In this document: positions 1-64,000 of the stretch, piece by piece | How positions within the stretch are numbered: position 1 is the first letter of the stretch | Layout of the letters: every line of letters starts with the position of its first letter | Source: Hymenolepis diminuta | Lineage: Eukaryota > Platyhelminthes > Cestoda > Cyclophyllidea > Hymenolepididae | Assembly (NCBI GenBank): GCA_900708905.1 | Contig: CAADRB010000077.1 | Span: forward strand, 213,326-277,325 | Direction of reading: 5' to 3' | Length of the DNA stretch: 64,000 nucleotides | Translations under genes and position numbers: made by a program | Notes under the pieces: generated by a model | Told to the model about the DNA's origin: nothing | The model's database searches: none | What the model saw: only the letters and a program-made list of their open reading frames with translations

Positions 1-905
1 NNNNNNNNNNNNNNNNNNNNNNNNNNNNNNNNNNNNNNNNNNNNNNNNNNNNNNNNNNNNNNNNNNNNNNNNNNNNNNNNNNNNNNNNNNNNNNNNNNNN
101 NNNNNNNNNNNNNNNNNNNNNNNNNNNNNNNNNNNNNNNNNNNNNNNNNNNNNNNNNNNNNNNNNNNNNNNNNNNNNNNNNNNNNNNNNNNNNNNNNNNN
201 NNNNNNNNNNNNNNNNNNNNNNNNNNNNNNNNNNNNNNNNNNNNNNNNNNNNNNNNNNNNNNNNNNNNNNNNNNNNNNNNNNNNNNNNNNNNNNNNNNNN
301 NNNNNNNNNNNNNNNNNNNNNNNNNNNNNNNNNNNNNNNNNNNNNNNNNNNNNNNNNNNNNNNNNNNNNNNNNNNNNNNNNNNNNNNNNNNNNNNNNNNN
401 NNNNNNNNNNNNNNNNNNNNNNNNNNNNNNNNNNNNNNNNNNNNNNNNNNNNNNNNNNNNNNNNNNNNNNNNNNNNNNNNNNNNNNNNNNNNNNNNNNNN
501 NNNNNNNNNNNNNNNNNNNNNNNNNNNNNNNNNNNNNNNNNNNNNNNNNNNNNNNNNNNNNNNNNNNNNNNNNNNNNNNNNNNNNNNNNNNNNNNNNNNN
601 NNNNNNNNNNNNNNNNNNNNNNNNNNNNNNNNNNNNNNNNNNNNNNNNNNNNNNNNNNNNNNNNNNNNNNNNNNNNNNNNNNNNNNNNNNNNNNNNNNNN
701 NNNNNNNNNNNNNNNNNNNNNNNNNNNNNNNNNNNNNNNNNNNNNNNNNNNNNNNNNNNNNNNNNNNNNNNNNNNNNNNNNNNNNNNNNNNNNNNNNNNN
801 NNNNNNNNNNNNNNNNNNNNNNNNNNNNNNNNNNNNNNNNNNNNNNNNNNNNNNNNNNNNNNNNNNNNNNNNNNNNNNNNNNNNNNNNNNNNNNNNNNNN
901 NNNNN
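1..905. other. assembly gap (N run)
   Basis: All N. The first readable bases after it are the tail of a gypsy-type LTR, so the missing sequence probably contains the rest of that repeat. Confidence 0.99.
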
Positions 906-954
906 TTGGTGTTCTGCTCCACAATTGTTATCACTTCTTACTCAAACAGCTACG
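906..954 (+). mobile_element. 3' end of a Ty3/gypsy LTR
   Basis: About 48 bp closely matching, in opposite orientation, the LTR end next to the gypsy pol fragment at 44.5-45.7 kb: both contain TGTTCTGCT, CACAATTGTT and the terminal run ACTCAAACAGCTAC. LTRs of this group end in GCTAC(C)A. The remainder lies in the gap. Whether it is a solo LTR or part of a longer element cannot be seen. Confidence 0.6.
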
Positions 955-1960
955 AGTTGATGACGGTTAATGTCGTTGTCATTTGTTAGCTGCAAACCGA
1001 TAGCTGTTATCTCAACTCCAACAAATTTTATTTTGTTGTCGAATATTGTAAAATAAGTTATCGTTGAGAAAGGGACCTCCTGCTAATTCAAAACCACCTG
1101 ACAATTGCTTTTCTCTGTGTCATTGTTTAATGGCAATAAACGTTTGTCGAATTTCACAGCGCACGTTGAACCAACTCTGAGAACATCCACAGAAATTTCC
1201 GATCGCAAACTTAAACATTTGGTGTTGAACTGGGAAAATAATTCCCACGAAAATGCACAAAATATCGAATTCGTGTTCGTGAATTCCCACTATCATCCTC
1301 ACATCCACCAATTCATTCAAAAGACGCACTTTGCCTCATTTTTAAAACACGACTTTCAAATGCCTATTTAAAGTGCTTTCGGGAATTCAATCTCTCCAAA
1401 TTACCCTCTAAATGTAGTATTTTCCACTAAAATGACAAGAAATGACCAATTGATTACCCTTTTCAGTCGAACTTAAAATTATCAAACGAAGAATTGTGCT
1501 GACCGTGGCGTGTGGAATGAAGCCCTCTGAGGATACGACAGCAATTGCTTTCGACTGGCAAATATTGACCACGAAGTTCTCCAAACACGTTTTTAATTAT
1601 CAAGCAAATGTTGTCAGACAAATGGAGGAGAGATCCAATGTCGAGTGAATCTTCTCGATTCCACTTTCGCATTTTTAATGATGAACGGGTCAATCAGACA
1701 AAGTTCGCGTATTTGATATCAAACAAAGAATTGTCCTGACCGTGGCGTGTGGAATGAAGCCCTCTGAGGATTCGACAGCACACGTTGAACCAACACGTTG
1801 AATTGACACTTTGTTGAAAAGAAAATCCACGAACATTTATTTAAGTTTGCATATACTATAAATTGTTTACATAAATTGAAAATATTAACGGAAAATCAGC
1901 ATTCTGCAAAAGGCCCCTGTTCATGAAGTTGAGATGATTGTGTTTATTTCAGTGATTTCA
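955..1960 (-). repeat. 3' flank of kelch copy K1, with an internal 62-bp direct repeat
   Basis: No gene seen. The stretch is the reverse-orientation counterpart of the DNA downstream of copy K38 (about 39.15-39.56 kb), so at least 0.8 kb of 3' flank travels with the gene unit. A 62-bp segment at 1481-1542 recurs at 1718-1779 with about four differences (shared core GACCGTGGCGTGTGGAATGA). The 88- and 76-residue open frames here have no recognisable product. Confidence 0.6.
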
Positions 1961-3300
1961 TCATTTCAATAGAATCGTCGCCAACAACATGTACGTATTA
2001 TCTTTCCAGATCTCCTTCAATTCCCCTAATTTGGTGTTCCGACGCTGTGGAATGAGAAAGATAGAGGGTCGGGTCGCATTCATTTCAATGGAATAGACAG
2101 AATGCGGACCGTTAAGGAAACCGCACAAAGACAAATTGATACTTTCCGTTGAAATGAAACAGTAAAATATTTCAAGAAAATTGGTTTAGATTATTTATTT
2201 AATTAAAAAGGAAGCAAAATTCAAAAAATAAATTCAGTAAATAAGGGACATAAATAAATGGTAGTCAACCTCCTGAACCGACTCAAGCGAGTTGACAAAT
2301 AAAGCAACCGAAGGAGGTCAAGGAGGTCCAGTGACCGCCTGCATCCACGTCCAGCACCTCCATCAAGTCCACGTACTCTCCACAGCCAACTACGTAGACT
2401 CTCCCTTGGAAATAAGCCGCGAGAATATCACCACCGTGTTCTTTATTCATTGAAGAGAAGGGACGCCATTACCACTTCTCGCCTCCTCCACCTCCTCCTT
2501 CACCCGCCAACTGTGTCAGCAACTCTGTGGAGCGGAGACCCATTTGGTCCCTTCCAATTCCACCAGTGACCAATACGCTGGAGTTTGCTATGCTCACAGC
2601 AGCACACAATCTTCTTTCTTCTATCATGGGCGTAAGAGGCGACCATCTGGAAGGAGGCAACAACTCTTTATCTCACTCTCTCTTAAAGACCACCCAGTGG
2701 TACGATGAATAACGCTTAGGAAAATTGAAAAGGAACTCGCCTTCCTGAAACAGCCTCGTAAACTTCACTGGAATAAATGCCCGGAGAGTCCAACATCATC
2801 CCATCGATAAAAACAAAGTTTCTTTTCAGTTGTCGCGGAAGCTGGCCACTTCCTAGCATTTAACGTGTTGGGAAGATGTGACAGTCTACCCGTCGAGGGA
2901 TCCATCAAATCAACTCTACTTGACCAGAAGTTATCTCTACTCTCCTCCCAACCGCCGATAAATATGTTTTGTCTGAAATCAGAAGATAATATCATTCATT
3001 ATTCCCCCTATGTAATAAAAAAACGGAGGAACTCACTTTGAAATGAATCAATACGCCAACATATTCTGTGCGGCAGTTTGAGTTCAGTCTCCAAATCGGA
3101 ATATTCCGCATTGAAAGTACTCAAAACTGTGTTGCCAAACACAACTTTACGTGTAGCAAGGCGTTCCCGCATGACTGACGCCAGGTTTTGTGAAGGTGAG
3201 GCACTGCACCACCCTGCAACAGAGAAGTCACTCTCAATCAATAGTCGACACTGTGGCTTTGAGTAGTACGATTTTAAACTTGAAATCACCTTGAAATCAT
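1961..3300 (-). pseudogene. K1: kelch-only BTB-kelch pseudogene (class III, leader-E7 fusion)
   Basis: The kelch half of a KLHL-type gene, exons E7 to E11. E7 (about 3025-3170) is fused straight to the 5' leader, with no E1-E6. E8 (2741-2972) has the blade start FIGGW and the acidic-Arg core SSRVDLMD but shifts frame after TTEKK. E9 (about 2260-2690) has RSTELLTQ, a glycine-rich loop and then a stop where K5 has Gln (TGGTAA for TGGCAA). E10 and E11 (1961-2044) follow. The E8 donor reads AAG|GCGAGT, a GC donor. Copy K38 carries the same leader-E7 junction. No BTB or BACK sequence remains, so this is not a functional adaptor. Confidence 0.8.
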
Positions 3301-3788
3301 TCAATTAGTTTTTGGTCATTGGCACAGAAATACTGCATTTTCTTGCGAAGCAAAAGAGAGCAGAAACTTTCACTGAATCTTTTTCTTTGACAGTAGCAAC
3401 TTTTCTACCTCTGAGAAGGAGGCATCGGGTCAAGAAGCCTCGACAGCTGAGAGGTGAAGAGAGAAGTAAAGTGTGTTGTTCCACATTATGGTAATGGAAA
3501 CCAAAGAATTTACTGAAGTAAAGTAATAAGTGAGTGCGAACTTGAATGATTTTGAGGTGATTTCAAGGTTGAACTCATGATAAACAAAGCCACAGTTTCT
3601 ACTGTTGATTGACAGGGAATTCTCAGTTACTGGGAGGTGCAGTGCCTCGTCGCCAAAACCCAATCACTTTGCAAATTTTCTGTGCATTTCAAGCAGAACC
3701 GAAGTATAAAAATGGAGGGTTTGCATAAAGGATGTGTCTCGCATAGGAACGGAAGACTGCGAAGAAACTACCAATCGCTTCCTCCTCG

Positions 3789-5250
3789 ATGTTTCCTTCC
3801 ACTGAAGAGCAAGGAAAATCCACTGAGTATGGTGGTTTTCGTTTCAGTTTGTTTAAATTTTGCATAAAATATTAAATTTTTTGTCTATCTCCTTTTATGT
3901 TAAGAAGTCAAGAAAGACTTGCATTATATTGTTGTTTTGGAAACGCCTTAAAGATATGGATTCTCAATCCAAAATGTACTGAAGTGGAGATCGAACACCA
4001 ATTTCTGGACAGAGGATACGGGAAAGTTGTTGCATTTCAAAGTGCGTTACTCTCAGTTCTTGCGTTTTATGAAATAAGAGAAATGCTGAACGCATTTATT
4101 CTCCGATGTTAGACAAACTGGTTTTTATCGGTGAATGGAAAGGTGAAAACAATCCTGGCTCAAGAAGAGTTGACGTGATGGATATCTCGACAGGTCAAGT
4201 GTCATCTCTACCGGATACTATAAACGTCAGCGGCATCCCAGCTGCCGTGGCAACTGAAAACGAAATTTTCGTCTTTAACACTAAGATTTTTTCGGATTCT
4301 CCCGAGCGTTATTCGAATGAAGTATACGAGGCCGCTTCAGGAAGGCGAGTTACATTTTAATTTTTATTTTTCGTCAGCCATTGTGCAACTTGGTGGTCTT
4401 AAGAGAGTAAAAGAGTTGCTATCTCCTTCTAGATGGTCGCTTCTGCCACCAATGATTGAAGAAAGATCGCTGTATGGTGCCGTCAACATTCCAGATTCTG
4501 GCGTCTTGATCATTGGTGGAAAAGGAAGAAACGGATTGCTTCTCCGCTCCACAGAGTTGCTGACGCGGCGATCTGGTGAAGTAGGAGGTGGAGGAGGCGA
4601 GAAGTGGCAATGGCTTCCCTTCACTCCAATGAATGAAGGACATGATGTTAACCCTCTTGCAGTTTATTTGCAAGGGAGAGTCTACGTTGTTGGCTGGGGA
4701 GAAAATACGAGCTTTATGGAGATGCTGGACGTGGGAGGAAGTGGTCAGTGGACCTTTTTGAACTCAATCGGTATAAGCCGACGCTTTGGAATCTATTCTA
4801 TGGCGACAGTTGGGAATGAATTATTTGTATTAAGTTAGCAGATGATTTGAAATTTTATATTTTCCATCTCAACCCATGAATCATTATTCAAATTTTAATT
4901 AATATTTTCATTTTTAAGATCAACAGAATTTGCTTTTTTTATTAAGTATTTAAAAAAATTAAGAAATTATCAACTCTCTTCACTTCTGCTTCTTTATAGC
5001 TGAAGTATATACTGGTAGTGAGGCTCTTTATTCGGTTCGAGTGAGTAGCGACCCAAATGTAAGTTTGTTGGTGGCAGGTCCTTGTTTTCTCCTTTCAATC
5101 TGGTGGTTTTACATCTTTTCTCTCTTTCTTCCGACTTAGCAACTGCTTTGTAGCTGGAGAAGAAAGAGATTTAGACCTATGGGGACGTTGATGACGGTTC
5201 ATTTGAATAATGGAATCACCGATATGGACACAGTCACCACTTCTTCCTGA
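3789..5250 (+). CDS. K2: intact kelch-only gene derived from a BTB-BACK-kelch gene
   Basis: Six exons join in phase: 3789-3826, 3905-4041, 4113-4344, 4406-4833, 5000-5058, 5140-5250 (TGA). The sum is 1005 nt, a 334-residue protein. Kelch hallmarks are FIGEW, STGQVSSLPD, RWSLLPPM, LIIGGKGRNG, RSTELLTRR, then a glycine loop and RVYVVGW. The C-terminus TDMDTVTTSS is nearly that of K5. Intron 3 needs a GC donor (AAG|GCGAGT). BTB and BACK are absent: the 5' leader is fused to E6, and a TAG in E6 (GCATAG) plus a TAA in the leader block the old frame, so the first usable start is ATG 3789. A kelch propeller without BTB could not recruit Cul3 in the normal way. Product function and expression are inferred only. 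Confidence 0.6.
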
Positions 5251-6350
5251 ACAAAGGCCGTTTTAGGAATGCTGTATTCCTGCTAATATCTTCCACGAAC
5301 GTGAAGTATTTATGAAATAACAGATTTAAAACTTTGCAAAGTCCTGGTTTCCTGTTTTGACATAATAAATAGAGTCGTGAACTCCACACAATGTGTTTTA
5401 ATTTGCCCTTCTCTCTAGAAGACTGAATCCGACTCTTAGATTCCCTAAGACATTGCACCAATTTCAAACGCGACCCAACAGCACCTCAATACAAAACCAC
5501 CCAAACCACTATATCAATTCAAGACGGACGTCGTCGTATCAATAGGTCGAAGTATATAATGCGCCGTTTACAACCCAAAATATAAATAAACTCGTTTGAA
5601 TCAAGCGGAATTAAAAGAAGCAGGAATTCGAAAATGAAAAATATTAATGTCGTATACAAAAAACACGAAGACTCTCAGATAATTTGACCATCAGGCCGGT
5701 TAGGTCCATCGAGGATTATTTGATGAGATGAGTACGGAGGGAATTCTTTCAATGCGATATTCATCAATTAGGTTATTAGAAAGGACATGACGCACAATCC
5801 ACAGTCAGTGAGTGATTTGGGACTCAAATGAAACCGTCCAACTGACACACACTCGAACACTCACGATTGTCATTTTATCTGCTCATACCCGTCACCCACA
5901 TAAGGTAATAATTGCAGATGGGGAAAATGGTTTTAAGCAGGACAATTTCATAAGAAATCGAAAGGGAATTAAGAAAACGAAGAGGTGTAGTGTCACCCAA
6001 CAGGACAATTAATCTCTGAACAAGTTGGTTTGGAGAGCAGAATTAACGCAATTAAGGTAACAACCACAGACTTTTAGAATTGTTAAAAATTTTCCTTGCG
6101 AACGTGGTAAAATTCGACAGAAGGTGTTGTCGATTAGAACCCGAGTCGAGAGATAAAATGTGAGAAACTGTTCATTTCTACTATTTCCTATCTCGAGGTG
6201 GGAGACAGCCGACCACGGACGGTAGAGAACATGGCTCGAAGACTGATGCTAAGACTGAGCTGTAGGTAACAAATAAGTGTTAAAATTCAAGCACATAAAG
6301 TCTCCCTGATAAACCTTGCACCACAAATTCATATACAAAGTTAAATTTGT
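5251..6350. repeat. 3' flank of K2 and spacer
   Basis: No gene recognised. 5250-5575 continues the K2 3' flank and matches 34.3-34.6 kb inverted. 5707-5830 matches the K5 3' flank near 13.87-13.99 kb. A CA/AC-rich stretch near 5840-5900 recurs at 32.96-33.03 and 39.66-39.72 kb. 6105-6340 matches 33.84-34.06 kb inverted. Confidence 0.5.
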
Positions 6351-6429
6351 ATGCAAGTCTTCACGGAAAAGATGGGATGTCGACAAAAGTATTGTTGAAG
6401 TACCACTTACCAACGGTAGGTTTCTCTAC

Positions 6430-6750
6430 ATCTGCACATCCAAAGAGTTGGAATGGAGAGAAAGAAAGCGAAATTTGGACGTGGTTCATTGAAAGAACCA
6501 TAACTGAAAGATGTACGTGAAAGAGAAAGTATGTTTGCAAGCTCTCGATTCTATCGACTCTACTAATGGAAGTAAGATGAAAGGTCACTGGCATGTCGAT
6601 CACCACACATCCGAAGACGATTTCCCACCTTGTAAAATGCCATGTCCAGTAGGTGGATGCCACAAGACTTGTTGGAAAAGGGAATGGCACCGAAATCATG
6701 TAATACCAACCACACAGATTTTCCTTGGGCTGAGCAGGAATAGGTGAATT
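6430..6750 (+). other. U3: unidentified Cys-rich ORF, copy 1
   Basis: A plus-strand frame (best part 6511-6747) encodes a His/Cys-rich stretch, CKMPCPVGGCHKTC, followed by WKREWHRNHV. The inverted-duplication partner at 33.4-33.8 kb keeps this frame and most residues (CKMSYLVGGCHKTC, WKREWGRNHV). The longer 141-codon frame on the minus strand has a low-complexity, Phe/Ser-rich look and is probably its shadow. The Cys/His spacing suggests a metal-binding or disulphide segment, but I do not recognise a family. It may be one exon of a larger gene. Confidence 0.35.
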
Positions 6751-7022
6751 GCTTTCCATTAATACAGCAGTTGACCCCATTTGCACACCGTTTCTCTTGA
6801 GTCACTTAGGAAGGCGAGACAAGGGAAGAGTGGGCACTACTTAGGTGAACTGGGATAATTTATTGTTACCAGATACACTGAGTCAAGTTACGCCGAAGAA
6901 GGCAAAACTAGCAGAAGATAATGCCGTAATGAAAAAGCGTGCAATTTTACTGAAATATTTTCAGTAGTGGCAGTAGAATTCAAAGTTGAAAGCACTTCAG
7001 CATATAAGAAAGGGTCAACAGC

Positions 7023-7943
7023 AGTGAATCGTAAAATTGAGAATTAATTCAATTTCTTGAAAGGATGAAGCTTCAACTTTAACCTTTTATGAATTGAAAA
7101 AAGTTTACTCAACGACAGAAGGACAAGGAGATTCATTACTGATGCGCATTTCGTTTTCTTCCATTAACGTCGACATGCATTCGATCTTCAAACTGGAGCG
7201 GAAATTTTATCACAATTTAATTGAACCCAAATCTTCCACCTCACCACTTCGTCATCTTCCAAAATCACTCTCTGACTGTGGATGTATGTCTCGCCTTTGT
7301 AAAATACACGGCGTCGTGTTCACTCTAATAACCAAATTGATGAATATCGCATCGAAAGAACTTCATCTGCACTAATCTACACAAATAATCCTCGCTAGGC
7401 CTAACCGACCTGACGGTCAAGTATCTGGGAGTCATTGTTAAATGGTAGGAAATGCTTTTCGAATTCTTCAACCGAAAACAATCCACCTAAACATCCCATT
7501 GTAAACTTAAGACGGTGATGCTTCAATTGAAAAAGTACTCTCACAGAAATGAACAAAGGTATTGAATTAGAGTCCGTGGATACCAAAACTACTCTCACTT
7601 CCATCAATTAATTCGAAAACCCACTTATTCTCTAGTTAAAATGCGCGGTCTTTTATAATTGAAATAATAACTTTTGAATACTCTCCCAAATAATAAAGCA
7701 GATGAGTTAAGGTTGCTTTAGACCCATTCCCTCACGATAGTTTGTCCTCACAACAGCTAATTACACCAATCACTGTGCAAATGACTTGGGGAATGAAGGG
7801 CAAGAAGAAGAAGTGGAAATGAACAAAGCAAACTGACTGCATTGCGAGAACTTGGCCATTTGCGTATCCAGTAATGGAGGAGATATTTCTCAAGTACTTC
7901 CTCCACCACATTCTCTGCTTCATTTCGACAAATTCTGAGTGTA
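7023..7943. repeat. Spacer built of kelch 3'-flank and 5'-leader pieces
   Basis: No gene seen. 7270-7640 is the reverse complement of the K5 3' flank (about 13.57-13.95 kb). 7740-7940 resembles the core of the palindrome-ended element described at 49295 plus the conserved sequence upstream of kelch leaders. The 93-codon frame at 7094-7375 has no recognisable product. Confidence 0.45.
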
Positions 7944-9105
7944 AATGAGTGCAAACCTGAATGATTTTAAGGTTATTTCATGTTTATTTCATGATAAACA
8001 AGGCCACAATTCCTACTATTTATTGACAGTGAAATCACAGTTACTGGCTGGTGCAGTGCCCCGTCGCCAAAACCCAATCACTTTGCAAACTTTATGTGCA
8101 CATGAAGCAAAAGCGGTGTATAAAAATGGATAGTCTGCATACCGAATGTGCCTCGCAGAGGAATGAATGACTGCGAAGAAACAACTGATTGCTTCCTCCT
8201 CGATGTTAAAAAGTCAGGAACGACTTGCAACCTCAGGCGAAAGAAAGTTGTGCATTCTCAACCCCGAATGTTCCGAAGTGGAGATTGAACTCAAATTACA
8301 TGAAAGAGAATTCACGAATGTTTTTACATTTCAGGGTGGGTTTCTCTCCTTCTTGCCTTTTGTTAAATAAGAGAAATTTTAAATAGTTTTCTCCTCCGAT
8401 ATTAGATAAACTGTTTTCATCCGTGATGGTGGAAATGAAAACAATCCTGGCACAAAAAGAATTGACCTGATGGATATCACAACAAGTCAAGTGTCATCTC
8501 TTCCGGATATGATAAAACCCAAGTGTTTCTAGTGGGTGTAGGAGCTAAAAACGAAATTGTTGTCTATGTCTATGAGAAAAATGCGGACCCTCCCTACCGT
8601 TTTTCGAATAAAGTTTACGAGGCTGCATTGGGAAGGTAATTTATATTTTAATTTTCATTTTCCGTTGGTCTTAAGAGAGTGAAAGTATTTCTGCCTCCTT
8701 CTAGATGGTTGATTCTGCCACCCATGATTGAAAAAAATGATTTTGTGCTGACGTCAACATTACAGATTTTGGCGACCTGTTCATCGGTGGAATTAGAAGG
8801 AACCAAATACCTCTCTGCTCCACAGAATTGCTGATGCGACGGTCTGCTGAAGTAGGAGGTGGAGGAGGCGAAAAGTGGTAATGGCTTGCCTACATTCCAA
8901 TGAATGAATAACGCGGTTTTGATTCTCTTGGTGTTTATTTCCAAAGGAGAGTTTACGTGTCGGCTCTTTTGCGAATATAAAGAAGATGGAGATGCTGGAC
9001 ATGGCAACAGGCGGTCAGAGGACCTCCTTCTCCAATCACTCACCAATCCAATGCCTTTGGATCCAACCAATGGCGATTGTTGGCTATGAATTATTTGTTT
9101 TAGGT
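7944..9105 (+). pseudogene. K3: kelch-only pseudogene (class II, leader-E6 fusion)
   Basis: The leader (7944-8140) is fused to E6, and E6 is fused directly to E7 with no intron (SSSMLKSQERLA). E6 carries a TGA. E7 (8210-8335) is otherwise open and ends TNVFTFQ like K5. E8 (from 8404) has lost one base just after its acceptor, which shifts the frame. E9 (about 8680-9105) has a TAA at the conserved Trp-Gln (AGTGGTAATGG). E10 and E11 are missing. Its E9 is very close to the E9 piece in K25 (25.5-25.7 kb, opposite strand). Confidence 0.8.
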
Positions 9106-9374
9106 TAATGAATGATTTGATATTTTATAATTCCCTTCTCAATTCATTAAGTCATTATTCAAATTGTAATGTTTTATTAAGGTCAGCTGAATTTGTATTT
9201 TATTCAGGAATTTAATAAATTTAGTAATCATCTTTAAATTCTCTGCCAATTCTCTTAGACTCAAGTTTTATTGTTTCCCTCCAACAAAAGAAATCAACTC
9301 TTCTCCCTTCCGCTTCATTATATTTTGTACAGTTTCTCTTCCTCCATCCTTCCCTCTCTCACTTTCTCACTGTA

Positions 9375-9690
9375 CCTTAAAGACCACCCAGTGGTATGAT
9401 GCATAGCGCTTAATTCATTTAAAAGGAAAATTACCTTCCTGAAGCAGCCTTGAAAACTTCACTTAACTATTAACCGGGAAAGTCCAAAATCAGCCCATCG
9501 ATAAAGACAAATGTTGTTTTCAGTTGCCACGAAAACGGGTGACCGCCTACCATTTACCACGTCCAGAATAATTAACATTCGACCCATTGAGGGATCCATC
9601 GAATCAACTCTACTTGTCCACCGATTGTCTCCACCCTCCTTCCTACCACCGATGAAAACTATTTTGTTTGATGTCAGAGGATAACGTCAG
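9375..9690 (-). pseudogene. K4a: kelch E8 fragment
   Basis: A minus-strand copy of E8 (about 9437-9688) plus the first bases of E9, with many changes relative to K5. It belongs to the same sequence subgroup as K1 and K30 (GSIDSTS-type core rather than DITTGQ). No neighbouring kelch exons are in the correct order. Confidence 0.65.
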
Positions 9691-9784
9691 TCACCAGTTC
9701 TCTTATTTAATGGAAAACAAAGACCCAAGAGGGGCTCACTCTGAAATGAAAAAAACATGTAAATACCTAGGTAGAAAGTTAACA

Positions 9785-9990
9785 AAGGGAGCAACAAGAC
9801 GGGGTCAAGAGGTCCGCTGACCGATTTCTGCAAAGTCCAGCATCTCCATCACGTCCACGTGCACTCCATAGCCAACTACGTAGAAGGTGGGGCCTAACAG
9901 CATCAGTCAACAGGGCAGAAACCGTCAATCAATAGTGGAAATTGTGACTTTGTGTGGCACGAATTTAACTTTAAAATCACCTGAAAATAA
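9785..9990 (-). pseudogene. K4b: rearranged E9 tail joined to kelch leader
   Basis: On the minus strand the end of E9 (about 9800-9895, coding the VVGYGV..DVMEMLD region) lies upstream of E8 (K4a), the wrong order for a gene, and is joined at about 9897 to 5'-leader sequence. The same unnatural leader-E9 junction (CCCCACCTTCTACG) is found inverted at 49.79-49.97 kb, so the chimera was itself duplicated. Confidence 0.65.
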
Positions 9991-10482
9991 TCCCCTCAGT
10001 CTGCCTCCACTTACTGTCTGAATCTGTGAATGATGTGATGAAAATGGAAGGCAGATGACTTGACCAATGAAGCGCAAGAAGGAGAAGTGGGAATGGTCAA
10101 AGCAGAACTGACTGCATTGTGAGAACTCGTCTATTTATGTACCCCACAATGGAGGCTATATTTCTCCAACCTTCTTCCGCCATGACCCCTGCTTTATTTC
10201 GGTTATTATTTTGTTTCTTCTATAAATAGATTAACTTAGCAAATGAGTGCGAACTTGAATGACTTTGAAGTGATTTCAAGGTTGAATTCATGATAAAAAA
10301 GCCACAATTTCAGCTATTGATTGACACTGAATTCTCACCTACTGGGTGGTGCAGTGTTTCGTCGCCAAAACCCAATCACTTTGCAAACTTTGTGTGCATA
10401 TGAAGCAGAACCGAATTTTAAAAATGGTGAGTTTGAATTTCGCAATTCACATAATCGTCGTCTGCAAACCAAACGCAGCGTG
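9991..10482 (+). other. Upstream region and 5' leader of K5
   Basis: 10020-10160 contains a decayed half of the palindrome-ended repeat. 10230-10440 is the conserved kelch leader found before most copies. The frame that runs into the BTB exon is closed by a TGA at 10318-10320 and has no ATG until 10483, so most of this is probably 5' untranslated sequence or an upstream exon. No TATA box or other promoter element stands out. Confidence 0.45.
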
Positions 10483-13243
10483 ATGAATAACTTCAAAATT
10501 GTCAACCCAGACGCAAACTGGAATTGCTTTGCGCACTTTCGCGAAATGCTTGCTCGACGAGAACGCCTCGACATTTTCATTAATGTGAGTCTGCAAATTA
10601 GAGACACCCAATTCCTTCTTAATAGACTAAGGAAGGTGAAGAGGTAGGTGGACACCTCATTGTGCTTTCAGCCTTCTTCCCTGTATTCGGGAAACATTTG
10701 AGTGGCTATGACGTTGTCCACGTCCGAATGTCGAGGTTTCCTCATGAGTAAGTTTATTACAATTTGCTGCACTTTATACTTTTGATAGAGTTGTTAATGC
10801 CGCTGTGGAATATGCATACGGTGGTATAGAAAATATATCACCGGAAGTCGCCCTCAGATTATATCTTCTGGCACACAACCTCCAAAACAAATCTCTTGTG
10901 GATGGGTGCACGAAGTTTTTGTGTGCCAGGTGAGTGGTGAATTGAAGGAACCGAAAGTGTCGGTGTTGAGTGAATGATTAAATATGAACCTTGAAATAAT
11001 AAAAATTTGACTGATGGACTATTTTAGGATTGAGGAGATAAATGTGAGTGAGGTCTGGTCAGCAGCTAACGTAACAAAGAATGAAGTTCTGATTGGGGTG
11101 TGTGCACCTCTTGTGGCAATGAACTGGGAGTTGTTTAGGGCATCTCGACTTTTCTATGCGGCTACGGAGATAAAAGGCATGATGAGCCTCCTTGGATGTC
11201 CTCGGATGGCACAGAAGTCGGCGACATCAAAAGTGAAGGCACTAATCCAGTGGAGGAAAGCGTCGAGAGATGAGGAAATACGAGCAGCTCGAACTTCTGC
11301 ATTCAGAGACATGGTCTCACTTCTGGGAATTCAATATACGTCTGATTTTATCACCATTCTCTTTGTGGAGGAAATAGACATTCCCAGAGAATGGAGGTTT
11401 GTTCAAATGACTGTATAAACCCCTGCTTTAATATCCTCAAATTTATCCTTTAGTCACTTTACTTCTATAATTTACAGAAAATTGGACCAGGAATGACACC
11501 GCTCACGGCCCCAAGACGATGAATACACTGAATTGTGGTAGAGTACCACCTGAAATCACACATAAATTTTAGAGGAGTACATGTGTCATCAACATGTGTT
11601 CCATAAATTCACCTGAGTGTTCCGTATTTCCACTTAAGGTTAAGGGAATATTGGAGAGGACATTTCATTTAAGCATATGGACGATATGAGCCTCCCTTCC
11701 ATTTTCACCTCATTCACGTATTCGAGCAGTTACTAGGCCATCTTTAGGTTTATTAGGAGAAGTTTGTGAAAGACATTTTGTCGATTTGCAGGAGTTGGCT
11801 TGCAGAGGCACGAAAGACTGCGAGGAAACAACCGATCCCTTCCTCCTCGATGTCTACTTCTTTCACTGAAGTGAAAGGACAATCTCTTAAGTATGTTGGT
11901 TTTCATTTCAGTTTGTTTTCACTTTACATTAAACATGAAATTCTGTGTCTTTACCTTTTTGTGTCGAGAAGTCAGGAAAGACTTGCAACATTTGGTCGTG
12001 CACTAGGCGGCACACTGGTGTCTATTCTCAACCCCGAATGTTCGGATGTGGAGATTGAACTCCAATTACCTGAAAGAGAATTCACGAATGTTTTTACATT
12101 TCAAGGTGAGTTCCTCTCCTCCTTGCTTTTTATTAAATAAGTGAAACGGTGAATGTCTTTCCCCTCCCATATCAGACAAACTAGTTTTTATCGGCGGTTG
12201 TGGAATCAATGCTGACTCAAAAAGAGTTGACTTGATGGATATCACAACAGGTCAAGTGTCATCTCTTCCGGATATGATAAAAACCAAGTGCTTCCCAGTA
12301 GGCGTGGGAACTGAAAAAGAAATTTTCGTCTTTGGCACTAGGATGTTTTCGTACTCCTCCGACTGTTTTTCGAAGGAAGTTTACGACGCTGCATTGGGAA
12401 GGTAATTTATATTTTCATTTTTATTTTCCTTTGGTCTTAAGAGAGTGAGAGTGTTGCTGCCTCCATCTAGATGGTCGCTTTTGCCACGCATGATTGAAGA
12501 AAGATTTGGGTGTGCTGCCGTCAACATTCCAGATACTGGCGTCTTGTTCATCGGTGGACTTGGAAGGAACGGATTTATTCTCCGCTCCACAGAGTTGCTG
12601 ACTCGGCGATCTGGTAAAGGAGGAGAGAAATGGCAATGGCGTCACTTCCCTCCTATGAATTATGGTCACCGTGGTTTTCCGCTTTCTGTTTATTTCCAAG
12701 GGAGAGTCTACGTTGTCGGCTATGTAGAATTCGTAAAGAAGATGGAGATGCTGGACGTGGAAACAGGTGGTCAGTGGACCTTCTTGAACTTCTTCCGTCA
12801 ACCCCTTAAAGTATTTTCAATGGCAAGAGTAGGCAATGAGTTATTTATTGCAGGTTAGCGAGTGATTCCTTCTCAATCCATTAGATCATTATTCAAATTC
12901 TAATGTTTTTATTAAAGTCAAATGAATTTGGTTTTTTATTCAGTATTTTAACAAATTAAGTTATTATCTCCTCACTTCTGCTTCATTATTTTTTGTGCAG
13001 TTTGTAATTCGCCTGCCCTTTATTCGATTAAACTGGATAGCAACCCAAAAGTAAGTTTGTTGGAGGCAGGTCTTTGTTCTCTCCTTTCAATCTGGTGGTT
13101 TTTACATCTTTTCCCTCTTTCCTCTCTCTTAGAGACGGCTTGCTAAATGGAGAAAAAGGAAATTTACTACTTTTGTGAATTTGATGATGGTTCATTTAAA
13201 TGATGGAATCACCGATATGGACACAGTCATCACTTCTTCATGA
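10483..13243 (+). CDS. K5: complete BTB-BACK-kelch (KLHL-like) gene
   Basis: Ten exons keep one reading phase: 10483-10584, 10626-10747, 10789-10929, 11028-11396, 11792-11890, 11969-12105, 12176-12401, 12444-12853, 13001-13050, 13133-13243. The total is 1767 nt, giving 588 residues, normal for KLHL proteins. All introns are GT-AG, the shortest 41 nt. BTB (about residues 1-121) has HLIVLSAFFPVF and VEYAYGGIENISPE. BACK (122-245) has EVWSAANVTKNE and KALIQWRKASRDEE. The kelch part (280-552) has FIGGCG, TTGQVSSLPDM, RWSLLPRM, LFIGGLGRNG, RVYVVGY. The end is TDMDTVITSS. Known members bind Cul3 through BTB/BACK and substrates through the propeller; that role is inferred. The start is the first in-frame ATG. 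This is the only complete copy here. Confidence 0.8.
11397..11791 (+). other. K5 intron between BACK and linker exons, holding an 'E5-like' conserved segment
   Basis: The splice E4-E6 (TGG AG|G AGT TGG) is in phase, so this 395-nt stretch can be an intron. Inside, after an acceptor-like TTTACAG at about 11480, lies a segment conserved in at least five copies (22.1, 28.9, 44.3, 48.2 and 57.5 kb) with core TLNCGR and, in several, an ending NAPE plus TAG. In K5 a one-base loss disrupts the MTPLTA frame. It could be an alternative terminal exon, or simply a region spared by recent duplication. Confidence 0.4.
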
Positions 13244-14029
13244 ACAAAGGCCATTTCTTGAGTGTTGATTTGCTGTTAATATTTTCCACGAAAATGAAGT
13301 ATTTATGAAATAGTAGATTTAAACTTGAATAAATGTGTGCGAGTAACATTATCCACTTTATTTTCACTTGCCTTATCTCACACTGATAAGAAGTCTTGGA
13401 ACAGAGGAGCAGTTGGTTATTCTTTGCCTTTTGATTGGACAAGGAACACATTTTAGCTCTAATTTGGAAGGAATTATGGAAGGTAAATCCCTGGAAACAC
13501 TTCAAATAGACTCGAGCATTTTAATTAGAGAAAAAGTGAGATTTCGAATAAATTGATGGATGTGAGACGGACTCTAATTCAATACCTTTGTTCATTTGCG
13601 TGGGAATATTTTGCAATTGAAGTATCACCTGGTTAAGTTTATAATGGAATTGAGAATGGTCATGGAATCCACGCACTCTAATTCAATACCTTTGTTCATT
13701 TCTGTGAGAGGGCTTTGCAGTTGAAGCACCACCTCATTTAGATTGCAATGAGATGTTTAGGTGGATTGTCTTCGGGTAGGTTCGACCTGTGTTGAAGAAT
13801 TCCACAAGCATTTCTTACCATTTAACAATGACTCCCAGATAATTGACCATCAGTTCGGTTAGGTCTAGCGAGGATTATTTGGTGAGATTAGTACGGAGGG
13901 AGTTCTTTCGATGCGATATTCATAAATTTGGTTATTGGAGGGAACAAGATGCATAATTTACAGTCAGTGAGTGATTTGGGATGACGACAAAGTTGCGAGG
14001 TGTAAGAGTTGGGTTGAATTAAATCGATT
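13244..14029 (+). repeat. K5 3' UTR and duplicated 3' flank
   Basis: No gene. Segments recur at 5.7-5.83, 7.27-7.64 (inverted), 32.26-32.75, 41.93-42.25 (inverted) and 46.14-46.44 kb (inverted). An internal tandem-like pair starts with CACTCTAATTCAATACC (near 13674) and a variant near 13570. Confidence 0.5.
13328..13333 (+). promoter_or_regulatory. polyadenylation signal of K5
   Basis: AATAAA 85 nt after the K5 stop codon, within a flank shared by many copies (ACTTGAATAAATGTGTGCG). The hexamer is conserved at the same place downstream of K60 (about 60.80 kb). Confidence 0.55.
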
Positions 14030-14165
14030 AATCGACTAAATGACCCAAGCGCCAGAAGTTTTTCTTCAACCTCCAGCAGTCCATATTGTAGTCTTTCATT
14101 AGAGCATACTATTTCTTCACTGCTCTGGGATCTCTCTCGTTCTCACCCCACCTCGTATCCAGTGG
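14030..14165 (-). repeat. dispersed repeat of about 130 bp, copy 1
   Basis: Its reverse complement matches 23190-23315: shared stretches include a CGACTAAATGACC-type start, ACCTCCAGCA, GTAGTCTTTC and GGGATCTCT. It is not part of the kelch unit and may be a short non-autonomous mobile element. No open frame. Confidence 0.5.
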
Positions 14166-15059
14166 CCTTAAATAACGGAAAGTAAATGAATTCGTTGAAC
14201 TGTCCAAATGGTGACTGATATAATGAATGACAGTTCTTTGCCTATCAAATTTTTCTTCGTTTTTATATTTAAGATCAAATTCTTACTTCGTTCCTCTGCA
14301 ATGAGAGGGACATTGTTTGGTCCACTTCCAGGTATATTTAAACCGACCAGCTCCAATTAACAGACCTTTCACACCGACACCGAACTGCCATGTCCATCTC
14401 TTTCCATTTTATGAAAAGCAGGATTTTCAACAATTATGACTCATACTTGATGATTGATGATCTCAGATATTCTTCGTCAGATTTGACTGCTTTGGTGCTG
14501 CATTGAATTCACACACTACGATAGCACTGATTCGATCTACCATCGAGAACTTGCCTTTCTGGAGTAACCTCGTTAACTTCACGTGATTAAACTCCGGGAG
14601 ATTCGCACATCCACGAATCACTGAAGATAAGAATTCCATATGATCAGTTAAACGCAAAGTTGAATACACGTCACCAATGCAGAACAGTCAAATGCTGCCA
14701 ATCGTAATACTGAGAAGTAACGCATTAGCGTTGAAATTTTGTGAAGGAAATAAATATAGCCAATGCAGGAAGGACAACAAGATTTATAACTGATACGCAC
14801 TTCATTTACTTCATTATTCACTAACAGCAAATGTTTGTCAAATTTATCGAATTTGTAAACTTGAAGGTACTCTTACGAAGAAGCAAAAAAGCATTCAATT
14901 CGTGTAGGTGGATTCCACGATTAACTTCACCTCGACCAAGGCAAATGGAACTGAAATTTTTTAAAATGAGGACACACACATTTATCTAAGTTTAAATTTG
15001 TTAATAGTGCAAATGATTCACTTTCTGAAAAAGGCCTTTGTTTATGAAGAAATGCCGAT
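14166..15059. other. Spacer with a divergent kelch E8-end fragment
   Basis: 14455-14640 (minus) contains an E8-like end with a GC-type donor (AAAGGCAAGTT) followed by about 120 bp that recur at 63.74-63.90 kb. The two belong to a kelch paralogue more diverged than the rest of the array. The remaining sequence (14166-14450, 14660-15050) shows nothing beyond kelch 3'-flank similarity near 14.9-15.05 kb. Confidence 0.4.
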
Positions 15060-15900
15060 TGGGCTCACTTCACCGATTTCATTATTTCAATAGGCGAATG
15101 GTCTAAACCCTATCAGTACGAACTCACAAGATTTCCTTCATTTTCCTAATTTAGCGTGCTGTCGCTAGGGAAGGAGATAAAGGGGCAAGAGTTAGGGGGC
15201 CATCGAATTGAAGGAAAGGAATGGGGGATTAACTCCAACGAACTTACTTTCGGGTCGCTTCCAGTTCAATCGAATATAGGCAGTAATCCAGAAAAAATTC
15301 AAATGTTCCCCGTTTATTTCAATAATAGATCAATACGAGTAAAACAAAAATGAATGGAAAAGATGATATTCGGTTGACCTTGGAAATAAAATTTTCATTG
15401 ATTTATTCAATCGAATGAGAAGGAAAATTGACAGATCAATTCACTAGTTTGCTTTCAACACGGTGTTCTTTATTCATTCCACACGGGACACCATGGACAC
15501 TTCATGCCTCCTCCACCTCCTCCATCACACTAACACCGCGTTAGCAATTCCGTGGAGCGGAGAGGCTCTTGGTTCCTTCCCACTCCAACGATGACCAAGA
15601 TCCCAGTGTCTGAAATGTTGACAACAACACACAACCTTCTTTCTTCAATCCTGTGTGTCAGAGACAACCACCTAGAGGTAGAGGACAATTATTTCTCCAC
15701 CACTCTTTAAAACCATCCAGTGGAATGATGACAAACCAAGAGGAAAAGTGAAATAGAACTTGCCTTCCTGAAACAGTCTCTTAAACTTCACTCGAATAAA
15801 CACCAGGAGAACCCAACATCATCCCATCGATAAATACCCTAATTTTGTTTTCGGTTGCCACGAAAGCGAGTGACTGCCCACCATTCTCCTTTTATCTATA
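15060..15900 (-). pseudogene. K15: kelch pseudogene with E9 deletion
   Basis: Minus order: E8 (about 15765-15890), first half of E9 (about 15465-15730, with RSTELL and glycine-loop remnants), then directly the E10 region (about 15245-15290) and E11 region (15060-15160). The second half of E9 is missing. The 15.15-15.42 kb part closely matches K40 at 39.91-40.18 kb, which keeps the half that K15 lacks. The E8 donor is of the GC type (GGAAGGCAAGTT). Confidence 0.7.
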
Positions 15901-16254
15901 ACCGCCCAAATTCATCTTGAATCCCACCCCATCATACCAACGTTGGTGACATATTGATACAAACCAGCAGCAGTAGCGATGCTATTGGGCTAAGCAGAAG
16001 CACAATATCACCTTGACAAACGGAACTTATACCTTTCCTATCTAATTCAGTTTAAGGTACACAAATATAGGCGTTCTGTGCCAACGCCAAATTTAAAACA
16101 TTTTGTACCTTGTCAGATATTGGAACCTTCCAGGTAGTCAGATTTGGACATTTTCTAAATGGGGGGCAGAGTATTTGTTTTTCACTAAAATTCCAATTCG
16201 CCCTTGTTGTACTTATCACATCTCCAACAATGTAACCGATCAGCCCTTGTCTTG
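15901..16254. other. unassigned single-copy stretch
   Basis: I see no ORF, repeat or kelch similarity here. It is one of the few stretches with no second copy in the window. Confidence 0.4.
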
Positions 16255-16735
16255 ATGAAAATGGTAGCGTGTAACATTCACTACACGCAATTCGATGAAG
16301 ATGTCGTTTATGAACCGTCGGTGTAGTACTTTGACTTCCTAGAAGATTTCCAGTATCCTGTGGCCACGGCCCTCTACTTCTTCAACTTCTCTGCCTTTCA
16401 TTACTAAAATAAGGAACAACACAGATGAAATAGCATTAGGTTGCCCATTCACTTCTGCTCCCAGTGAACTGCATAGAAAAACGTGATCTCAAGTGACAGA
16501 GCCATATCGTTTTCCCTTTCCTCAAACCCAACCAACTACTTGTTGATTTCATCCAGTTTTCCACCCCCACTTCCATCCGTATTTCATGCACTCCTTCACC
16601 TTAATCGCATTTCCTTCATTTTACATCGCATCCACTTTGAGTTGTATTCTGTCACTTGGACATGATTTCACTTGGCTGGTTACGAAGCTGCCGCTTTCTC
16701 TTCAGCAGAAGAAAGCGTAAACCCGAATCCGCCAA
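16255..16735 (-). pseudogene. U1 gene fragment, copy 1 (unidentified family)
   Basis: On the minus strand a frame reads SLGAEVNGQPNA, SSVLFLILVMKGREVEEVEG and RGHRILEIF, then a TAG. It aligns with copies at 24.2-24.4 kb (SLGAGAKGQSDV, RILEIFQEIK) and 54.1-54.3 kb. A second exon-like piece, LRFLLQ preceded by LADSG-type residues, lies at 16690-16735 and abuts K17. I do not recognise the family. The TAG after LEIF and missing neighbouring exons suggest a dead fragment. Confidence 0.4.
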
Positions 16736-17965
16736 GTTTAAAGGTCCACTGTCTGCCTGTTGCCATGTCCAGTATCTCTACCCTGTCCACGTACTCTCCA
16801 TAGCCAACAACGTAGACTCGTCCTTGGAAATATACAGAAAGCGGAAAACCACGGTGTTAATAATTCATAGGAGGGAAGTGATGCCTTTGCCACTTTTCGC
16901 CTCCTCCACCTCCTACTTCAGCAGACCGCCGCATCAGCAACTCTGTGGAGCAGAGAGGTAATCCATTTCCCTCCCTTCGACCGATGAACAAAACGCTAGA
17001 ATCTTGAATATTGACGACAGCACCCAGTGATCTTTCTGCAATCATGGGTTGGAGAAGCGACCATTTAGAAGGAGGCAGGAATTTTTCTTTCTTTTAAGGC
17101 CACCCGGTGACACAATATCCAACGGTATGTAAATATTAAAATTTAAATCGCATTTCTGAATCTGCCTCGTAAACTTCACTCGAAAAACGGTCGAGAGTGT
17201 CCGGATGTATCCCAGTGCCAAAGACAAAAATGTCTTTTTCAGTTCCCATGCCAACAGGGCAGAACCTGTCTTTTATCATGTACGGAAGAGACGACACTTG
17301 ACATGTCGAGACATCCATCATGTCAACTCTTTTTGAGTCAGGATTATTTTTACTTCGCCAACCACCGATGAATTCCGGTTTGTCTGATATTGGAGAAGGA
17401 AAGTATTCACCATTTCTCTTATTTTATAAAAAGCAAGGAGGAGAGGAACTCACCTTGAAATGTAAAAACATTCGTGCATTCTCATTCAGGTAAGTGGAAT
17501 TCAATTTCCACATCCAAACATTCGGGGTTGAGAATAGACACCAGTGTGCCGCCTAGTGTACAGCCAAATGTTGCAAGTCTGTCCTGTTTTCTCAACACAA
17601 AATAGAAAGACACAGATTTTAATGCTTTATGTAAAGTTTACATATACTGAAACGAAGTTCACCATACCCAGTGAATTGTCCTTTCGCTTCAGTGGAAGAA
17701 GTAGACATCGAGGAGGAAGGGATCGGTTGTTTCTTCGCAGTCTTCCGTCCCTCTGCGTGGCGCATCCGATATGCAAACTCTCCATTTTTAAACTTCGGTT
17801 CTGCTTGAAAAGCACATGAAGTTTGCAAAGTGATAGGGTTTATGGGACGAGGCACTGTACCACCCAGAGAATTTACTATCAATAAATAATGGAAATTGTG
17901 GCTTTGAGTATCATGAGTTCAACCTTGAAATGACCTCAAAATCATTCAATTTTGCACTCTTCTCC
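16736..17965 (-). pseudogene. K17: kelch-only pseudogene (class II, in-frame leader-E6 fusion)
   Basis: The clearest class II junction: one open frame (17619-17882) runs from the leader (NPITLQTSCAFQ, NGEFAYR) straight into E6 (MRHAEGRKTAKKQP, SSSM). E7 (about 17455-17605) has a TGA where K5 has Arg (LPE*E). E8 (about 17160-17390) is open (GTEKDIFVFGTG) but its donor is changed to ATGCGA. E9 (16736-17100) has LLMRRS and a glycine loop, then a TAA after PPMNY, and is cut off at 16735 by U1 sequence. E10 and E11 are missing. Confidence 0.8.
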
Positions 17966-18589
17966 CAACCTAATCTTACTGATCTGGATGACCACCTTAC
18001 TGAGAAGGTGAAAGGGTAACTTCTCGTGTCGCAGTGGAAGGTGAGAGTAACAGGATTCTTAATCATTAACAGTTTAGGCCTCAGATGATGCCTCGTGTTG
18101 GTGTGCAAATGAGTGTGTGGCATCGCAAAAATCTCCTTACTTACTGAACTATCCCATCTTAGATATCCCCATGTGATGATTAGCATCTGTGAGACTTCCT
18201 CGTGTCCACTTGAATTGATGAGTGACAGAATGTATCTAAAACCGCAGTATAGGAAGATTTGGTGGGAATTTGTGGGAAATTGGAATAACCGCAAAAGCCT
18301 TTCCAAGTTGCCACAAATCCCACAACTCAATAGTGATGTTTACTTTCGTTAATTTGGAGGGAGTAAATGAAATTATATTGTCGAAAACACTTCAAATAGA
18401 CATTTTAGAAGTCTTGCTTAATCAATGTGAGAGAAAGCGGGGTTTGTGAATGAGTAGATCGAGGTGAGGACAATCGTGGAATCCGCGGACATACTTTTGT
18501 CCTTTTTCGTAAGAATATTTTCGCTTCAGTTTTTGATCCTGTCGTCATTCCGTCGTCGACTAAATTTATTTCCTTCACAAAATGTCAAC
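17966..18589. other. spacer before the mitochondrial insertion
   Basis: 17966-18000 continues the K17 upstream leader. 18360-18560 resembles kelch 3'-flank sequence (plus orientation). The 139-codon minus frame at 17911-18330 overlaps leader sequence and has no recognisable domains, so I do not call it a gene. Confidence 0.4.
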
Positions 18590-18773
18590 GTTAATATGTT
18601 ACTCTCCGCTTCATTCTAGTACGTTTTGTACCGTCGGTTTACATTTTAGTCATGTCTTGTTAGATGTCATTGTGTTAATGGTTGTTTCAGCAGCGGGTTA
18701 TTATCGGTGTTTTGTGATTGTATGATATTGGCATTTTGTGGATTATATCTGATTATTTGTGTATGTATATTAG
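18590..18773 (+). pseudogene. cox3: nuclear mitochondrial insertion: 3' end of cox3
   Basis: Read with the flatworm mitochondrial code (TGA = Trp), the frame gives SSTFCTVGLHFSHVLLDV, then YWHFVDYIWLFVY and a TAG at 18771, the typical end of cytochrome c oxidase subunit III. With the nuclear code the same frame has stops at conserved Trp positions, so it cannot be expressed from the nucleus. The upstream part of cox3 is absent. Confidence 0.85.
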
Positions 18774-18774
18774 A

Positions 18775-18845
18775 TATTTGTTTACTAAGAGGTTATGGAA
18801 CCTGAAAAATTGTGATTTTCTTGAATACATCTGTTTACTTTTGTA
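18775..18845 (+). pseudogene. trnH: NUMT: degenerate tRNA-His
   Basis: Directly after cox3, where flatworm mitochondria place tRNA-His. A GTG anticodon (18812-18814) sits in a TTGTGAT loop flanked by an A-rich/T-rich stem. Other arms are too decayed to be sure. Confidence 0.45.
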
Positions 18846-18856
18846 TCAGCAAAGGA

Positions 18857-18894
18857 ATGATTAATATTATTCCAAGTAATCTGATTGACTTGCC
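18857..18894 (+). pseudogene. cob: NUMT: 5' end of cob (cytochrome b)
   Basis: An ATG at 18857 starts MINIIPSNLIDLPA. NLIDLP is the conserved cytochrome b N-terminus, and cob follows tRNA-His in flatworm mitochondria. The gene is cut at 18894 by an LTR. Confidence 0.65.
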
Positions 18895-19470
18895 TGCTAG
18901 CGGCAGATGGCTAACAGTAAATGAAAAAAGGAACACCAAGAATTGCGTAGACCAGGTTGTGTTGTACAAAGCTCGGTACAGAGTCTCAAGTGGAAATAGA
19001 GGATTGCAGGAGAAGGATTGAGGTGTGGAAGATGCGTTTGACGAGCTAGGGTCCCCGGGGTGTGTGTTGTGTGTGTCTAATGGAAGGCTATTTATAATCG
19101 ACACTTCGAGTGAGGACACGCATAAGGATATAATCGTATACGTGCTTTAATTGGTCGAGACGATTGTAGGAAAAGAAAGGGCCAGTGCAGACAAGACTGG
19201 CTGATAGCAAGGCCGACCATGCGGTGTCTGCTACTATCGTCCGAGGTGTGCTTACCTTTTCCATTCGATGAGAAATAGGCCAGTTGAGAACACACGATGT
19301 TTGTCTAGGGAGTGCTTGGGCCACAGAAAAGGTTAGAAGTTTACAGACATTACTATAAAGACAAGTTAATCGAATTTGGTGACGATTGGAGATGACGTAA
19401 GATAAATATATCGGAGAAGAAGGGATTCATCCTTCATCTTCATTCATTGCATTATTTGTTGCATGCTTTG
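18895..19470 (-). mobile_element. LTR of a gypsy-like element inside the mitochondrial insertion
   Basis: It begins TGCTAGCGGCAGATGG. Its reverse complement ends CCGCTA-type, like the LTR ends at 20251 and 58798. Its first 120 bp (AACACCAAGAATTGCGTAGA) match the fragment at 58.68-58.80 kb, and its far end (AAGGGATTCATCC) matches 58.62 kb. The right boundary is approximate and no target duplication is clear. It separates cob from nad2, so mitochondrial sequence was lost at or near this insertion. Confidence 0.6.
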
Positions 19471-19489
19471 GTTCTAGGGTGATGATATG

Positions 19490-19724
19490 TATTTTTATTT
19501 GGTTTTATTATTTTATTTGGGCGTTTATTTGTATTGTATACTTTTACTGTGTTGGGTAAGGGAACAGATTTATGGGCAAGTTTTGGGTGTTTCGCTTTTT
19601 ATTATTAGTTACCCCATTTTCTTTACCGTTGTTTTATAAGTTCAATGTTTGTGTGGCTATTTTTTATTCACCTTTTTGTCTTTTGGTTGTTTGTGGTTTA
19701 TACAGTTTTTCTGACGTAGTTTAG
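19490..19724 (+). pseudogene. nad2: NUMT: 3' end of nad2
   Basis: T-rich mitochondrial-type coding sequence. The final frame reads TPFSLPLFYKFNVCVAIFY and ends TAG at 19722. SLPLFYKF is characteristic of flatworm NADH dehydrogenase subunit 2, and tRNA-Val and tRNA-Asp arms follow as expected. A frameshift lies just upstream (near 19605). Confidence 0.6.
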
Positions 19725-19878
19725 GCAAAATGCTCATTTTACAGGTAAGAGAACTTATGTTTTGAGTTGTACTAAACGAAGTAGTTTAAGTTTAAATAAT
19801 TTTTGGTTTACGTCCTTGTTTACCAACTTAAGTTTATTTTGAAGAATTATAGTTTGTCTTGCTGTTGGAGGTGTATAC
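19720..19878 (+). pseudogene. NUMT: degenerate tRNA-Val and tRNA-Asp region
   Basis: A TAC anticodon (19740-19742, loop TTTACAG) follows nad2, as for tRNA-Val. A perfect five-pair anticodon arm ATAGT/GCTGT with loop TTGTCTT (anticodon GTC, 19856-19858) fits tRNA-Asp. Flatworm order is nad2, Val, Ala, Asp, nad1. I could not place tRNA-Ala. The solo LTR at 19879 cuts in right after the tRNA-Asp arm. Confidence 0.5.
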
Positions 19879-20251
19879 TGTTGGGTTCACAACGCTAACA
19901 AGGCTGATTGAATCACGTGCGCTGGAGCTCACCTCGGGAAGTGCGGCCATGTAACCGGTCGCGTTGAGATCAAATGCGGTGTGTGTGCAAAGCCCTCCCC
20001 AACCAATCAGCAATCAAGATCCCTGCAGCCCAGCATGGTTTTGTATTTAATGACGAAGCTTTTACATAAAAGCCACGAATTGGTCAATAAACCCTCTCCA
20101 CTCAGCATCTTTTTGGTTCTTACCACTTTGACCAGAATCTGGCTAATGTGGGAGTGAATTGATAATAGAGGACTCTGCTAGAGGCCATTCGGACTGCTTA
20201 GGAGGATTACTCAGGTGTAGCAAAAGACTTATTGGTGTAGCATCCGCTACA
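19879..20251 (+). mobile_element. solo LTR with 4-bp target duplication (ATAC)
   Basis: A 373-bp LTR from TGTTGGGTTCACAACG to GCATCCGCTACA (TG...CA ends), flanked by ATAC at 19875-19878 and 20252-20255. It contains TATTTAATGA and an AATAAA-containing GTCAATAAACCC. Removing it and one ATAC rejoins the mitochondrial sequence (GGTGTATAC + CAAGTTGCTGG). Truncated relatives are at 36948-37179, 52051-52254 and 62202-62405. Confidence 0.85.
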
Positions 20252-20990
20252 ATACCAAGTTGCTGGTTACGGTTTCTGGCTTTATGTCAGGTTTGTTAGG
20301 TTTATTATTGAGATTATTAATAATCTTTTTTTAATTATTTTAGGGGAGCCTAAGATTTTAGGCTATTGTCGATATCGTAAGGGGCCTAATAAGGTTGGTT
20401 TTATAGAGTTGTTACAGAGGTTTTCTGATTTCATGAAGTTGGCATTTAAGCATAAGTTTTATTATTTTCAGGGTCGTAGTTGTATAGCTTTGGTTGGGGT
20501 GTTTTTGTTGATTTGCCTGGTTGTTTTCTATTGTTTAATTTGTAGTTCGTACTTTACGTTTAGTTACTCTGAGTTTTCTTTTTCATGCAGAGGATGAGGT
20601 TGGTAAAATAGTTACCATTTTTGGATCCTATGTGTTCAGCTTTTAGTTCTGTTTGGTTCGAAGCACGTTTTATGTGCATTGTTATATGCTATTCGTTGTG
20701 CTAGGGTGGGTATAGTTTAAGTAGGTGCTATTACTCTCGTTTTTGATCTTTTCATGTTTGTATTCCGTGCATTTTTGATATGTATTTTGTGTGAAACTAA
20801 TCGAACTCCTTTTGATTATGCCGAGTCGGAGAGCGAGTTAGTTAATCAGTGGGTTCAAAACGGAGTGCAGTGATTTATTCATTACTTCTTTGTTTGCTTG
20901 TGAGTACGTAATTATTTTTGTGTTTTCTTGATTGGGCTCTATTATAATGATTGGAGGCGGATTTTGGGGATTTATTCTTATGTCTGTTCA
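20252..20990 (+). pseudogene. nad1: NUMT: nad1
   Basis: The frame reads [19 protein letters not shown], then [15 protein letters not shown], and later CETNRTPFDYAESESELVNQ, the hallmark segments of mitochondrial NADH dehydrogenase subunit 1. Frameshifts near 20600 and after 20870 break it, and it ends abruptly where rrnL sequence starts, so nad3, cox1 and their tRNAs are missing. Confidence 0.85.
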
Positions 20991-21280
20991 TTTCCTGTTA
21001 ATAAGAGATCTTATCGAATTAACTGTTTGCCACCTCGATGTTGACTTAGATGTAAATGTAGGCGCAGTAGTTTAATGTTTTGGTCTCTTCGACCTTTATT
21101 ACTCCATGAGTTGAGTTAAGACCGGTGTAATTCAGGCCGGTTCTTATCTATTTTAGACATTTACCAGTACGAAAGGACCGTAAATCTTTTTGTTAAGTAT
21201 GTACCTGTAAAATTCTCAGTTTTGCAAAAACTAATAACTAGTTAAGCCAAGTCCATGTGGTGTTTATCTAAATTTTCATG
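20991..21280 (+). pseudogene. rrnL: NUMT: 3' end of rrnL (16S) and tRNA-Cys
   Basis: The conserved large-subunit core is obvious: CCACCTCGATGTTGACTTAG, GTTAAGACCGGTGTAATTCA and CCAGTACGAAAGGACCG (21150-21190). Downstream, stem CAGTT/AACTA with loop TTGCAAA (anticodon GCA at 21224-21226) fits tRNA-Cys, which follows rrnL in flatworms. Mitochondrial similarity fades before kelch E8 sequence starts at about 21285. Confidence 0.85.
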
Positions 21281-21284
21281 CGTT

Positions 21285-22250
21285 ACCGTTCCCACGCCGA
21301 TTGAGGAGTGAATGACAATTATCATATCTGGTAGAGATGACACTTGACCTGTGTAGAGATCCATTAGGTCAACTCTTCTTGAGTCAGGATTATTTTCACT
21401 TCGCCCATCACCCATAAAAATCAGTTTGTCTGTTATCGGAGGAGAAGGTTATTCACCATTTCTCTTATTTTTTAAAAAGCAAGAAGTTCGGGGAACTCAC
21501 TTTGAAATGCAAAAATATTCGTGAATTCTATTTCAGGTAATTGGAGTTTAATCTCCAATTCGGAATTTTTGGGGTTGAGAATATGCACCTGTGCGGCCTT
21601 TTCACTATACTCAAATGTTGCAAGTCTTTCCTGACTTCTTAACACAAAATGAAAAGGATACAGAATTTAATTTTTAATGTAAAATTTAAATATACTGAAA
21701 CGAAAGCCTCCATACTCAAAAGATTGTCCCTTCACTTCAGCGGAAGCAGAAGGCATCGAGGAGGAAGAGATCGGTCGTTTGTTTGTAGGCTTCCGACCTT
21801 CTGCGAGCCACCTCATACAAATCGGCAAAATATCTTCCACAAACTTGTCCAAATAAACCCAAAGATGGCCTAGCAACTGGTCGAATATGTGAATGATGTG
21901 AAAATAGAATTAAGGCATCACCACGTGAACTCATGTCCTCCACGTACTTATATGAAATGTCGTCTCAAATATTCCATTATCTTAAAGTGGAAATGCGGAC
22001 TACTCAGGTGCATTTAGGGTTCCTGTGTTAATTACACATGTACTTCTCTGAAATCTCTGTGGTCTACCACAATTCAGCGTCTTTCTCGTCTGAGGCGCAG
22101 TGAACCGTGTCATTCCTGGTGCAATTTTCCGTAAAGGAAGAAGATAAAGAATGACCAACTGCTCCTCTGTAGCAAGACTTTTTATTAGTTTGAGATAAGG
22201 CAAATGTGCTAAATTGGAAGGTCGTTGACTGGCAGAATTTTGATGTAAAG
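21285..22250 (-). pseudogene. K21: kelch fragment truncated at the mitochondrial insertion
   Basis: Minus strand: E5-like segment (about 22000-22150, ending NAPE), E6 (about 21700-21830, open, PISSSSMPSASAEVKGQS), E7 (about 21500-21635, open, VHILNP, EFTNIFAFQ) and the first half of E8 (21285-21430), which stops at the junction with NUMT DNA. E9-E11 and the BTB/BACK exons are absent. Confidence 0.7.
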
Positions 22251-22259
22251 CTGACCATT

Positions 22260-23515
22260 GAGAAAATTAGGTATAATTATTGAGTTTTGGGATTTGTGGC
22301 TATTCGGAGAGGCCAATCCGGTCAATTTAAGTCCATCTCCACCAATTTCTACGTACAGGTCCTTCTGCCAAATCCTCCTATACTGCGGTTTCTATAATCT
22401 TCGTGATTCTAGTCCTTAGTCAACTACACCAATGGGTCGAATTTCGCCCTTTTATTTTCAGAGGAAGTTTAAATTTGCAATGGAAAAGACTCTGGATTTG
22501 TTGAACGGGCAATTTCTGAAATCGGGAACGAAACAGCAAAATTGTGGAAGAATACGTGGAGTAAATGGATAAAACTCATTCAGCTTGACATGTCTTTAGG
22601 TACCCAAAAACAGACCAAGATCCATACAAGGGATCAGGCAGTCCAACTGCTACAGCCGGCAAACCTGTAAATCAATTATGTTGGAATTTCTGATTATGGT
22701 AACGCTATTTCTTCCACCTTCCAAATTAATGAAATGTCTATCTTACGTGGAAACGAGTAAATGGCAACTCCTCTCCATTGCACAACCTCCTAAGCCCTAC
22801 ACTGAGTCTACTTGGAAGTTCACTTGGAAGTCTAAGTTGGTGCAGATAAGTACAGCTCGCGAAGGACGTGAAGGGACAAAAGATATGGGAAATTAACTTC
22901 AAGTGCATAGTGATTGTGAGTAGAGTTAAGGCTTCTCCACCCAAGCATTGAATGCTAATTTGCTAGAAGCCCACCGCACCCATGCCCGCTCTTTCTCGAT
23001 CTGCGACTGAAGACTCATACCTGCTCTGATCTAGCCACAGTGACCCCGGTTTACATGAATCATGTCGAAGTTAGTGGAATGAAATAGAGATGTGGTGGGG
23101 ATGTATAAGTGGAGATTTACAACACCAGAACATCAGGGCAAGACTGCTTTTACGTTCCCATATCTAAGGCAGCTGGATAGGAGATGTGGTAAGAATGATA
23201 GAGATCCCGAGGAGGTGGAGAAATAGGAAGTTTCAACGAAAGACTACAGTGTGGATTGCTGGAGGTGGGAGATTCCGAGTGGAAGGCGCTCGGTCATTTA
23301 GTCGATTAGTTGGGATTGGTAGGAGGCGTGGAATGGAGAAGGAATGAATAGCTCGAGCATATAAATTTTCCACATCAGTCTATTGTTATTCACATCTTGT
23401 TTTTTTTCCGGTTTATATATATCTCAGTGTTTTCAGCTCAAAGAAAATGAGAATCGTACATTAGATTGCACATTAGATTTTACATGGGATTGAAAAGAGA
23501 TCTAATTATGTAGTA
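22260..23515. other. unassigned stretch with a dispersed repeat
   Basis: Mostly single-copy within the window. A plus-strand frame near 22450-22570 (RKFKFAMEKTLDLLNGQFLK) and the 72-codon frame at 22678-22896 look protein-like but are unrecognised. 23190-23315 is the partner of the 130-bp repeat at 14030-14165 in opposite orientation. Confidence 0.35.
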
Positions 23516-23519
23516 ATGA

Positions 23520-24680
23520 ATGAAGAAGTCTAAAATAAGACTTGATCTTCGCATCATGGTCACCACTTCTCTACATGTTCACCTCTTCGTTGAGAGTTTA
23601 TTCATCTGCAGGACAGAAAGAGACGAAAGGAATCAATTGCATTCTGCAGTAAGTGGAATAGAAATTCCTGTGTTTCAACCTGCCACGGCGTTGCTATTTC
23701 AGCGCTTTGGCCTGTGGGAATTCCCCTGAGTTTGTTCAATTTGCCGCTGCGTTAATCGCAAAATCTCTTTTAAATACATCCTACGTTCACTTAATCTCAT
23801 CATTATAAAATACTAAAGATTTCTTTTATTTTTATTCCACATAGGCTCCCCGATAGAAAGTGAACACCACATATGGGTACATAGGGTCACAATAAATGAC
23901 AGATGATGAGATACGTCCTGAATTTACGGCATTTGTGAAATATTCGCAGTAAAAGAACGTTTGTTTTTCGACAAGAAAGAACAAATCAAATTACATTTCG
24001 CATTAACTTATGAAATGAGGGGAATTCAAATGAAGCCAACGCCCATTGGTGAGCTTTAATCGGCGAAAAATTGATTACATTGAGCTTTCGACCATATATC
24101 TGAAGTGCTTCAGAGGTATCAGCTCCATATCCAGCACTAATGGCAGTTACGTCAACTTCTCGAAAAGATAGACCATTTGAGTGTTCGATGCCAAACGGTT
24201 CTCAGGATCCGGTTTAACCGTCGTTGAAGATGTTGCTTATCGACTTGGTTATTGGTGTGGTAATTTGATTTCCTGGAAGATTTCCAGTATCCTCTGGCCA
24301 CTTCCCTCTAATTCTACAATTTCTTTGCCCTCCCTTACTACAATAGGGAACAACACAGATAGAAGAACATCAGATTGTCCTTTCGCCCCTGCACCCAATG
24401 AACTAATAGTCACTACGTCCATGTGCCACCATTCCTGTTACTTTTCCCTCTTGTGTGAATGACATTCTCCAAGTTTGGAGGAGTAGTTTAGTTCTCAATC
24501 TTGATCAGTGAAAGTCCGCCTGATTGCAGTGGAAAGTGTAAACCCGAATCCGCCAAGATTAAAGGAGTGGCATTGTCGTTACCCCTTTTAGAAGAATTCA
24601 AAAGCGTTATTAATGTATTTGAAGAAGTCCTTCGTAGGAGTAAGCACTGGAAACAAGAAGGACTGTAATTCAAGTAAATT
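23520..24680 (-). pseudogene. U1 gene fragment, copy 2 (unidentified family)
   Basis: Minus-strand exon-like pieces: LADSGLHFPLQSG (about 24520-24590); SSLGAGAKGQSDVLLSVLFP to RILEIFQEIK (about 24245-24400); LSFREVDVTAISAGYGADTS and EALQIYGRKLN (about 24040-24180). A less conserved part, 23520-23990, matches 50.1-50.56 kb. Stops interrupt joins between pieces, and no splice model could be completed. Family not recognised. Confidence 0.4.
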
Positions 24681-24879
24681 GCTGGCTCAAATTAAAGCCT
24701 GTTCAGACCTACTCTTTCCATTCGTTATTTTGCTTTCCCAAATTATGTTACAATAATTTGTCATTTTCATGGCCCGCCCCGACGCGAAAAGCATCATGAA
24801 TAAAGTCAATTTCAGTTGTCCAAGGAGATGTAAATGGGTAGTGATTTATCACAATTTGCCAAATTGGTGGTCCTAAAAG

Positions 24880-26470
24880 TTGAGATAAGGCAAAGCAAAG
24901 GAGGAAGGTTATTTTGATGAAATTGCCACTCGCACACATTTATTCAAGTTCAAATCTGTTATTTCATAAATATTTCATGTTCGTGGAAGATATTAACAGG
25001 AAATCAACACCCAAGAAAAGGCCTTTGTTCATGAAGAGGAGAAGATTGAGTTCATTCCATTATTGTAAATGAACCGTCATCAACTTCGCGACAGAAACAA
25101 ACTTCCCTTTTCTCCATTTAGCAAGCTGTCGCTGAGAGAGGAGAAAGAGAGAAAAGATGTAAAACCACCAGACTGAAAGGAAAGAATAAGGACCTGCCCC
25201 CCACGAACTTACTTTCGGGACGCCATCCAGTTCAACCAAATAAAGAGCAGGCGAATTAGAAACTGCACAAAATAAAATGAAGCAGAAGTGAGAAGAGTTG
25301 ATTTCTTTCGTTAGAGGGTTGCAATAAAACTTTTGTCAAAGTGAATTGGCAGAGAATTTTAAGATAGTCACTAAATGTATTAAAATACTGTATAAATATG
25401 AATAAAATTTAGTTGACCTTGAAAAAAAGTATTGGAATATGACTAATGATCTAATGGATTGAGAAGGAAAATATAAAATATCAAATCATTCACTAACCTA
25501 AAACAAATAAGTCATTGCCAACAATCGCCTTTGATTGGATCCAAAGGCATTGGATTGGTGAGTGATTGGAGAAGGAGGTCCTCTGACCACCTGTTGCCAT
25601 GTCCAGCATCTCCATCTTCTTTATATTCTCAAAACAGCCGACACGTAAACTCTCCCTTGGAAATAAACGCCAAGAGAATCAAAACCGTGTTGTTCATTCA
25701 TTGGAATGTAGGTGCCCTTAATAACCTAAAATATTTCATTAACCAATTTTGATCATTCAAGCAATTCGATTCCTTCGATTCACCACTCACTTGGCACACA
25801 AAACTGGGTGCACCTATCAACGAGAGCATTTGATTTGGAGGTTGTGTGGCAGGAGATATAATCTGAGGGCGATTTCCGGTAACATAATTCAATGCCCTCA
25901 TATGCATATTCCACAGCTGCATTAACTACTCTATTAAATGCATAAAATTCGGCAAACTGTAATCAGCTCACTCATGGGGAAACCCCGAAAAATGGACGCG
26001 GACAACGTCATTGTCACTCAATTGTTTCCCGAATACAGGAAAGGAGGCTGAAAGCATGATGAGATGTGCACCCACCTCTTCATCTTCCTTTGTCTAATTG
26101 GGAGTGATTGAATTTCTCAAATTTGCAGACTCACATTAATGAAAATATCGAGGCGTTCTCGCCGAACACGCATTCCACGAAAGCGTGAAAACCATTCTTA
26201 ATTTGACACAGGATTGATAATTTCAAGGTTGTTCATCAGACGACAATCATGCGATTTGCGATATGCAAACTTTCCATTTTTAAACTTTGGTTCTTCTTGA
26301 AATGCACATGAAATTTTGCAAAGTGATTGGGTTTTGATGATGAGGCATTGCACCACCCAGTAACTGAGCATTCACTCTCAATTAATGGTAGAAATTTTGG
26401 GTTTGATTATCTTGAGTTTAACCTTGAAATCACCTCAAATTCACTCAAGACCGCACTCATTTACTAAGTC
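24880..26470 (-). pseudogene. K25: chimeric BTB-to-kelch pseudogene
   Basis: Minus strand: leader (26250-26460), E1 (26130-26250) with a TAA, E2 (about 25980-26100, SASFPVFGKQ), E3 (about 25790-25930, frameshifted), then after an acceptor-like ATTTTAG the second half of E9 (about 25530-25720), E10 (about 25205-25260), E11 (about 25040-25140) and 3' UTR. BACK, linker, E7 and E8 are missing. Its E9 piece is nearly the same as that of K3. Confidence 0.75.
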
Positions 26471-26539
26471 AATCTATTTGTAGGAGTAACAATTCCCTCC
26501 TCATACGCAGAATTTGTCAAAATAATAACCGAAATAAAC

Positions 26540-27060
26540 CAGGGATCATGGCGGAAGAAGAGTGGAGAATGGGAAAATATACTTGTAACAATTTAGTTGA
26601 ACACTTTCAAGATTTTCATTTACTTCAAGATTCGTCTCCGGGCGATTTGCCAATTAAGGATAAAAACTGCTGTCTGAGACACACGATGTACACCTCGTTT
26701 TCGTTAATGGAATCGTTCCTAATTCTCCCCAATTCTATCAGCAAATTTTAAGCTGGACCAAATAAAAATGCCATATTCGTGTCTACTTAAATTATATAAG
26801 TAGACAATTGATTGCACTAATATGAAATTCGCTAACTTATTCGGGAGCGGCAATTGGATGTTACATGGAATTTCGTGATAATTGAAAACTTTCCCTTTCC
26901 AACATTATTTTGTTTCCAATAGTAGCTCCAAGACGATTTGCATATTTTATTTAGTGATGGGAAATTGATATCTGCGGCTCCAGTTTTATCTTCGGGAATT
27001 AAATTGTGAACTGTGAATATGGCTGTTTGGACAAATAAAATGAAGCAAAATGTAGGAGCT
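26540..27060. other. U2: unidentified convergent ORF pair, copy 1
   Basis: Plus frame 26548-26751 (MGKYTCNNLVEHFQDFH ... SFLILPNSI) and minus frame about 26832-27060 (FVQTAIFTVHNLIPEDKTG, NFPSLNKICKSSWSYYWK) converge on a 9-bp stem-loop. The same arrangement recurs at 36.46-36.84 (inverted) and 50.86-51.24 kb, with both frames partly kept. Neither product is recognised. The minus frame has a hydrophobic start resembling a signal peptide. Confidence 0.35.
26781..26805. other. stem-loop between convergent U2 frames
   Basis: GTCTACTTA, 7-nt loop, TAAGTAGAC: a perfect 9-bp stem. It is perfect again at 51121-51145 with a different loop (TATTATT) and imperfect at 36586-36610. Role unknown. Confidence 0.55.
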
Positions 27061-27179
27061 TGCATCAAGCGCTTCTTAGGTTGCGAATCAGCCTCGAAAT
27101 ATGTACATTTTCCAATCAGGAGACAAAGATTAACGAAATATTCTTCCGAAAGTCCAACCGCTTTCACCAATTTGAGATA

Positions 27180-28990
27180 AGGCAAAGCAACGTGGAATCA
27201 CCATCAACTTCAAGAGAGAAGCAAATTTCGTTTTCGTCCATCTGCCAAGCCGTCGCTAAGACAGGAAAAAGAAAGAAAAGATGTAAAACCACCAAACTGA
27301 AAGGAGCGAATAAGGACCTGCCTCCAACGAACTTACTTTCGTGTCTTTATCCAGTTTGCTGGAATAAACGGAAGCCGTAGCGTAACGCCATTCTGCACAA
27401 AACACAATGAAGCAAAAGTAAAGCGAGTTAAATGGAAGCAATAAAATCATGAGTCTAAGTAAATTGGCGAGAATTTCAAGATAATTATCTAAAATGCTGA
27501 ACAAATACACATAAATGTAGTTTATCTTAAAAACAAAAATATTAATTAAAATTTAAATAATGATCTGATTGATTGAGCACATAGCACAAATACTTCATTA
27601 CCAACTCTCGCCATTGATAGGATGCTGGGGTTTTGGCGCTGGCGTTGACGGATGAAGGTCAAGGAGGTCCACTGACCACCTGCTTCCACGTCCAGCATTT
27701 CCATCGACTCCACATACTCTCCACAGCCAACAACGTAGACTCTCCCTCGGAAATAAACTGCAAGAGGATCACCACTGTGTTCTTTATTCATTGGAGTGAA
27801 GGGAAGCCATTGCCACTTCTTCCTTCCTCTACTTCCTACTTTACAAAACCGCCGTGTCGGCAACTCTGTAGAGCGAGAGGTAATGGTTCCATTCCATTTC
27901 CACCAATGACCAAGACGCCAGAACCTGGAATGTTGACGGCAGCACATCGCGATCTTTCTTCAGTCATGGGTGGCAGAAGCGACCATCTAGAAGGAGGCAG
28001 CAAATATTTCTCTCTCGTAAGGCCACCAAGTGACATCCTGAAAAACCGGAAAATGAAAATTAAAATATAATTCCCCTTTCCAATGCAGCCTTGTAAACTT
28101 CATTCGAAAAACAGTCCCGAGAGTTCGAAAACATCCTATTGCCGAAGACAAAAATTCCGTCTTCAGTTCCCAAACCAACTGGGAAGCAACTGGCTTTTTC
28201 ATTATCCGGAAGAGATGACACTTGACCTGTTGAGATATCAATCAAGTCAACTCTTTTTGAGCCAGGATTTTTTTCACTTTGGAGGGGAAAATTATTTACC
28301 ATTTCTCTTATTTAATAAAAAGCAGAAAGTTCGAAAATCTCACTTTGAAATGCGAAAACATTTGCGTATCCTGTGATATGCAATTGGTGTTCAATCTCCA
28401 CTTCAGTACATTCGGGATTCAGAATAAGCACACGTTTGGTGTTTGCTTCATACTCAAATATTGCAAGTCTTTCCTGTCTTCTTAACACAAATAGAGAAAG
28501 ATACAGAATTTAATGTTTTATGTAAAATTTGAACAAACTGAAACGAAGATTGTCCTTTCGCTTCAGTGGAAGAAGAAGGCATCGAGGAGGAAGCGATCGG
28601 TTGTTTCTTTGCAGTCTTTAGCCCTTCTGCGAGGCACCCCCTACAAATCGACAAAATATCCTTCACAAATGTATCCAAATAACCCAAATATGGCCTTCCG
28701 ATTGGTTGAAAATGCGAATGATGTGAAAATGGAAGGAGGTATCATCAAGTGGAATCATGCCTTTCACATACTTATGTTAAATGTCCTCTCCAAAATTCCA
28801 TTATCCTATTTTAAAGTGGAAATACGAACTACTCAGGTGCATTCACAGACTCATGCACTCCTCTGAAGTCTCTTTGTAATTTTAGTTTGAGCTCTGCCAC
28901 AATTCAGTATTTTCATCGTCTGAGGTGCAGTGAGCGGAGTCATTCCTGATGCACTTTTCTGTAAATTTCATAATCAGAAATAATTCATTT
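27180..28990 (-). pseudogene. K28: kelch half with E5-like segment, degraded
   Basis: Minus order E5-like (about 28885-28960, MTPLTA and NCGRA), E6 (28550-28640, RKTAKK variant LKTAKKQPIASSSM) whose donor is deleted, E7 (about 28350-28480, open), E8 (about 28070-28290) whose acceptor and first blade are replaced, E9 (about 27570-28020) with a frameshift after LALQS, E10 (27340-27390, SVYSSKLDKDTK) and a shortened E11 (27190-27260). No BTB or BACK. Confidence 0.75.
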
Positions 28991-29089
28991 ATATTTTTTT
29001 CCAGAACAAAATGTAAGAGCTCTGGTTCTCATCTTATGGAAGGCTTCTCTTTTTGAAAACAATTGACATGTGTGCTCAACATGTTTCTT

Positions 29090-29300
29090 CCCTAACAGAA
29101 AGCAGTTAATGACGTCTCTCGCATTTTTCCTACATTTCCTGTTACCACTGCTCACTCGCATCAAGCGCCTCTCAGGCTGCGAATTGGAGAAGGTTAATTA
29201 CGGTACTAGAGGTGTACCTGCCACACGTCTTGGATCAGTAGCTGATACTTCTGGACTACTTCAGATATTTGATCGAATGGCCAAATGAATCGGCTTTCAC
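29090..29300 (+). pseudogene. U1 gene fragment, copy 3 (last exon)
   Basis: The plus frame ends GVPATRLGSVADTSGLLQIF, then DRMAK and TGA. It resembles the U1 segment YGADTSEALQIYGRK of copy 2, and the minus-strand copy at 50.58-50.79 kb keeps the same ending. Here it runs on the strand opposite to the other U1 copies. Confidence 0.4.
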
Positions 29301-29829
29301 CCTTTCAAGTTAACATTTGGGACTGATACTTGATAGGAGTGGCGACCTCAATTAGACACGTCAATTTATCTCCTGCTTTGTCGTTATGGAACAGATAATT
29401 TAGACTCATTTTACACTTCAGTCTGCAATTATTCTGCAAATGAACGAACACCTCTCTGATTACCCATTTCAGTGGAACTTGAAATTATCATTACAGGTAA
29501 CTCACTATGCACGAGAATTTCCCAACTTAGTAGAGTCAACAATTTAGGTGGTATGAATTACTGGGTCACTAAATGTTCGAAACTAATGAACCAGTATCAG
29601 AATCCAAGACAAAAATAGCTACAAAAAGGTGCAAACAAGAGTTCCAAAAAGTGAAACACAAAAAGTTGTGTTGACCACGGTTTGTAGAACAAATCAGCTG
29701 AGGATTTGACTGCTCACGTTGAACCAAATCGAAGGTTATCCACCGAAATCTCCCCTAGTGAACTCAACCACGCGGTGTTTCATATGTAATATATTCAAGT
29801 GACAAAGTGATATCAGGTTAAGATAAATA
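29301..29829. repeat. kelch 3'-flank spacer
   Basis: No gene. It matches 41.07-41.43 kb (TGGGAGTGG..., then GTTGAACCAA and CACGCGGTGTTT) in the same orientation, and parts of the K1 flank. Confidence 0.45.
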
Positions 29830-30880
29830 AAGAAAGCTGAGATGATTGTGTTTATTTCAGTGATTTCATCAGTTTGGTTGAATGATCGCCAATAACACGT
29901 ATGGGAAGAGAATATTAGCTTGACTCCCGCGAACTTACTTCAAAGTCGCTGTCCAGTTCAGTCGAATAAACAGAAGACTAATAATAATTTGCCCAATTTA
30001 AGGAAAAACAAAAGCTATGTAAATGAATTTTTTCCTCAAAAGGAAACCATTAAAACAAGATGGGAAATTAAATAATAAATAATTTAAATGACCTCCTACA
30101 AATAATTGATGGTCAACACTCGTCATTGAACCGACGCGAAGGGGTTGGCAAAGAGAGCAACCATGCGAGGTCAAAAAGGTCCACTGACCGTCTGCTGCCA
30201 CGTCTAGCATCACCATCGCCTCCACGTACTCTCCGCACCCAACTACGTAGACTCTGCCTTGGAAATAAGCAGCAAGAATATCAACACCGTGTTCTTAATT
30301 CATTGAAGAGAAGACCCACTTGATTTCTTCCAATTCCACCAATGACCAATGCGTTGGAGTTTGCTATGCTGAGAGCAGCACACAATATTCTTTCTTCTAT
30401 TATGGGCGGAAGAGGTGACCATCTGGAAGGAGGCAATTACTCTCTATCTCATTCTTTCTTAAAGACCACTCAGTGGTATGATGAATAACACTAAGGACAC
30501 GTAGAAAGGAAATTATCTTCCTGAAGCAGCCTCGTAAACTTCACTTGAATAAACGCCCAGAGAGTCCAACACCATCCCATCGCTAAACACAAAAATTTTG
30601 TTTTCAGTTGTCATGGAAGCTGGCCACTTCCTAGCACTTAACATATTGGGAAGAGGTGACATTCTACCCGTCGAGGAATCCATCAAGTCAACTCGACTTG
30701 ACCAGGGGTTATCTCTGCCCTCCTCCCAACCCCGATAAATATGATTTTGTCTAAGATCAGAGGATAAAATCATTCATTATTCCCCCTATTTAATGAATAA
30801 ACAGAGAGCTTCGAGGAACTCACTTTGAAATGAACCAATACGCTAACACATTCTGTCTGACAGTTTGAGTTTAGTCCCAA
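29830..30880 (-). pseudogene. K30: kelch pseudogene with internal E9 deletion
   Basis: Minus strand: E7 remnant (about 30800-30880), E8 (30530-30750, GGWEEGRDNPWSSRVDLMD, open), E9 in two pieces joined after a deletion that removes the RSTELL/glycine-loop region (about 30315), E10 (about 29935-29985) and part of E11. It belongs to the same subgroup as K1, K38 and K41. E7 is cut at 30880 by U4 sequence. Confidence 0.7.
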
Positions 30881-31383
30881 CAATCGATCGCTTCTTTCTC
30901 AATGACTTCTTCCTCCTCTGAAATAAAAGGTTTTTTTAAAAATTGTAGACAATTTACTGGCGTTTTGATAATTTTTAAATGTATACCAAACGAATGGTAA
31001 ACTGTAGTCAATCCAACATTTTTTAGTAATAAGCTTACATTTGCAATGTAAATAAGTAATCGTACGGAGGAGTTTCTTAAAGTTGGAAAAATGCCCTTGA
31101 ACACAAAAGTATCAATGCACATATTAGCACAAGCTCCACATTCAGCAAAGTCGATAAGAGTTCGTGCATTTGTATGGATTAGTGGCTCATCGGCCACCAG
31201 AGATATTTACATGGGAGTGGTCGTGGATTCAATTTCCATCGACACACATCCACTGAGAAAATGGCCAATGACACTGTTCAAATACAGCCGATATACAAAG
31301 CAGCAAAATTTTTGTGCAACTACTTGGGTATTTGTATTTTAATTAAACCAACAATGTTACTTAATTCAATAAATTAGATACTG
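30881..31383 (-). other. U4: unidentified ORF block, copy 1
   Basis: The minus frame (about 30950-31260) reads MEIESTTTPM*, then VADEPLIHTNARTLIDFAEC, GACANMCIDTFVFKGIFPT. The copy at 51.52-51.99 kb keeps this frame with no stop (MQMSVVADEPLIHTNPRTL, GACADGCIGTFVFKGIFPT). Cys spacing C-x2-C-x3-C (ECGACANMC) suggests an extracellular domain exon; family not recognised. Both copies abut kelch E9 at the same point (GATACTGA). Confidence 0.4.
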
Positions 31384-32240
31384 ACGTTTTGGTCATCGGT
31401 AGAATTGGAAGGAAGAGATTACGTCTCTGCTCCACAGAGTTGCTGACGCGGCGTTCTGGGAAAGAAGATGGTAAAGGAGGCCAGGAGTGGCGATGACTTC
31501 CCTTTCCTCCAACGAATAATGAACGCGGTGTTGATCCTCTTGCAGTTTATTTCACCGGTGGTTGGCGAAATGAAAACAATCCTGGCTCGAAAGGAGTTGA
31601 CCTGATGGATCTCTCGGCAAGTCAAATGCCATCTCTTTCGGATATTACAAACGCCAAGTGCTGCCCAATTGGTGTGGGATCTGAAGACGAAATTTTTGTC
31701 TTCAGCTATAGGATAAATTCGGACGCTCCCGACCGTTTTTCGAATGAAATTTACGAGTCTGCTTTGAGAAGGTAATTTAAATTTTTCTTTTCCGTTGGTC
31801 TTAAGAGAGTGAAAGTATTGCTGCCTCCTTCTAGATGGTTGATTCTGCCACCCATGATTGAAAAAGATGGCTTTTACTGATGTCAACATTCCAGATTCTG
31901 GGGTCCTATTCATCGGTGGAATTAGAAGGAACGGTCAACTGAATGGTTGTGTATTTATTCAGTATTGTAATAAATTAAGTAATTATCTCCTCACCTCTAC
32001 TTCATTACGTTTTGTACAGATTTTCGTACGTCTGCTCTTTATTCGACTGAACTGGATGGCGATCTGAAAGTAAGTTTGTTGGAGGCAGGTCCTTGTTCTC
32101 TCCTTTCAATCTGGTGGTTTTACATCTTTTCCCTTTCTCCGCAACTGCTTGAAAATTGGATACAAAGGAAATTGATTTCTTAAGGGAAATTGATGACGGT
32201 TCATTTACAATGATGCAATGAACAAAATCTTCTCCTCTTC
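31384..32240 (+). pseudogene. K31: permuted kelch fragment (E9b-E8-E9a-E10-E11)
   Basis: Plus strand order is abnormal: middle of E9 (31384-31545, RSTELLTRRSGKE), then E8 (about 31553-31772, GGWRNENNPGSKGVDLMD), then the first part of E9 (about 31810-31935), E10 (about 32023-32070, GDLK end) and E11 (about 32140-32225). This is what an unequal exchange between two copies would leave. TGA after the WR of E9 and missing E7 make it a pseudogene. Confidence 0.7.
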
Positions 32241-32737
32241 ATGAACAAAGCCCTTTTCTTGGGTGCTGATTTCCTGTTAATATCTTCCACGAACATGAAG
32301 TTTTTATGAAATGATAGATTTAAACTTGAATAAAAGTATGCGAGTGGCAGTTTCAACGAAATATTCGTTCTACCTTTCTTTGCCTTATCTCAACCTGATA
32401 AAGAGTCATGCTATAGAGGACCAATTGGCCACTTTCTGCCTTTTGATGGGAAAAGGAACACATTTCAACTCTAATTTGGAGAAATTATGAAAGTAAATTC
32501 CTGAGAACACTTCAAATAGACTGGAGCATTTTAATTGGAGAAAAAGTGGGTTTTCGAATGAACTGATGGAAGTGGGAGCAGTCGTGGAATCCTAGGACTC
32601 CAATTCAATTATTTTCTTTATTTTCGTGAAAGTATTTTGCAATTGAAGCACCACCTCGTTAAGTTTACAATGGAATGTTTAGGTAAATTTTCTTCGGGTA
32701 GGTTTGACCTGCGTTTAATAATTCGACAACACAGTTG
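32241..32737 (+). repeat. kelch 3' flank of K31
   Basis: The same flank as downstream of K5: TTCCACGAACATGAAG, ACTTGAATAAA (poly(A) signal near 32330) and CACTTCAAATAGACT. No gene. Confidence 0.5.
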
Positions 32738-33419
32738 ACCTTTTCTTACTTGGTGAAGTGCTGTCAACTTTGAGATCTACTGTCACTACTGAAAAAATTT
32801 CAGTAAAATTGCACACTTCTTCATTACAGCATTATCGTCTGCTAGTTTTACCTTCTTCGGCGTAACCTAACTCGGCGTATCTGGTAACTATCTCAGTTAT
32901 CTCAGTTCACCTAAATAGTGCACACTCTTCCCTTGTCTCGCCCTCCTAAGTGACTCAAACCAAACCCTCCAACTGACACACAGCGGACCACTCACGCTCG
33001 ACATTTTATCTGCCCATATCTTTCACACAAACCTCTTCTTCACCCCTTCTTTCATTCACGAGAATTTCCCACACTTTTAGGACCACCGATTCGGGAGTTA
33101 CGAATAGTGGGGTTGCCAAATTCTGATCAATCACTGGCCATTCATGACGCTTTCCGGGTCGAGGCGGGCCATGAAAATGACAAATTATTAAAACACAATG
33201 TCGGGAAGCAAAATGACGAATGAAAGGAGTAGGTCTGAACAGACTTTAATTTGAGCCAGCAATTGACTTGAATTACAGTCCTTTTTTTTGAAAATGCATG
33301 ACATTTCTCAAAAAACTCTCAGCAAGATGCATTTCAATATTGAGGATATATAGAATATACAGATGTCCTTCATCTGGGCTCCGGAATTATCGGGCCAACT
33401 GCTGTATCAAGGGGAAGCT

Positions 33420-33770
33420 ATTCACCTATTCCTGCTCTCCCCAAAGAAGATCTGTGTGGTAGGTTTTACATGATTTCGGCCCCATTCCCTTTTCCAACAA
33501 GTCTTGTGGCATCCTCCTACTAGATATGACATTTTACAAGGTGCTAAATCATCTTCGGATTTGTAGTGATCGACCCGCCAGTGACCTCTCATCTCACTTC
33601 CATTAGCAAAGAGTCGATAGCATCGAGAGCTTGCAAACATGCTTTCTCTTTCACGCCCATCTTTCAGTTGTGGTTCTTTCAACGATACGATGTCCAAATT
33701 TCGCCTTCCTTCTCTCCATTCCAACTCTTTGGATGTGCAGATGTAGAGGCATCTACTGTTGGCAAATGGT
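33420..33770 (-). other. U3: unidentified Cys-rich ORF, copy 2
   Basis: Inverted partner of the 6430-6750 ORF. The 100-codon minus frame (33422-33724) is longer than in copy 1 and ends with the same SRNR* tail. Key residues are RGHWRVDHYKSEDDL, GGCHKTC, WKREWGRNHV. Product unknown. Confidence 0.35.
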
Positions 33771-34583
33771 ACTTCAATAACAATTTTATTAATATCTCAC
33801 CTTTTCCGTGAAGACTTGCATACAGATTTAATTTTGTGTATGGATTTGTGCGTCAGGGTTTATCAGGGAGACTTTATCTGCATGAATTTTAACTCTCATT
33901 TATCACCTACAGCTCAGTCTTAGCATCATTCTTTGAGTAATGTTCTCAACTGTCCGTGGTCGGATGAATCCCACCTCGAGATAGAAGATTGCGGGAAATG
34001 GTAGAAATGAACCGTTTCTCTCATTTTATCAATCGAGAACACCTTCTATCTTAGAATGGGTGTCACTTTCACTAACCGTCCTTAGGAATTTATAATACCC
34101 AGTTGTTCAGCTCCCTCTTCTAGACCTTTGTAATTCTCTGGAGGACAAGGGCATATGAAATGGCTCACTCCATTATTCACGTGGTCATTTATTTAAAGAG
34201 ATGACGGCCCCAAATCTCCACTGATATATATTCATCAAAGCTTCTTTAAGGAGGTATTTGAGCCTCATTGTGACCAGTATATCAAATGTTCAATTTATAT
34301 TTCGCATTATATGCATCGACCTATCGGTAAGACGACGTGCGTCTTGTATTGAAATAGTGGTTTGGGTGGTTTTGTATTGAGGTGCTGTCGGGTCGCGTCT
34401 GTAACTGGTGCAATGTCTTAGGGAATCTAAGCGTCGGTTGTGGTATTCTACAGAGATGGGCAAATTATAACACATTGTGTAGAGTTCACGGCACTATTTA
34501 TTATATCAAAACAGGAAACCAGGACTCTGCAAAAGGCCTTTGTTCAGGAAGAAGTGGTGATTGTATCCATATCGGTGATCCCA

Positions 34584-36064
34584 TCATTTTAATTGAACCG
34601 TAATCAACGTCCCCATAGGTTTAAATTTCCTTCTTCTCCATCTAAGAAGCAGTTGCTAAGTCGGAAGAAAGAGAGAAAAGACGTAAAGCACCAGACTGAA
34701 AAGAGAGAACAAGGACCTGCCACCAACAAACTTACTTTTGGGTCGCTATCCACTTCAGCCGAATAAAGAGCACGATCATCATTAAATTCATGAACTGTAA
34801 AGAAGCAGAAGTGAAGAGAGTTGATAATTTTTTATTTATTAAAATACTGAATAAAAAAAGCAAATTCAGTTAATCTTGAAAATGAAAATATTATTTAAAA
34901 TATGAATAATGATTCAATGGGTTGAGATGGAAAATATAAAATTTCAAATCATCTATTAACTTAATACAAATAATTCATTCCCAACTGTCGCCATAGAATC
35001 GATTCCAAGGCGTTGGCTTAGACCGAATGAGTTCAAAATGGTCAACTGACCACTTCCTCCCACGTTCAGCATCTCCATACCGCTCGTATTTTCTCCCCAG
35101 CCAACAAAGTAGACTCTCCCTTGCAAATAAACTGCAAGAGGGTTAGCATCGTGTTCTTCATTCATTGGAGTGAAGGGAAGCCATTGCCACTTCTCGCCTC
35201 CTCCACCCCCTACTTCACCAGACCGCCGCGTCAGCAACTCTGTGGAGCGGAGATCTGATCCATTCCTTCCTTTTCCACCAATGACCAAGACGCCAGAATC
35301 TGGAATGTTGACGGCACCATACAGCGATCTTTCTTCAATCATTGGTGGCAGAAGCGACCATCTAGAAGGAGATAGCAACTCTTTTACTCTCTTAAGACCA
35401 CCAAGTTGCACAATGGCTGACGAAAAATAAAAATTAAAATGTAACTGGCCTTCCTGAAGCGGCCTCGTAAACTTCATTCAAATAACGCTCGGGAGAGTCC
35501 GAAAACATCTTAGTGCTAAAGGCGAAAATTTCGTTTTCAGTTGCCACGGCAGCTGGGATGCCGCTGACGTTTATAGTATCCGGTAGAGATGACACTTGAC
35601 CTGTAGAGAGATCCATCAGGTCAACTCTTCTTGAACCAGGATTATTTTCACCTTTCCATTCACCGATAAAAACCAGTTTGTCTAACATAGGAGAATAAAT
35701 GCGTTCAGCATTTCTCTTATTTTATAAAAGCAACAAATGAGAGTAACGCACTTTGAAATGCAACAACTTTCCCGTATCCTCTGTCCGGAAATTGGTGTTC
35801 GATCTCCGCTTCAGTACATTTTGGATTGAGAATCCATATCTTATAGGCGTTTCCAAAACAACAAAATGATGCAAGTCTTTCCTGACTTCTTAACATAAAA
35901 GGAGATAGACAAAAAATTTAATGTTTTATGCAAAATTTAAACAAACTGAATCGAAAACCACCATACTCAGAGGATTGTCCTTTCTCTTCAATGGAAGAAG
36001 AAAACATCGAGGAGGTAGTGATCGGTAGTTTCTTCGCAGTCTTCCGTTCCTCTGCGAGGCACAT
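34584..36064 (-). CDS. K35: intact kelch-only gene, inverted twin of K2
   Basis: Six minus-strand exons in phase: 36064-35967, 35888-35752, 35681-35450, 35388-34961, 34794-34736, 34655-34584 (TGA). Sum 1026 nt, 341 residues. It starts at an ATG created at the leader-E6 junction (MCLAEERKTAKK), keeps FIGEW, STGQVSSLPD, RWSLLPPM, LVIGGKGRNG, RSTELLTRR and RVYFVGW, and ends early (LITVQLK) because one added A shifts the last exon compared with K2. The E8 donor is AAG|GCCAGT, a weak GC site, so splicing of this intron is the main doubt. No BTB or BACK. The leader carries the same TAA as K2, just before the ATG. Confidence 0.55.
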
Positions 36065-36329
36065 CCTTTATGCAAACCCTCCATTTTTATACTTCGATTC
36101 TGCTTGAAATGCACATGAAGTTTGCAAAGTGATTGGGTTTTGGCGACGAGGCACTGCACCACCCAGTAACTGAGAATTCACTGTCAATCAATTGCTGAAA
36201 TTGTGGTTTTGTTTATCATGTGTTCAACCTTGAAATCACCCCAAAATCATTCAAGTTTGCACTCATTTGCTAAGACAATCTATTTATAGTAGGAACAATT
36301 CCACCTCAAAATGCTAATCGGAGTAAGCA

Positions 36330-36845
36330 GAGAACATAGTGGAGGACGACTGGTTTGTGCCTTGCGATATGTGAGTTCTCTATTTTTAAACTTCACTTCT
36401 GCTTCAAAGGTGCGCAATATGTGCAATGTAAGAGCGTGTTTAAGGTGACGCATTTCACCACCCAACAACAGAGGAAACAAAATAATGTTGGAAAGGGAAA
36501 AGTTTCCAATTATCACGAAATTCCGTGTAACATCCAATGGCCGCTCCTGCATTTATTTGTGAATTTTAAGTTAGCGATATCGATTATCTACTTATATTAT
36601 TTAAGTATACTCGAATATGGCATTTTATTTGGTTCAGCTTAAGAGATGATGATAGAATTGGGGAGAATTAGGAACGATTCCCATGACGAAAACGAGGTGT
36701 ATATCGTGTGTCCCAGATGCCAGCTTTTATCCTCAAAATGTAAATCGTCTGGTGATGAATTTAAAAGTATGTGAAAATTCTGAAATTGTTCTACTTCATT
36801 GTTAAAAGTATATTTTCCCATTCTCCACTCTTCTTACGCCGTGAA
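36330..36845 (-). other. kelch leader fragment plus U2 copy 2
   Basis: 36330-36430 is an isolated, diverged E1 leader (KFKNRELTYR). 36460-36840 is the inverted U2 block: a plus frame with NNVGKGK, and a minus frame 36639-36821 (MGKYTFNNEVEQFQNFH ... ESFLILPNSI). The joint of kelch leader and U2 is not seen elsewhere. Confidence 0.4.
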
Positions 36846-36947
36846 CCCTGCTTTATTTCTGTTATTATTCTGACAAATTCTGCGTATGGGGTGAGCATTG
36901 TTCCTTCTACAATTAGATTAACTTTGTAAACGAATGCAAACTTGAGT

Positions 36948-37179
36948 GAATGTGAGAGAGGGTTTATTGACCACTTCGTTGCTTATGTGAGTCAAAAGCT
37001 TAGGTATCAAATACAAAATCACACAGAGGCTGCGGAGATCTTGATTTGCTGATTGGTTGAGGAGACCTCTGTACACACGTCCGCGTTTGTTCTCGACGCG
37101 ACCGATTACATCTCCGCAGTTCCCGGAAAGTTCTAGTGCACGTGATCCAATCAGCCTCGTTAGCGTTGTGAACCCCACA
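36948..37179 (-). mobile_element. truncated LTR, copy sharing flanks with 52 and 62 kb
   Basis: Reverse complement starts TGTGGGGTTCACAACGCTAA, includes CAATAAACCCTCTC, and stops before the CCGCTACA end seen at 20251. Flanking sequence beyond 37180 (ACCATCTTGAAATTTTAAT) matches that at 52.26 and 62.19 kb, so these three are copies of one insertion. Confidence 0.7.
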
Positions 37180-37734
37180 CCATCTTGAAATTTTAATTAA
37201 TTATTAGACAGAAGGAACACCCAATTAATGAGGAAGTAATCTAAGCACCTTTACTTTTTAATTTATTATATGTCATGCTGCAATTCCATTTGAACCGCTG
37301 TAAATGAAATGGGTAAAATTCATGCAAATATTGCAATACTTCCACAACAAAACTGAGCTGAGATCGAAAATCTTCATCTGAAAATTGATATTTTCATAGA
37401 AAGAAAGTATTTCTAAATTCTTAAAATAAGACAGAGAAGATTATCACAAATCTTGTTGTTTCTTCTATCAAAATTGACATCAATATTCGTAAAGTGGCAA
37501 AATTTTCACAATGACACAGCATATGTTGTGGAAAGGAAGAGTTACTACTGATGACATAGCACAAGCTTCGAGGTAGAAGAGTTGCTGCTGTCAAGGAGGA
37601 AGAATCAGTGAATGTTTTTGCTCACATTTGCTTGACAAGTAAATGCAGCATTTCTGTGCCAATGGCCAACAACAAGGTGAATTCGAGTTTAAAATCGTAC
37701 CGCTCAAAGCCACAATTTCTATTATTAACTGACA
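37180..37734. other. spacer
   Basis: 37180-37250 matches the LTR flank at 52.26 kb. 37250-37690 shows no ORF or repeat that I recognise. From 37690 the leader of K38 begins. Confidence 0.4.
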
Positions 37735-39060
37735 GTGACTCCTCTGTTGCAGGGTGATACAGTGCCTCGCCTTCACAGAAACCTGGCGTCAGTCATGCCG
37801 AAACGCCTTGTAGCACGTTAAGTTGTATTTGGCAACACAGTTGTGAGCATTTTCAACGCGGAATATTCCGACTTGGGACTGAACTCAAACTGCCAGACAC
37901 AATATGTTGACACATTGACTTTTTTCAAAGTGGACCCTCGAGACTCTCTGTTGTTCCATTAAATAAGGGAAATTATGAAAGATTTTATTCCCTGATCTTA
38001 GACAAAATCATATTTATTGGGGGTTGGGAGGAGGGTAGAGATAACCCCTGGTCAAGTAGAGTTGATTTGATGGATCTCTCGACGGTTGGACTGTCACCTC
38101 TTCCCAACATGGTAAATGCTAGGAAGTGGTCAGCTTTCGTGACAACTGAAAACGAAATTGTCTCTCTGGGCGTTTATTCAAATGAAGTTAACGAGGCTGC
38201 TTCAGGAACGTAATGTCCTTTCTCAGTGTCCTTAGCGTTATTCATCTTACCACTGGGTGGTCTTTAAGAGAGAGTGAGATAGAGAGTTGTTGCCAACTTC
38301 CAGATGGTCATCTCTTCGCCCATGATAGAAGAAAGAAACTGTGTGCTGCTGTTAGCATAGCAAACTCCAGCGTATTGGCCATTGGTGGAATTGGAAGGAA
38401 CCAAGTGGGTCTCCACTCCACAGAGTTGCTGACACAGTTGGTGAATGAAGGCGGAGGTGGAGGAGGCAAGAAGTGGCAATGGCGTTCCTTCTCTCCAATG
38501 AATGAAGAACACGGTGGTGATCTTCTTCCTGCTTTTCTCCAAGGCAGAGTCTGCGTAGTTGGCTGTAGAAAGTACGTGGACGTGATGGAGATGCTAGAGG
38601 TGGCAGGGGACGATCAACGATTGGTCTCATTGACAACTCCTTCGCGTCGGTTCAATGACGAGTGTTGACCATCAATTATTTATGACATATTATTTATATT
38701 ATTTATTTATTCATTATTTAATTTCGCATTTTATTCTAATTTTTCCAATTTAAAGAAAAAAATTCATTTGCATCGCCTTTTCTTTAACCTTGAACTGAGC
38801 AGATTATGATTCGTCTTCCGTTTATTCGATTGAACTGGAAAGCGACACGGAAGTAAGTTCGTGGGAATTAAGTTCATATTCTCTTTCCATTATCCTGTAA
38901 CCTCTATATATTTTTATCTTTCTCATTCCATAGTGTTAGAACACCAAATTAGGGGAAATGAAGGAAATCTGGAAAGATAGTACTTACGTGTTTTTGAGGA
39001 CGATTCAATTGAAATGATGAAATCACTGAAATAAACACAATCATCTCAACTTCATGACCA
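37735..39060 (+). pseudogene. K38: kelch-only pseudogene (class III)
   Basis: Plus strand. The leader is fused to E7 exactly as in K1 (TCACAGAAACCTGGCGTCAG). E7 (about 37800-37950) has a TAA after RLVAR. E8 (37999-38214) has lost part of its third strand (NEIVSLGVYS) and its donor reads ACGTAATG. E9 (about 38275-38690) is mostly open (ANSSVLAIGGIGRNQ, STELLTQ, glycine loop, RVCVVGC). E10 (about 38805-38852, SVYSIELESDTE) and E11 (from 38937, with a TAG/TAA near its start) follow. Confidence 0.8.
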
Positions 39061-39899
39061 GAGGCCTTTTGCAGAATGCTGATTTTCCGTTAATATTTTC
39101 AATAATGTAAAAAATTTATAGTAAATGCAAACTTAAATAAATGTTCGTGGGTTTTCTTTTCAACAAAGTGTCAATTTCATGTTGCCTTTGTTTATCTTAA
39201 CCTGATATCGCTCTCTCATTTGAAACACCGCGTGGTTAAGTTCGCCATGGGAGATTTCGGTGGATTGACTTCGAGTTGGTTCAACGTGTGCTGTCGAATC
39301 CTCAGAGGGATTCATTCCACACCCCACGGTCAACACAATTCTTCTGTTTGATAATTTCGAGTTCGACTGAAAAGGGTAATCAACTGATCATTTCTTGTCA
39401 TTTTAGTTGAAAATACTACATTTAGAGGCTAATTTGGAGGGATTGAATTACTGTAAGCACTTTAAATAGACATTTGAAAAGTCGTGTTATAAAAATGTAA
39501 GGCTAAGTGCGTCTTTTGAACGAATTGGTGGAAGTGAGGATGATAGTGGAAATTCACAGACACCAATTCGATATTTTGTGCATTTTCGTGGGAATTTTTT
39601 TCTAGTGCAACACGTCAGGTGCGTCTTTGTCCAAGTGTCTCTAATGAAACATTTTGTATTCCAACTGACACACACTCGAAAACCCACGCCCGTCATTTCA
39701 TCTGCCCAAACCCTTCACTCATATCTCCCCGCTCACTCTTCACTCTCCCACTTTCCCGATTCATCATCGTTCTCTATTCAGTGCACCTTGGTAAGCACAA
39801 TTCTCCGTGCTCTAGTCTTTGAACAGTCGTTTGCTGTAGTTAGCTGCTAGCCATAGTCTCAGCTTCTGGTTTTGGCTCATTAGTTCCACGATTTGGTCA
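39061..39899 (+). repeat. 3' flank of K38 and spacer
   Basis: 39150-39560 matches the flank of K1 in reverse. 39650-39790 has a C-rich ACACACTCG/CACTCAT stretch similar to 5.84-5.90 and 32.96-33.05 kb. The 90-codon frame at 39578-39850 is not recognisable. Confidence 0.4.
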
Positions 39900-40520
39900 C
39901 CCTACAATTTACTGCTAGTGAAGGAGATAAAGGGAAAGAGTTAGAGGGTCACCGGAATGAAGGAAGGGAATGGGGGCTTAACTCCAATGAACTTACTTTC
40001 GGGTCGCTTCCAGTTCAATCGAATATGGGAAGTATTCCAGAATAAAATTCAAATGTTCCCTGTTTATATCAATAATAGACCAAAACGAGTAACACAAAAA
40101 TGAATGGAAAAGATGAATTTTGTTGACCTTGGAAATGAAACTTTCATTGATTTATTCAATCGAACGAGAAGGAAAATTGACAAAATCAATTCATTAGTTT
40201 ACTTTCAAAAAACAATTGATTACCAATTCTCGCCATTGAACAGACGCAAATGAGCTTATCTGGGGAGAGTTTGAAGGAAGCCAAGGAGATCCACTGACTG
40301 CTGGCTTCATCGTCCAGCATCTCCATCGCATTCACGCACTCTCCAATGCCAACAACGTAGACTATCCCTTGGAAATAAACAGCAAGCCTATCCACACAGT
40401 GTTCTTCATTTATTGGTGCAAAGGAACACCATTGCCACGTCTCGTCTACTCCTCCTTCTCCTCGTCCATCACCCGACCACCGCGTCAGCAATTTCGTAGA
40501 ACGGAGAGTCCCTTGATTCC
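39900..40520 (-). pseudogene. K40: kelch E9-E10 fragment
   Basis: Minus strand. Second half of E9 (about 40190-40510; WSGDGRGEGG, RWCSF-type, GIVYVVGIGECVNAMEMLDD, open) is followed by E10 (about 39985-40030) and remnants of E11. The 39.91-40.18 kb part closely matches K15 at 15.15-15.42 kb. No other exons. Confidence 0.65.
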
Positions 40521-41439
40521 TTTTCAGATGCCTATTTGAAGATTTTACAGCAATTTAACTTCATTTACTCCAACTGAATCAGCACCGTTATGTGTTCATT
40601 TTCCAATCAAATGACAAGAAATGACTGACAAAGGCATATAAAATAGTTCACTCCATTAATCACGTGGACATTTATTTAAAGAGATGACGGATCCAGATCT
40701 CCACCGATGTAAATCCATCGCATATTTATTAAGAATTGTTTTAGCCATCTTCTCGGCAAGTTTATAAAATGTTCAGTTTATATTTCAAACTCTGAACTAA
40801 GTCAGAATATCGGCGTTCCAGAGCTATTCGAGAAACTAAACGTTGCATGTTCAATTCTACCACGTTCGGAATGGGAATTTTTTTTGCTACTTAGGAAATT
40901 CTAAAGGTCTGTGGTTACTACCTTTAGGCCGTTAATTATGCGCACCGAACCAACTTTTCACAGATTAATTACCCTGTTGTGTGACCCCACCTTCCTTCCC
41001 TTTTTTCCCTTTCGATCCCTCTACCAATATCTTCTTCTTCATTCCAAATTCCCCATTTGCATCTGTTACTTGGTGGGAGTGGTGACATTAATTAGACATG
41101 TCAATTTATCCCCTGCTTTGTCGCTTCCGAACAGATAATAATTTTGACTTATTTTACACTTCAGTGTTGCAATTTTTCCGCAAGTGAACGAACACCTTCT
41201 CTCTGACACTCTGATTAACCATTTCAGTAGAACTTAAAATTACCAAACCGAAGAGTTGTGTTGACCGTGGTGTGTGGAACAAATCCCGCTGAGGATTCGA
41301 CTACTCACGTTGAACCAACTCGAAGGCATTCCACCGAAACCTTCCATAGTAAACCCAACCACGCGGTGTTTAATGTGCAGGATATTCAAATGACAAAGTC
41401 GCATCAGATTATGATAAACAAAGGAAGTTGAGATGATTT
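40521..41439. repeat. spacer with arm-A centre and 3'-flank similarity
   Basis: 40620-40760 matches the centre of arm A-right (34.14-34.29 kb). 41070-41430 matches 29.33-29.82 kb. No gene seen. Confidence 0.45.
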
Positions 41440-41930
41440 TGTTTATTTTAGTGATTTTATCATTCCAATTGAATCGTCGTCAACAACACGAAAGTAGTAT
41501 CGTTCCAGATTTCCTTCGTTTGCCCCAATTTGGTTTTCTGACACTATGGAATGAGAAAGATAGAAAAAATTAAAAGTTACAGGATTATGGGAAGAGAATA
41601 TTAGCTTGATTCCCACGAACTTACTTCCGTATCGCTTTCCAGTTCAATCGAATAAACGGAAGACGAATCATAATCTGCGAAATTCAGGATAAAGCAAAAG
41701 CGGTGTAAATGAATTATTTCTTTAAAAAAGAAGCATAAAACAAGATGTGATAAATGATGATAAATAATTTAAATAACCTGCTAAAAATAAATGATAGTCA
41801 ACACTCGCCATTGAACCGACTTGAAGGGGTTGGAAAGGAAATCAACCATTGGAGGTCAAAGAGGTACATTGACCGTCTGCTGCCACGTCTAGTATCTCCA
41901 TCGCGTCCACATACTGTCAATGATGCTTCA
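41440..41930 (-). pseudogene. K41: kelch C-terminal fragment
   Basis: Minus strand: the last third of E9 (about 41780-41930, AMEILDVAADGQ-type), E10 (about 41628-41670, SSVYSIELESDTE) and E11 (about 41440-41560). It breaks off at 41930 into kelch 3'-flank sequence in the same strand sense as 7.4-7.6 kb. Same subgroup as K1, K30 and K38. Confidence 0.6.
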
Positions 41931-42259
41931 CTTGCAAAGTACTCCTACAGAAATGAACAAAGGTATTGAATTAGAGTCCGCGGATTCCACGAATAATCTC
42001 ATTTCCATCAATTCATTCAAATATCCACTTTTTCTACAATTAAATTGTTAGAGTCTCTTTGAAGTGTTTCCAGGAATTTGCCCTCCATAATTCCTCCAAG
42101 TTAGAGGTGAAATGTGTTTCTTTTCCAATCAAAAGACAAAGAAAGACCAACTGGTGAAACTGCATTTCGGACACATTTATTCAAGTTTAAATCTATTATT
42201 TCATAAATACTCTTTGTTCGTGGAAGCTATTAATCAGCACCTAAGAAAAAGTCTTTGTT

Positions 42260-43790
42260 CACGAAGAGGAGAAAATTAGTTTATTTCGGTGAATCAATCA
42301 TTTCAAATAAACCTTAATCAACTTCGATTGACGTAGAGATTCAATTCTTTCCAATTTTCAAGCTGTTGCGGAGAGAGGAGAAAGAGAAAAGATGTAAAAT
42401 CACCAGATTGAAAGGAGAGAATTAGCACCTGTCTCCAACAAACTTACCCTCAGATGGCCATCCAGTTCAATCGAATAAAGAGCAGATATACGACATTCAG
42501 TTGACCTTAATAAAAACATTACAATTTGATTAATGATCTAATGGATTGAGAAGGAAAATATAAAATATCAAATCATTTACTAATCTGAAACAAATAATTC
42601 CTTCGTCCATTGACACCCTCTTGCCATGTCCAGCATCTCCATCTTTTCTATTTTCTCAAAACAGCCAACAACGTACACTCTCCTCCGAATATAAACAGCA
42701 AGAGGCAAATCATCGTGTCCTACATTGCCACTTCTCGCCTCTTCCACCTCCTCCTTCACCAGACCGCCACATCAGCAACTCTGTGGAGCAGAGACTTGAT
42801 CCCTCCCTTTCCATTCCACCGATGAACAAGACGCCAGAATCTGGAATGTTGACGGCAGCACACGAATATCTTTCTTCAATCATGGGTGGCAGAAGCGACC
42901 ATCTCGAAGAAGGCAGCAACTCTTTCACTCTCTTAACACTAACGGAAAGTGAAAATTGAAATAGAAATTACCTTCCCAATGCAGCCTCGTAAACTTCATT
43001 CGAAATACGATCGGGAGTGTCCGAATTTATCCTATAATCAATGACAAAAATTTCCTCTTCGGTACCCACTCCAACTAGAGAAAACTTAGCGTTGCTCATA
43101 TCCGGAAGAGATAACAATTCACCGGTTGAGATATCCATCATGTTAACTCTTCTTGAGTCAGGATTATTTTCACTTCGCAAACCACCGATAATAACCAGTT
43201 TGTCTGATATCGATAAGGAAAGTATTTACCATTTCTCTTATTTAATAAAAAACAAGAAGTTGGAGGAACTCACTTTGAAATATAAAAACATTCGTGTAGT
43301 CTATTTCAGGTAATTGTAATCCAATCTCCACTTTGGAACATTCGCAGTTGAGAATACACACCCGTGTAGCGTTTGCTCCAGGACCAAATGTTGCAAGTCT
43401 TTCCTGACTTCTAAGCATATAATGAGAAAGACACAGGTTTTAATGATTTATATAAAATTTAAACAAACTGAAACGACGACCACCATACTCAGTGGATTAT
43501 CCTTGCACTTCAGTGGAATAAGAATACATCGAGGAGGAAGCGATCAATTATCTCTTCGCAGTCACCCGCTCCTCTGTGAGACACATCCGATATCCAAACT
43601 CACCATTTTTATACTTCGGTTCTGCTTGAAAAGCACACAAACTTTGCAAAGTGATTGGGTTTTGACGACGAGGTACTGCACCACCCAGTAGCTGACAAAT
43701 CACTGTCAATAAATAGCTGAAATTGTGGCTTTTTTTATCATGATTTCAACCTTCAAATCACCTTAAAATCATTCAGGTTTGCACTCATTT
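42260..43790 (-). pseudogene. K42: kelch-only pseudogene (class II)
   Basis: Minus strand: leader-E6 fusion (43480-43790; E6 reads MCLTEERVTAKR then TAA), E7 (about 43275-43412, open), E8 (about 42972-43210, GGLRSENNPDSRRVNMMD, open), E9 (about 42605-42930) open through SRWSLLPPMIEERYSCAAVN and STELLM but with a deletion after EKWQC, E10 (about 42450-42490) and E11 (about 42260-42390). The 2.4-2.6 kb DNA 3' of it is kelch 3' flank. Confidence 0.75.
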
Positions 43791-43869
43791 ACGCCCAGAA
43801 TTTGTTAAAATGAGGCAGAGATTATAGTGGAGGAAGGAATGGAGAAATATCACCTCCATTATGGGGTGA

Positions 43870-44500
43870 CATGGAAAGTGAAGGCACTATTGGAGTGGAG
43901 GAATGGGTTGAGAGATGATGAAGCACACACAGCTCGAAAAACTGTATTCAGGGACATGGTGACGCTTCTTGGAATTCAAGATACGCCCGACCTTATCACT
44001 GATCTCCTTGTAGAGGGCATAGACATTCCCGTAGCATGGAGGTTTATTTACATGCATCCATAAACACCTGCTTCAGTATTCTCAAATTGTGTTAAAAGCG
44101 ATTTATCTCCATTACTACAGCAAAATAGTTTAAAAAAAGAGACTTAACCTGAATTGAACCACGAATTTTCGGACAGGATTTACAAGCTGAAATGCATCAT
44201 TTAACATTAAGACTGTCAGATAGTTTTAGATGAATCATTTGCGCCCATGAACTTTACAGAAAACTGCACCGGAAATGACATCGCTCACTGCTTCTCAGGT
44301 GATGTAGTTAGCATTTCCACTTTAGGTTCATGGAATATTGGAGAGAACATGTCATATAAGTATGTAGACGAAATGATGTCACGCGATGACGCCTCCCTTC
44401 CGTTGTTATCTCATTCTCATCACGATCACCTTAAAGGAGGCAACAAGTCTTTCCATCTGTCTCTCGAAAAGACCTCTCAGAATTGTTGGAGTTAGAAAAC
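43870..44500 (+). pseudogene. K44: BACK-domain fragment with E5-like segment
   Basis: Plus strand: the second half of E4 (43872-44043; KVKALLEWRNGLRDDE, FRDMVTLLGIQDTPDLI, IDIPVAWR), a normal-looking donor, then an E5-like segment after TTTACAG at 44259 (shortened). 44425-44500 is a small minus-strand piece of E9 start. The BACK piece begins abruptly 80 bp from the leader of K42, so it is head-to-head with that copy. Confidence 0.6.
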
Positions 44501-44538
44501 AACCAACGGTATGCAGCTAACACATTAGGACAACCAAT

Positions 44539-44890
44539 TGGTAGCTGTTTGAGTAAGAGCTAACAACAATTGTGAAGCAGAACACCAAGAGTTGAGTAGA
44601 CCAATCATGTATTCAAGAAGCCACAACGAGTAACAGAGAGAGGGAGGGAAAGAGGGAGGGCAGCGTGCTGAGGAGGAGAGGATATGAAGAGGACTTGTAG
44701 GAGTCCCCACTGACCAGTGTGTGTTGTCCGGAAAAACAAGGGTGGCTTTATATGAGTCCACGCCAGAGCATGAGCGCAGATGTGCTCTTTATGTGAAGTG
44801 AGGCGGTCATAGAAAAGAGGGGAAATCGATGAGCCCGTTCAGACATATCAGACAGACGGGGGTTATGCGTCAGAGGGGCATAAATGAGGT
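44539..44890 (-). mobile_element. gypsy LTR next to pol remnant
   Basis: Minus orientation. The LTR end is the reverse of TGGTAGCTGTTTGAGTAAGA at 44539. It contains a TATA-like CATATAAAG (about 44735-44750 reversed) and a GAGG-rich region near 44640. Its last 45 bp match the fragment at 906-954. The inner boundary is approximate. Confidence 0.55.
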
Positions 44891-44984
44891 CGCTCCAACT
44901 TCGTGGGCGGAAAAAGTGAGGTATTATCGTGGATAATGCGAATAAAAGGTAATTCTGGTAAAGGCCTATAGATTTGCCTTCAGC

Positions 44985-45715
44985 CTCCGCCCAGCCTTGA
45001 GATATGTAAATGTGATAAAAATTTCTGGCCAAATAAAACGATCACTGATGCGTTTTGCAGTTGCCCGTTTGCCAGGGCATGAGAGGTTGTGTAGAGATTC
45101 GAAAACCTGGTGTTGGAAAGCTTTTGGCACGAAAGGTCTTAGAATACCTGTTGAAACGTCACATGTTATGAGACCGGGGGTTGTGTGCAAGGGAATATCT
45201 TTTAATTGAAATGTTGTCCGATGATTTCAAAATTCGTGCAGTTCAGAGTCGGTCTTTTGAGCTTCTGAGAGGGAGTGAAGATCAACGGCTTTTGTTAAGG
45301 CTTCGACATCGGTTCGAGAAAGACAATCAGCGACCATATTGTCCGAGCCTTTAACGTGTCTGATGTCGTTAGTGAACTGAAGGGCGTAATCGAGATGCCA
45401 GATTTCGCGTGGAGAATAATGATCGGAACTGGCCCGGCTGGCATAATTAACGGCTTTTGATCGGTGAAGATCGCGAATTGGTGACCTTCCAGGAGGTACC
45501 GGAAGTGTTTCACCGCCTTGTAGATCGCCAAAAGCTCCCGCCCGAAAGTGCTATATCACGTCCGAGTGGGGGTTAGTTTGGCGGAGAAAAAGGCAAGGGG
45601 TCGTACAATATCTCCTGTCCTTTTTTCGAGAACTGCGACCTGTGATGGGTCTGTGGAGAGTGTAAGGGTTGCTTCTGGGTCTTGATATGCGAAAAAGTTC
45701 ACGTTTTAGCTATTA
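44985..45715 (-). mobile_element. Ty3/gypsy pol remnant: RNase H and start of integrase
   Basis: Minus strand. The end of reverse transcriptase and RNase H is seen as VRPLAFFSAKLTPT, GRELLAIYKAVKHFRYLLEG and FAIFTDQKPL, then after a one-base shift HVKGSDNMVADCLSR. Next is the integrase N-terminal zinc region, QVFESLHNLSCPGKRATAKR, ISDRFIWPE. A TGA (about 45553), the shift near 45435 and loss of the integrase core and everything upstream show that the element is dead. Confidence 0.85.
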
Positions 45716-46499
45716 AAACCACCACTTCCTCAACATTTCCACACCCCCAGAAAAATTTCCCTCTAAACTGTCCACTGTTCATCCGTATGGAAAATGTTTA
45801 TAGTTTGGAGAGTAGTTCATGAAAACCGAGAGCCAAATAATTTTCCACTCCTAAGCAAATATCTATCCCAATTGGTCGCAATTTGCGCGCTAACTATCAA
45901 CTTGCATGCTTGCACTTCGAGACCCATCAACGACCCTTCAGTTAACGGTTTTCCTAAACGGGGCTGGAAACTTGTTCCGGACTGAACTGGAAAAAGGAGA
46001 TTCAGAATAAAGGCAATCTAAAATTATTTGGGCAGGAAGCGTTGATATAAAAACCCCTCTAAACTGAATATTTTCTGATGTACATGAAATGAAAAAAATT
46101 GTCATTAGTTTGTGCACGTAGAACGGAAACTGCAAAATATTCCATCAATACATTCAAACACCCACTTTTTTCTAATTAAAATGCTCCATTATGATTGAAA
46201 TATTTCCACGAATTTATTTTCCATAATTCCTCCCTGAAATGTGTTCTTTTTCCAATTAAAAGGCAAAGAATGACCAAGTGGTCCTCAAACTTTTTATCAG
46301 TTTGAGATAAGGCAAAGCAAAGTGGAAAGGATACTTTGATGAAATTGCCACACGCACACATTAATTTAAGTTTAAATCTATTATTTCATAAATACTTCAT
46401 GTTCGTGGAAGATATTAGCAGGAATACAGCATTTTGAAAAAGGCCTTTGTTCATGAAGAAGTGATGAATGTGTCCATATCGGTGCTTCCATCATTTTAA
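45716..46499. other. unassigned stretch and kelch 3' flank
   Basis: 45716-46130 shows no gene or repeat I recognise. 46140-46480 is the inverted kelch 3' flank belonging to K47 (TTCCACGAACATGAAG complement, AATAAATG-type signal near 46390). Confidence 0.4.
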
Positions 46500-49215
46500 A
46501 TGAACCGTCATCAATTTCCCTTAGGAAACCAATTTCCTTTGTATCCAATTTTCAAGCAGTTGCGGAGAAAGAGAAAAGATGTGAAACCACCAGATTGAAA
46601 TGAGAGAACGAGGACCTGCCTCCAATAAACTTACTTTCAGATCGCTATCCAGTTCGACCGAATAAAAACCAAGTACTTCAAAATTTGCACAGAATATAAT
46701 GAACCAGAAGTGAAGAGAGTTGATAATTTCTTAATTTTTTTAAATACTGAATAAAAGAAGCAAATTTAGATGATCTTGAAAATGAAAATATTAATTAAAA
46801 TTTGAATAACGATTTAATGGGTTGAGATGGAAAATATAAAATTTCAAATCATCTACTGACATAACACAAATAATTCATTGCCAACTCTCGCCATAACAGA
46901 TTCTATGATACTGTCTTAGAAGGAATGAGGTCAAAGAGGTCAACCGATCGCTTCGTTTCACGTCCAGCATCTCCATACTGTCAGCGCATTCTAACCAGCC
47001 AATAACAGAGACTCGCCCTTGGAAATAAACTGCAAGAGGAACGCTACAGTGGTCTTTAATCAGTGGAGGGAAGGGAACCCATTGCCACTTCTCACCTCCT
47101 CCACCTCCTACTTCACCAGACCGCCGCGTCAGCAACTCTGTGGAGCGGAGAAGTGATCCGTTCCTTCCAATTCCACTGATGAACAAGATGCCAGAATCTG
47201 AAATGTTGACGGCAGCACACCGCGATCTTTCTTCAATCATGGGTGGCAGAAGCGACCATCTAGAAGGAGGCAGCAACTCTTTCACTCTCTTAAGACCACA
47301 GAGTGGCATAATGACCAACGAAAAATTAAAATTAAAACATAATTTGCCTTTCTGAAGTAACCTGCCTTTCGTAAACTTCATTCGAAAAACAGTCCCAGAG
47401 CCAAACACAAATTTTTGTTTTCAGTTGCCGCGCCAGCTGGGAGGCGCCTGGCTTTTATCGTCTCCGGAAGAGATGACACTAGACCTGTTGAGATATCCAA
47501 CACGTCAACCCCTTTTCAGTCAGGATTGTTTTCACCTCCCCATTCACCGATAAAAACCAGTTTGTCTAACATCGGAGAATAAAAGCATTCGGCATTTCCC
47601 ATATATTATCAAAAGCAAGAAATTCAACAACGTTCGCTTGTCCTTTGACAGCGAATTGGTGTTGAATCCGCACTTCAGAACATTCTGGGTTGAGAATACA
47701 CATCTGTAAGGTGCTTGCCTTATACTCAAATATTGCAACCCTTTCCTGACTTCTCAAGACAAATAGAGAAAGACAAAAAATTTAATATTTTTTGCAAAAT
47801 TTAAACAAACTGAAATGAAAACCACCATATTCAGTGGATTGTCTTTTCGCTTCATTAGAAGAAGAAGGCACCGAGGAGGAAGCGATCGGTTGTTTCTTTG
47901 CAGTCTTCCGTTTCTCTGTGAGCCACCTCCTACAAATCGACAAAATATCTTTCACGAACTTCTCCAAATAAACTTGCAACAGGTCAAAAATGTGAATGAT
48001 AAGAAAATGGAAGGGAGGCATCATCACCTGAACTCATGCCGTTCGCATACTTATGTGAAATGTCCTCTCCAATATTCCACTAACCTAAAGTGGAAATGAG
48101 GACTACTCAGGTGCATTTACGGACCCCGTGGTGAGGACACATGTACTTCTTTGAATTTTCTGTGCTCTGCCACAATTCAATGTCTTCATCATCTGAGACG
48201 CAGTAAGTGGTGTCATCGCTTTTAACACAATTTGAGGAGGCATTTGAACAAACCGCCATTCCACGGGAATGTCTATGTCCTCCGCAAAGAGATCCGTGAT
48301 AAGGTCGGGCGTATCTTGAATTCTCAGAAGTGAGACCATGTCTCTGAATGTAGCAGTGCGAGTTGTGTATTCTTCGTCATCTCTCGATGCACTCCTCCAC
48401 GTCAAAAGTGCCTCCACTTTTAATGTTGCTGACTCCCGTGCCATTCGAGGGCAACCGAGGAGGCCCATCATGCCTTTTATCTCCGTAGTCACATAGAACA
48501 CTCCAGATATCCTAAACATCTCTCAGTTCATCGCCACCAGAGGTGCACACTCCAATCAGAACTTCGTTCTTTGTTGCGTTGGCCGCTGACCAGACTTCAA
48601 TCATATTTGTCTCCTAAATCCTATAATATTTCAATTCACCACTCACCTGGCACACAAAAACTTCGAGCACTCATCCACGAGGACTTTGTTTTGAAGGTTG
48701 TGTGCCAGAAGATATAATCTGAGGGCGACATCCGGTGATATATTTTCTATGCCACCGTATGCATATTCCACGGCAGCATTAACTACTCTATCAAAAGCAT
48801 AAAGTTCAGCTAATTGTAATCAGCTCAGTCATGAGGAAACCTCGACAATCGGACATGGACAGTGTCATTGACACTCAAATGTTTCCGAATACAGGGAAGG
48901 AGGCTGAAAGCACGATGAGATGTGCACCCACCTCTTCAACTTCCTTAGTCTAATAAGAAGGAATTGGGTGTCTCTAATTTGCAGACTCACATTAATGAAA
49001 ATGTCGAGGCGTTCCGAATTCGTGTCTGGATTGATAATTTCGAGGTTGTTCATCAGGCTGCGTTTGGTCTGCTGACGACTGTTTTGTGAATCGCGAAATG
49101 CAAACTCTCCATTTTTATTCTTCGGTTCTGCTTGAAATGCACATGATGTTTGCAAAGTGATTGGGTTTTGGCCACGAGGCACTGCACCACCCAGTAACTG
49201 AGAATTCACTGTCAA
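46500..49215 (-). pseudogene. K47: full-length but inactivated BTB-BACK-kelch copy
   Basis: All domains remain in order on the minus strand: E1 (about 48995-49070, with a 13-codon in-frame loss), E2 (about 48835-48957), E3 (48650-48790), E4 (about 48245-48610), E5-like fused to E4 (48103-48244), E6 (47815-47925), E7 (about 47620-47755), E8 (about 47345-47565), E9 (about 46885-47310), E10 (about 46640-46690), E11 (46500-46570). Lesions: one-base loss at GGAAAC in E2, donor GT changed after E2, TAG at the start of E4, TGG to TGA in E4 (MN*EMF), frameshift near the end of E9. Confidence 0.85.
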
Positions 49216-49294
49216 TTTGTCAAAAAACTGGCCAAAATAAACAGAGAATATGGTGGAGGAAGGAATAGAGAAATATCTCCTCCATCCCGGGGTA

Positions 49295-49565
49295 CATGAT
49301 ACTGCCAATTCGGGCAGGCTCACTTCCACTTCTCCTTCTTGCCCTTTATTGGTCTAATCATTTGAACAGTGATTGACATAATTAACTGTTGTGATGTCAA
49401 ACGGTCATGATGGAATGTGTCCAAAGCAACCTTAACTCATCTGCTTAATTGTTTGCGAGAATATTCAAAAGTGTCTTCCTTCTTCCAGTTTCTCAACCAC
49501 TTTGCATATGGTGAGAGGTAAGAAGGAGAAGTGGAAGTGGCCCAAGCTAAAACACCTGTATCATG
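49295..49565. mobile_element. MITE-like element with CATGATAC palindromic ends, copy 1
   Basis: 271 bp from CATGATACTGCCAATTCGGG to CACCTGTATCATG. Inverted ends of about 60 bp include CACTTCCACTTCTCCTTCTT on the left and its complement on the right. No coding capacity. Decayed halves of the same element lie near 7.74-7.88, 10.02-10.16, 55.85-56.06 and 62.90-63.06 kb. Confidence 0.65.
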
Positions 49566-49789
49566 AAATCTAGTTCATTTTCATCGCTTGTTGTGAGATG
49601 AAATTTTATTCGCTCCTCCAACACATCCACTGCTTTATTGTGGACAATATTTTGACAAATTCAACGCAGGAGGTGAATATTTTTCTTTCAATTGACAGAT
49701 TCTGACAGTAAATTTGAGCAGACTGAGGTGATTATTTTTAGGTTATTTAAAAGTCAAGCTTGTGCTATTCAAAGTCACGATTTCTACCA

Positions 49790-49965
49790 TTGATTGACGG
49801 TTTCTTCCCTGTTGATTGGTGTTGTTATGCCCCACCTTCTACGTAGTTGGCTGTGGAGTGTACGTGGACGTGATGCAGATGGTGGATGTTGCAGATGGCG
49901 GTCAATAGTCCTCCTTGACCCCGTTTTGTTGCTCTCTTTGTCAACTCCTTTGTGTCGGTTCAATC
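49790..49965 (+). pseudogene. K49: E9 tail joined to kelch leader
   Basis: Plus-strand counterpart of K4b: leader sequence joined at CCCCACCTTCTACG to the last third of E9 (VVGCGVYVDVMQMVDVADGG-like). It ends with a TTTAGTTAAC near 49988. A chimeric fragment, not a gene. Confidence 0.6.
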
Positions 49966-50099
49966 AGTTACTTATATTTTTTAGTTAACAAATGTAATTT
50001 AAAATGTTTCTCCTCCATTCAAAATTGAATCAAGGACAAATGAATGTATATTCCTTATCCATTCATGGTTTTAGCGAAAACACTTGAAATAAATTCTTC

Positions 50100-50800
50100 T
50101 TAAATGTGAGAAGAACAGAAAGAGACGAAAGAAATCAATTGAATTCTGTAGTAGTTGGAATGAAAATTATTGTGTTCAACGGACCACGGCGTTGCTATTT
50201 CAGCGCCTTCGATGGTGGAATTAGCGGAGATTTTTAATCCCTTCACAAAACTGCACAAATTTGGCTTTTCACAATAATTCAACATTAATATTTCCCATGA
50301 TTACCTCATATGAACTCCCCAAGAGAAAGTGAAAACCATATAAGGGCAAATAAAGGGAGCAGTTTTGCAGCAATTCAGAATGATGCAAATACATCCCTCT
50401 TTGCTCTTTCCAAAGAAGCATTGACTTGGGGAATGGCAAAAGTGGAAATGGAGTAAGGAAGATGGCGAACCAACGCTCTTCAAGCTTGTAATATTTCCTC
50501 AGTGAAGGAATGTTTATTTTGACAAGAAAGAGTAACTCAAATTGCATTTCCGACCAAAATCAACACCCAAATGTTAACTTGAAAGGGTGAAAGTCGATTC
50601 ATTTGGCCATTCGATCATATATCTGAAGTAGTTCAGAAGTATCAGCTACTGATCCAAGACGTGTGGCAGGTACACCTCCAGTAGCGTAACTAATCTTCTC
50701 CAAAATCGCAACCTGAGAAGCGCTTGATGCGAGTGTGCCGTGGTAACAGGAAATGTGGAGAAAATGCAAAAGACGTCATTAACTGCCTTCTGAAAGGGGG
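50100..50800 (-). pseudogene. U1 gene fragment, copy 4
   Basis: Minus strand: 50580-50790 encodes the U1 last exon (LEVYLPHVLDQ frame and, in another phase, GGVPATRLGSVADTSELLQ). 50100-50560 matches 23.59-23.99 kb of U1 copy 2, including the frame MQFELLFLVKINIPSLRKYY. Frames are interrupted. Family not recognised. Confidence 0.35.
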
Positions 50801-50859
50801 GGAAATGTGTTGAATACACATGTCAGTTGTTTTCAATAAGAGAAGCCATCCATAAGATG

Positions 50860-51237
50860 AGAGGCAGAGCTCCTACATTTTGTATCATTTTGTTTATCCC
50901 GACAGTTATATTCACCCTTCACAATTTAATTTTCGAAGATAAAACTGCAGCTGCAGATAACAATTTTCCATCACTAAATAAAATATGCAAGCCGTCTTGG
51001 AGCTACTATTGGAAAAAAAATGTTGGAAAGAGAAAAGTTTTCAATTCTTACGAAATTCCATGTAACATCCAATGGTCACTCCCGAATTAGTTTGTGAATT
51101 TTATGTTAGTGATATCAGTTGTCTACTTATATTATTTAAGTAGACTCGAATATGCATTTTTATTTGATTCAGCTTTACATTTGGTGATAGAATTGGGGAG
51201 AATTAGAAACGATTTCCGTAACGAAAACGAGGTGTCC
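50860..51237. other. U2 convergent ORF block, copy 3
   Basis: The plus frame 50870-51090 (APTFCIILFIPTVIFTLHNL, KICKPSWSYYWKK) matches the minus frame of U2 copy 1. The opposite frame remains only as VFVTEIVSNSPQFYHQ near 51180-51235. The perfect GTCTACTTA stem-loop is at 51121-51145. Confidence 0.4.
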
Positions 51238-51515
51238 TTGACGGAATAAGGTCATGGAGTTACAGTGAACGCTTCCAGCCACGTCCATCGTCTCCACCGT
51301 GTCCACGTACTCTCCACAGCCAATAACGAAGACTCTCCCTTGGAAATAAACTGCAAGAGGATCTACACTGTGTTCATTATTCATTGGAGTGAAGGGAAGC
51401 CATCGCCACTCCTCGCCTCCTTTACTTCCTTCTTGCCCAGAACGCTGCGTCAGCAACTCTGTGGAGCGGAGTGGTAATCGGGTCCTTCCAATTCTACCGA
51501 TTACCAAAACATCAG
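51238..51515 (-). pseudogene. K51: isolated kelch E9 fragment
   Basis: Minus strand. The open frame reads VIGRIGRTRLPLRSTELLTQ, EEWRWLPFTPMNNEHS and RVFVIGCGEYVDTVETMDVA, with U4 on one side (junction GATACTGAT at about 51515) and U2 on the other. The same U4-E9 junction occurs inverted at 31384, in K31. Confidence 0.7.
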
Positions 51516-51990
51516 TATCTAATTTAGTGAATTAAGTAACATTTTTGGTTTAATTAAAATACAAATACCCAAGTAGTTACACAAAAATTTTGCTGCTTTG
51601 TATATCAGCTGTATTTGAACAGTGTCATTGGCCATTTATCTCAGTGAGTGTGTGCCGATGGAAATTGAATCCACGACCACCCACATGCAAATGTCTGTGG
51701 TGGCCGATGAGCCACTAATCCACACTAATCCACGAACTCTTATCGACTTTGCTGAATGCGGAGCTTGTGCTGATGGGTGCATTGGTACTTTTGTGTTCAA
51801 GGGCATTTTTCCAACTTGAAGAAACTCCTCCGTACGATTACCTATTTACATTGCAAAACTAAGCTTAATACTAAAAACTGCTGACTGGACTGAAGTTTAC
51901 CATTCATCTGGTAGATATGTAAAATTATCAGAACTTCCGTAAATTGTCTCCAATTTTTAAAAAAAACCTTTTATTTCGGTACATATGGAC
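51516..51990 (+). other. U4: unidentified ORF block, copy 2
   Basis: The plus frame 51622-51819 is uninterrupted, unlike copy 1: MEIESTTTHMQMSVVADEPL, RTLIDFAECGACADGC, TFVFKGIFPT, then TGA. Upstream, SLAIYLSECVP is in frame. Possibly an exon of an extracellular protein. No family recognised. Confidence 0.4.
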
Positions 51991-52050
51991 TCAATTGAAG
52001 CATAATTTTGGATCTTTCGTTCGGCTGGAAATTTAAATACAAAACCAAAC

Positions 52051-52254
52051 CAAAGATGCTGCGTGGAGAGGGTTTATTGACCACTTCCTTGTTTATGTGA
52101 ATCAAAAGCTTAGTTATTAAATACAAAACCACGATAGGCTGCAGAGATCTCGATTGCTGATTGGTTGAGGAGACCTCTGTACATACGTCCGCACTTCCAG
52201 GAAAGTTCTAGTACACGTGATCCAATCAGCCTTGTTAGCGTTGTGAACCCCACA
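52051..52254 (-). mobile_element. truncated LTR (arm B-left)
   Basis: Reverse complement begins TGTGGGGTTCACAACGCTAA and ends near GCAGCATCTTTGG. It is the same insertion as at 62202-62405 (arm B-right) and, by flanks, 36948-37179. Confidence 0.7.
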
Positions 52255-52353
52255 CCATCTCGAAATTTTAATGAATTATAAGGCAAAAGGAACCCCAATT
52301 AATCAGGAGGTTATACCTTAATAAATTTGCATTAATCCAAGCACTTTTACTTT

Positions 52354-52725
52354 CATGATACAGCCAATTTGGCTTGGCCCACTTCCACTTCTCCTTCTTG
52401 CCCTNNNNNNNNNNNNNNNNNNNNNNNNNNNNNNNNNNNNNNNNNNNNNNNNNNCAGCCAATTTGGCTTGGCCCACTTCCACTTCTCCTTCTTGCCCTTC
52501 AATGGTCTAATCCGTTGCAATGTGATTGAGAAACAAGAAGAAGGAAGATACTTTTGAATACTCTCGCAAATAATTAAGCAGATGAATTAAGGTTGCTTTG
52601 ACACACACCATCGAGACCGTTTGACCTCACAACAGCTAATTATGCCAATCACTTGCAAACGATTAAACCAATGAAGCGCAAGAAGGAGAAGTGGAAGTGA
52701 GCGTGGCCGAATTGGCAGTATCATG
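52354..52725. mobile_element. MITE-like element, copy 2, split by a gap
   Basis: CATGATACAGCCAATTTGGC ... GGCAGTATCATG. The 372-bp span includes 50 N and a 44-bp duplicate; without them it is 278 bp, exactly the length of its inverted partner at 61825-62102. Confidence 0.75.
52405..52454. other. 50-N gap flanked by a 44-bp duplicate
   Basis: The 44 bases before the gap (52361-52404) and the 44 bases after it (52455-52498) are identical, starting CAGCCAATTTGGCTTGGCCC. This looks like two overlapping contig ends that were not merged. Confidence 0.9.
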
Positions 52726-52834
52726 AAAACTGGCTTTATTTGGGTTAGCATTTTGACAAAATCCTCTTATAAACAGATTAACTTAGTGAATGAGTGGAAA
52801 CTTGAATGATTTGATGGCGATTTCAAGCTTGGAA

Positions 52835-53800
52835 TCATGATAAACAAAGCCACGATTTCCATTATAAATTGACAGTGAATTCTCATTTACTGGGTGGTGC
52901 AGTGCCTCGTCGCCAAAACCCAATCACTTTGCAAACATCATGTGCATTTCAAGCAGAACCGAAGAATGAAAATGGAAAGTTTGCACATCGCAAATCACAT
53001 GATTGTGCAGACCAAACGCAGCCTCATGAATAACTATAAAATTGTAAATTCAGACGCAAAGTCGAATTGCTTTACGCACTTCCGTGGAATTCGTGTTCGG
53101 CGAGACCTCCTCGACATTTTCATTAATGTGAGTCAGGAAATTGGAGAAATTCAATCTCTCCCTATTAGACTGAGGAAGGTGAAAGCTGGGTGTACACCTC
53201 ACTGTGCTTTCAGACTCTTTCCCGTATTCGGGCAACGTAAATGCTCCGAAGTGTAGACTGAAGTCAAATTGCGAGGCAGAGATGTTAGCGCGTTGTTGCA
53301 TTCCAAAGTGAGTTCCTAATGATTCCTTGATTTTTTAATATATACGGGAAATGGGGATTCGTTTTTCCTCTATCCTTAGTCAAACTGGTTTTCATCGGTG
53401 GTTGGGAGAGTGGATGTAATCACCTGTAGAGTACAGTTGTGTCGATGGATCCATTGACGGGTCGTGTGTCACCTCTTCCGAATTTGACTGACGCCAGACA
53501 GCGACCCGCTTGCGTGACAACTTAAAACGAAATTTTCGTCTTTATCGATTCTCAGTGGAACGCTCACGCCGTCTATTCTAGAGAAGTTTATGAGTCACCT
53601 TCAGGAAGGCGAGTTCTTTGTTAATTTTCCTTTCCATTGGTCATCATTCCATCATCGTTGGTGGTGCTTAAGATAGAGAGTGAGAGTTGTTGCCAACTTC
53701 CAGGTGGTCACCTCTGCCACCCATGATTGAAAAAAGAAAATGGTGTGCTGCTGTCAACATTCCAGACTCCGTCATCTTGGTCATGGGTGGAGTTAAATTT
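52835..53800 (+). pseudogene. K53: BTB start fused to kelch end
   Basis: Plus strand: leader, E1 (ATG 53026 to 53127, MNNYKIVNSDAKSNCF ... LLDIFIN, same 102-nt length as K5), E2 with a one-base loss (FPVFG out of frame), then at about 53236 a jump into the tail of E7, E8 (about 53383-53610, decayed, stop after NHL), GC-type donor, and the first third of E9 (about 53676-53795, MEKRKWCAAVNIPDS). The rest is missing. Confidence 0.8.
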
Positions 53801-53929
53801 AAACCAAAATAATGTGTGAGGGTTGTCTTCTTCAACAAACTACAAGGTGATGATAAGTTATTTCGCAATGGAGCAACTAGTCATCCTTTGTCACTTGTTG
53901 GAGCAAATAATACCTTTCGAGGTTAATTT

Positions 53930-54730
53930 GATAGGAGCAAGCAAACGTAAATTCCTCTAATAGTTATTTGAAAATTCGTGCAGAGGTATAAACTCCTGAT
54001 TCAGCACGGATGGCAGTTACGTCAATTTCTCGAAAAGATCGACTCTTTGATTGTCCAATGTCAAACAATTCCTCATGATCCGGTTGAACCGTCGTTGAAG
54101 ATGCTGTTTATTGATCGTCATTGTGGTACTTTGACTTCCTGGAAGATTTCCAGTACTCTGTGGCCACGTCCCTTTACGTCTGCGACTTCTGTGCCTTTCA
54201 TTACTAAAATAGGGGACAACACAGATAGAAGGGCATTAGATTGTCCTTTCGCCCCTGCACCCACTGAACTAAATAGCCACTACATACATTTGCCATCATT
54301 TCTGTTCCTTTTCCCTCTTGTGTGAATGACATTCCTAAAGCCTGAAAGAGCAGTTTGTTCTCAACAACCATCAAGCGATGCTCAATCGTTCTTGTTAAAA
54401 TAAGGCACCTCAATGATCCTTATGAAGGAATGAGATACCACGCCTATTGCGGGTTTTACGCTTTCAACTGTCTTAATCCTTCCCCCACTTTATGCATGCG
54501 ATTAGGATCTTTTTAGTTTTTAAACTTCCGTCCATGAGATTTCAAGGGCATTGGATCGCAACTTACCCGTCAAGGCGAGTGAGTGCACTTCGAAACTTGT
54601 AAGATAGCTCTCCACTGCACTCTCTCAATCTGGATCAGTTTAAATATGCCTGATTGCAGAAGAAAGCGTAAACCCGAATTTGCCAAGTTTAAGGGAGTAG
54701 CATCATTGTTGTCCCTTTCAGAACGACTGA
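53930..54730 (-). pseudogene. U1 gene fragment, copy 5
   Basis: Minus-strand pieces in the same order as copy 2: ANSGLRFLLQSG (about 54650-54700), IEHRLMVVENKLLFQALGMS (about 54335-54395), SVGAGAKGQSNALLSVLSPI to VLEIFQEVKVPQ (about 54125-54275), and a decayed FREIDVTAI (about 54005-54040). Stops and shifts between pieces. The neighbouring 53800-53930 has no recognisable content. Confidence 0.4.
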
Positions 54731-54850
54731 ACTATAAAATTCCAAAATAACTGATGGGGAGCATTGTGCAACCTGTGTCTCGTTTTATTTATCAAACTGC
54801 TTCCTCTTCATTTCATTTTCACTTAAATATTAAAAAGTAATAACGGGAAG

Positions 54851-55090
54851 TTGAGGGAGATAAATCACCTCCCATTAGTAAGTATCTCAGCCCTCGAGAG
54901 AGACCATGAACAATGCATTCCACGAACATTTTCAGTTGAATCAAATGCCAATGAAATTATACAGAAATACCACCTGCCGCCCAAGCACATTGGGGTTCCA
55001 CTACAAGGAATCCCTCATGCTCATTTTATTGACCTGTCGCTAGTGGAGGGATCAAGATCTCTCTTCATATCTTCCTTATTAATAAGATGA
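54851..55090 (+). other. unidentified 79-codon ORF, single copy
   Basis: A protein-like frame with mixed composition: MREINHLPLVSISALERDHE, QKYHLPPKHIGVPLQGIPHA, HFIDLSLVEG. Unlike most ORFs here I see no second copy in the window. The first codon follows a TTGAGGGAG context and an upstream acceptor is possible, so this may be one exon of an undisturbed gene. No family recognised. Confidence 0.3.
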
Positions 55091-55389
55091 AAGAAGCGTT
55101 GGTCAGCAAGATATCACAAACATATTCAAATAAACCTAAAAATTGCCTAGCAACTGTCCGAATACGTGAATGAAGTGAAAATGGAAGGGAGGTTCATGTC
55201 GACTACATGTTTATAGGAAATGTCCTCTCCAATATTCATTCGAAAACCCATTTTTCTCTCGAGTTTACTTGAAGTGTTTTCAGGAATTTACTTTCCATAA
55301 TTTCCCCAAATGGGGGCTTAAATATGATCTTTTTTCCAATCTAAAGGCAAAGAATAACCAACTGCTGCTCTGTAGCAAGACTCTTTATC

Positions 55390-55850
55390 AGTTTGAGACA
55401 GGGCAAAGCAAAGTAGAACGAATATTTTGTTGAAATTGCCACCCGCACACATTTATTCAAGTTTAAATATATTATTTCATCAATACTTCATGTTCGTGGA
55501 AGATATTAACAGGAAATCAGCACCCAAGAAAAGGTCTTTGTTCATTGCCATTGCCATTGCCACTTCACTCCTCCTCCATCTTCAACTTCACCAGACCGCC
55601 GAGTCAGCAACTCTGTGGAGCGGAGAGGTGATTGAGTGCTTGCTATTCCACCGATGACCAAGACGCCAGAATCTGGAATGTTGATGGCAGGAAGTTCGAG
55701 AAACTCATTTTGAAATGCAAAAACATTACAGTCATTTTCGACAGACATTCGGCGTTGAATCTCCACTTTGGAACATCCGGGGTTGAGAATACACATCTTT
55801 AAAGCGTTTTCAATATAATCAAATGTTGCCAGACTTTCCTGCAAAGTGAT
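55390..55850 (-). pseudogene. K55: compressed E7-E9 kelch fragment
   Basis: Minus strand: E7 (about 55705-55845, ESLATFDYIENALKMCILNP) runs without an intron or E8 into the middle of E9 (INIPDSGVLVIGGIASTQ, RSTELLTRRSGEVED), a 100-codon open frame. The E9 piece stops in a short GCCATT repeat (55543-55561) joined to kelch 3' UTR (55390-55540). E8, the rest of E9, E10 and E11 coding are missing. Confidence 0.7.
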
Positions 55851-56199
55851 TGAGAAACTGGAAGATGGAAGACACTTTTGAATCCTCTCCCAAATAATTG
55901 AACAGATGAGTTAAGGTTGCTTTGGACACACTCTGTCACGATCGTTTGGCCTCACATCAACTAATTATGCCAATCACTGTGCAAATGATTTGACGAATGA
56001 AGGGCAAGAAGGAGAAGTGGGAATGAGCAGAGAAAAACTGACTGCATTGTGGGAACTAGTTCATTTTCGTACCCCGTAGTGGAGGACATATTTCTCCAAT
56101 CCTTTTTTCCGCCGTATAATCTGCTTCATTTTCACAAATTCTGAGTGTAAATGAGTGCAAACCTGACTGATTTTGAGATGATTTCAATGCTGAACTCTT
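55851..56199 (+). repeat. decayed MITE half and kelch upstream region
   Basis: 55851-56060 matches the core and right side of the CATGATAC element (GAAGGGCAAGAAGGAGAAGT) but lacks the palindromic end. 56100-56200 is the conserved upstream sequence of kelch leaders. Confidence 0.5.
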
Positions 56200-57918
56200 A
56201 TAAACAAAGCCACAATTTCAGCAATTATTGCCAGTGAATTCTCAGTTACTTGGTGGTGCAGTGCCTCGTCGCCGAAACCCAATCACTATGCAAAGTTTAT
56301 GTGCATTTCAAGCAGAATCGAAGTATAAAATGGAGAATTTGGACAATGCAATTCACATAATCGTCGTCAACAGACCAGGCCTAGTCTGATGAACAACCTT
56401 GAAATTATCAATCCAGACGCAAATTCAGATTGCTTTTCACGCTTCCGTGGAATGCGTGCTTGGCGAGAATGCCTCGACGTTTTCATTAATGTGAGTCTGC
56501 AAATTGAAGAAATTTAATTTCTCCCTATCAGACGAAGGAAGGTGTGGTGTTGGGTGCTTACCTCATCGTGCTCTCAGCCTCTTTCCCTGTATTCGGGAAA
56601 CATTTAAGAGGCAACGGCGTTGTCCACATCCCATTGTCTAGATTTTCCCATGAGTGAGCTGATGACAATTTGCTGAACTTTATACTTTTGATAGAGAAGT
56701 TAATGCTGCCGTGGAGTATGCATACGGTGGCATAGAAAATATATCACCGGAAGTCGCCCTCGGATTATATCTTCTTGCACACAACCTCCAAAATAAAACC
56801 CTCGTGGATGGGTGCACGCGGTTTTTATGTGCCAAGTGAGTAGTAAATTGCAGGAGACGATGATGTCGGTGTTGTTGAGATGATAAAATATGAACCTTGA
56901 ATTATTGTAGAATTGAGGAGACAAATGTGAGTGAAGTCTGGTCAGCAGCCAATGCAACAAAGAATGAAGCTCTAATTCGGGCGTGTGCACCTCTGGTGGC
57001 GATGAACTGGAGATGTTTAGGACATCTCGACTCTTCCATGTGACCACAGAGATAAAAGGCATGATGATTCTTCTTAGATGTCGCAGAAGTCGGCGAAATC
57101 AAAAATGAAGGCACTATTGGATTGGAGGAATGCATCGAGAGATGATGAAGTGCGAACAGCTCGCACAACTGCATTCAGAGACATGGTCTCACTTTCGGGA
57201 ATTCAAGATACGCCCGACCTTATCAATGATCTCCTTGCAGAGGACATAAACATTCCTGTAGAATGGAGGTTTGTTTAATTATCTTTATCAACGCATGCAC
57301 CAGTATCCTCAAATTTTCTTATCTTATCTCCAAATCTTATCAAATCTTATCTCTACTACTACACCAAAATCGTTTAAAATACGTGACTTTAGTTTGGATT
57401 GAACCTCGAATTTTCGGTTTATCACAGACAGCATTTACAAGTTGAAATGCATCATCTAAAATTAAGTTTGTATGTAATTTTAAAAAAGTCATTTCTGCAT
57501 TTGAACTTTACAGAAAAGTCCACCAGGAATGAGACCGCTCATACATCCCAGATGATAATGACACTGAATTGCGGCAGAACACCACATAAAATCACACAGA
57601 GATTTCAGAGCAGTACATGTATAATCACTACGAGGTCCGTGAATGCACCTGAGTAGTTTGTATTTCCACTTTAGGGTAATGGAATATTGGAGAGCACATT
57701 TCATTTAATTGTGTAGATGACATGATATCACTTATGACGCCTCTCTTCCATTTTCAAATCATTTGCATGTTTGACCAGTTGCCAGGCCATCTTTGGGTTT
57801 ATTTGGAGAAGTTTGTGAAAGATATTTTGTTGATTTGTAGGAGATGCCTCGCAAAGAAACGGAAGACTGCAAAGAAATAACTGATCACTTCCTCCTCGAT
57901 ACCTTCTGCTTCCATTGT
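56200..57918 (+). pseudogene. K56: BTB-BACK half of a kelch-like gene, cut by mobile elements
   Basis: Exon lengths match K5 exactly: E1 56389-56490, E2 56532-56653, E3 56695-56835, with open frames (TKEGVVLGAYLIVLSA, VEYAYGGIENISPEVALG). E4 starts at 56911 but has lost one base at NW (AACTGGAGATG) and about 14 bases before CRRS, then regains KALLDWRNASRDDE and NIPVEWR. E5-like follows (57512-57656, ending NAPE), then E6 (from 57834) with a TAA after TAKK. At about 57918 mobile-element DNA begins. The E11 piece at 60.5 kb may be the far end of the same gene. Confidence 0.8.
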
Positions 57919-58594
57919 TAAATACACAGATTAATAATTAAAACTGTTTTGCATCTCAACAATATTACATACATCTGTACTAAAGTAAGCTAATTAATCT
58001 TACAAGAGACCACTTTAATAATATTTATTGAGACCAGAATTTGGTTGAGGGAAGTGGTTATAAAGGTGTCCAAACTATAATACTGCTATAGCCACCAGAT
58101 GTAAGATCTCCACTACGGCGTCCACGGGCAGTCGCGCTGTGTGTTTGTGTGTTTGCACATAAATATCTAGACAGGTGACGATCATCACCCCAAAACACCG
58201 ACAACGAGACATTACTGACGTCCAACGAAGAAATATTTTGTATATAAACCTAATTTATTAATAAATAAATTAGGGTGGCTTGCCTGTCACCTCCGAACTG
58301 ATCTGGCGACATGAGTGATTTAACTTATTCCATCTATTCGATCGATGTGGTCCCGATAGACCCTAACGTTATTACAAATAATATAACATTTCGAACAAAC
58401 AAAGTGGATTTTTAGATCCCATTTTAAATTTACTTTTGCTTTAGCTCGATTGTATATAAGGAGGGCGTTAAGATTATAAACGAAGGAAAAACATTCAGAT
58501 TGATTGTCATTCACGATATCATAGAAGAGCAAGGGTACTACAATTGTCTTCATTAAGACACAAATAAGCTCAAATGAATTGGTTTATCGTATCG
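57919..58594. mobile_element. unclassified repeat-like insertion in K56
   Basis: This interrupts K56. It includes GT-rich runs (58139-58158), a TATATAAACC box near 58250 and a 77-codon minus frame (58320-58553; WDLKIHFVCSKCYIIC) with no recognised domain. Probably transposon-derived, because it sits with an LTR and a mariner, but no terminal repeats were found. Confidence 0.35.
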
Positions 58595-58798
58595 TCACAA
58601 AACGCTCTTCAATTAAATAGTGAAGAATGAATCTTTCTTCTCTGTAATATTTATCCTCCAATTCCCTATTTTCCCTTGAGACTCTGTACTGAGCTTTGTT
58701 CAATATAACCTGGTCAACGCAATCCTCGGTGTTCTTTCTCTTTTATAAACTGTTAACCAACCTTTTCTTTTATTTACTGTTGACAATCTACCGCTACA
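58595..58798 (+). mobile_element. deleted gypsy-type LTR
   Basis: Ends in CAATCTACCGCTACA at 58798. It matches the reverse complement of the LTR at 18895-19470 at both ends, but the middle is deleted near 58670. Confidence 0.55.
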
Positions 58799-59045
58799 TT
58801 CTGGAAAGGAGTGATCCTGCTCCATGACAATGCACCAACCGATTTTCATCTTTTCAGGAGCTTACGAGATCATTGAATGAAACAAAGGCTTACTTCAAGA
58901 GAAGAGGTCGAAATGAAGAAGTTAGTTTCTTCTTTTCAGTCCAAACTCACTAAATTCCATGACGAAGGAATGAGAAAGCTTGTGGCAAGATGGGAATATG
59001 TAATTAATAAAGATGGTGATTATGTTGAACACTAAATAAATGCAT
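58799..59045 (+). mobile_element. mariner transposase remnant with internal deletion
   Basis: Plus strand: VILLHDNAP (second catalytic Asp block) jumps directly to TDFHLFRSLRDH, so the part between is missing. A different frame gives the C-terminus KFHDEGMRKLVARWEYVI, NKDGDYVEH and TAA. The N-terminal helix-turn-helix domains are absent and frames are shifted, so the copy is dead. It begins right at the LTR end, which suggests nested or recombined insertions. Confidence 0.75.
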
Positions 59046-60527
59046 TTTTGACAAAATTTTCACTTTAATTCAAGTTAAAAAGGGACAAAACTTCTGTTCC
59101 AAGCCGATATGTAGCTCGTGAAGTTCAACGCCGGCGATTTATGGAGAAGTCAAAAAAACAGGACTCGATTTTCGCTTCATGGGCATCACCTTTCAACATT
59201 CTTAGGGTCTAATGGTCTGCATCATCATTCAAGTGAACTACTTTTCCAACTCCTTTACACGATTCCGTTGATATGCGACTAGAAAACTTTGGGATGAACG
59301 TCAATCCCTTCTTCAATCGATTTGATCTGTCAGTTTTTAATGTTGATTCAATAAATTCATCAATTCATTCTCGTTGAAGGGGTCACTGTTTGAGGAGAAC
59401 TTTGCGAAACGCCACTTCGCTTTGCTGTCTTTTATTTGAATGGCATACACTTTTGACGAAATGTGGGCTCTTTTTATAGTGCAGATGTTGCATTCATTGC
59501 AATCCCTACTCTTTTTCCGTGGTTCCACAAATGGTTGAAAAGTCGTCTATTTCAAAATAAATAAAGTAATTCCAAGACTCAAGACAAGTCCTCATGATTG
59601 TACAGTTTACAGCGTCATAACGGCTATCAGAGTGAATACAGCGCACAGTAGATCATTCAGGAAGGTGTAGGCGCGGTACCAAATACTGTGAGAGGACTTG
59701 TTGCATTCACAAGGAGTCATGACTTGCGAAGATCTAGCTTGGCAAATCGTTCAAGAAGGAATTCAAGTAAACATTAATAAGGATAGAGAGGAGAGATCCC
59801 AATTAAAAGAGAGTCCAATAAAGGCTGCTGAAACTATCGAAAACAAAAGAAGACAGCTAGTACAACAATCAAAGGCAAGGAGATCACCGACAGAAAATAT
59901 GTAAATTCACGGATGAATGGCACCTGAGCGTGATGAAACTAAACACAGCATCTCACAACTTCCCCACCTCAAGAGAAACATGGCGGAGTAGTAGGAATCT
60001 ACATTTGAAGCCAATCTCCAACCAGCCCGCGAAATTGCGTGTCAGATCTGCTGTGGTGAAAAGAACACACAAAAGGGAGATGTTAGGTTGCAGACAGTAC
60101 CAACACGATCATGCTACGACTTGACCCGATTGATGAACTGAGTCTTATGGACATGCCAATTTTGTATTGTGTTATCAGCCATCTCCAGAAAACGGGTTGA
60201 TCAACTAAAGGTCTAGTTCAAAGAATTCTGGTTCTCACAAATATTCAAAATAGGCCAGACAAGATAGAAGGCAATCAAAATAAGAAGGATTGATCAAGGT
60301 CCTCAAAAATCTTCCAACACGTGTCTCGGGGTAAAAGCAGCGAGTACACTAATGGCCAAAACGCAAAAAGAACAACTCAACAAACCATCCACATCAAACG
60401 ACAGATAGCAAAGAAAACACACGATATTCTGAGGTAATAGTCATTCAAAGGAAATTGATTTTCGAGAATCAAGAAATCAGGGAAAAGTAAGGCAGACTAA
60501 AACAAAATATAAGAAAAATGCAAGAAA
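59046..60527. other. unassigned, probably transposon-derived
   Basis: Short frames: minus 59337-59528 (MEPRKKSRDCNECNICTIKR, then KAKWRFAKF), plus 59698-59904 (MTCEDLAWQIVQEGIQVNIN, lysine/glutamate-rich), plus 59930-60124. Composition (A-rich, plus strand) differs from the kelch units. No terminal repeats or known domains found. Confidence 0.35.
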
Positions 60528-60845
60528 GTAAGTTTGTTTGAGGCAGGTCCTTGTTCTCTCCTTTCAAACTGGAGGATTTTACATCTTCACTCTTTCTCTA
60601 CTCTCTTAGCGACAGCTTGCTAAATGGAGAAAAAGGAAATTTGTTCCTGACGGGAATTTGATGACGGTTCATTTAAAATGATGGAATCACTGATATGAAC
60701 TAAATCTTCTCTTCTTCATGAACAAAGGCCATTTCTTGGGTGTTGATTTCCTGTTAATATCTTCCACGAACATGAAGTATTTATGAAATAATAGATTTAA
60801 ACTTGAATAAATGTGTGCGGGTGGCAGTTTCAACAAAATATTCGT
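60528..60845 (+). pseudogene. K60: last kelch exon (E11) and 3' UTR
   Basis: Plus strand: the E10 donor region (AAGTAAGTTTGTTTGAGGCA), intron, E11 from CTCTTAG|CGACAGCTTGC (about 60610), 3' UTR with ACTTGAATAAATGTG. It stops at TTCGTTCTAC (60850), where inverted K61 begins. Plausibly the displaced end of K56. Confidence 0.65.
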
Positions 60846-60859
60846 TCTACTAGGCTCCG

Positions 60860-61760
60860 TATTCATATGGAAGATTTGAGATATCCCAAACATCTCCTAG
60901 TTCATCACAGCCAGAAGTCCACACACCCCAATCAGAACTTCATTCTTTGCTGCATTGCCTGCTGACCAGGCTTCACTCACATTTGTCTCCTCAATCCTAT
61001 ATTATTTCAAGGTTCAAATCTTATTATTCAAACAACACCGACATTATCGTCTCGTGCAATTTACTACTAACGTGGGACACAAAATCTGCGTGCAACCATC
61101 CACGAGGGCTTTATTTTGGAGGTTGTGTGCAAGAAGATATAATCCGAGGGTGACTTCCGGTGATATATATTCAATGCCCCCGTAAGCATAGTAAACAGCA
61201 ACATTAAGTACTCTATCAAAAACATAAAGTTCAGCAAATTTTAATCAGCACACTCATGGGAAACCTCGACAATTAGACGTGGAAAACGCCGTTGCCTATC
61301 AACTGTTGCCCGAATACAGGAAAGAGGCTGAAATCACAGTGAGGTGTACACCCAACTTTCACCTTCCTCAGTCTAATAGGGAGAGATTGAATTTCTCCAA
61401 TTTCCTGACTCACATTAATGAAAATGTCGAGGAGGTCTCGCCGAACACGAATTCCACGGAAGTGCGTAAAGCAATTCGACTTTGCGTCTGAATTTACAAT
61501 TTTATAGTTATTCATGAGGCTGCGTTTGGTCTGCACAATCATGTGATTTGCGATGTGCAAACTCTCCATTTTCAATCTTCGGTTCTGCTTGAAATGCACA
61601 TGATGTTTGCAAAGTTCGCAAAGTGATTGGGTTTTGGCGACGAGGCACTGCACCACCCAGTAAATGAGAATTCACTGTCAATTTATAATGGAAATCGTGG
61701 CTTTGTTTATCATGATTCCAAGCTTGAAATCGCCATCAAATCATTCAAGTTTCCACTCAT
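60860..61760 (-). pseudogene. K61: BTB part of a kelch-like gene
   Basis: Minus strand: leader (61560-61760), E1 (61405-61515, with MNNYKIVNSDAKSNCF identical to K53), E2 (about 61255-61372, frameshifted), E3 (about 61075-61215, ATYYVNVAVYYAYGGIE-like, diverged), E4 start (about 60860-61000) with a TAG at the MN*EMF position. It is cut at about 60855. From E2 outward it is the inverted copy of K53. Confidence 0.75.
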
Positions 61761-61824
61761 TCACTAAGTTAATCTGTTTATAAGAGGATTTTGTCAAAAT
61801 GCTAACCCAAATAAAGCCAGTTTT

Positions 61825-62102
61825 CATGATACTGCCAATTCGGCCACGCTCACTTCCACTTCTCCTTCTTGCGCTTCATTGGTTTAATCGTTTGCAAGTG
61901 ATTGGCATAATTAGCTGTTGTGAGGTCAAACGGTCTCGATGGTGTGTGTCAAAGCAACCTTAATTCATCTGCTTAATTATTTGCGAGAGTATTCAAAAGT
62001 ATCTTCCTTCTTCTTGTTTCTCAATCACATTGCAACGGATTAGACCATTGAAGGGCAAGAAGGAGAAGTGGAAGTGGGCCAAGCCAAATTGGCTGTATCA
62101 TG
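61825..62102. mobile_element. MITE-like element with CATGATAC palindromic ends, copy 3
   Basis: 278 bp, CATGATACTGCCAATTCGGC ... TTGGCTGTATCATG. About 65-bp inverted ends, roughly 85 percent alike by eye. No coding capacity. Inverted partner of 52354-52725. Confidence 0.7.
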
Positions 62103-62201
62103 AAAGTAAAAGTGCTTGGATTAATGCAAATTTATTAAGGTATAACCTCCTGATTAATTGGGGTTCCTTTTGCCTTATAATTCATTAAAATTTCGAGATG
62201 G

Positions 62202-62405
62202 TGTGGGGTTCACAACGCTAACAAGGCTGATTGGATCACGTGCGCTAGAACTTTCCTGGAAGTGCGGACGTATGTACAGAGGTTTCCTCAACAAATCAGC
62301 AATCGAGATCTCTGCAGCCTATCGTGGTTTTGTATTTAATAACTAAGCTTTTGATTCACATAAACAAGGAAGTGGTCAATAAACCCTCTCCACACAGCAT
62401 CTTTG
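62202..62405 (+). mobile_element. truncated LTR (arm B-right)
   Basis: Starts TGTGGGGTTCACAACGCTAA, includes TATTTAATAA and GTCAATAAACCC, and stops after CAGCATCTTTGG. It lacks the last 160 bp present in the solo LTR at 19879-20251. Confidence 0.7.
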
Positions 62406-62469
62406 GTTTGGTTTTGTATTTAACTTTCCAGCCGAACGAAAGATCCAAAATTATGCTTCAATTGAGTCA

Positions 62470-62692
62470 ATATGTACCGAAATAAAAGGCTTTTTTTTAA
62501 AAATTGGAGACAATTTACGGAAGTTCTGATCATTTTTAAATGTTCACCAGACGAATGGTAAACTGCAGTCCAGTCAGCAGTTATTAATATTAAGCTTAGT
62601 TTTGCAAAGTAAATAAGTAATTGTACGGAGGAGTTTCTTCAAGTTGGAAAAATGCCCTTGAACACAAAAGTATCAATGCATATATTAGCAGG
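62470..62692 (-). other. U4 tail, copy 3
   Basis: Matches 51.82-51.98 kb inverted and 30.93-31.13 kb, up to the end of the FVFKGIFPT coding piece (AAATGCCCTTGAACACAAAA). It then joins leader-type sequence at 62693. Confidence 0.5.
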
Positions 62693-62900
62693 AGAGAAAT
62701 TGTGACTTTGAATAGCACAAGCTTAACTTTAAAATAACCTAAAAATAATCACCTCAGTCTGTTCAAATTTACTGTCAGAATCTGTCAATTGAAAGAAAAA
62801 TATTCACCTCCTGCGTTGAATTTGTCAAAATATTGTCCACAATAAAGCAGAGGATGTGTTGGAGGAGCGAATAAAATTTCATCTCACAATAAGTGATGAA

Positions 62901-63300
62901 AATGATACAGGCGGTTTAGCTTGGGCCACTTCCACTTCTCCTTCTTACCTCTCACCATATGCAAAGTGGTTGAGAAACTGGAAGAAGGAAGACACTTTTG
63001 AATATTCTCGCAAATAATTGAACCAATGAGTTAAGGTTGCTTTGGCACACTCCGTCGTGAAACTGGAAAAAAGAAAACAGGTTTGAACAATCTCCCTAAT
63101 AATTAATCAGATGAGTTAATTTTGCTTTAGAAGCGGGAATGAGCAAAGCACAACTGACTGCATTGTGTGAACTCGTCTATTTATGTACTCCGTAATGGAG
63201 CTAATGTTTCTCCACTCCTTTCTCTGACAGGATCTCTGCTCTATTCATTGTAAATTATTCAAATTGCAATGTTTTTATTTAGGTCAACTGAATTTACTTT
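62901..63300. repeat. decayed MITE half and spacer
   Basis: 62901-63060 is the inverted copy of the right side of the 49295-49565 element (AATGATACAGGCGG end). 63100-63240 repeats kelch-upstream sequence as at 10.07-10.2 and 56.0-56.1 kb. 63240-63450 has no assignment. Confidence 0.4.
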
Positions 63301-63499
63301 TCTATAGGCTGCTTCATCATCTACTTGACAGGTAAGGTATACCGCTACTGAATTTGCTTCAGTGTCTAGTATAGCTGAGCTATCTCCAAGATCCATGCAA
63401 AATCGAGAATTTCCAAATGTTGGGGTTGCAGGGATGAAAATATACCTACTTGCTCTCAACGCAGCGTCAACCGACGGGAACAGAACACACTGATTCCAA

Positions 63500-63895
63500 A
63501 ATCGTCCTAGTTATATCTAAAGAGCGAGTCTTTGATGTGGGCTGGGAAAAGAACGCTGACGCCTTGGAGATGCTAGACGTGAATTATGGTTCGTATTTTG
63601 CTCAAAGTGGGACGTTGGTCTTTCGTAATAATTAGGCTGGCATTGAGCATTTCCACTTCTGGATCTGAGCAATTCCTACAGTGGTATACTTCAGTTTCAA
63701 CATAACAAAAGATCAAAAGGACTCAGCTCCAGGCACTAAAGGAATCCTTATCTCGGCAAGTTCTCGATTCTAGATTGAATCAGTGCTATCGTAGAGTATG
63801 AATTAAATGCAACATCAAAGCAGTCAAAGCAGACAAAGAATAACTGCAATCATTAATCATCAGGTATGAGTCGTAATTGTTGAAAATTTTTTTCC
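63500..63895 (+). pseudogene. K63: divergent kelch fragment
   Basis: Plus frame 63510-63590: KERVFDVGWEKNADALEMLDVN, matching the E9 blade RVYVVGW..N..S.EMLDV of K2 but clearly more diverged than any other copy. 63735-63895 matches the divergent E8-end flank at 14.46-14.64 kb. No complete exon. Confidence 0.45.
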
Positions 63896-64000
63896 AGACT
63901 GAGTAAATCACGTCAGGGTTCCCAAATATGCAGCCGATGCTACACTTCACATACCTATTATGGTATATTGGGACGTATTCTCTCCAATATCCAGATTGAC

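Follow-up and report, generated by a model that had tools for sequence, protein, structure and literature searches.

The window, 64,000 nucleotides of a contig of the tapeworm Hymenolepis diminuta, is part of a cluster of a BTB-BACK-kelch gene family that has at least 152 matching stretches in this one genome. A genome search for COX1 returned no match. When 11 full-length family copies are merged into a consensus, a single open BTB-BACK-kelch gene results. In the full-length copy L054, BTB (PF00651, E 2.2e-11, 44.4 bits, cut-off 20.5) is above the Pfam cut-off, as are Kelch_1 and Kelch_6. The Pfam search found no BACK match (PF07707) in full-length copies; their BACK region is predicted to be helical and KBTBD2 aligns along its length, in a weak model (pTM 0.47) and a poor overlay (TM-score about 0.33). 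For P0011, a database kelch protein related to the family, a closed propeller is predicted from exon X6 on (pTM 0.81), with low confidence for the residues preceding it, and the best structure matches of the propeller include the kelch domains of KEAP1 and KLHL proteins. By pairwise counting, the method used for dN/dS throughout, the family gives 0.43 in BTB-BACK, 0.75 in kelch and 1.58 in the variable codons. Its members most likely act as adaptors of Cul3, with the kelch propeller selecting the target, and this large, fast-changing family probably serves to choose proteins for destruction.

Five shortened copies (K2, K3, K17, K35 and K42) and two full-length copies in the window are described below, with exons numbered X1 onward and X5 being the linker exon that the initial annotation called E6.

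3531-5330, forward strand: K2; leader 3531-3726, junction at about 3727-3731, X5 3731-3826, X6 3905-4041, X7 4113-4344, X8 4433-4833, X9-X10 to 5330
7944-9102, forward strand: K3, with frameshifts and stops; leader 7944-8140, X5 8148-8205 fused to X6 8211-8333 (intron lost at the fusion), X7 8408-8635, X8 8705-9102
10242-13386, forward strand: full-length copy (leader, BTB, BACK, linker, kelch) that served for comparison; its last exon has a 1-base deletion
17959-16742, reverse strand: K17; leader 17959-17771, X5 at about 17766-17669, X6, X7, X8 cut short at 16742
36267-34512, reverse strand: K35, an intact kelch-only gene of 332 aa; leader 36267-36070, new ATG 36064, X5 36065-35967, X6 35888-35752, X7 35681-35450, X8 35361-34961, X9 34794-34736, X10 from 34655
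43789-42152, reverse strand: K42, broken; leader 43789-43592, X5 43587-43489 with an in-frame stop, X6, X7, X8 with deletions, X9-X10
49216-46297, reverse strand: second full-length copy (leader, BTB, BACK, kelch), with frameshifts and stops

In all five shortened copies the leader is followed directly by X5, with BTB and BACK absent between them, as the initial annotation had proposed. Compared base by base, they do not have a different breakpoint in each copy: the leader ends in GCATATCG and is joined to GATGTGCC, so that position 262 of the leader consensus is followed by X5 from its first base, and the two sides overlap by one base (G) wherever the leader bases are unmutated. The same junction is found in 17 of 19 matches that cross this point, giving at least 17 such copies (hereafter class II), a lower bound with 40 of the 189 candidates scored. 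A pattern search allowing up to three mismatches recovered 15 of the 17 and none in a reversed control. The third base of X5 is T in 17/17 class II copies and in 0/24 other linker exons, a set that excludes two copies with other deletions and three rows whose X5 could not be aligned; this substitution creates a new ATG. Because it is common to all class II copies and to no other linker exon, the sequences support a single origin of the junction. Introns downstream of X5 are retained in K2, K35 and K42, and in K17 up to its cut-short X8. In K3, a small in-frame fusion of X5 with X6, present in two other copies as well, has removed the first of these introns; the next two are retained, and X9-X10 were not found. 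The loss of BTB and BACK at this junction is thus a genomic deletion, as originally suggested, and the retained introns rule out a retrocopy.

K35 encodes 332 aa from ATG to stop in six exons, with complete propeller exons, AG acceptors, and GT donors or, after X7, GC. The ATG reported at its junction is present (MCLAEERKTAKK, at 36064). Over its first 328 residues, the best kelch motif match to a named entry falls under the Pfam cut-off (E 0.019, 15.4 bits against 25.3). In its near-duplicate K2 (92% identical), codon 5 counted from the junction ATG is TAG, the next in-frame ATG being codon 20; X5-X8 are otherwise without a stop, and X10 has a 1-base deletion. The joined frame of K17, described as open, is so through the linker, but the gene is broken further downstream. 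Beyond the window, the K35 relative L019 is also intact (330 aa, GT/GC-AG splice sites). The other 15 of the 17 class II copies have lesions or N gaps or, like L065 and L033 in the lesion survey, are not readable to the end. An assembly N lies in X7 of L021.

At a threshold of 97% identity over at least 25 residues, no class II copy is matched by any of the 61 proteins that the database searches brought up. One match, to P0020, lies inside the class II locus L025, but upstream of the leader and on the opposite strand. For the leader itself, a coding sequence under amino-acid constraint was ruled out: among 20 full-length or partial copies, variation across consensus positions 159-258 is nearly equal by codon position (0.098, 0.115, 0.097), and stops occur there in several copies, L068 among them although it is otherwise clean. 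Against this rejection, third positions are the most variable (0.142, 0.179, 0.276) in the 44 bases that directly precede X1.

The initial annotation looked to purifying selection on K2 and K35. Their average dN/dS of 0.69-0.76 lies near 1, with an interval that includes 1, which is one half of what that annotation named as evidence against its reading; the average, however, blends constrained core codons with fast-changing ones. Class II as a whole is also close to 1. Codons that are invariant among full-length copies have a dN/dS of 0.22 (0.08-0.48) in the clade that unites K35 and L019 with five others, and variable codons one of 1.35 (0.93-2.22). Indels not divisible by three occupy 2 of 1006 exon columns of this clade versus 10 of 494 intron columns (p 0.0005); these indel and codon counts cover six copies and omit L022, whose X8 is cut short. 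Over X5-X10, K35 and L019 differ by 130 substitutions in 991 exon sites (112 of them in X5-X8) and by no exon indel, versus six in introns. When 110 random changes were placed in X5-X8, 1.8% of 4000 trials stayed stop-free, and the chance of zero exon indels is 0.012 if the intron indel rate is set to its lower 95% bound; the two genes were chosen for their intactness, which makes the arguments from indels and from stops look stronger than they are. Seven other class II copies, pooled without L031, L033 and L065, have a core-codon dN/dS of 0.49 (0.28-0.90). The lower value is thus not private to the K35 clade and may in part go back to the time before decay set in. Within class II, K17 and L026 show no conservation of core codons (1.40, 0.54-5.48). 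Reading frame and core codons are under constraint in the K35 clade as read from these comparisons, and K35 and L019 seem to be two shortened genes kept intact by selection.

A single loss followed by multiplication of the kelch-only form, as first proposed, holds for the origin of the junction but not as a single lineage. The 16 class II kelch halves in the tree, which leaves out L033 and L035 as too short or degraded, fall among full-length ones; five changes of class II state are required, and one clade is ruled out (p-AU 0.00028). By region, a single clade is rejected in X5-X6 (p-AU 0.021), X8 (0.032) and X9-X10 (0.00012), and is not rejected at 0.05 in the leader (0.061) and X7 (0.069). 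All trees leave out L070-L072, whose 5' halves are unalignable. Over the first 25 bases of X5, class II groups are 0.162 apart versus 0.247 to full-length copies; the whole kelch region reverses the order (0.236 versus 0.213). In X5-X6 the full-length copies W10 and L068 cluster with class II copies, whose base at X5 position 62 they share. The K35 clade, by contrast with this mixing, contains no full-length kelch half (support 100/98). BTB and BACK were also lost three further times, in L029, L035 and L064, with breakpoints that differ from the class II junction. Because the class II kelch halves do not form one clade, the junction has probably been exchanged between copies, and we infer that recombination produced the mixed tree.

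The account we favor, and judge reasonably probable from the sequence comparisons, is that a junction derived by deletion and spread by recombination would be maintained in K35 and L019 on propellers that compete with the family as decoys. A single deletion fused the 5' leader to the exact start of the linker exon, in the flexible region that separates BACK from the propeller, and a substitution of one base at this point produced the new ATG. Duplication and recombination with full-length copies would then have placed the junction before several propellers of differing descent, most of these copies having decayed. In one clade, K35 and L019 stayed open: the leader is retained in both, as are the core residues of the propeller and every splice site, and the variable residues go on changing. 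If transcribed and translated from the new ATG, as we infer, the kelch-only propeller would bind the family's targets without handing them over to Cul3, and a role of class II as competitor or decoy is plausible. More tentatively, and on balance improbably, the junction could act as a movable switch that, recombined before varied propellers, turns Cul3 adaptors into ligase-free decoys, the K35 clade being a maintained decoy lineage that diversifies beside the full-length adaptors; the setting for this would be a target-recognition family under diversifying selection.

It is rather unlikely, though the most serious of the alternatives, that all of class II are pseudogenes, with K35 and L019 just young or lucky. 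The overall dN/dS near 1, the stops and frameshifts in K3, K17, K42 and others, the unconserved core codons of K17 and L026, and the lack of a matching gene model among the 61 database proteins all fit such decay; the 130 differences between two lesion-free genes, the depletion of exon frameshifts and the core-codon value of 0.22 in the K35 clade do not. Class II might instead keep propeller sequence in silent form, to be passed by recombination into full-length genes, like the donor cassettes of other diversifying systems. The interleaved kelch halves and the affinities of W10 and L068 would suit this, but a donor needs neither splice sites nor a stop codon and the seven-copy K35 clade lacks any full-length kelch half, which makes a store distinctly improbable. 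Repeated, independent deletion at one fragile spot draws on the at least three other BTB/BACK deletions and the five state changes on the kelch tree; against it stand the T at X5 base 3 in every class II copy and in none of the 24 other linker exons, and the differing breakpoints of the other deletions, and we regard it as highly improbable.

Ligase-linked and ligase-free forms of one fast-changing propeller, side by side in a family of H. diminuta, a model tapeworm for which RNA-seq has been published (PMC6890685), would allow a direct test of whether adaptors breed their own antagonists. One deletion standing before propellers of varied descent would also mislead a gene history read domain by domain. 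Among the papers listed by the literature searches there is no description of the family; those listed for H. diminuta and kelch were off-topic by their titles and the starts of their abstracts, and in the publications on the genomes of H. diminuta and H. microstoma the word kelch is absent from the main text. The nearest named relatives outside Hymenolepis among the matches found are from Anoplocephala perfoliata (38-42% identity).

Full-length copies resemble KLHL/KBTBD proteins in having BTB and kelch motifs above the Pfam cut-off, and a full-length relative aligns with KBTBD2 of Cul3-Rbx1 complexes along about 490-500 columns (E 1.7e-12). They differ in their low identity to solved structures (12-19% among those listed), their poor whole-length overlay, the number of matching stretches in one genome, and the existence of class II without BTB and BACK. 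A kelch propeller without BTB, as in class II, is also found in KLHDC proteins. Class II arose within the tapeworm BTB-BACK-kelch family and probably not from KLHDC genes. KLHDC proteins are treated in PMC12035522. Another cestode, Spirometra, also has an expansion of kelch genes, that of "Kelch protein 18" (PMC4265353). The F-box and MATH-BTB adaptors of Caenorhabditis elegans evolve by birth and death with positive selection in the substrate-binding domain, and the role proposed for fast-evolving E3 adaptor families is the tracking of foreign proteins (PMC4334554). The tapeworm family likewise has many copies, many of them dead, with a constrained cullin side (BTB-BACK 0.43) and a faster target side (kelch 0.75). 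It combines a different domain pair in another phylum and, unlike the C. elegans families, includes a form without the cullin-binding half that is common to many copies.

The window holds members of a large kelch family and covers positions 213326-277325 of contig C174; the assembly totals 170.6 Mb (for the published H. diminuta hybrid assembly, PMC6890685 states a scaffold N50 of 2331 kbp). Proteins named Hymenolepis diminuta are among the database matches to one member, and a single kelch-fragment query gave at least 152 matching stretches in the genome, on 14 contigs among those listed, with some genes yielding two. Aligning 11 full-length copies gave a consensus with one open frame, 572 aa long and divided among ten coding exons. 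BTB and a BACK-like region are encoded by X1-X4, the linker (E6 in the initial annotation) by X5, and the propeller by X6-X10. All consensus acceptors are AG and donors are GT, but GC after X7. At that intron the donor is GC in most copies read and GT in a few (e.g., W10, L024, L025, and L032). Read against the consensus, two of the 11 full-length copies (L047 and L054) are free of frameshifts and stops, as is L068 among six further loci. The BTB and kelch motifs of L054 exceed Pfam cut-offs, and no BACK match was found in this copy with Pfam. Another of these six, L067 (C106:68900-72800), is likewise free of lesions, with X1-X4 and X6-X10 open, but lacks linker exon X5. The public gene model P0020 is apparently a kelch/BTB fragment joined to a further stretch, which we take to resemble retroelement gag. 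Rearranged copies and gaps in the window are:

24880-26461 (-): X4-X7 lost; the leader and X1-X3 run directly into a portion of X8, followed by X9-X10
52789-53794 (+): another internally deleted copy, with other end points, in which X7 and the beginning of X8 follow the leader, X1, and a portion of X2
1-905 and 52405-52454: stretches of N, together 955 bases

A 241-base query spanning the leader-X5 junction of K2, a window copy without BTB and BACK, gave 41 matches (40 of 189 candidates scored). Nineteen span the junction and 21 stop there as leaders continuing into X1; the last is a fragment of linker belonging to a C79 copy whose leader is already among the 21. Base by base, 17 of the 19 spanning matches share an identical breakpoint, from leader consensus position 262 to the first base of X5; in the other two (L029 and L035), and in a third copy, L064, it lies elsewhere. 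X5 base 3 is T, creating an ATG, in 17/17 class II copies (kelch-only copies sharing this junction) and in 0/24 other linker exons compared. Because this T is shared and the three other breakpoints differ, the junction most likely had a single origin, but BTB and BACK as such were lost at least four times. The initial annotation, in which these domains were lost once, is supported for the junction and not for the loss itself.

The proposal that the kelch-only form then multiplied as one lineage is not supported by a kelch tree of 37 rows, where a single clade of its 16 class II rows was rejected (p-AU 0.00028). K2, K35, and L019-L023 form a clade (support 100/98), and the remaining class II copies are interspersed with full-length ones. 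In the leader tree, which is comb-like, class II copies do not cluster (13 changes vs a shuffled mean of 13.2). In the opening 25 bases of X5, distances are 0.162 between class II groups and 0.247 from these to full-length copies (0.200 among full-length copies), whereas over the kelch region this order is flipped (0.236 between class II groups vs 0.213 to full-length). Class II is nearer itself in 4/22 windows of 50 bases, the first two and two later (from 2014 and 2214). Sequences upstream of the leader fall into several types, which do not follow class: the K35 type, with TATAAA, is common to 8/10 full-length copies compared (TATAAA itself to 4/10), and K2 has a different type in common with L059. 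Exchange between copies near the junction is the simplest, though not a proven, reading of these sequences. Leader consensus 160-262 varies less from copy to copy than the coding exons do and mixes freely between classes; within it, L056 and the distant L069 have Met where most copies have Leu.

Some class II copies remain open. In K35 (window 36267-34512, -) the frame that begins with the junction ATG runs for 332 aa to its stop across six exons, all acceptors being AG and the donors GT or GC; L019 on C72, outside the window, likewise has 330 aa. In five of the seven K35-clade members a TAA directly precedes the new start (TAA AGG, TAA GGG, or TAA AGA), closing the leader frame; the ATG, with A at -3, is intact in four of them, and the fifth, L020, has since lost it and reads ATA. 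In K2, codon 5 is TAG; X5-X8 are otherwise free of stops, and X10 carries a 1-base deletion. The window copies K3, K17, and K42 carry stops, frameshifts, or truncations. Three class II copies of one clade, L028, L032 (K3, window 8148-8333), and L065, have X5 and X6 fused, the intron having been removed by a small deletion.

All dN/dS values below are pairwise counts and mutually non-independent. In nine copies dN/dS is 0.43 (0.35-0.52) for BTB-BACK and 0.75 (0.62-0.93) for kelch, and at variable kelch codons it reaches 1.58 (1.29-2.01; 13 copies). When codon classes were set on one half of the copies and dN/dS taken on the other, three such splits put variable codons at 1.54, 1.18, and 1.52, with the interval of the second extending down to 0.92. 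Variable codons make up 53/123 in loops vs 37/131 in strands (p 0.018).

Six K35-clade copies have four indels in 1006 exon columns (two not divisible by three) and 11 in 494 intron columns (ten not divisible by three; Fisher p 0.0005), at similar mean divergence (0.121 and 0.109, respectively). Their overall dN/dS is 0.83 (0.63-1.16). Grouping codons by how conserved they are in full-length copies separates invariant (0.22, 0.08-0.48), intermediate (0.65), and variable ones (1.35, 0.93-2.22). Distinct nonsynonymous/synonymous changes number 10/10 at invariant and 81/14 at variable codons (Fisher p 0.0013). K35 and L019 alone give 0.09 (0-0.53), 0.66, and 2.26 (1.21-5.45) for the three classes. 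For broken pairs, invariant codons give 1.40 (K17-L026), 0.51 (K42-L025), and 0.73 (K3-L028), with wide intervals all including 1. The core-codon pattern extends beyond the K35 clade, since in seven other class II copies, pooled, invariant codons give 0.49 (0.28-0.90) and variable ones 1.35 (1.03-1.82). Evolution that predates the deletion or the decay can be part of its cause.

The predicted model of P0011, a family kelch protein (pTM 0.81), is a closed propeller starting at X6, and kelch domains of KEAP1 and KLHL proteins predominate among its top PDB matches. P0002, a near-full-length relative (pTM 0.47), matches KBTBD2 of Cul3-Rbx1 complexes over ~490-500 columns at low overlay (TM-score about 0.33). 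Linker residues 254-279 are modeled with low confidence, so the linker is probably flexible. The deletion falls within this linker and thus leaves the propeller whole. If translated, K35 would bind the targets of its propeller without a cullin partner, and we infer, as our preferred reading, a competitor or decoy. An analogy is offered by the F-box and MATH-BTB adaptors of C. elegans, for which strong positive selection is described in the substrate-binding, not the cullin-binding, domains (PMC4334554).
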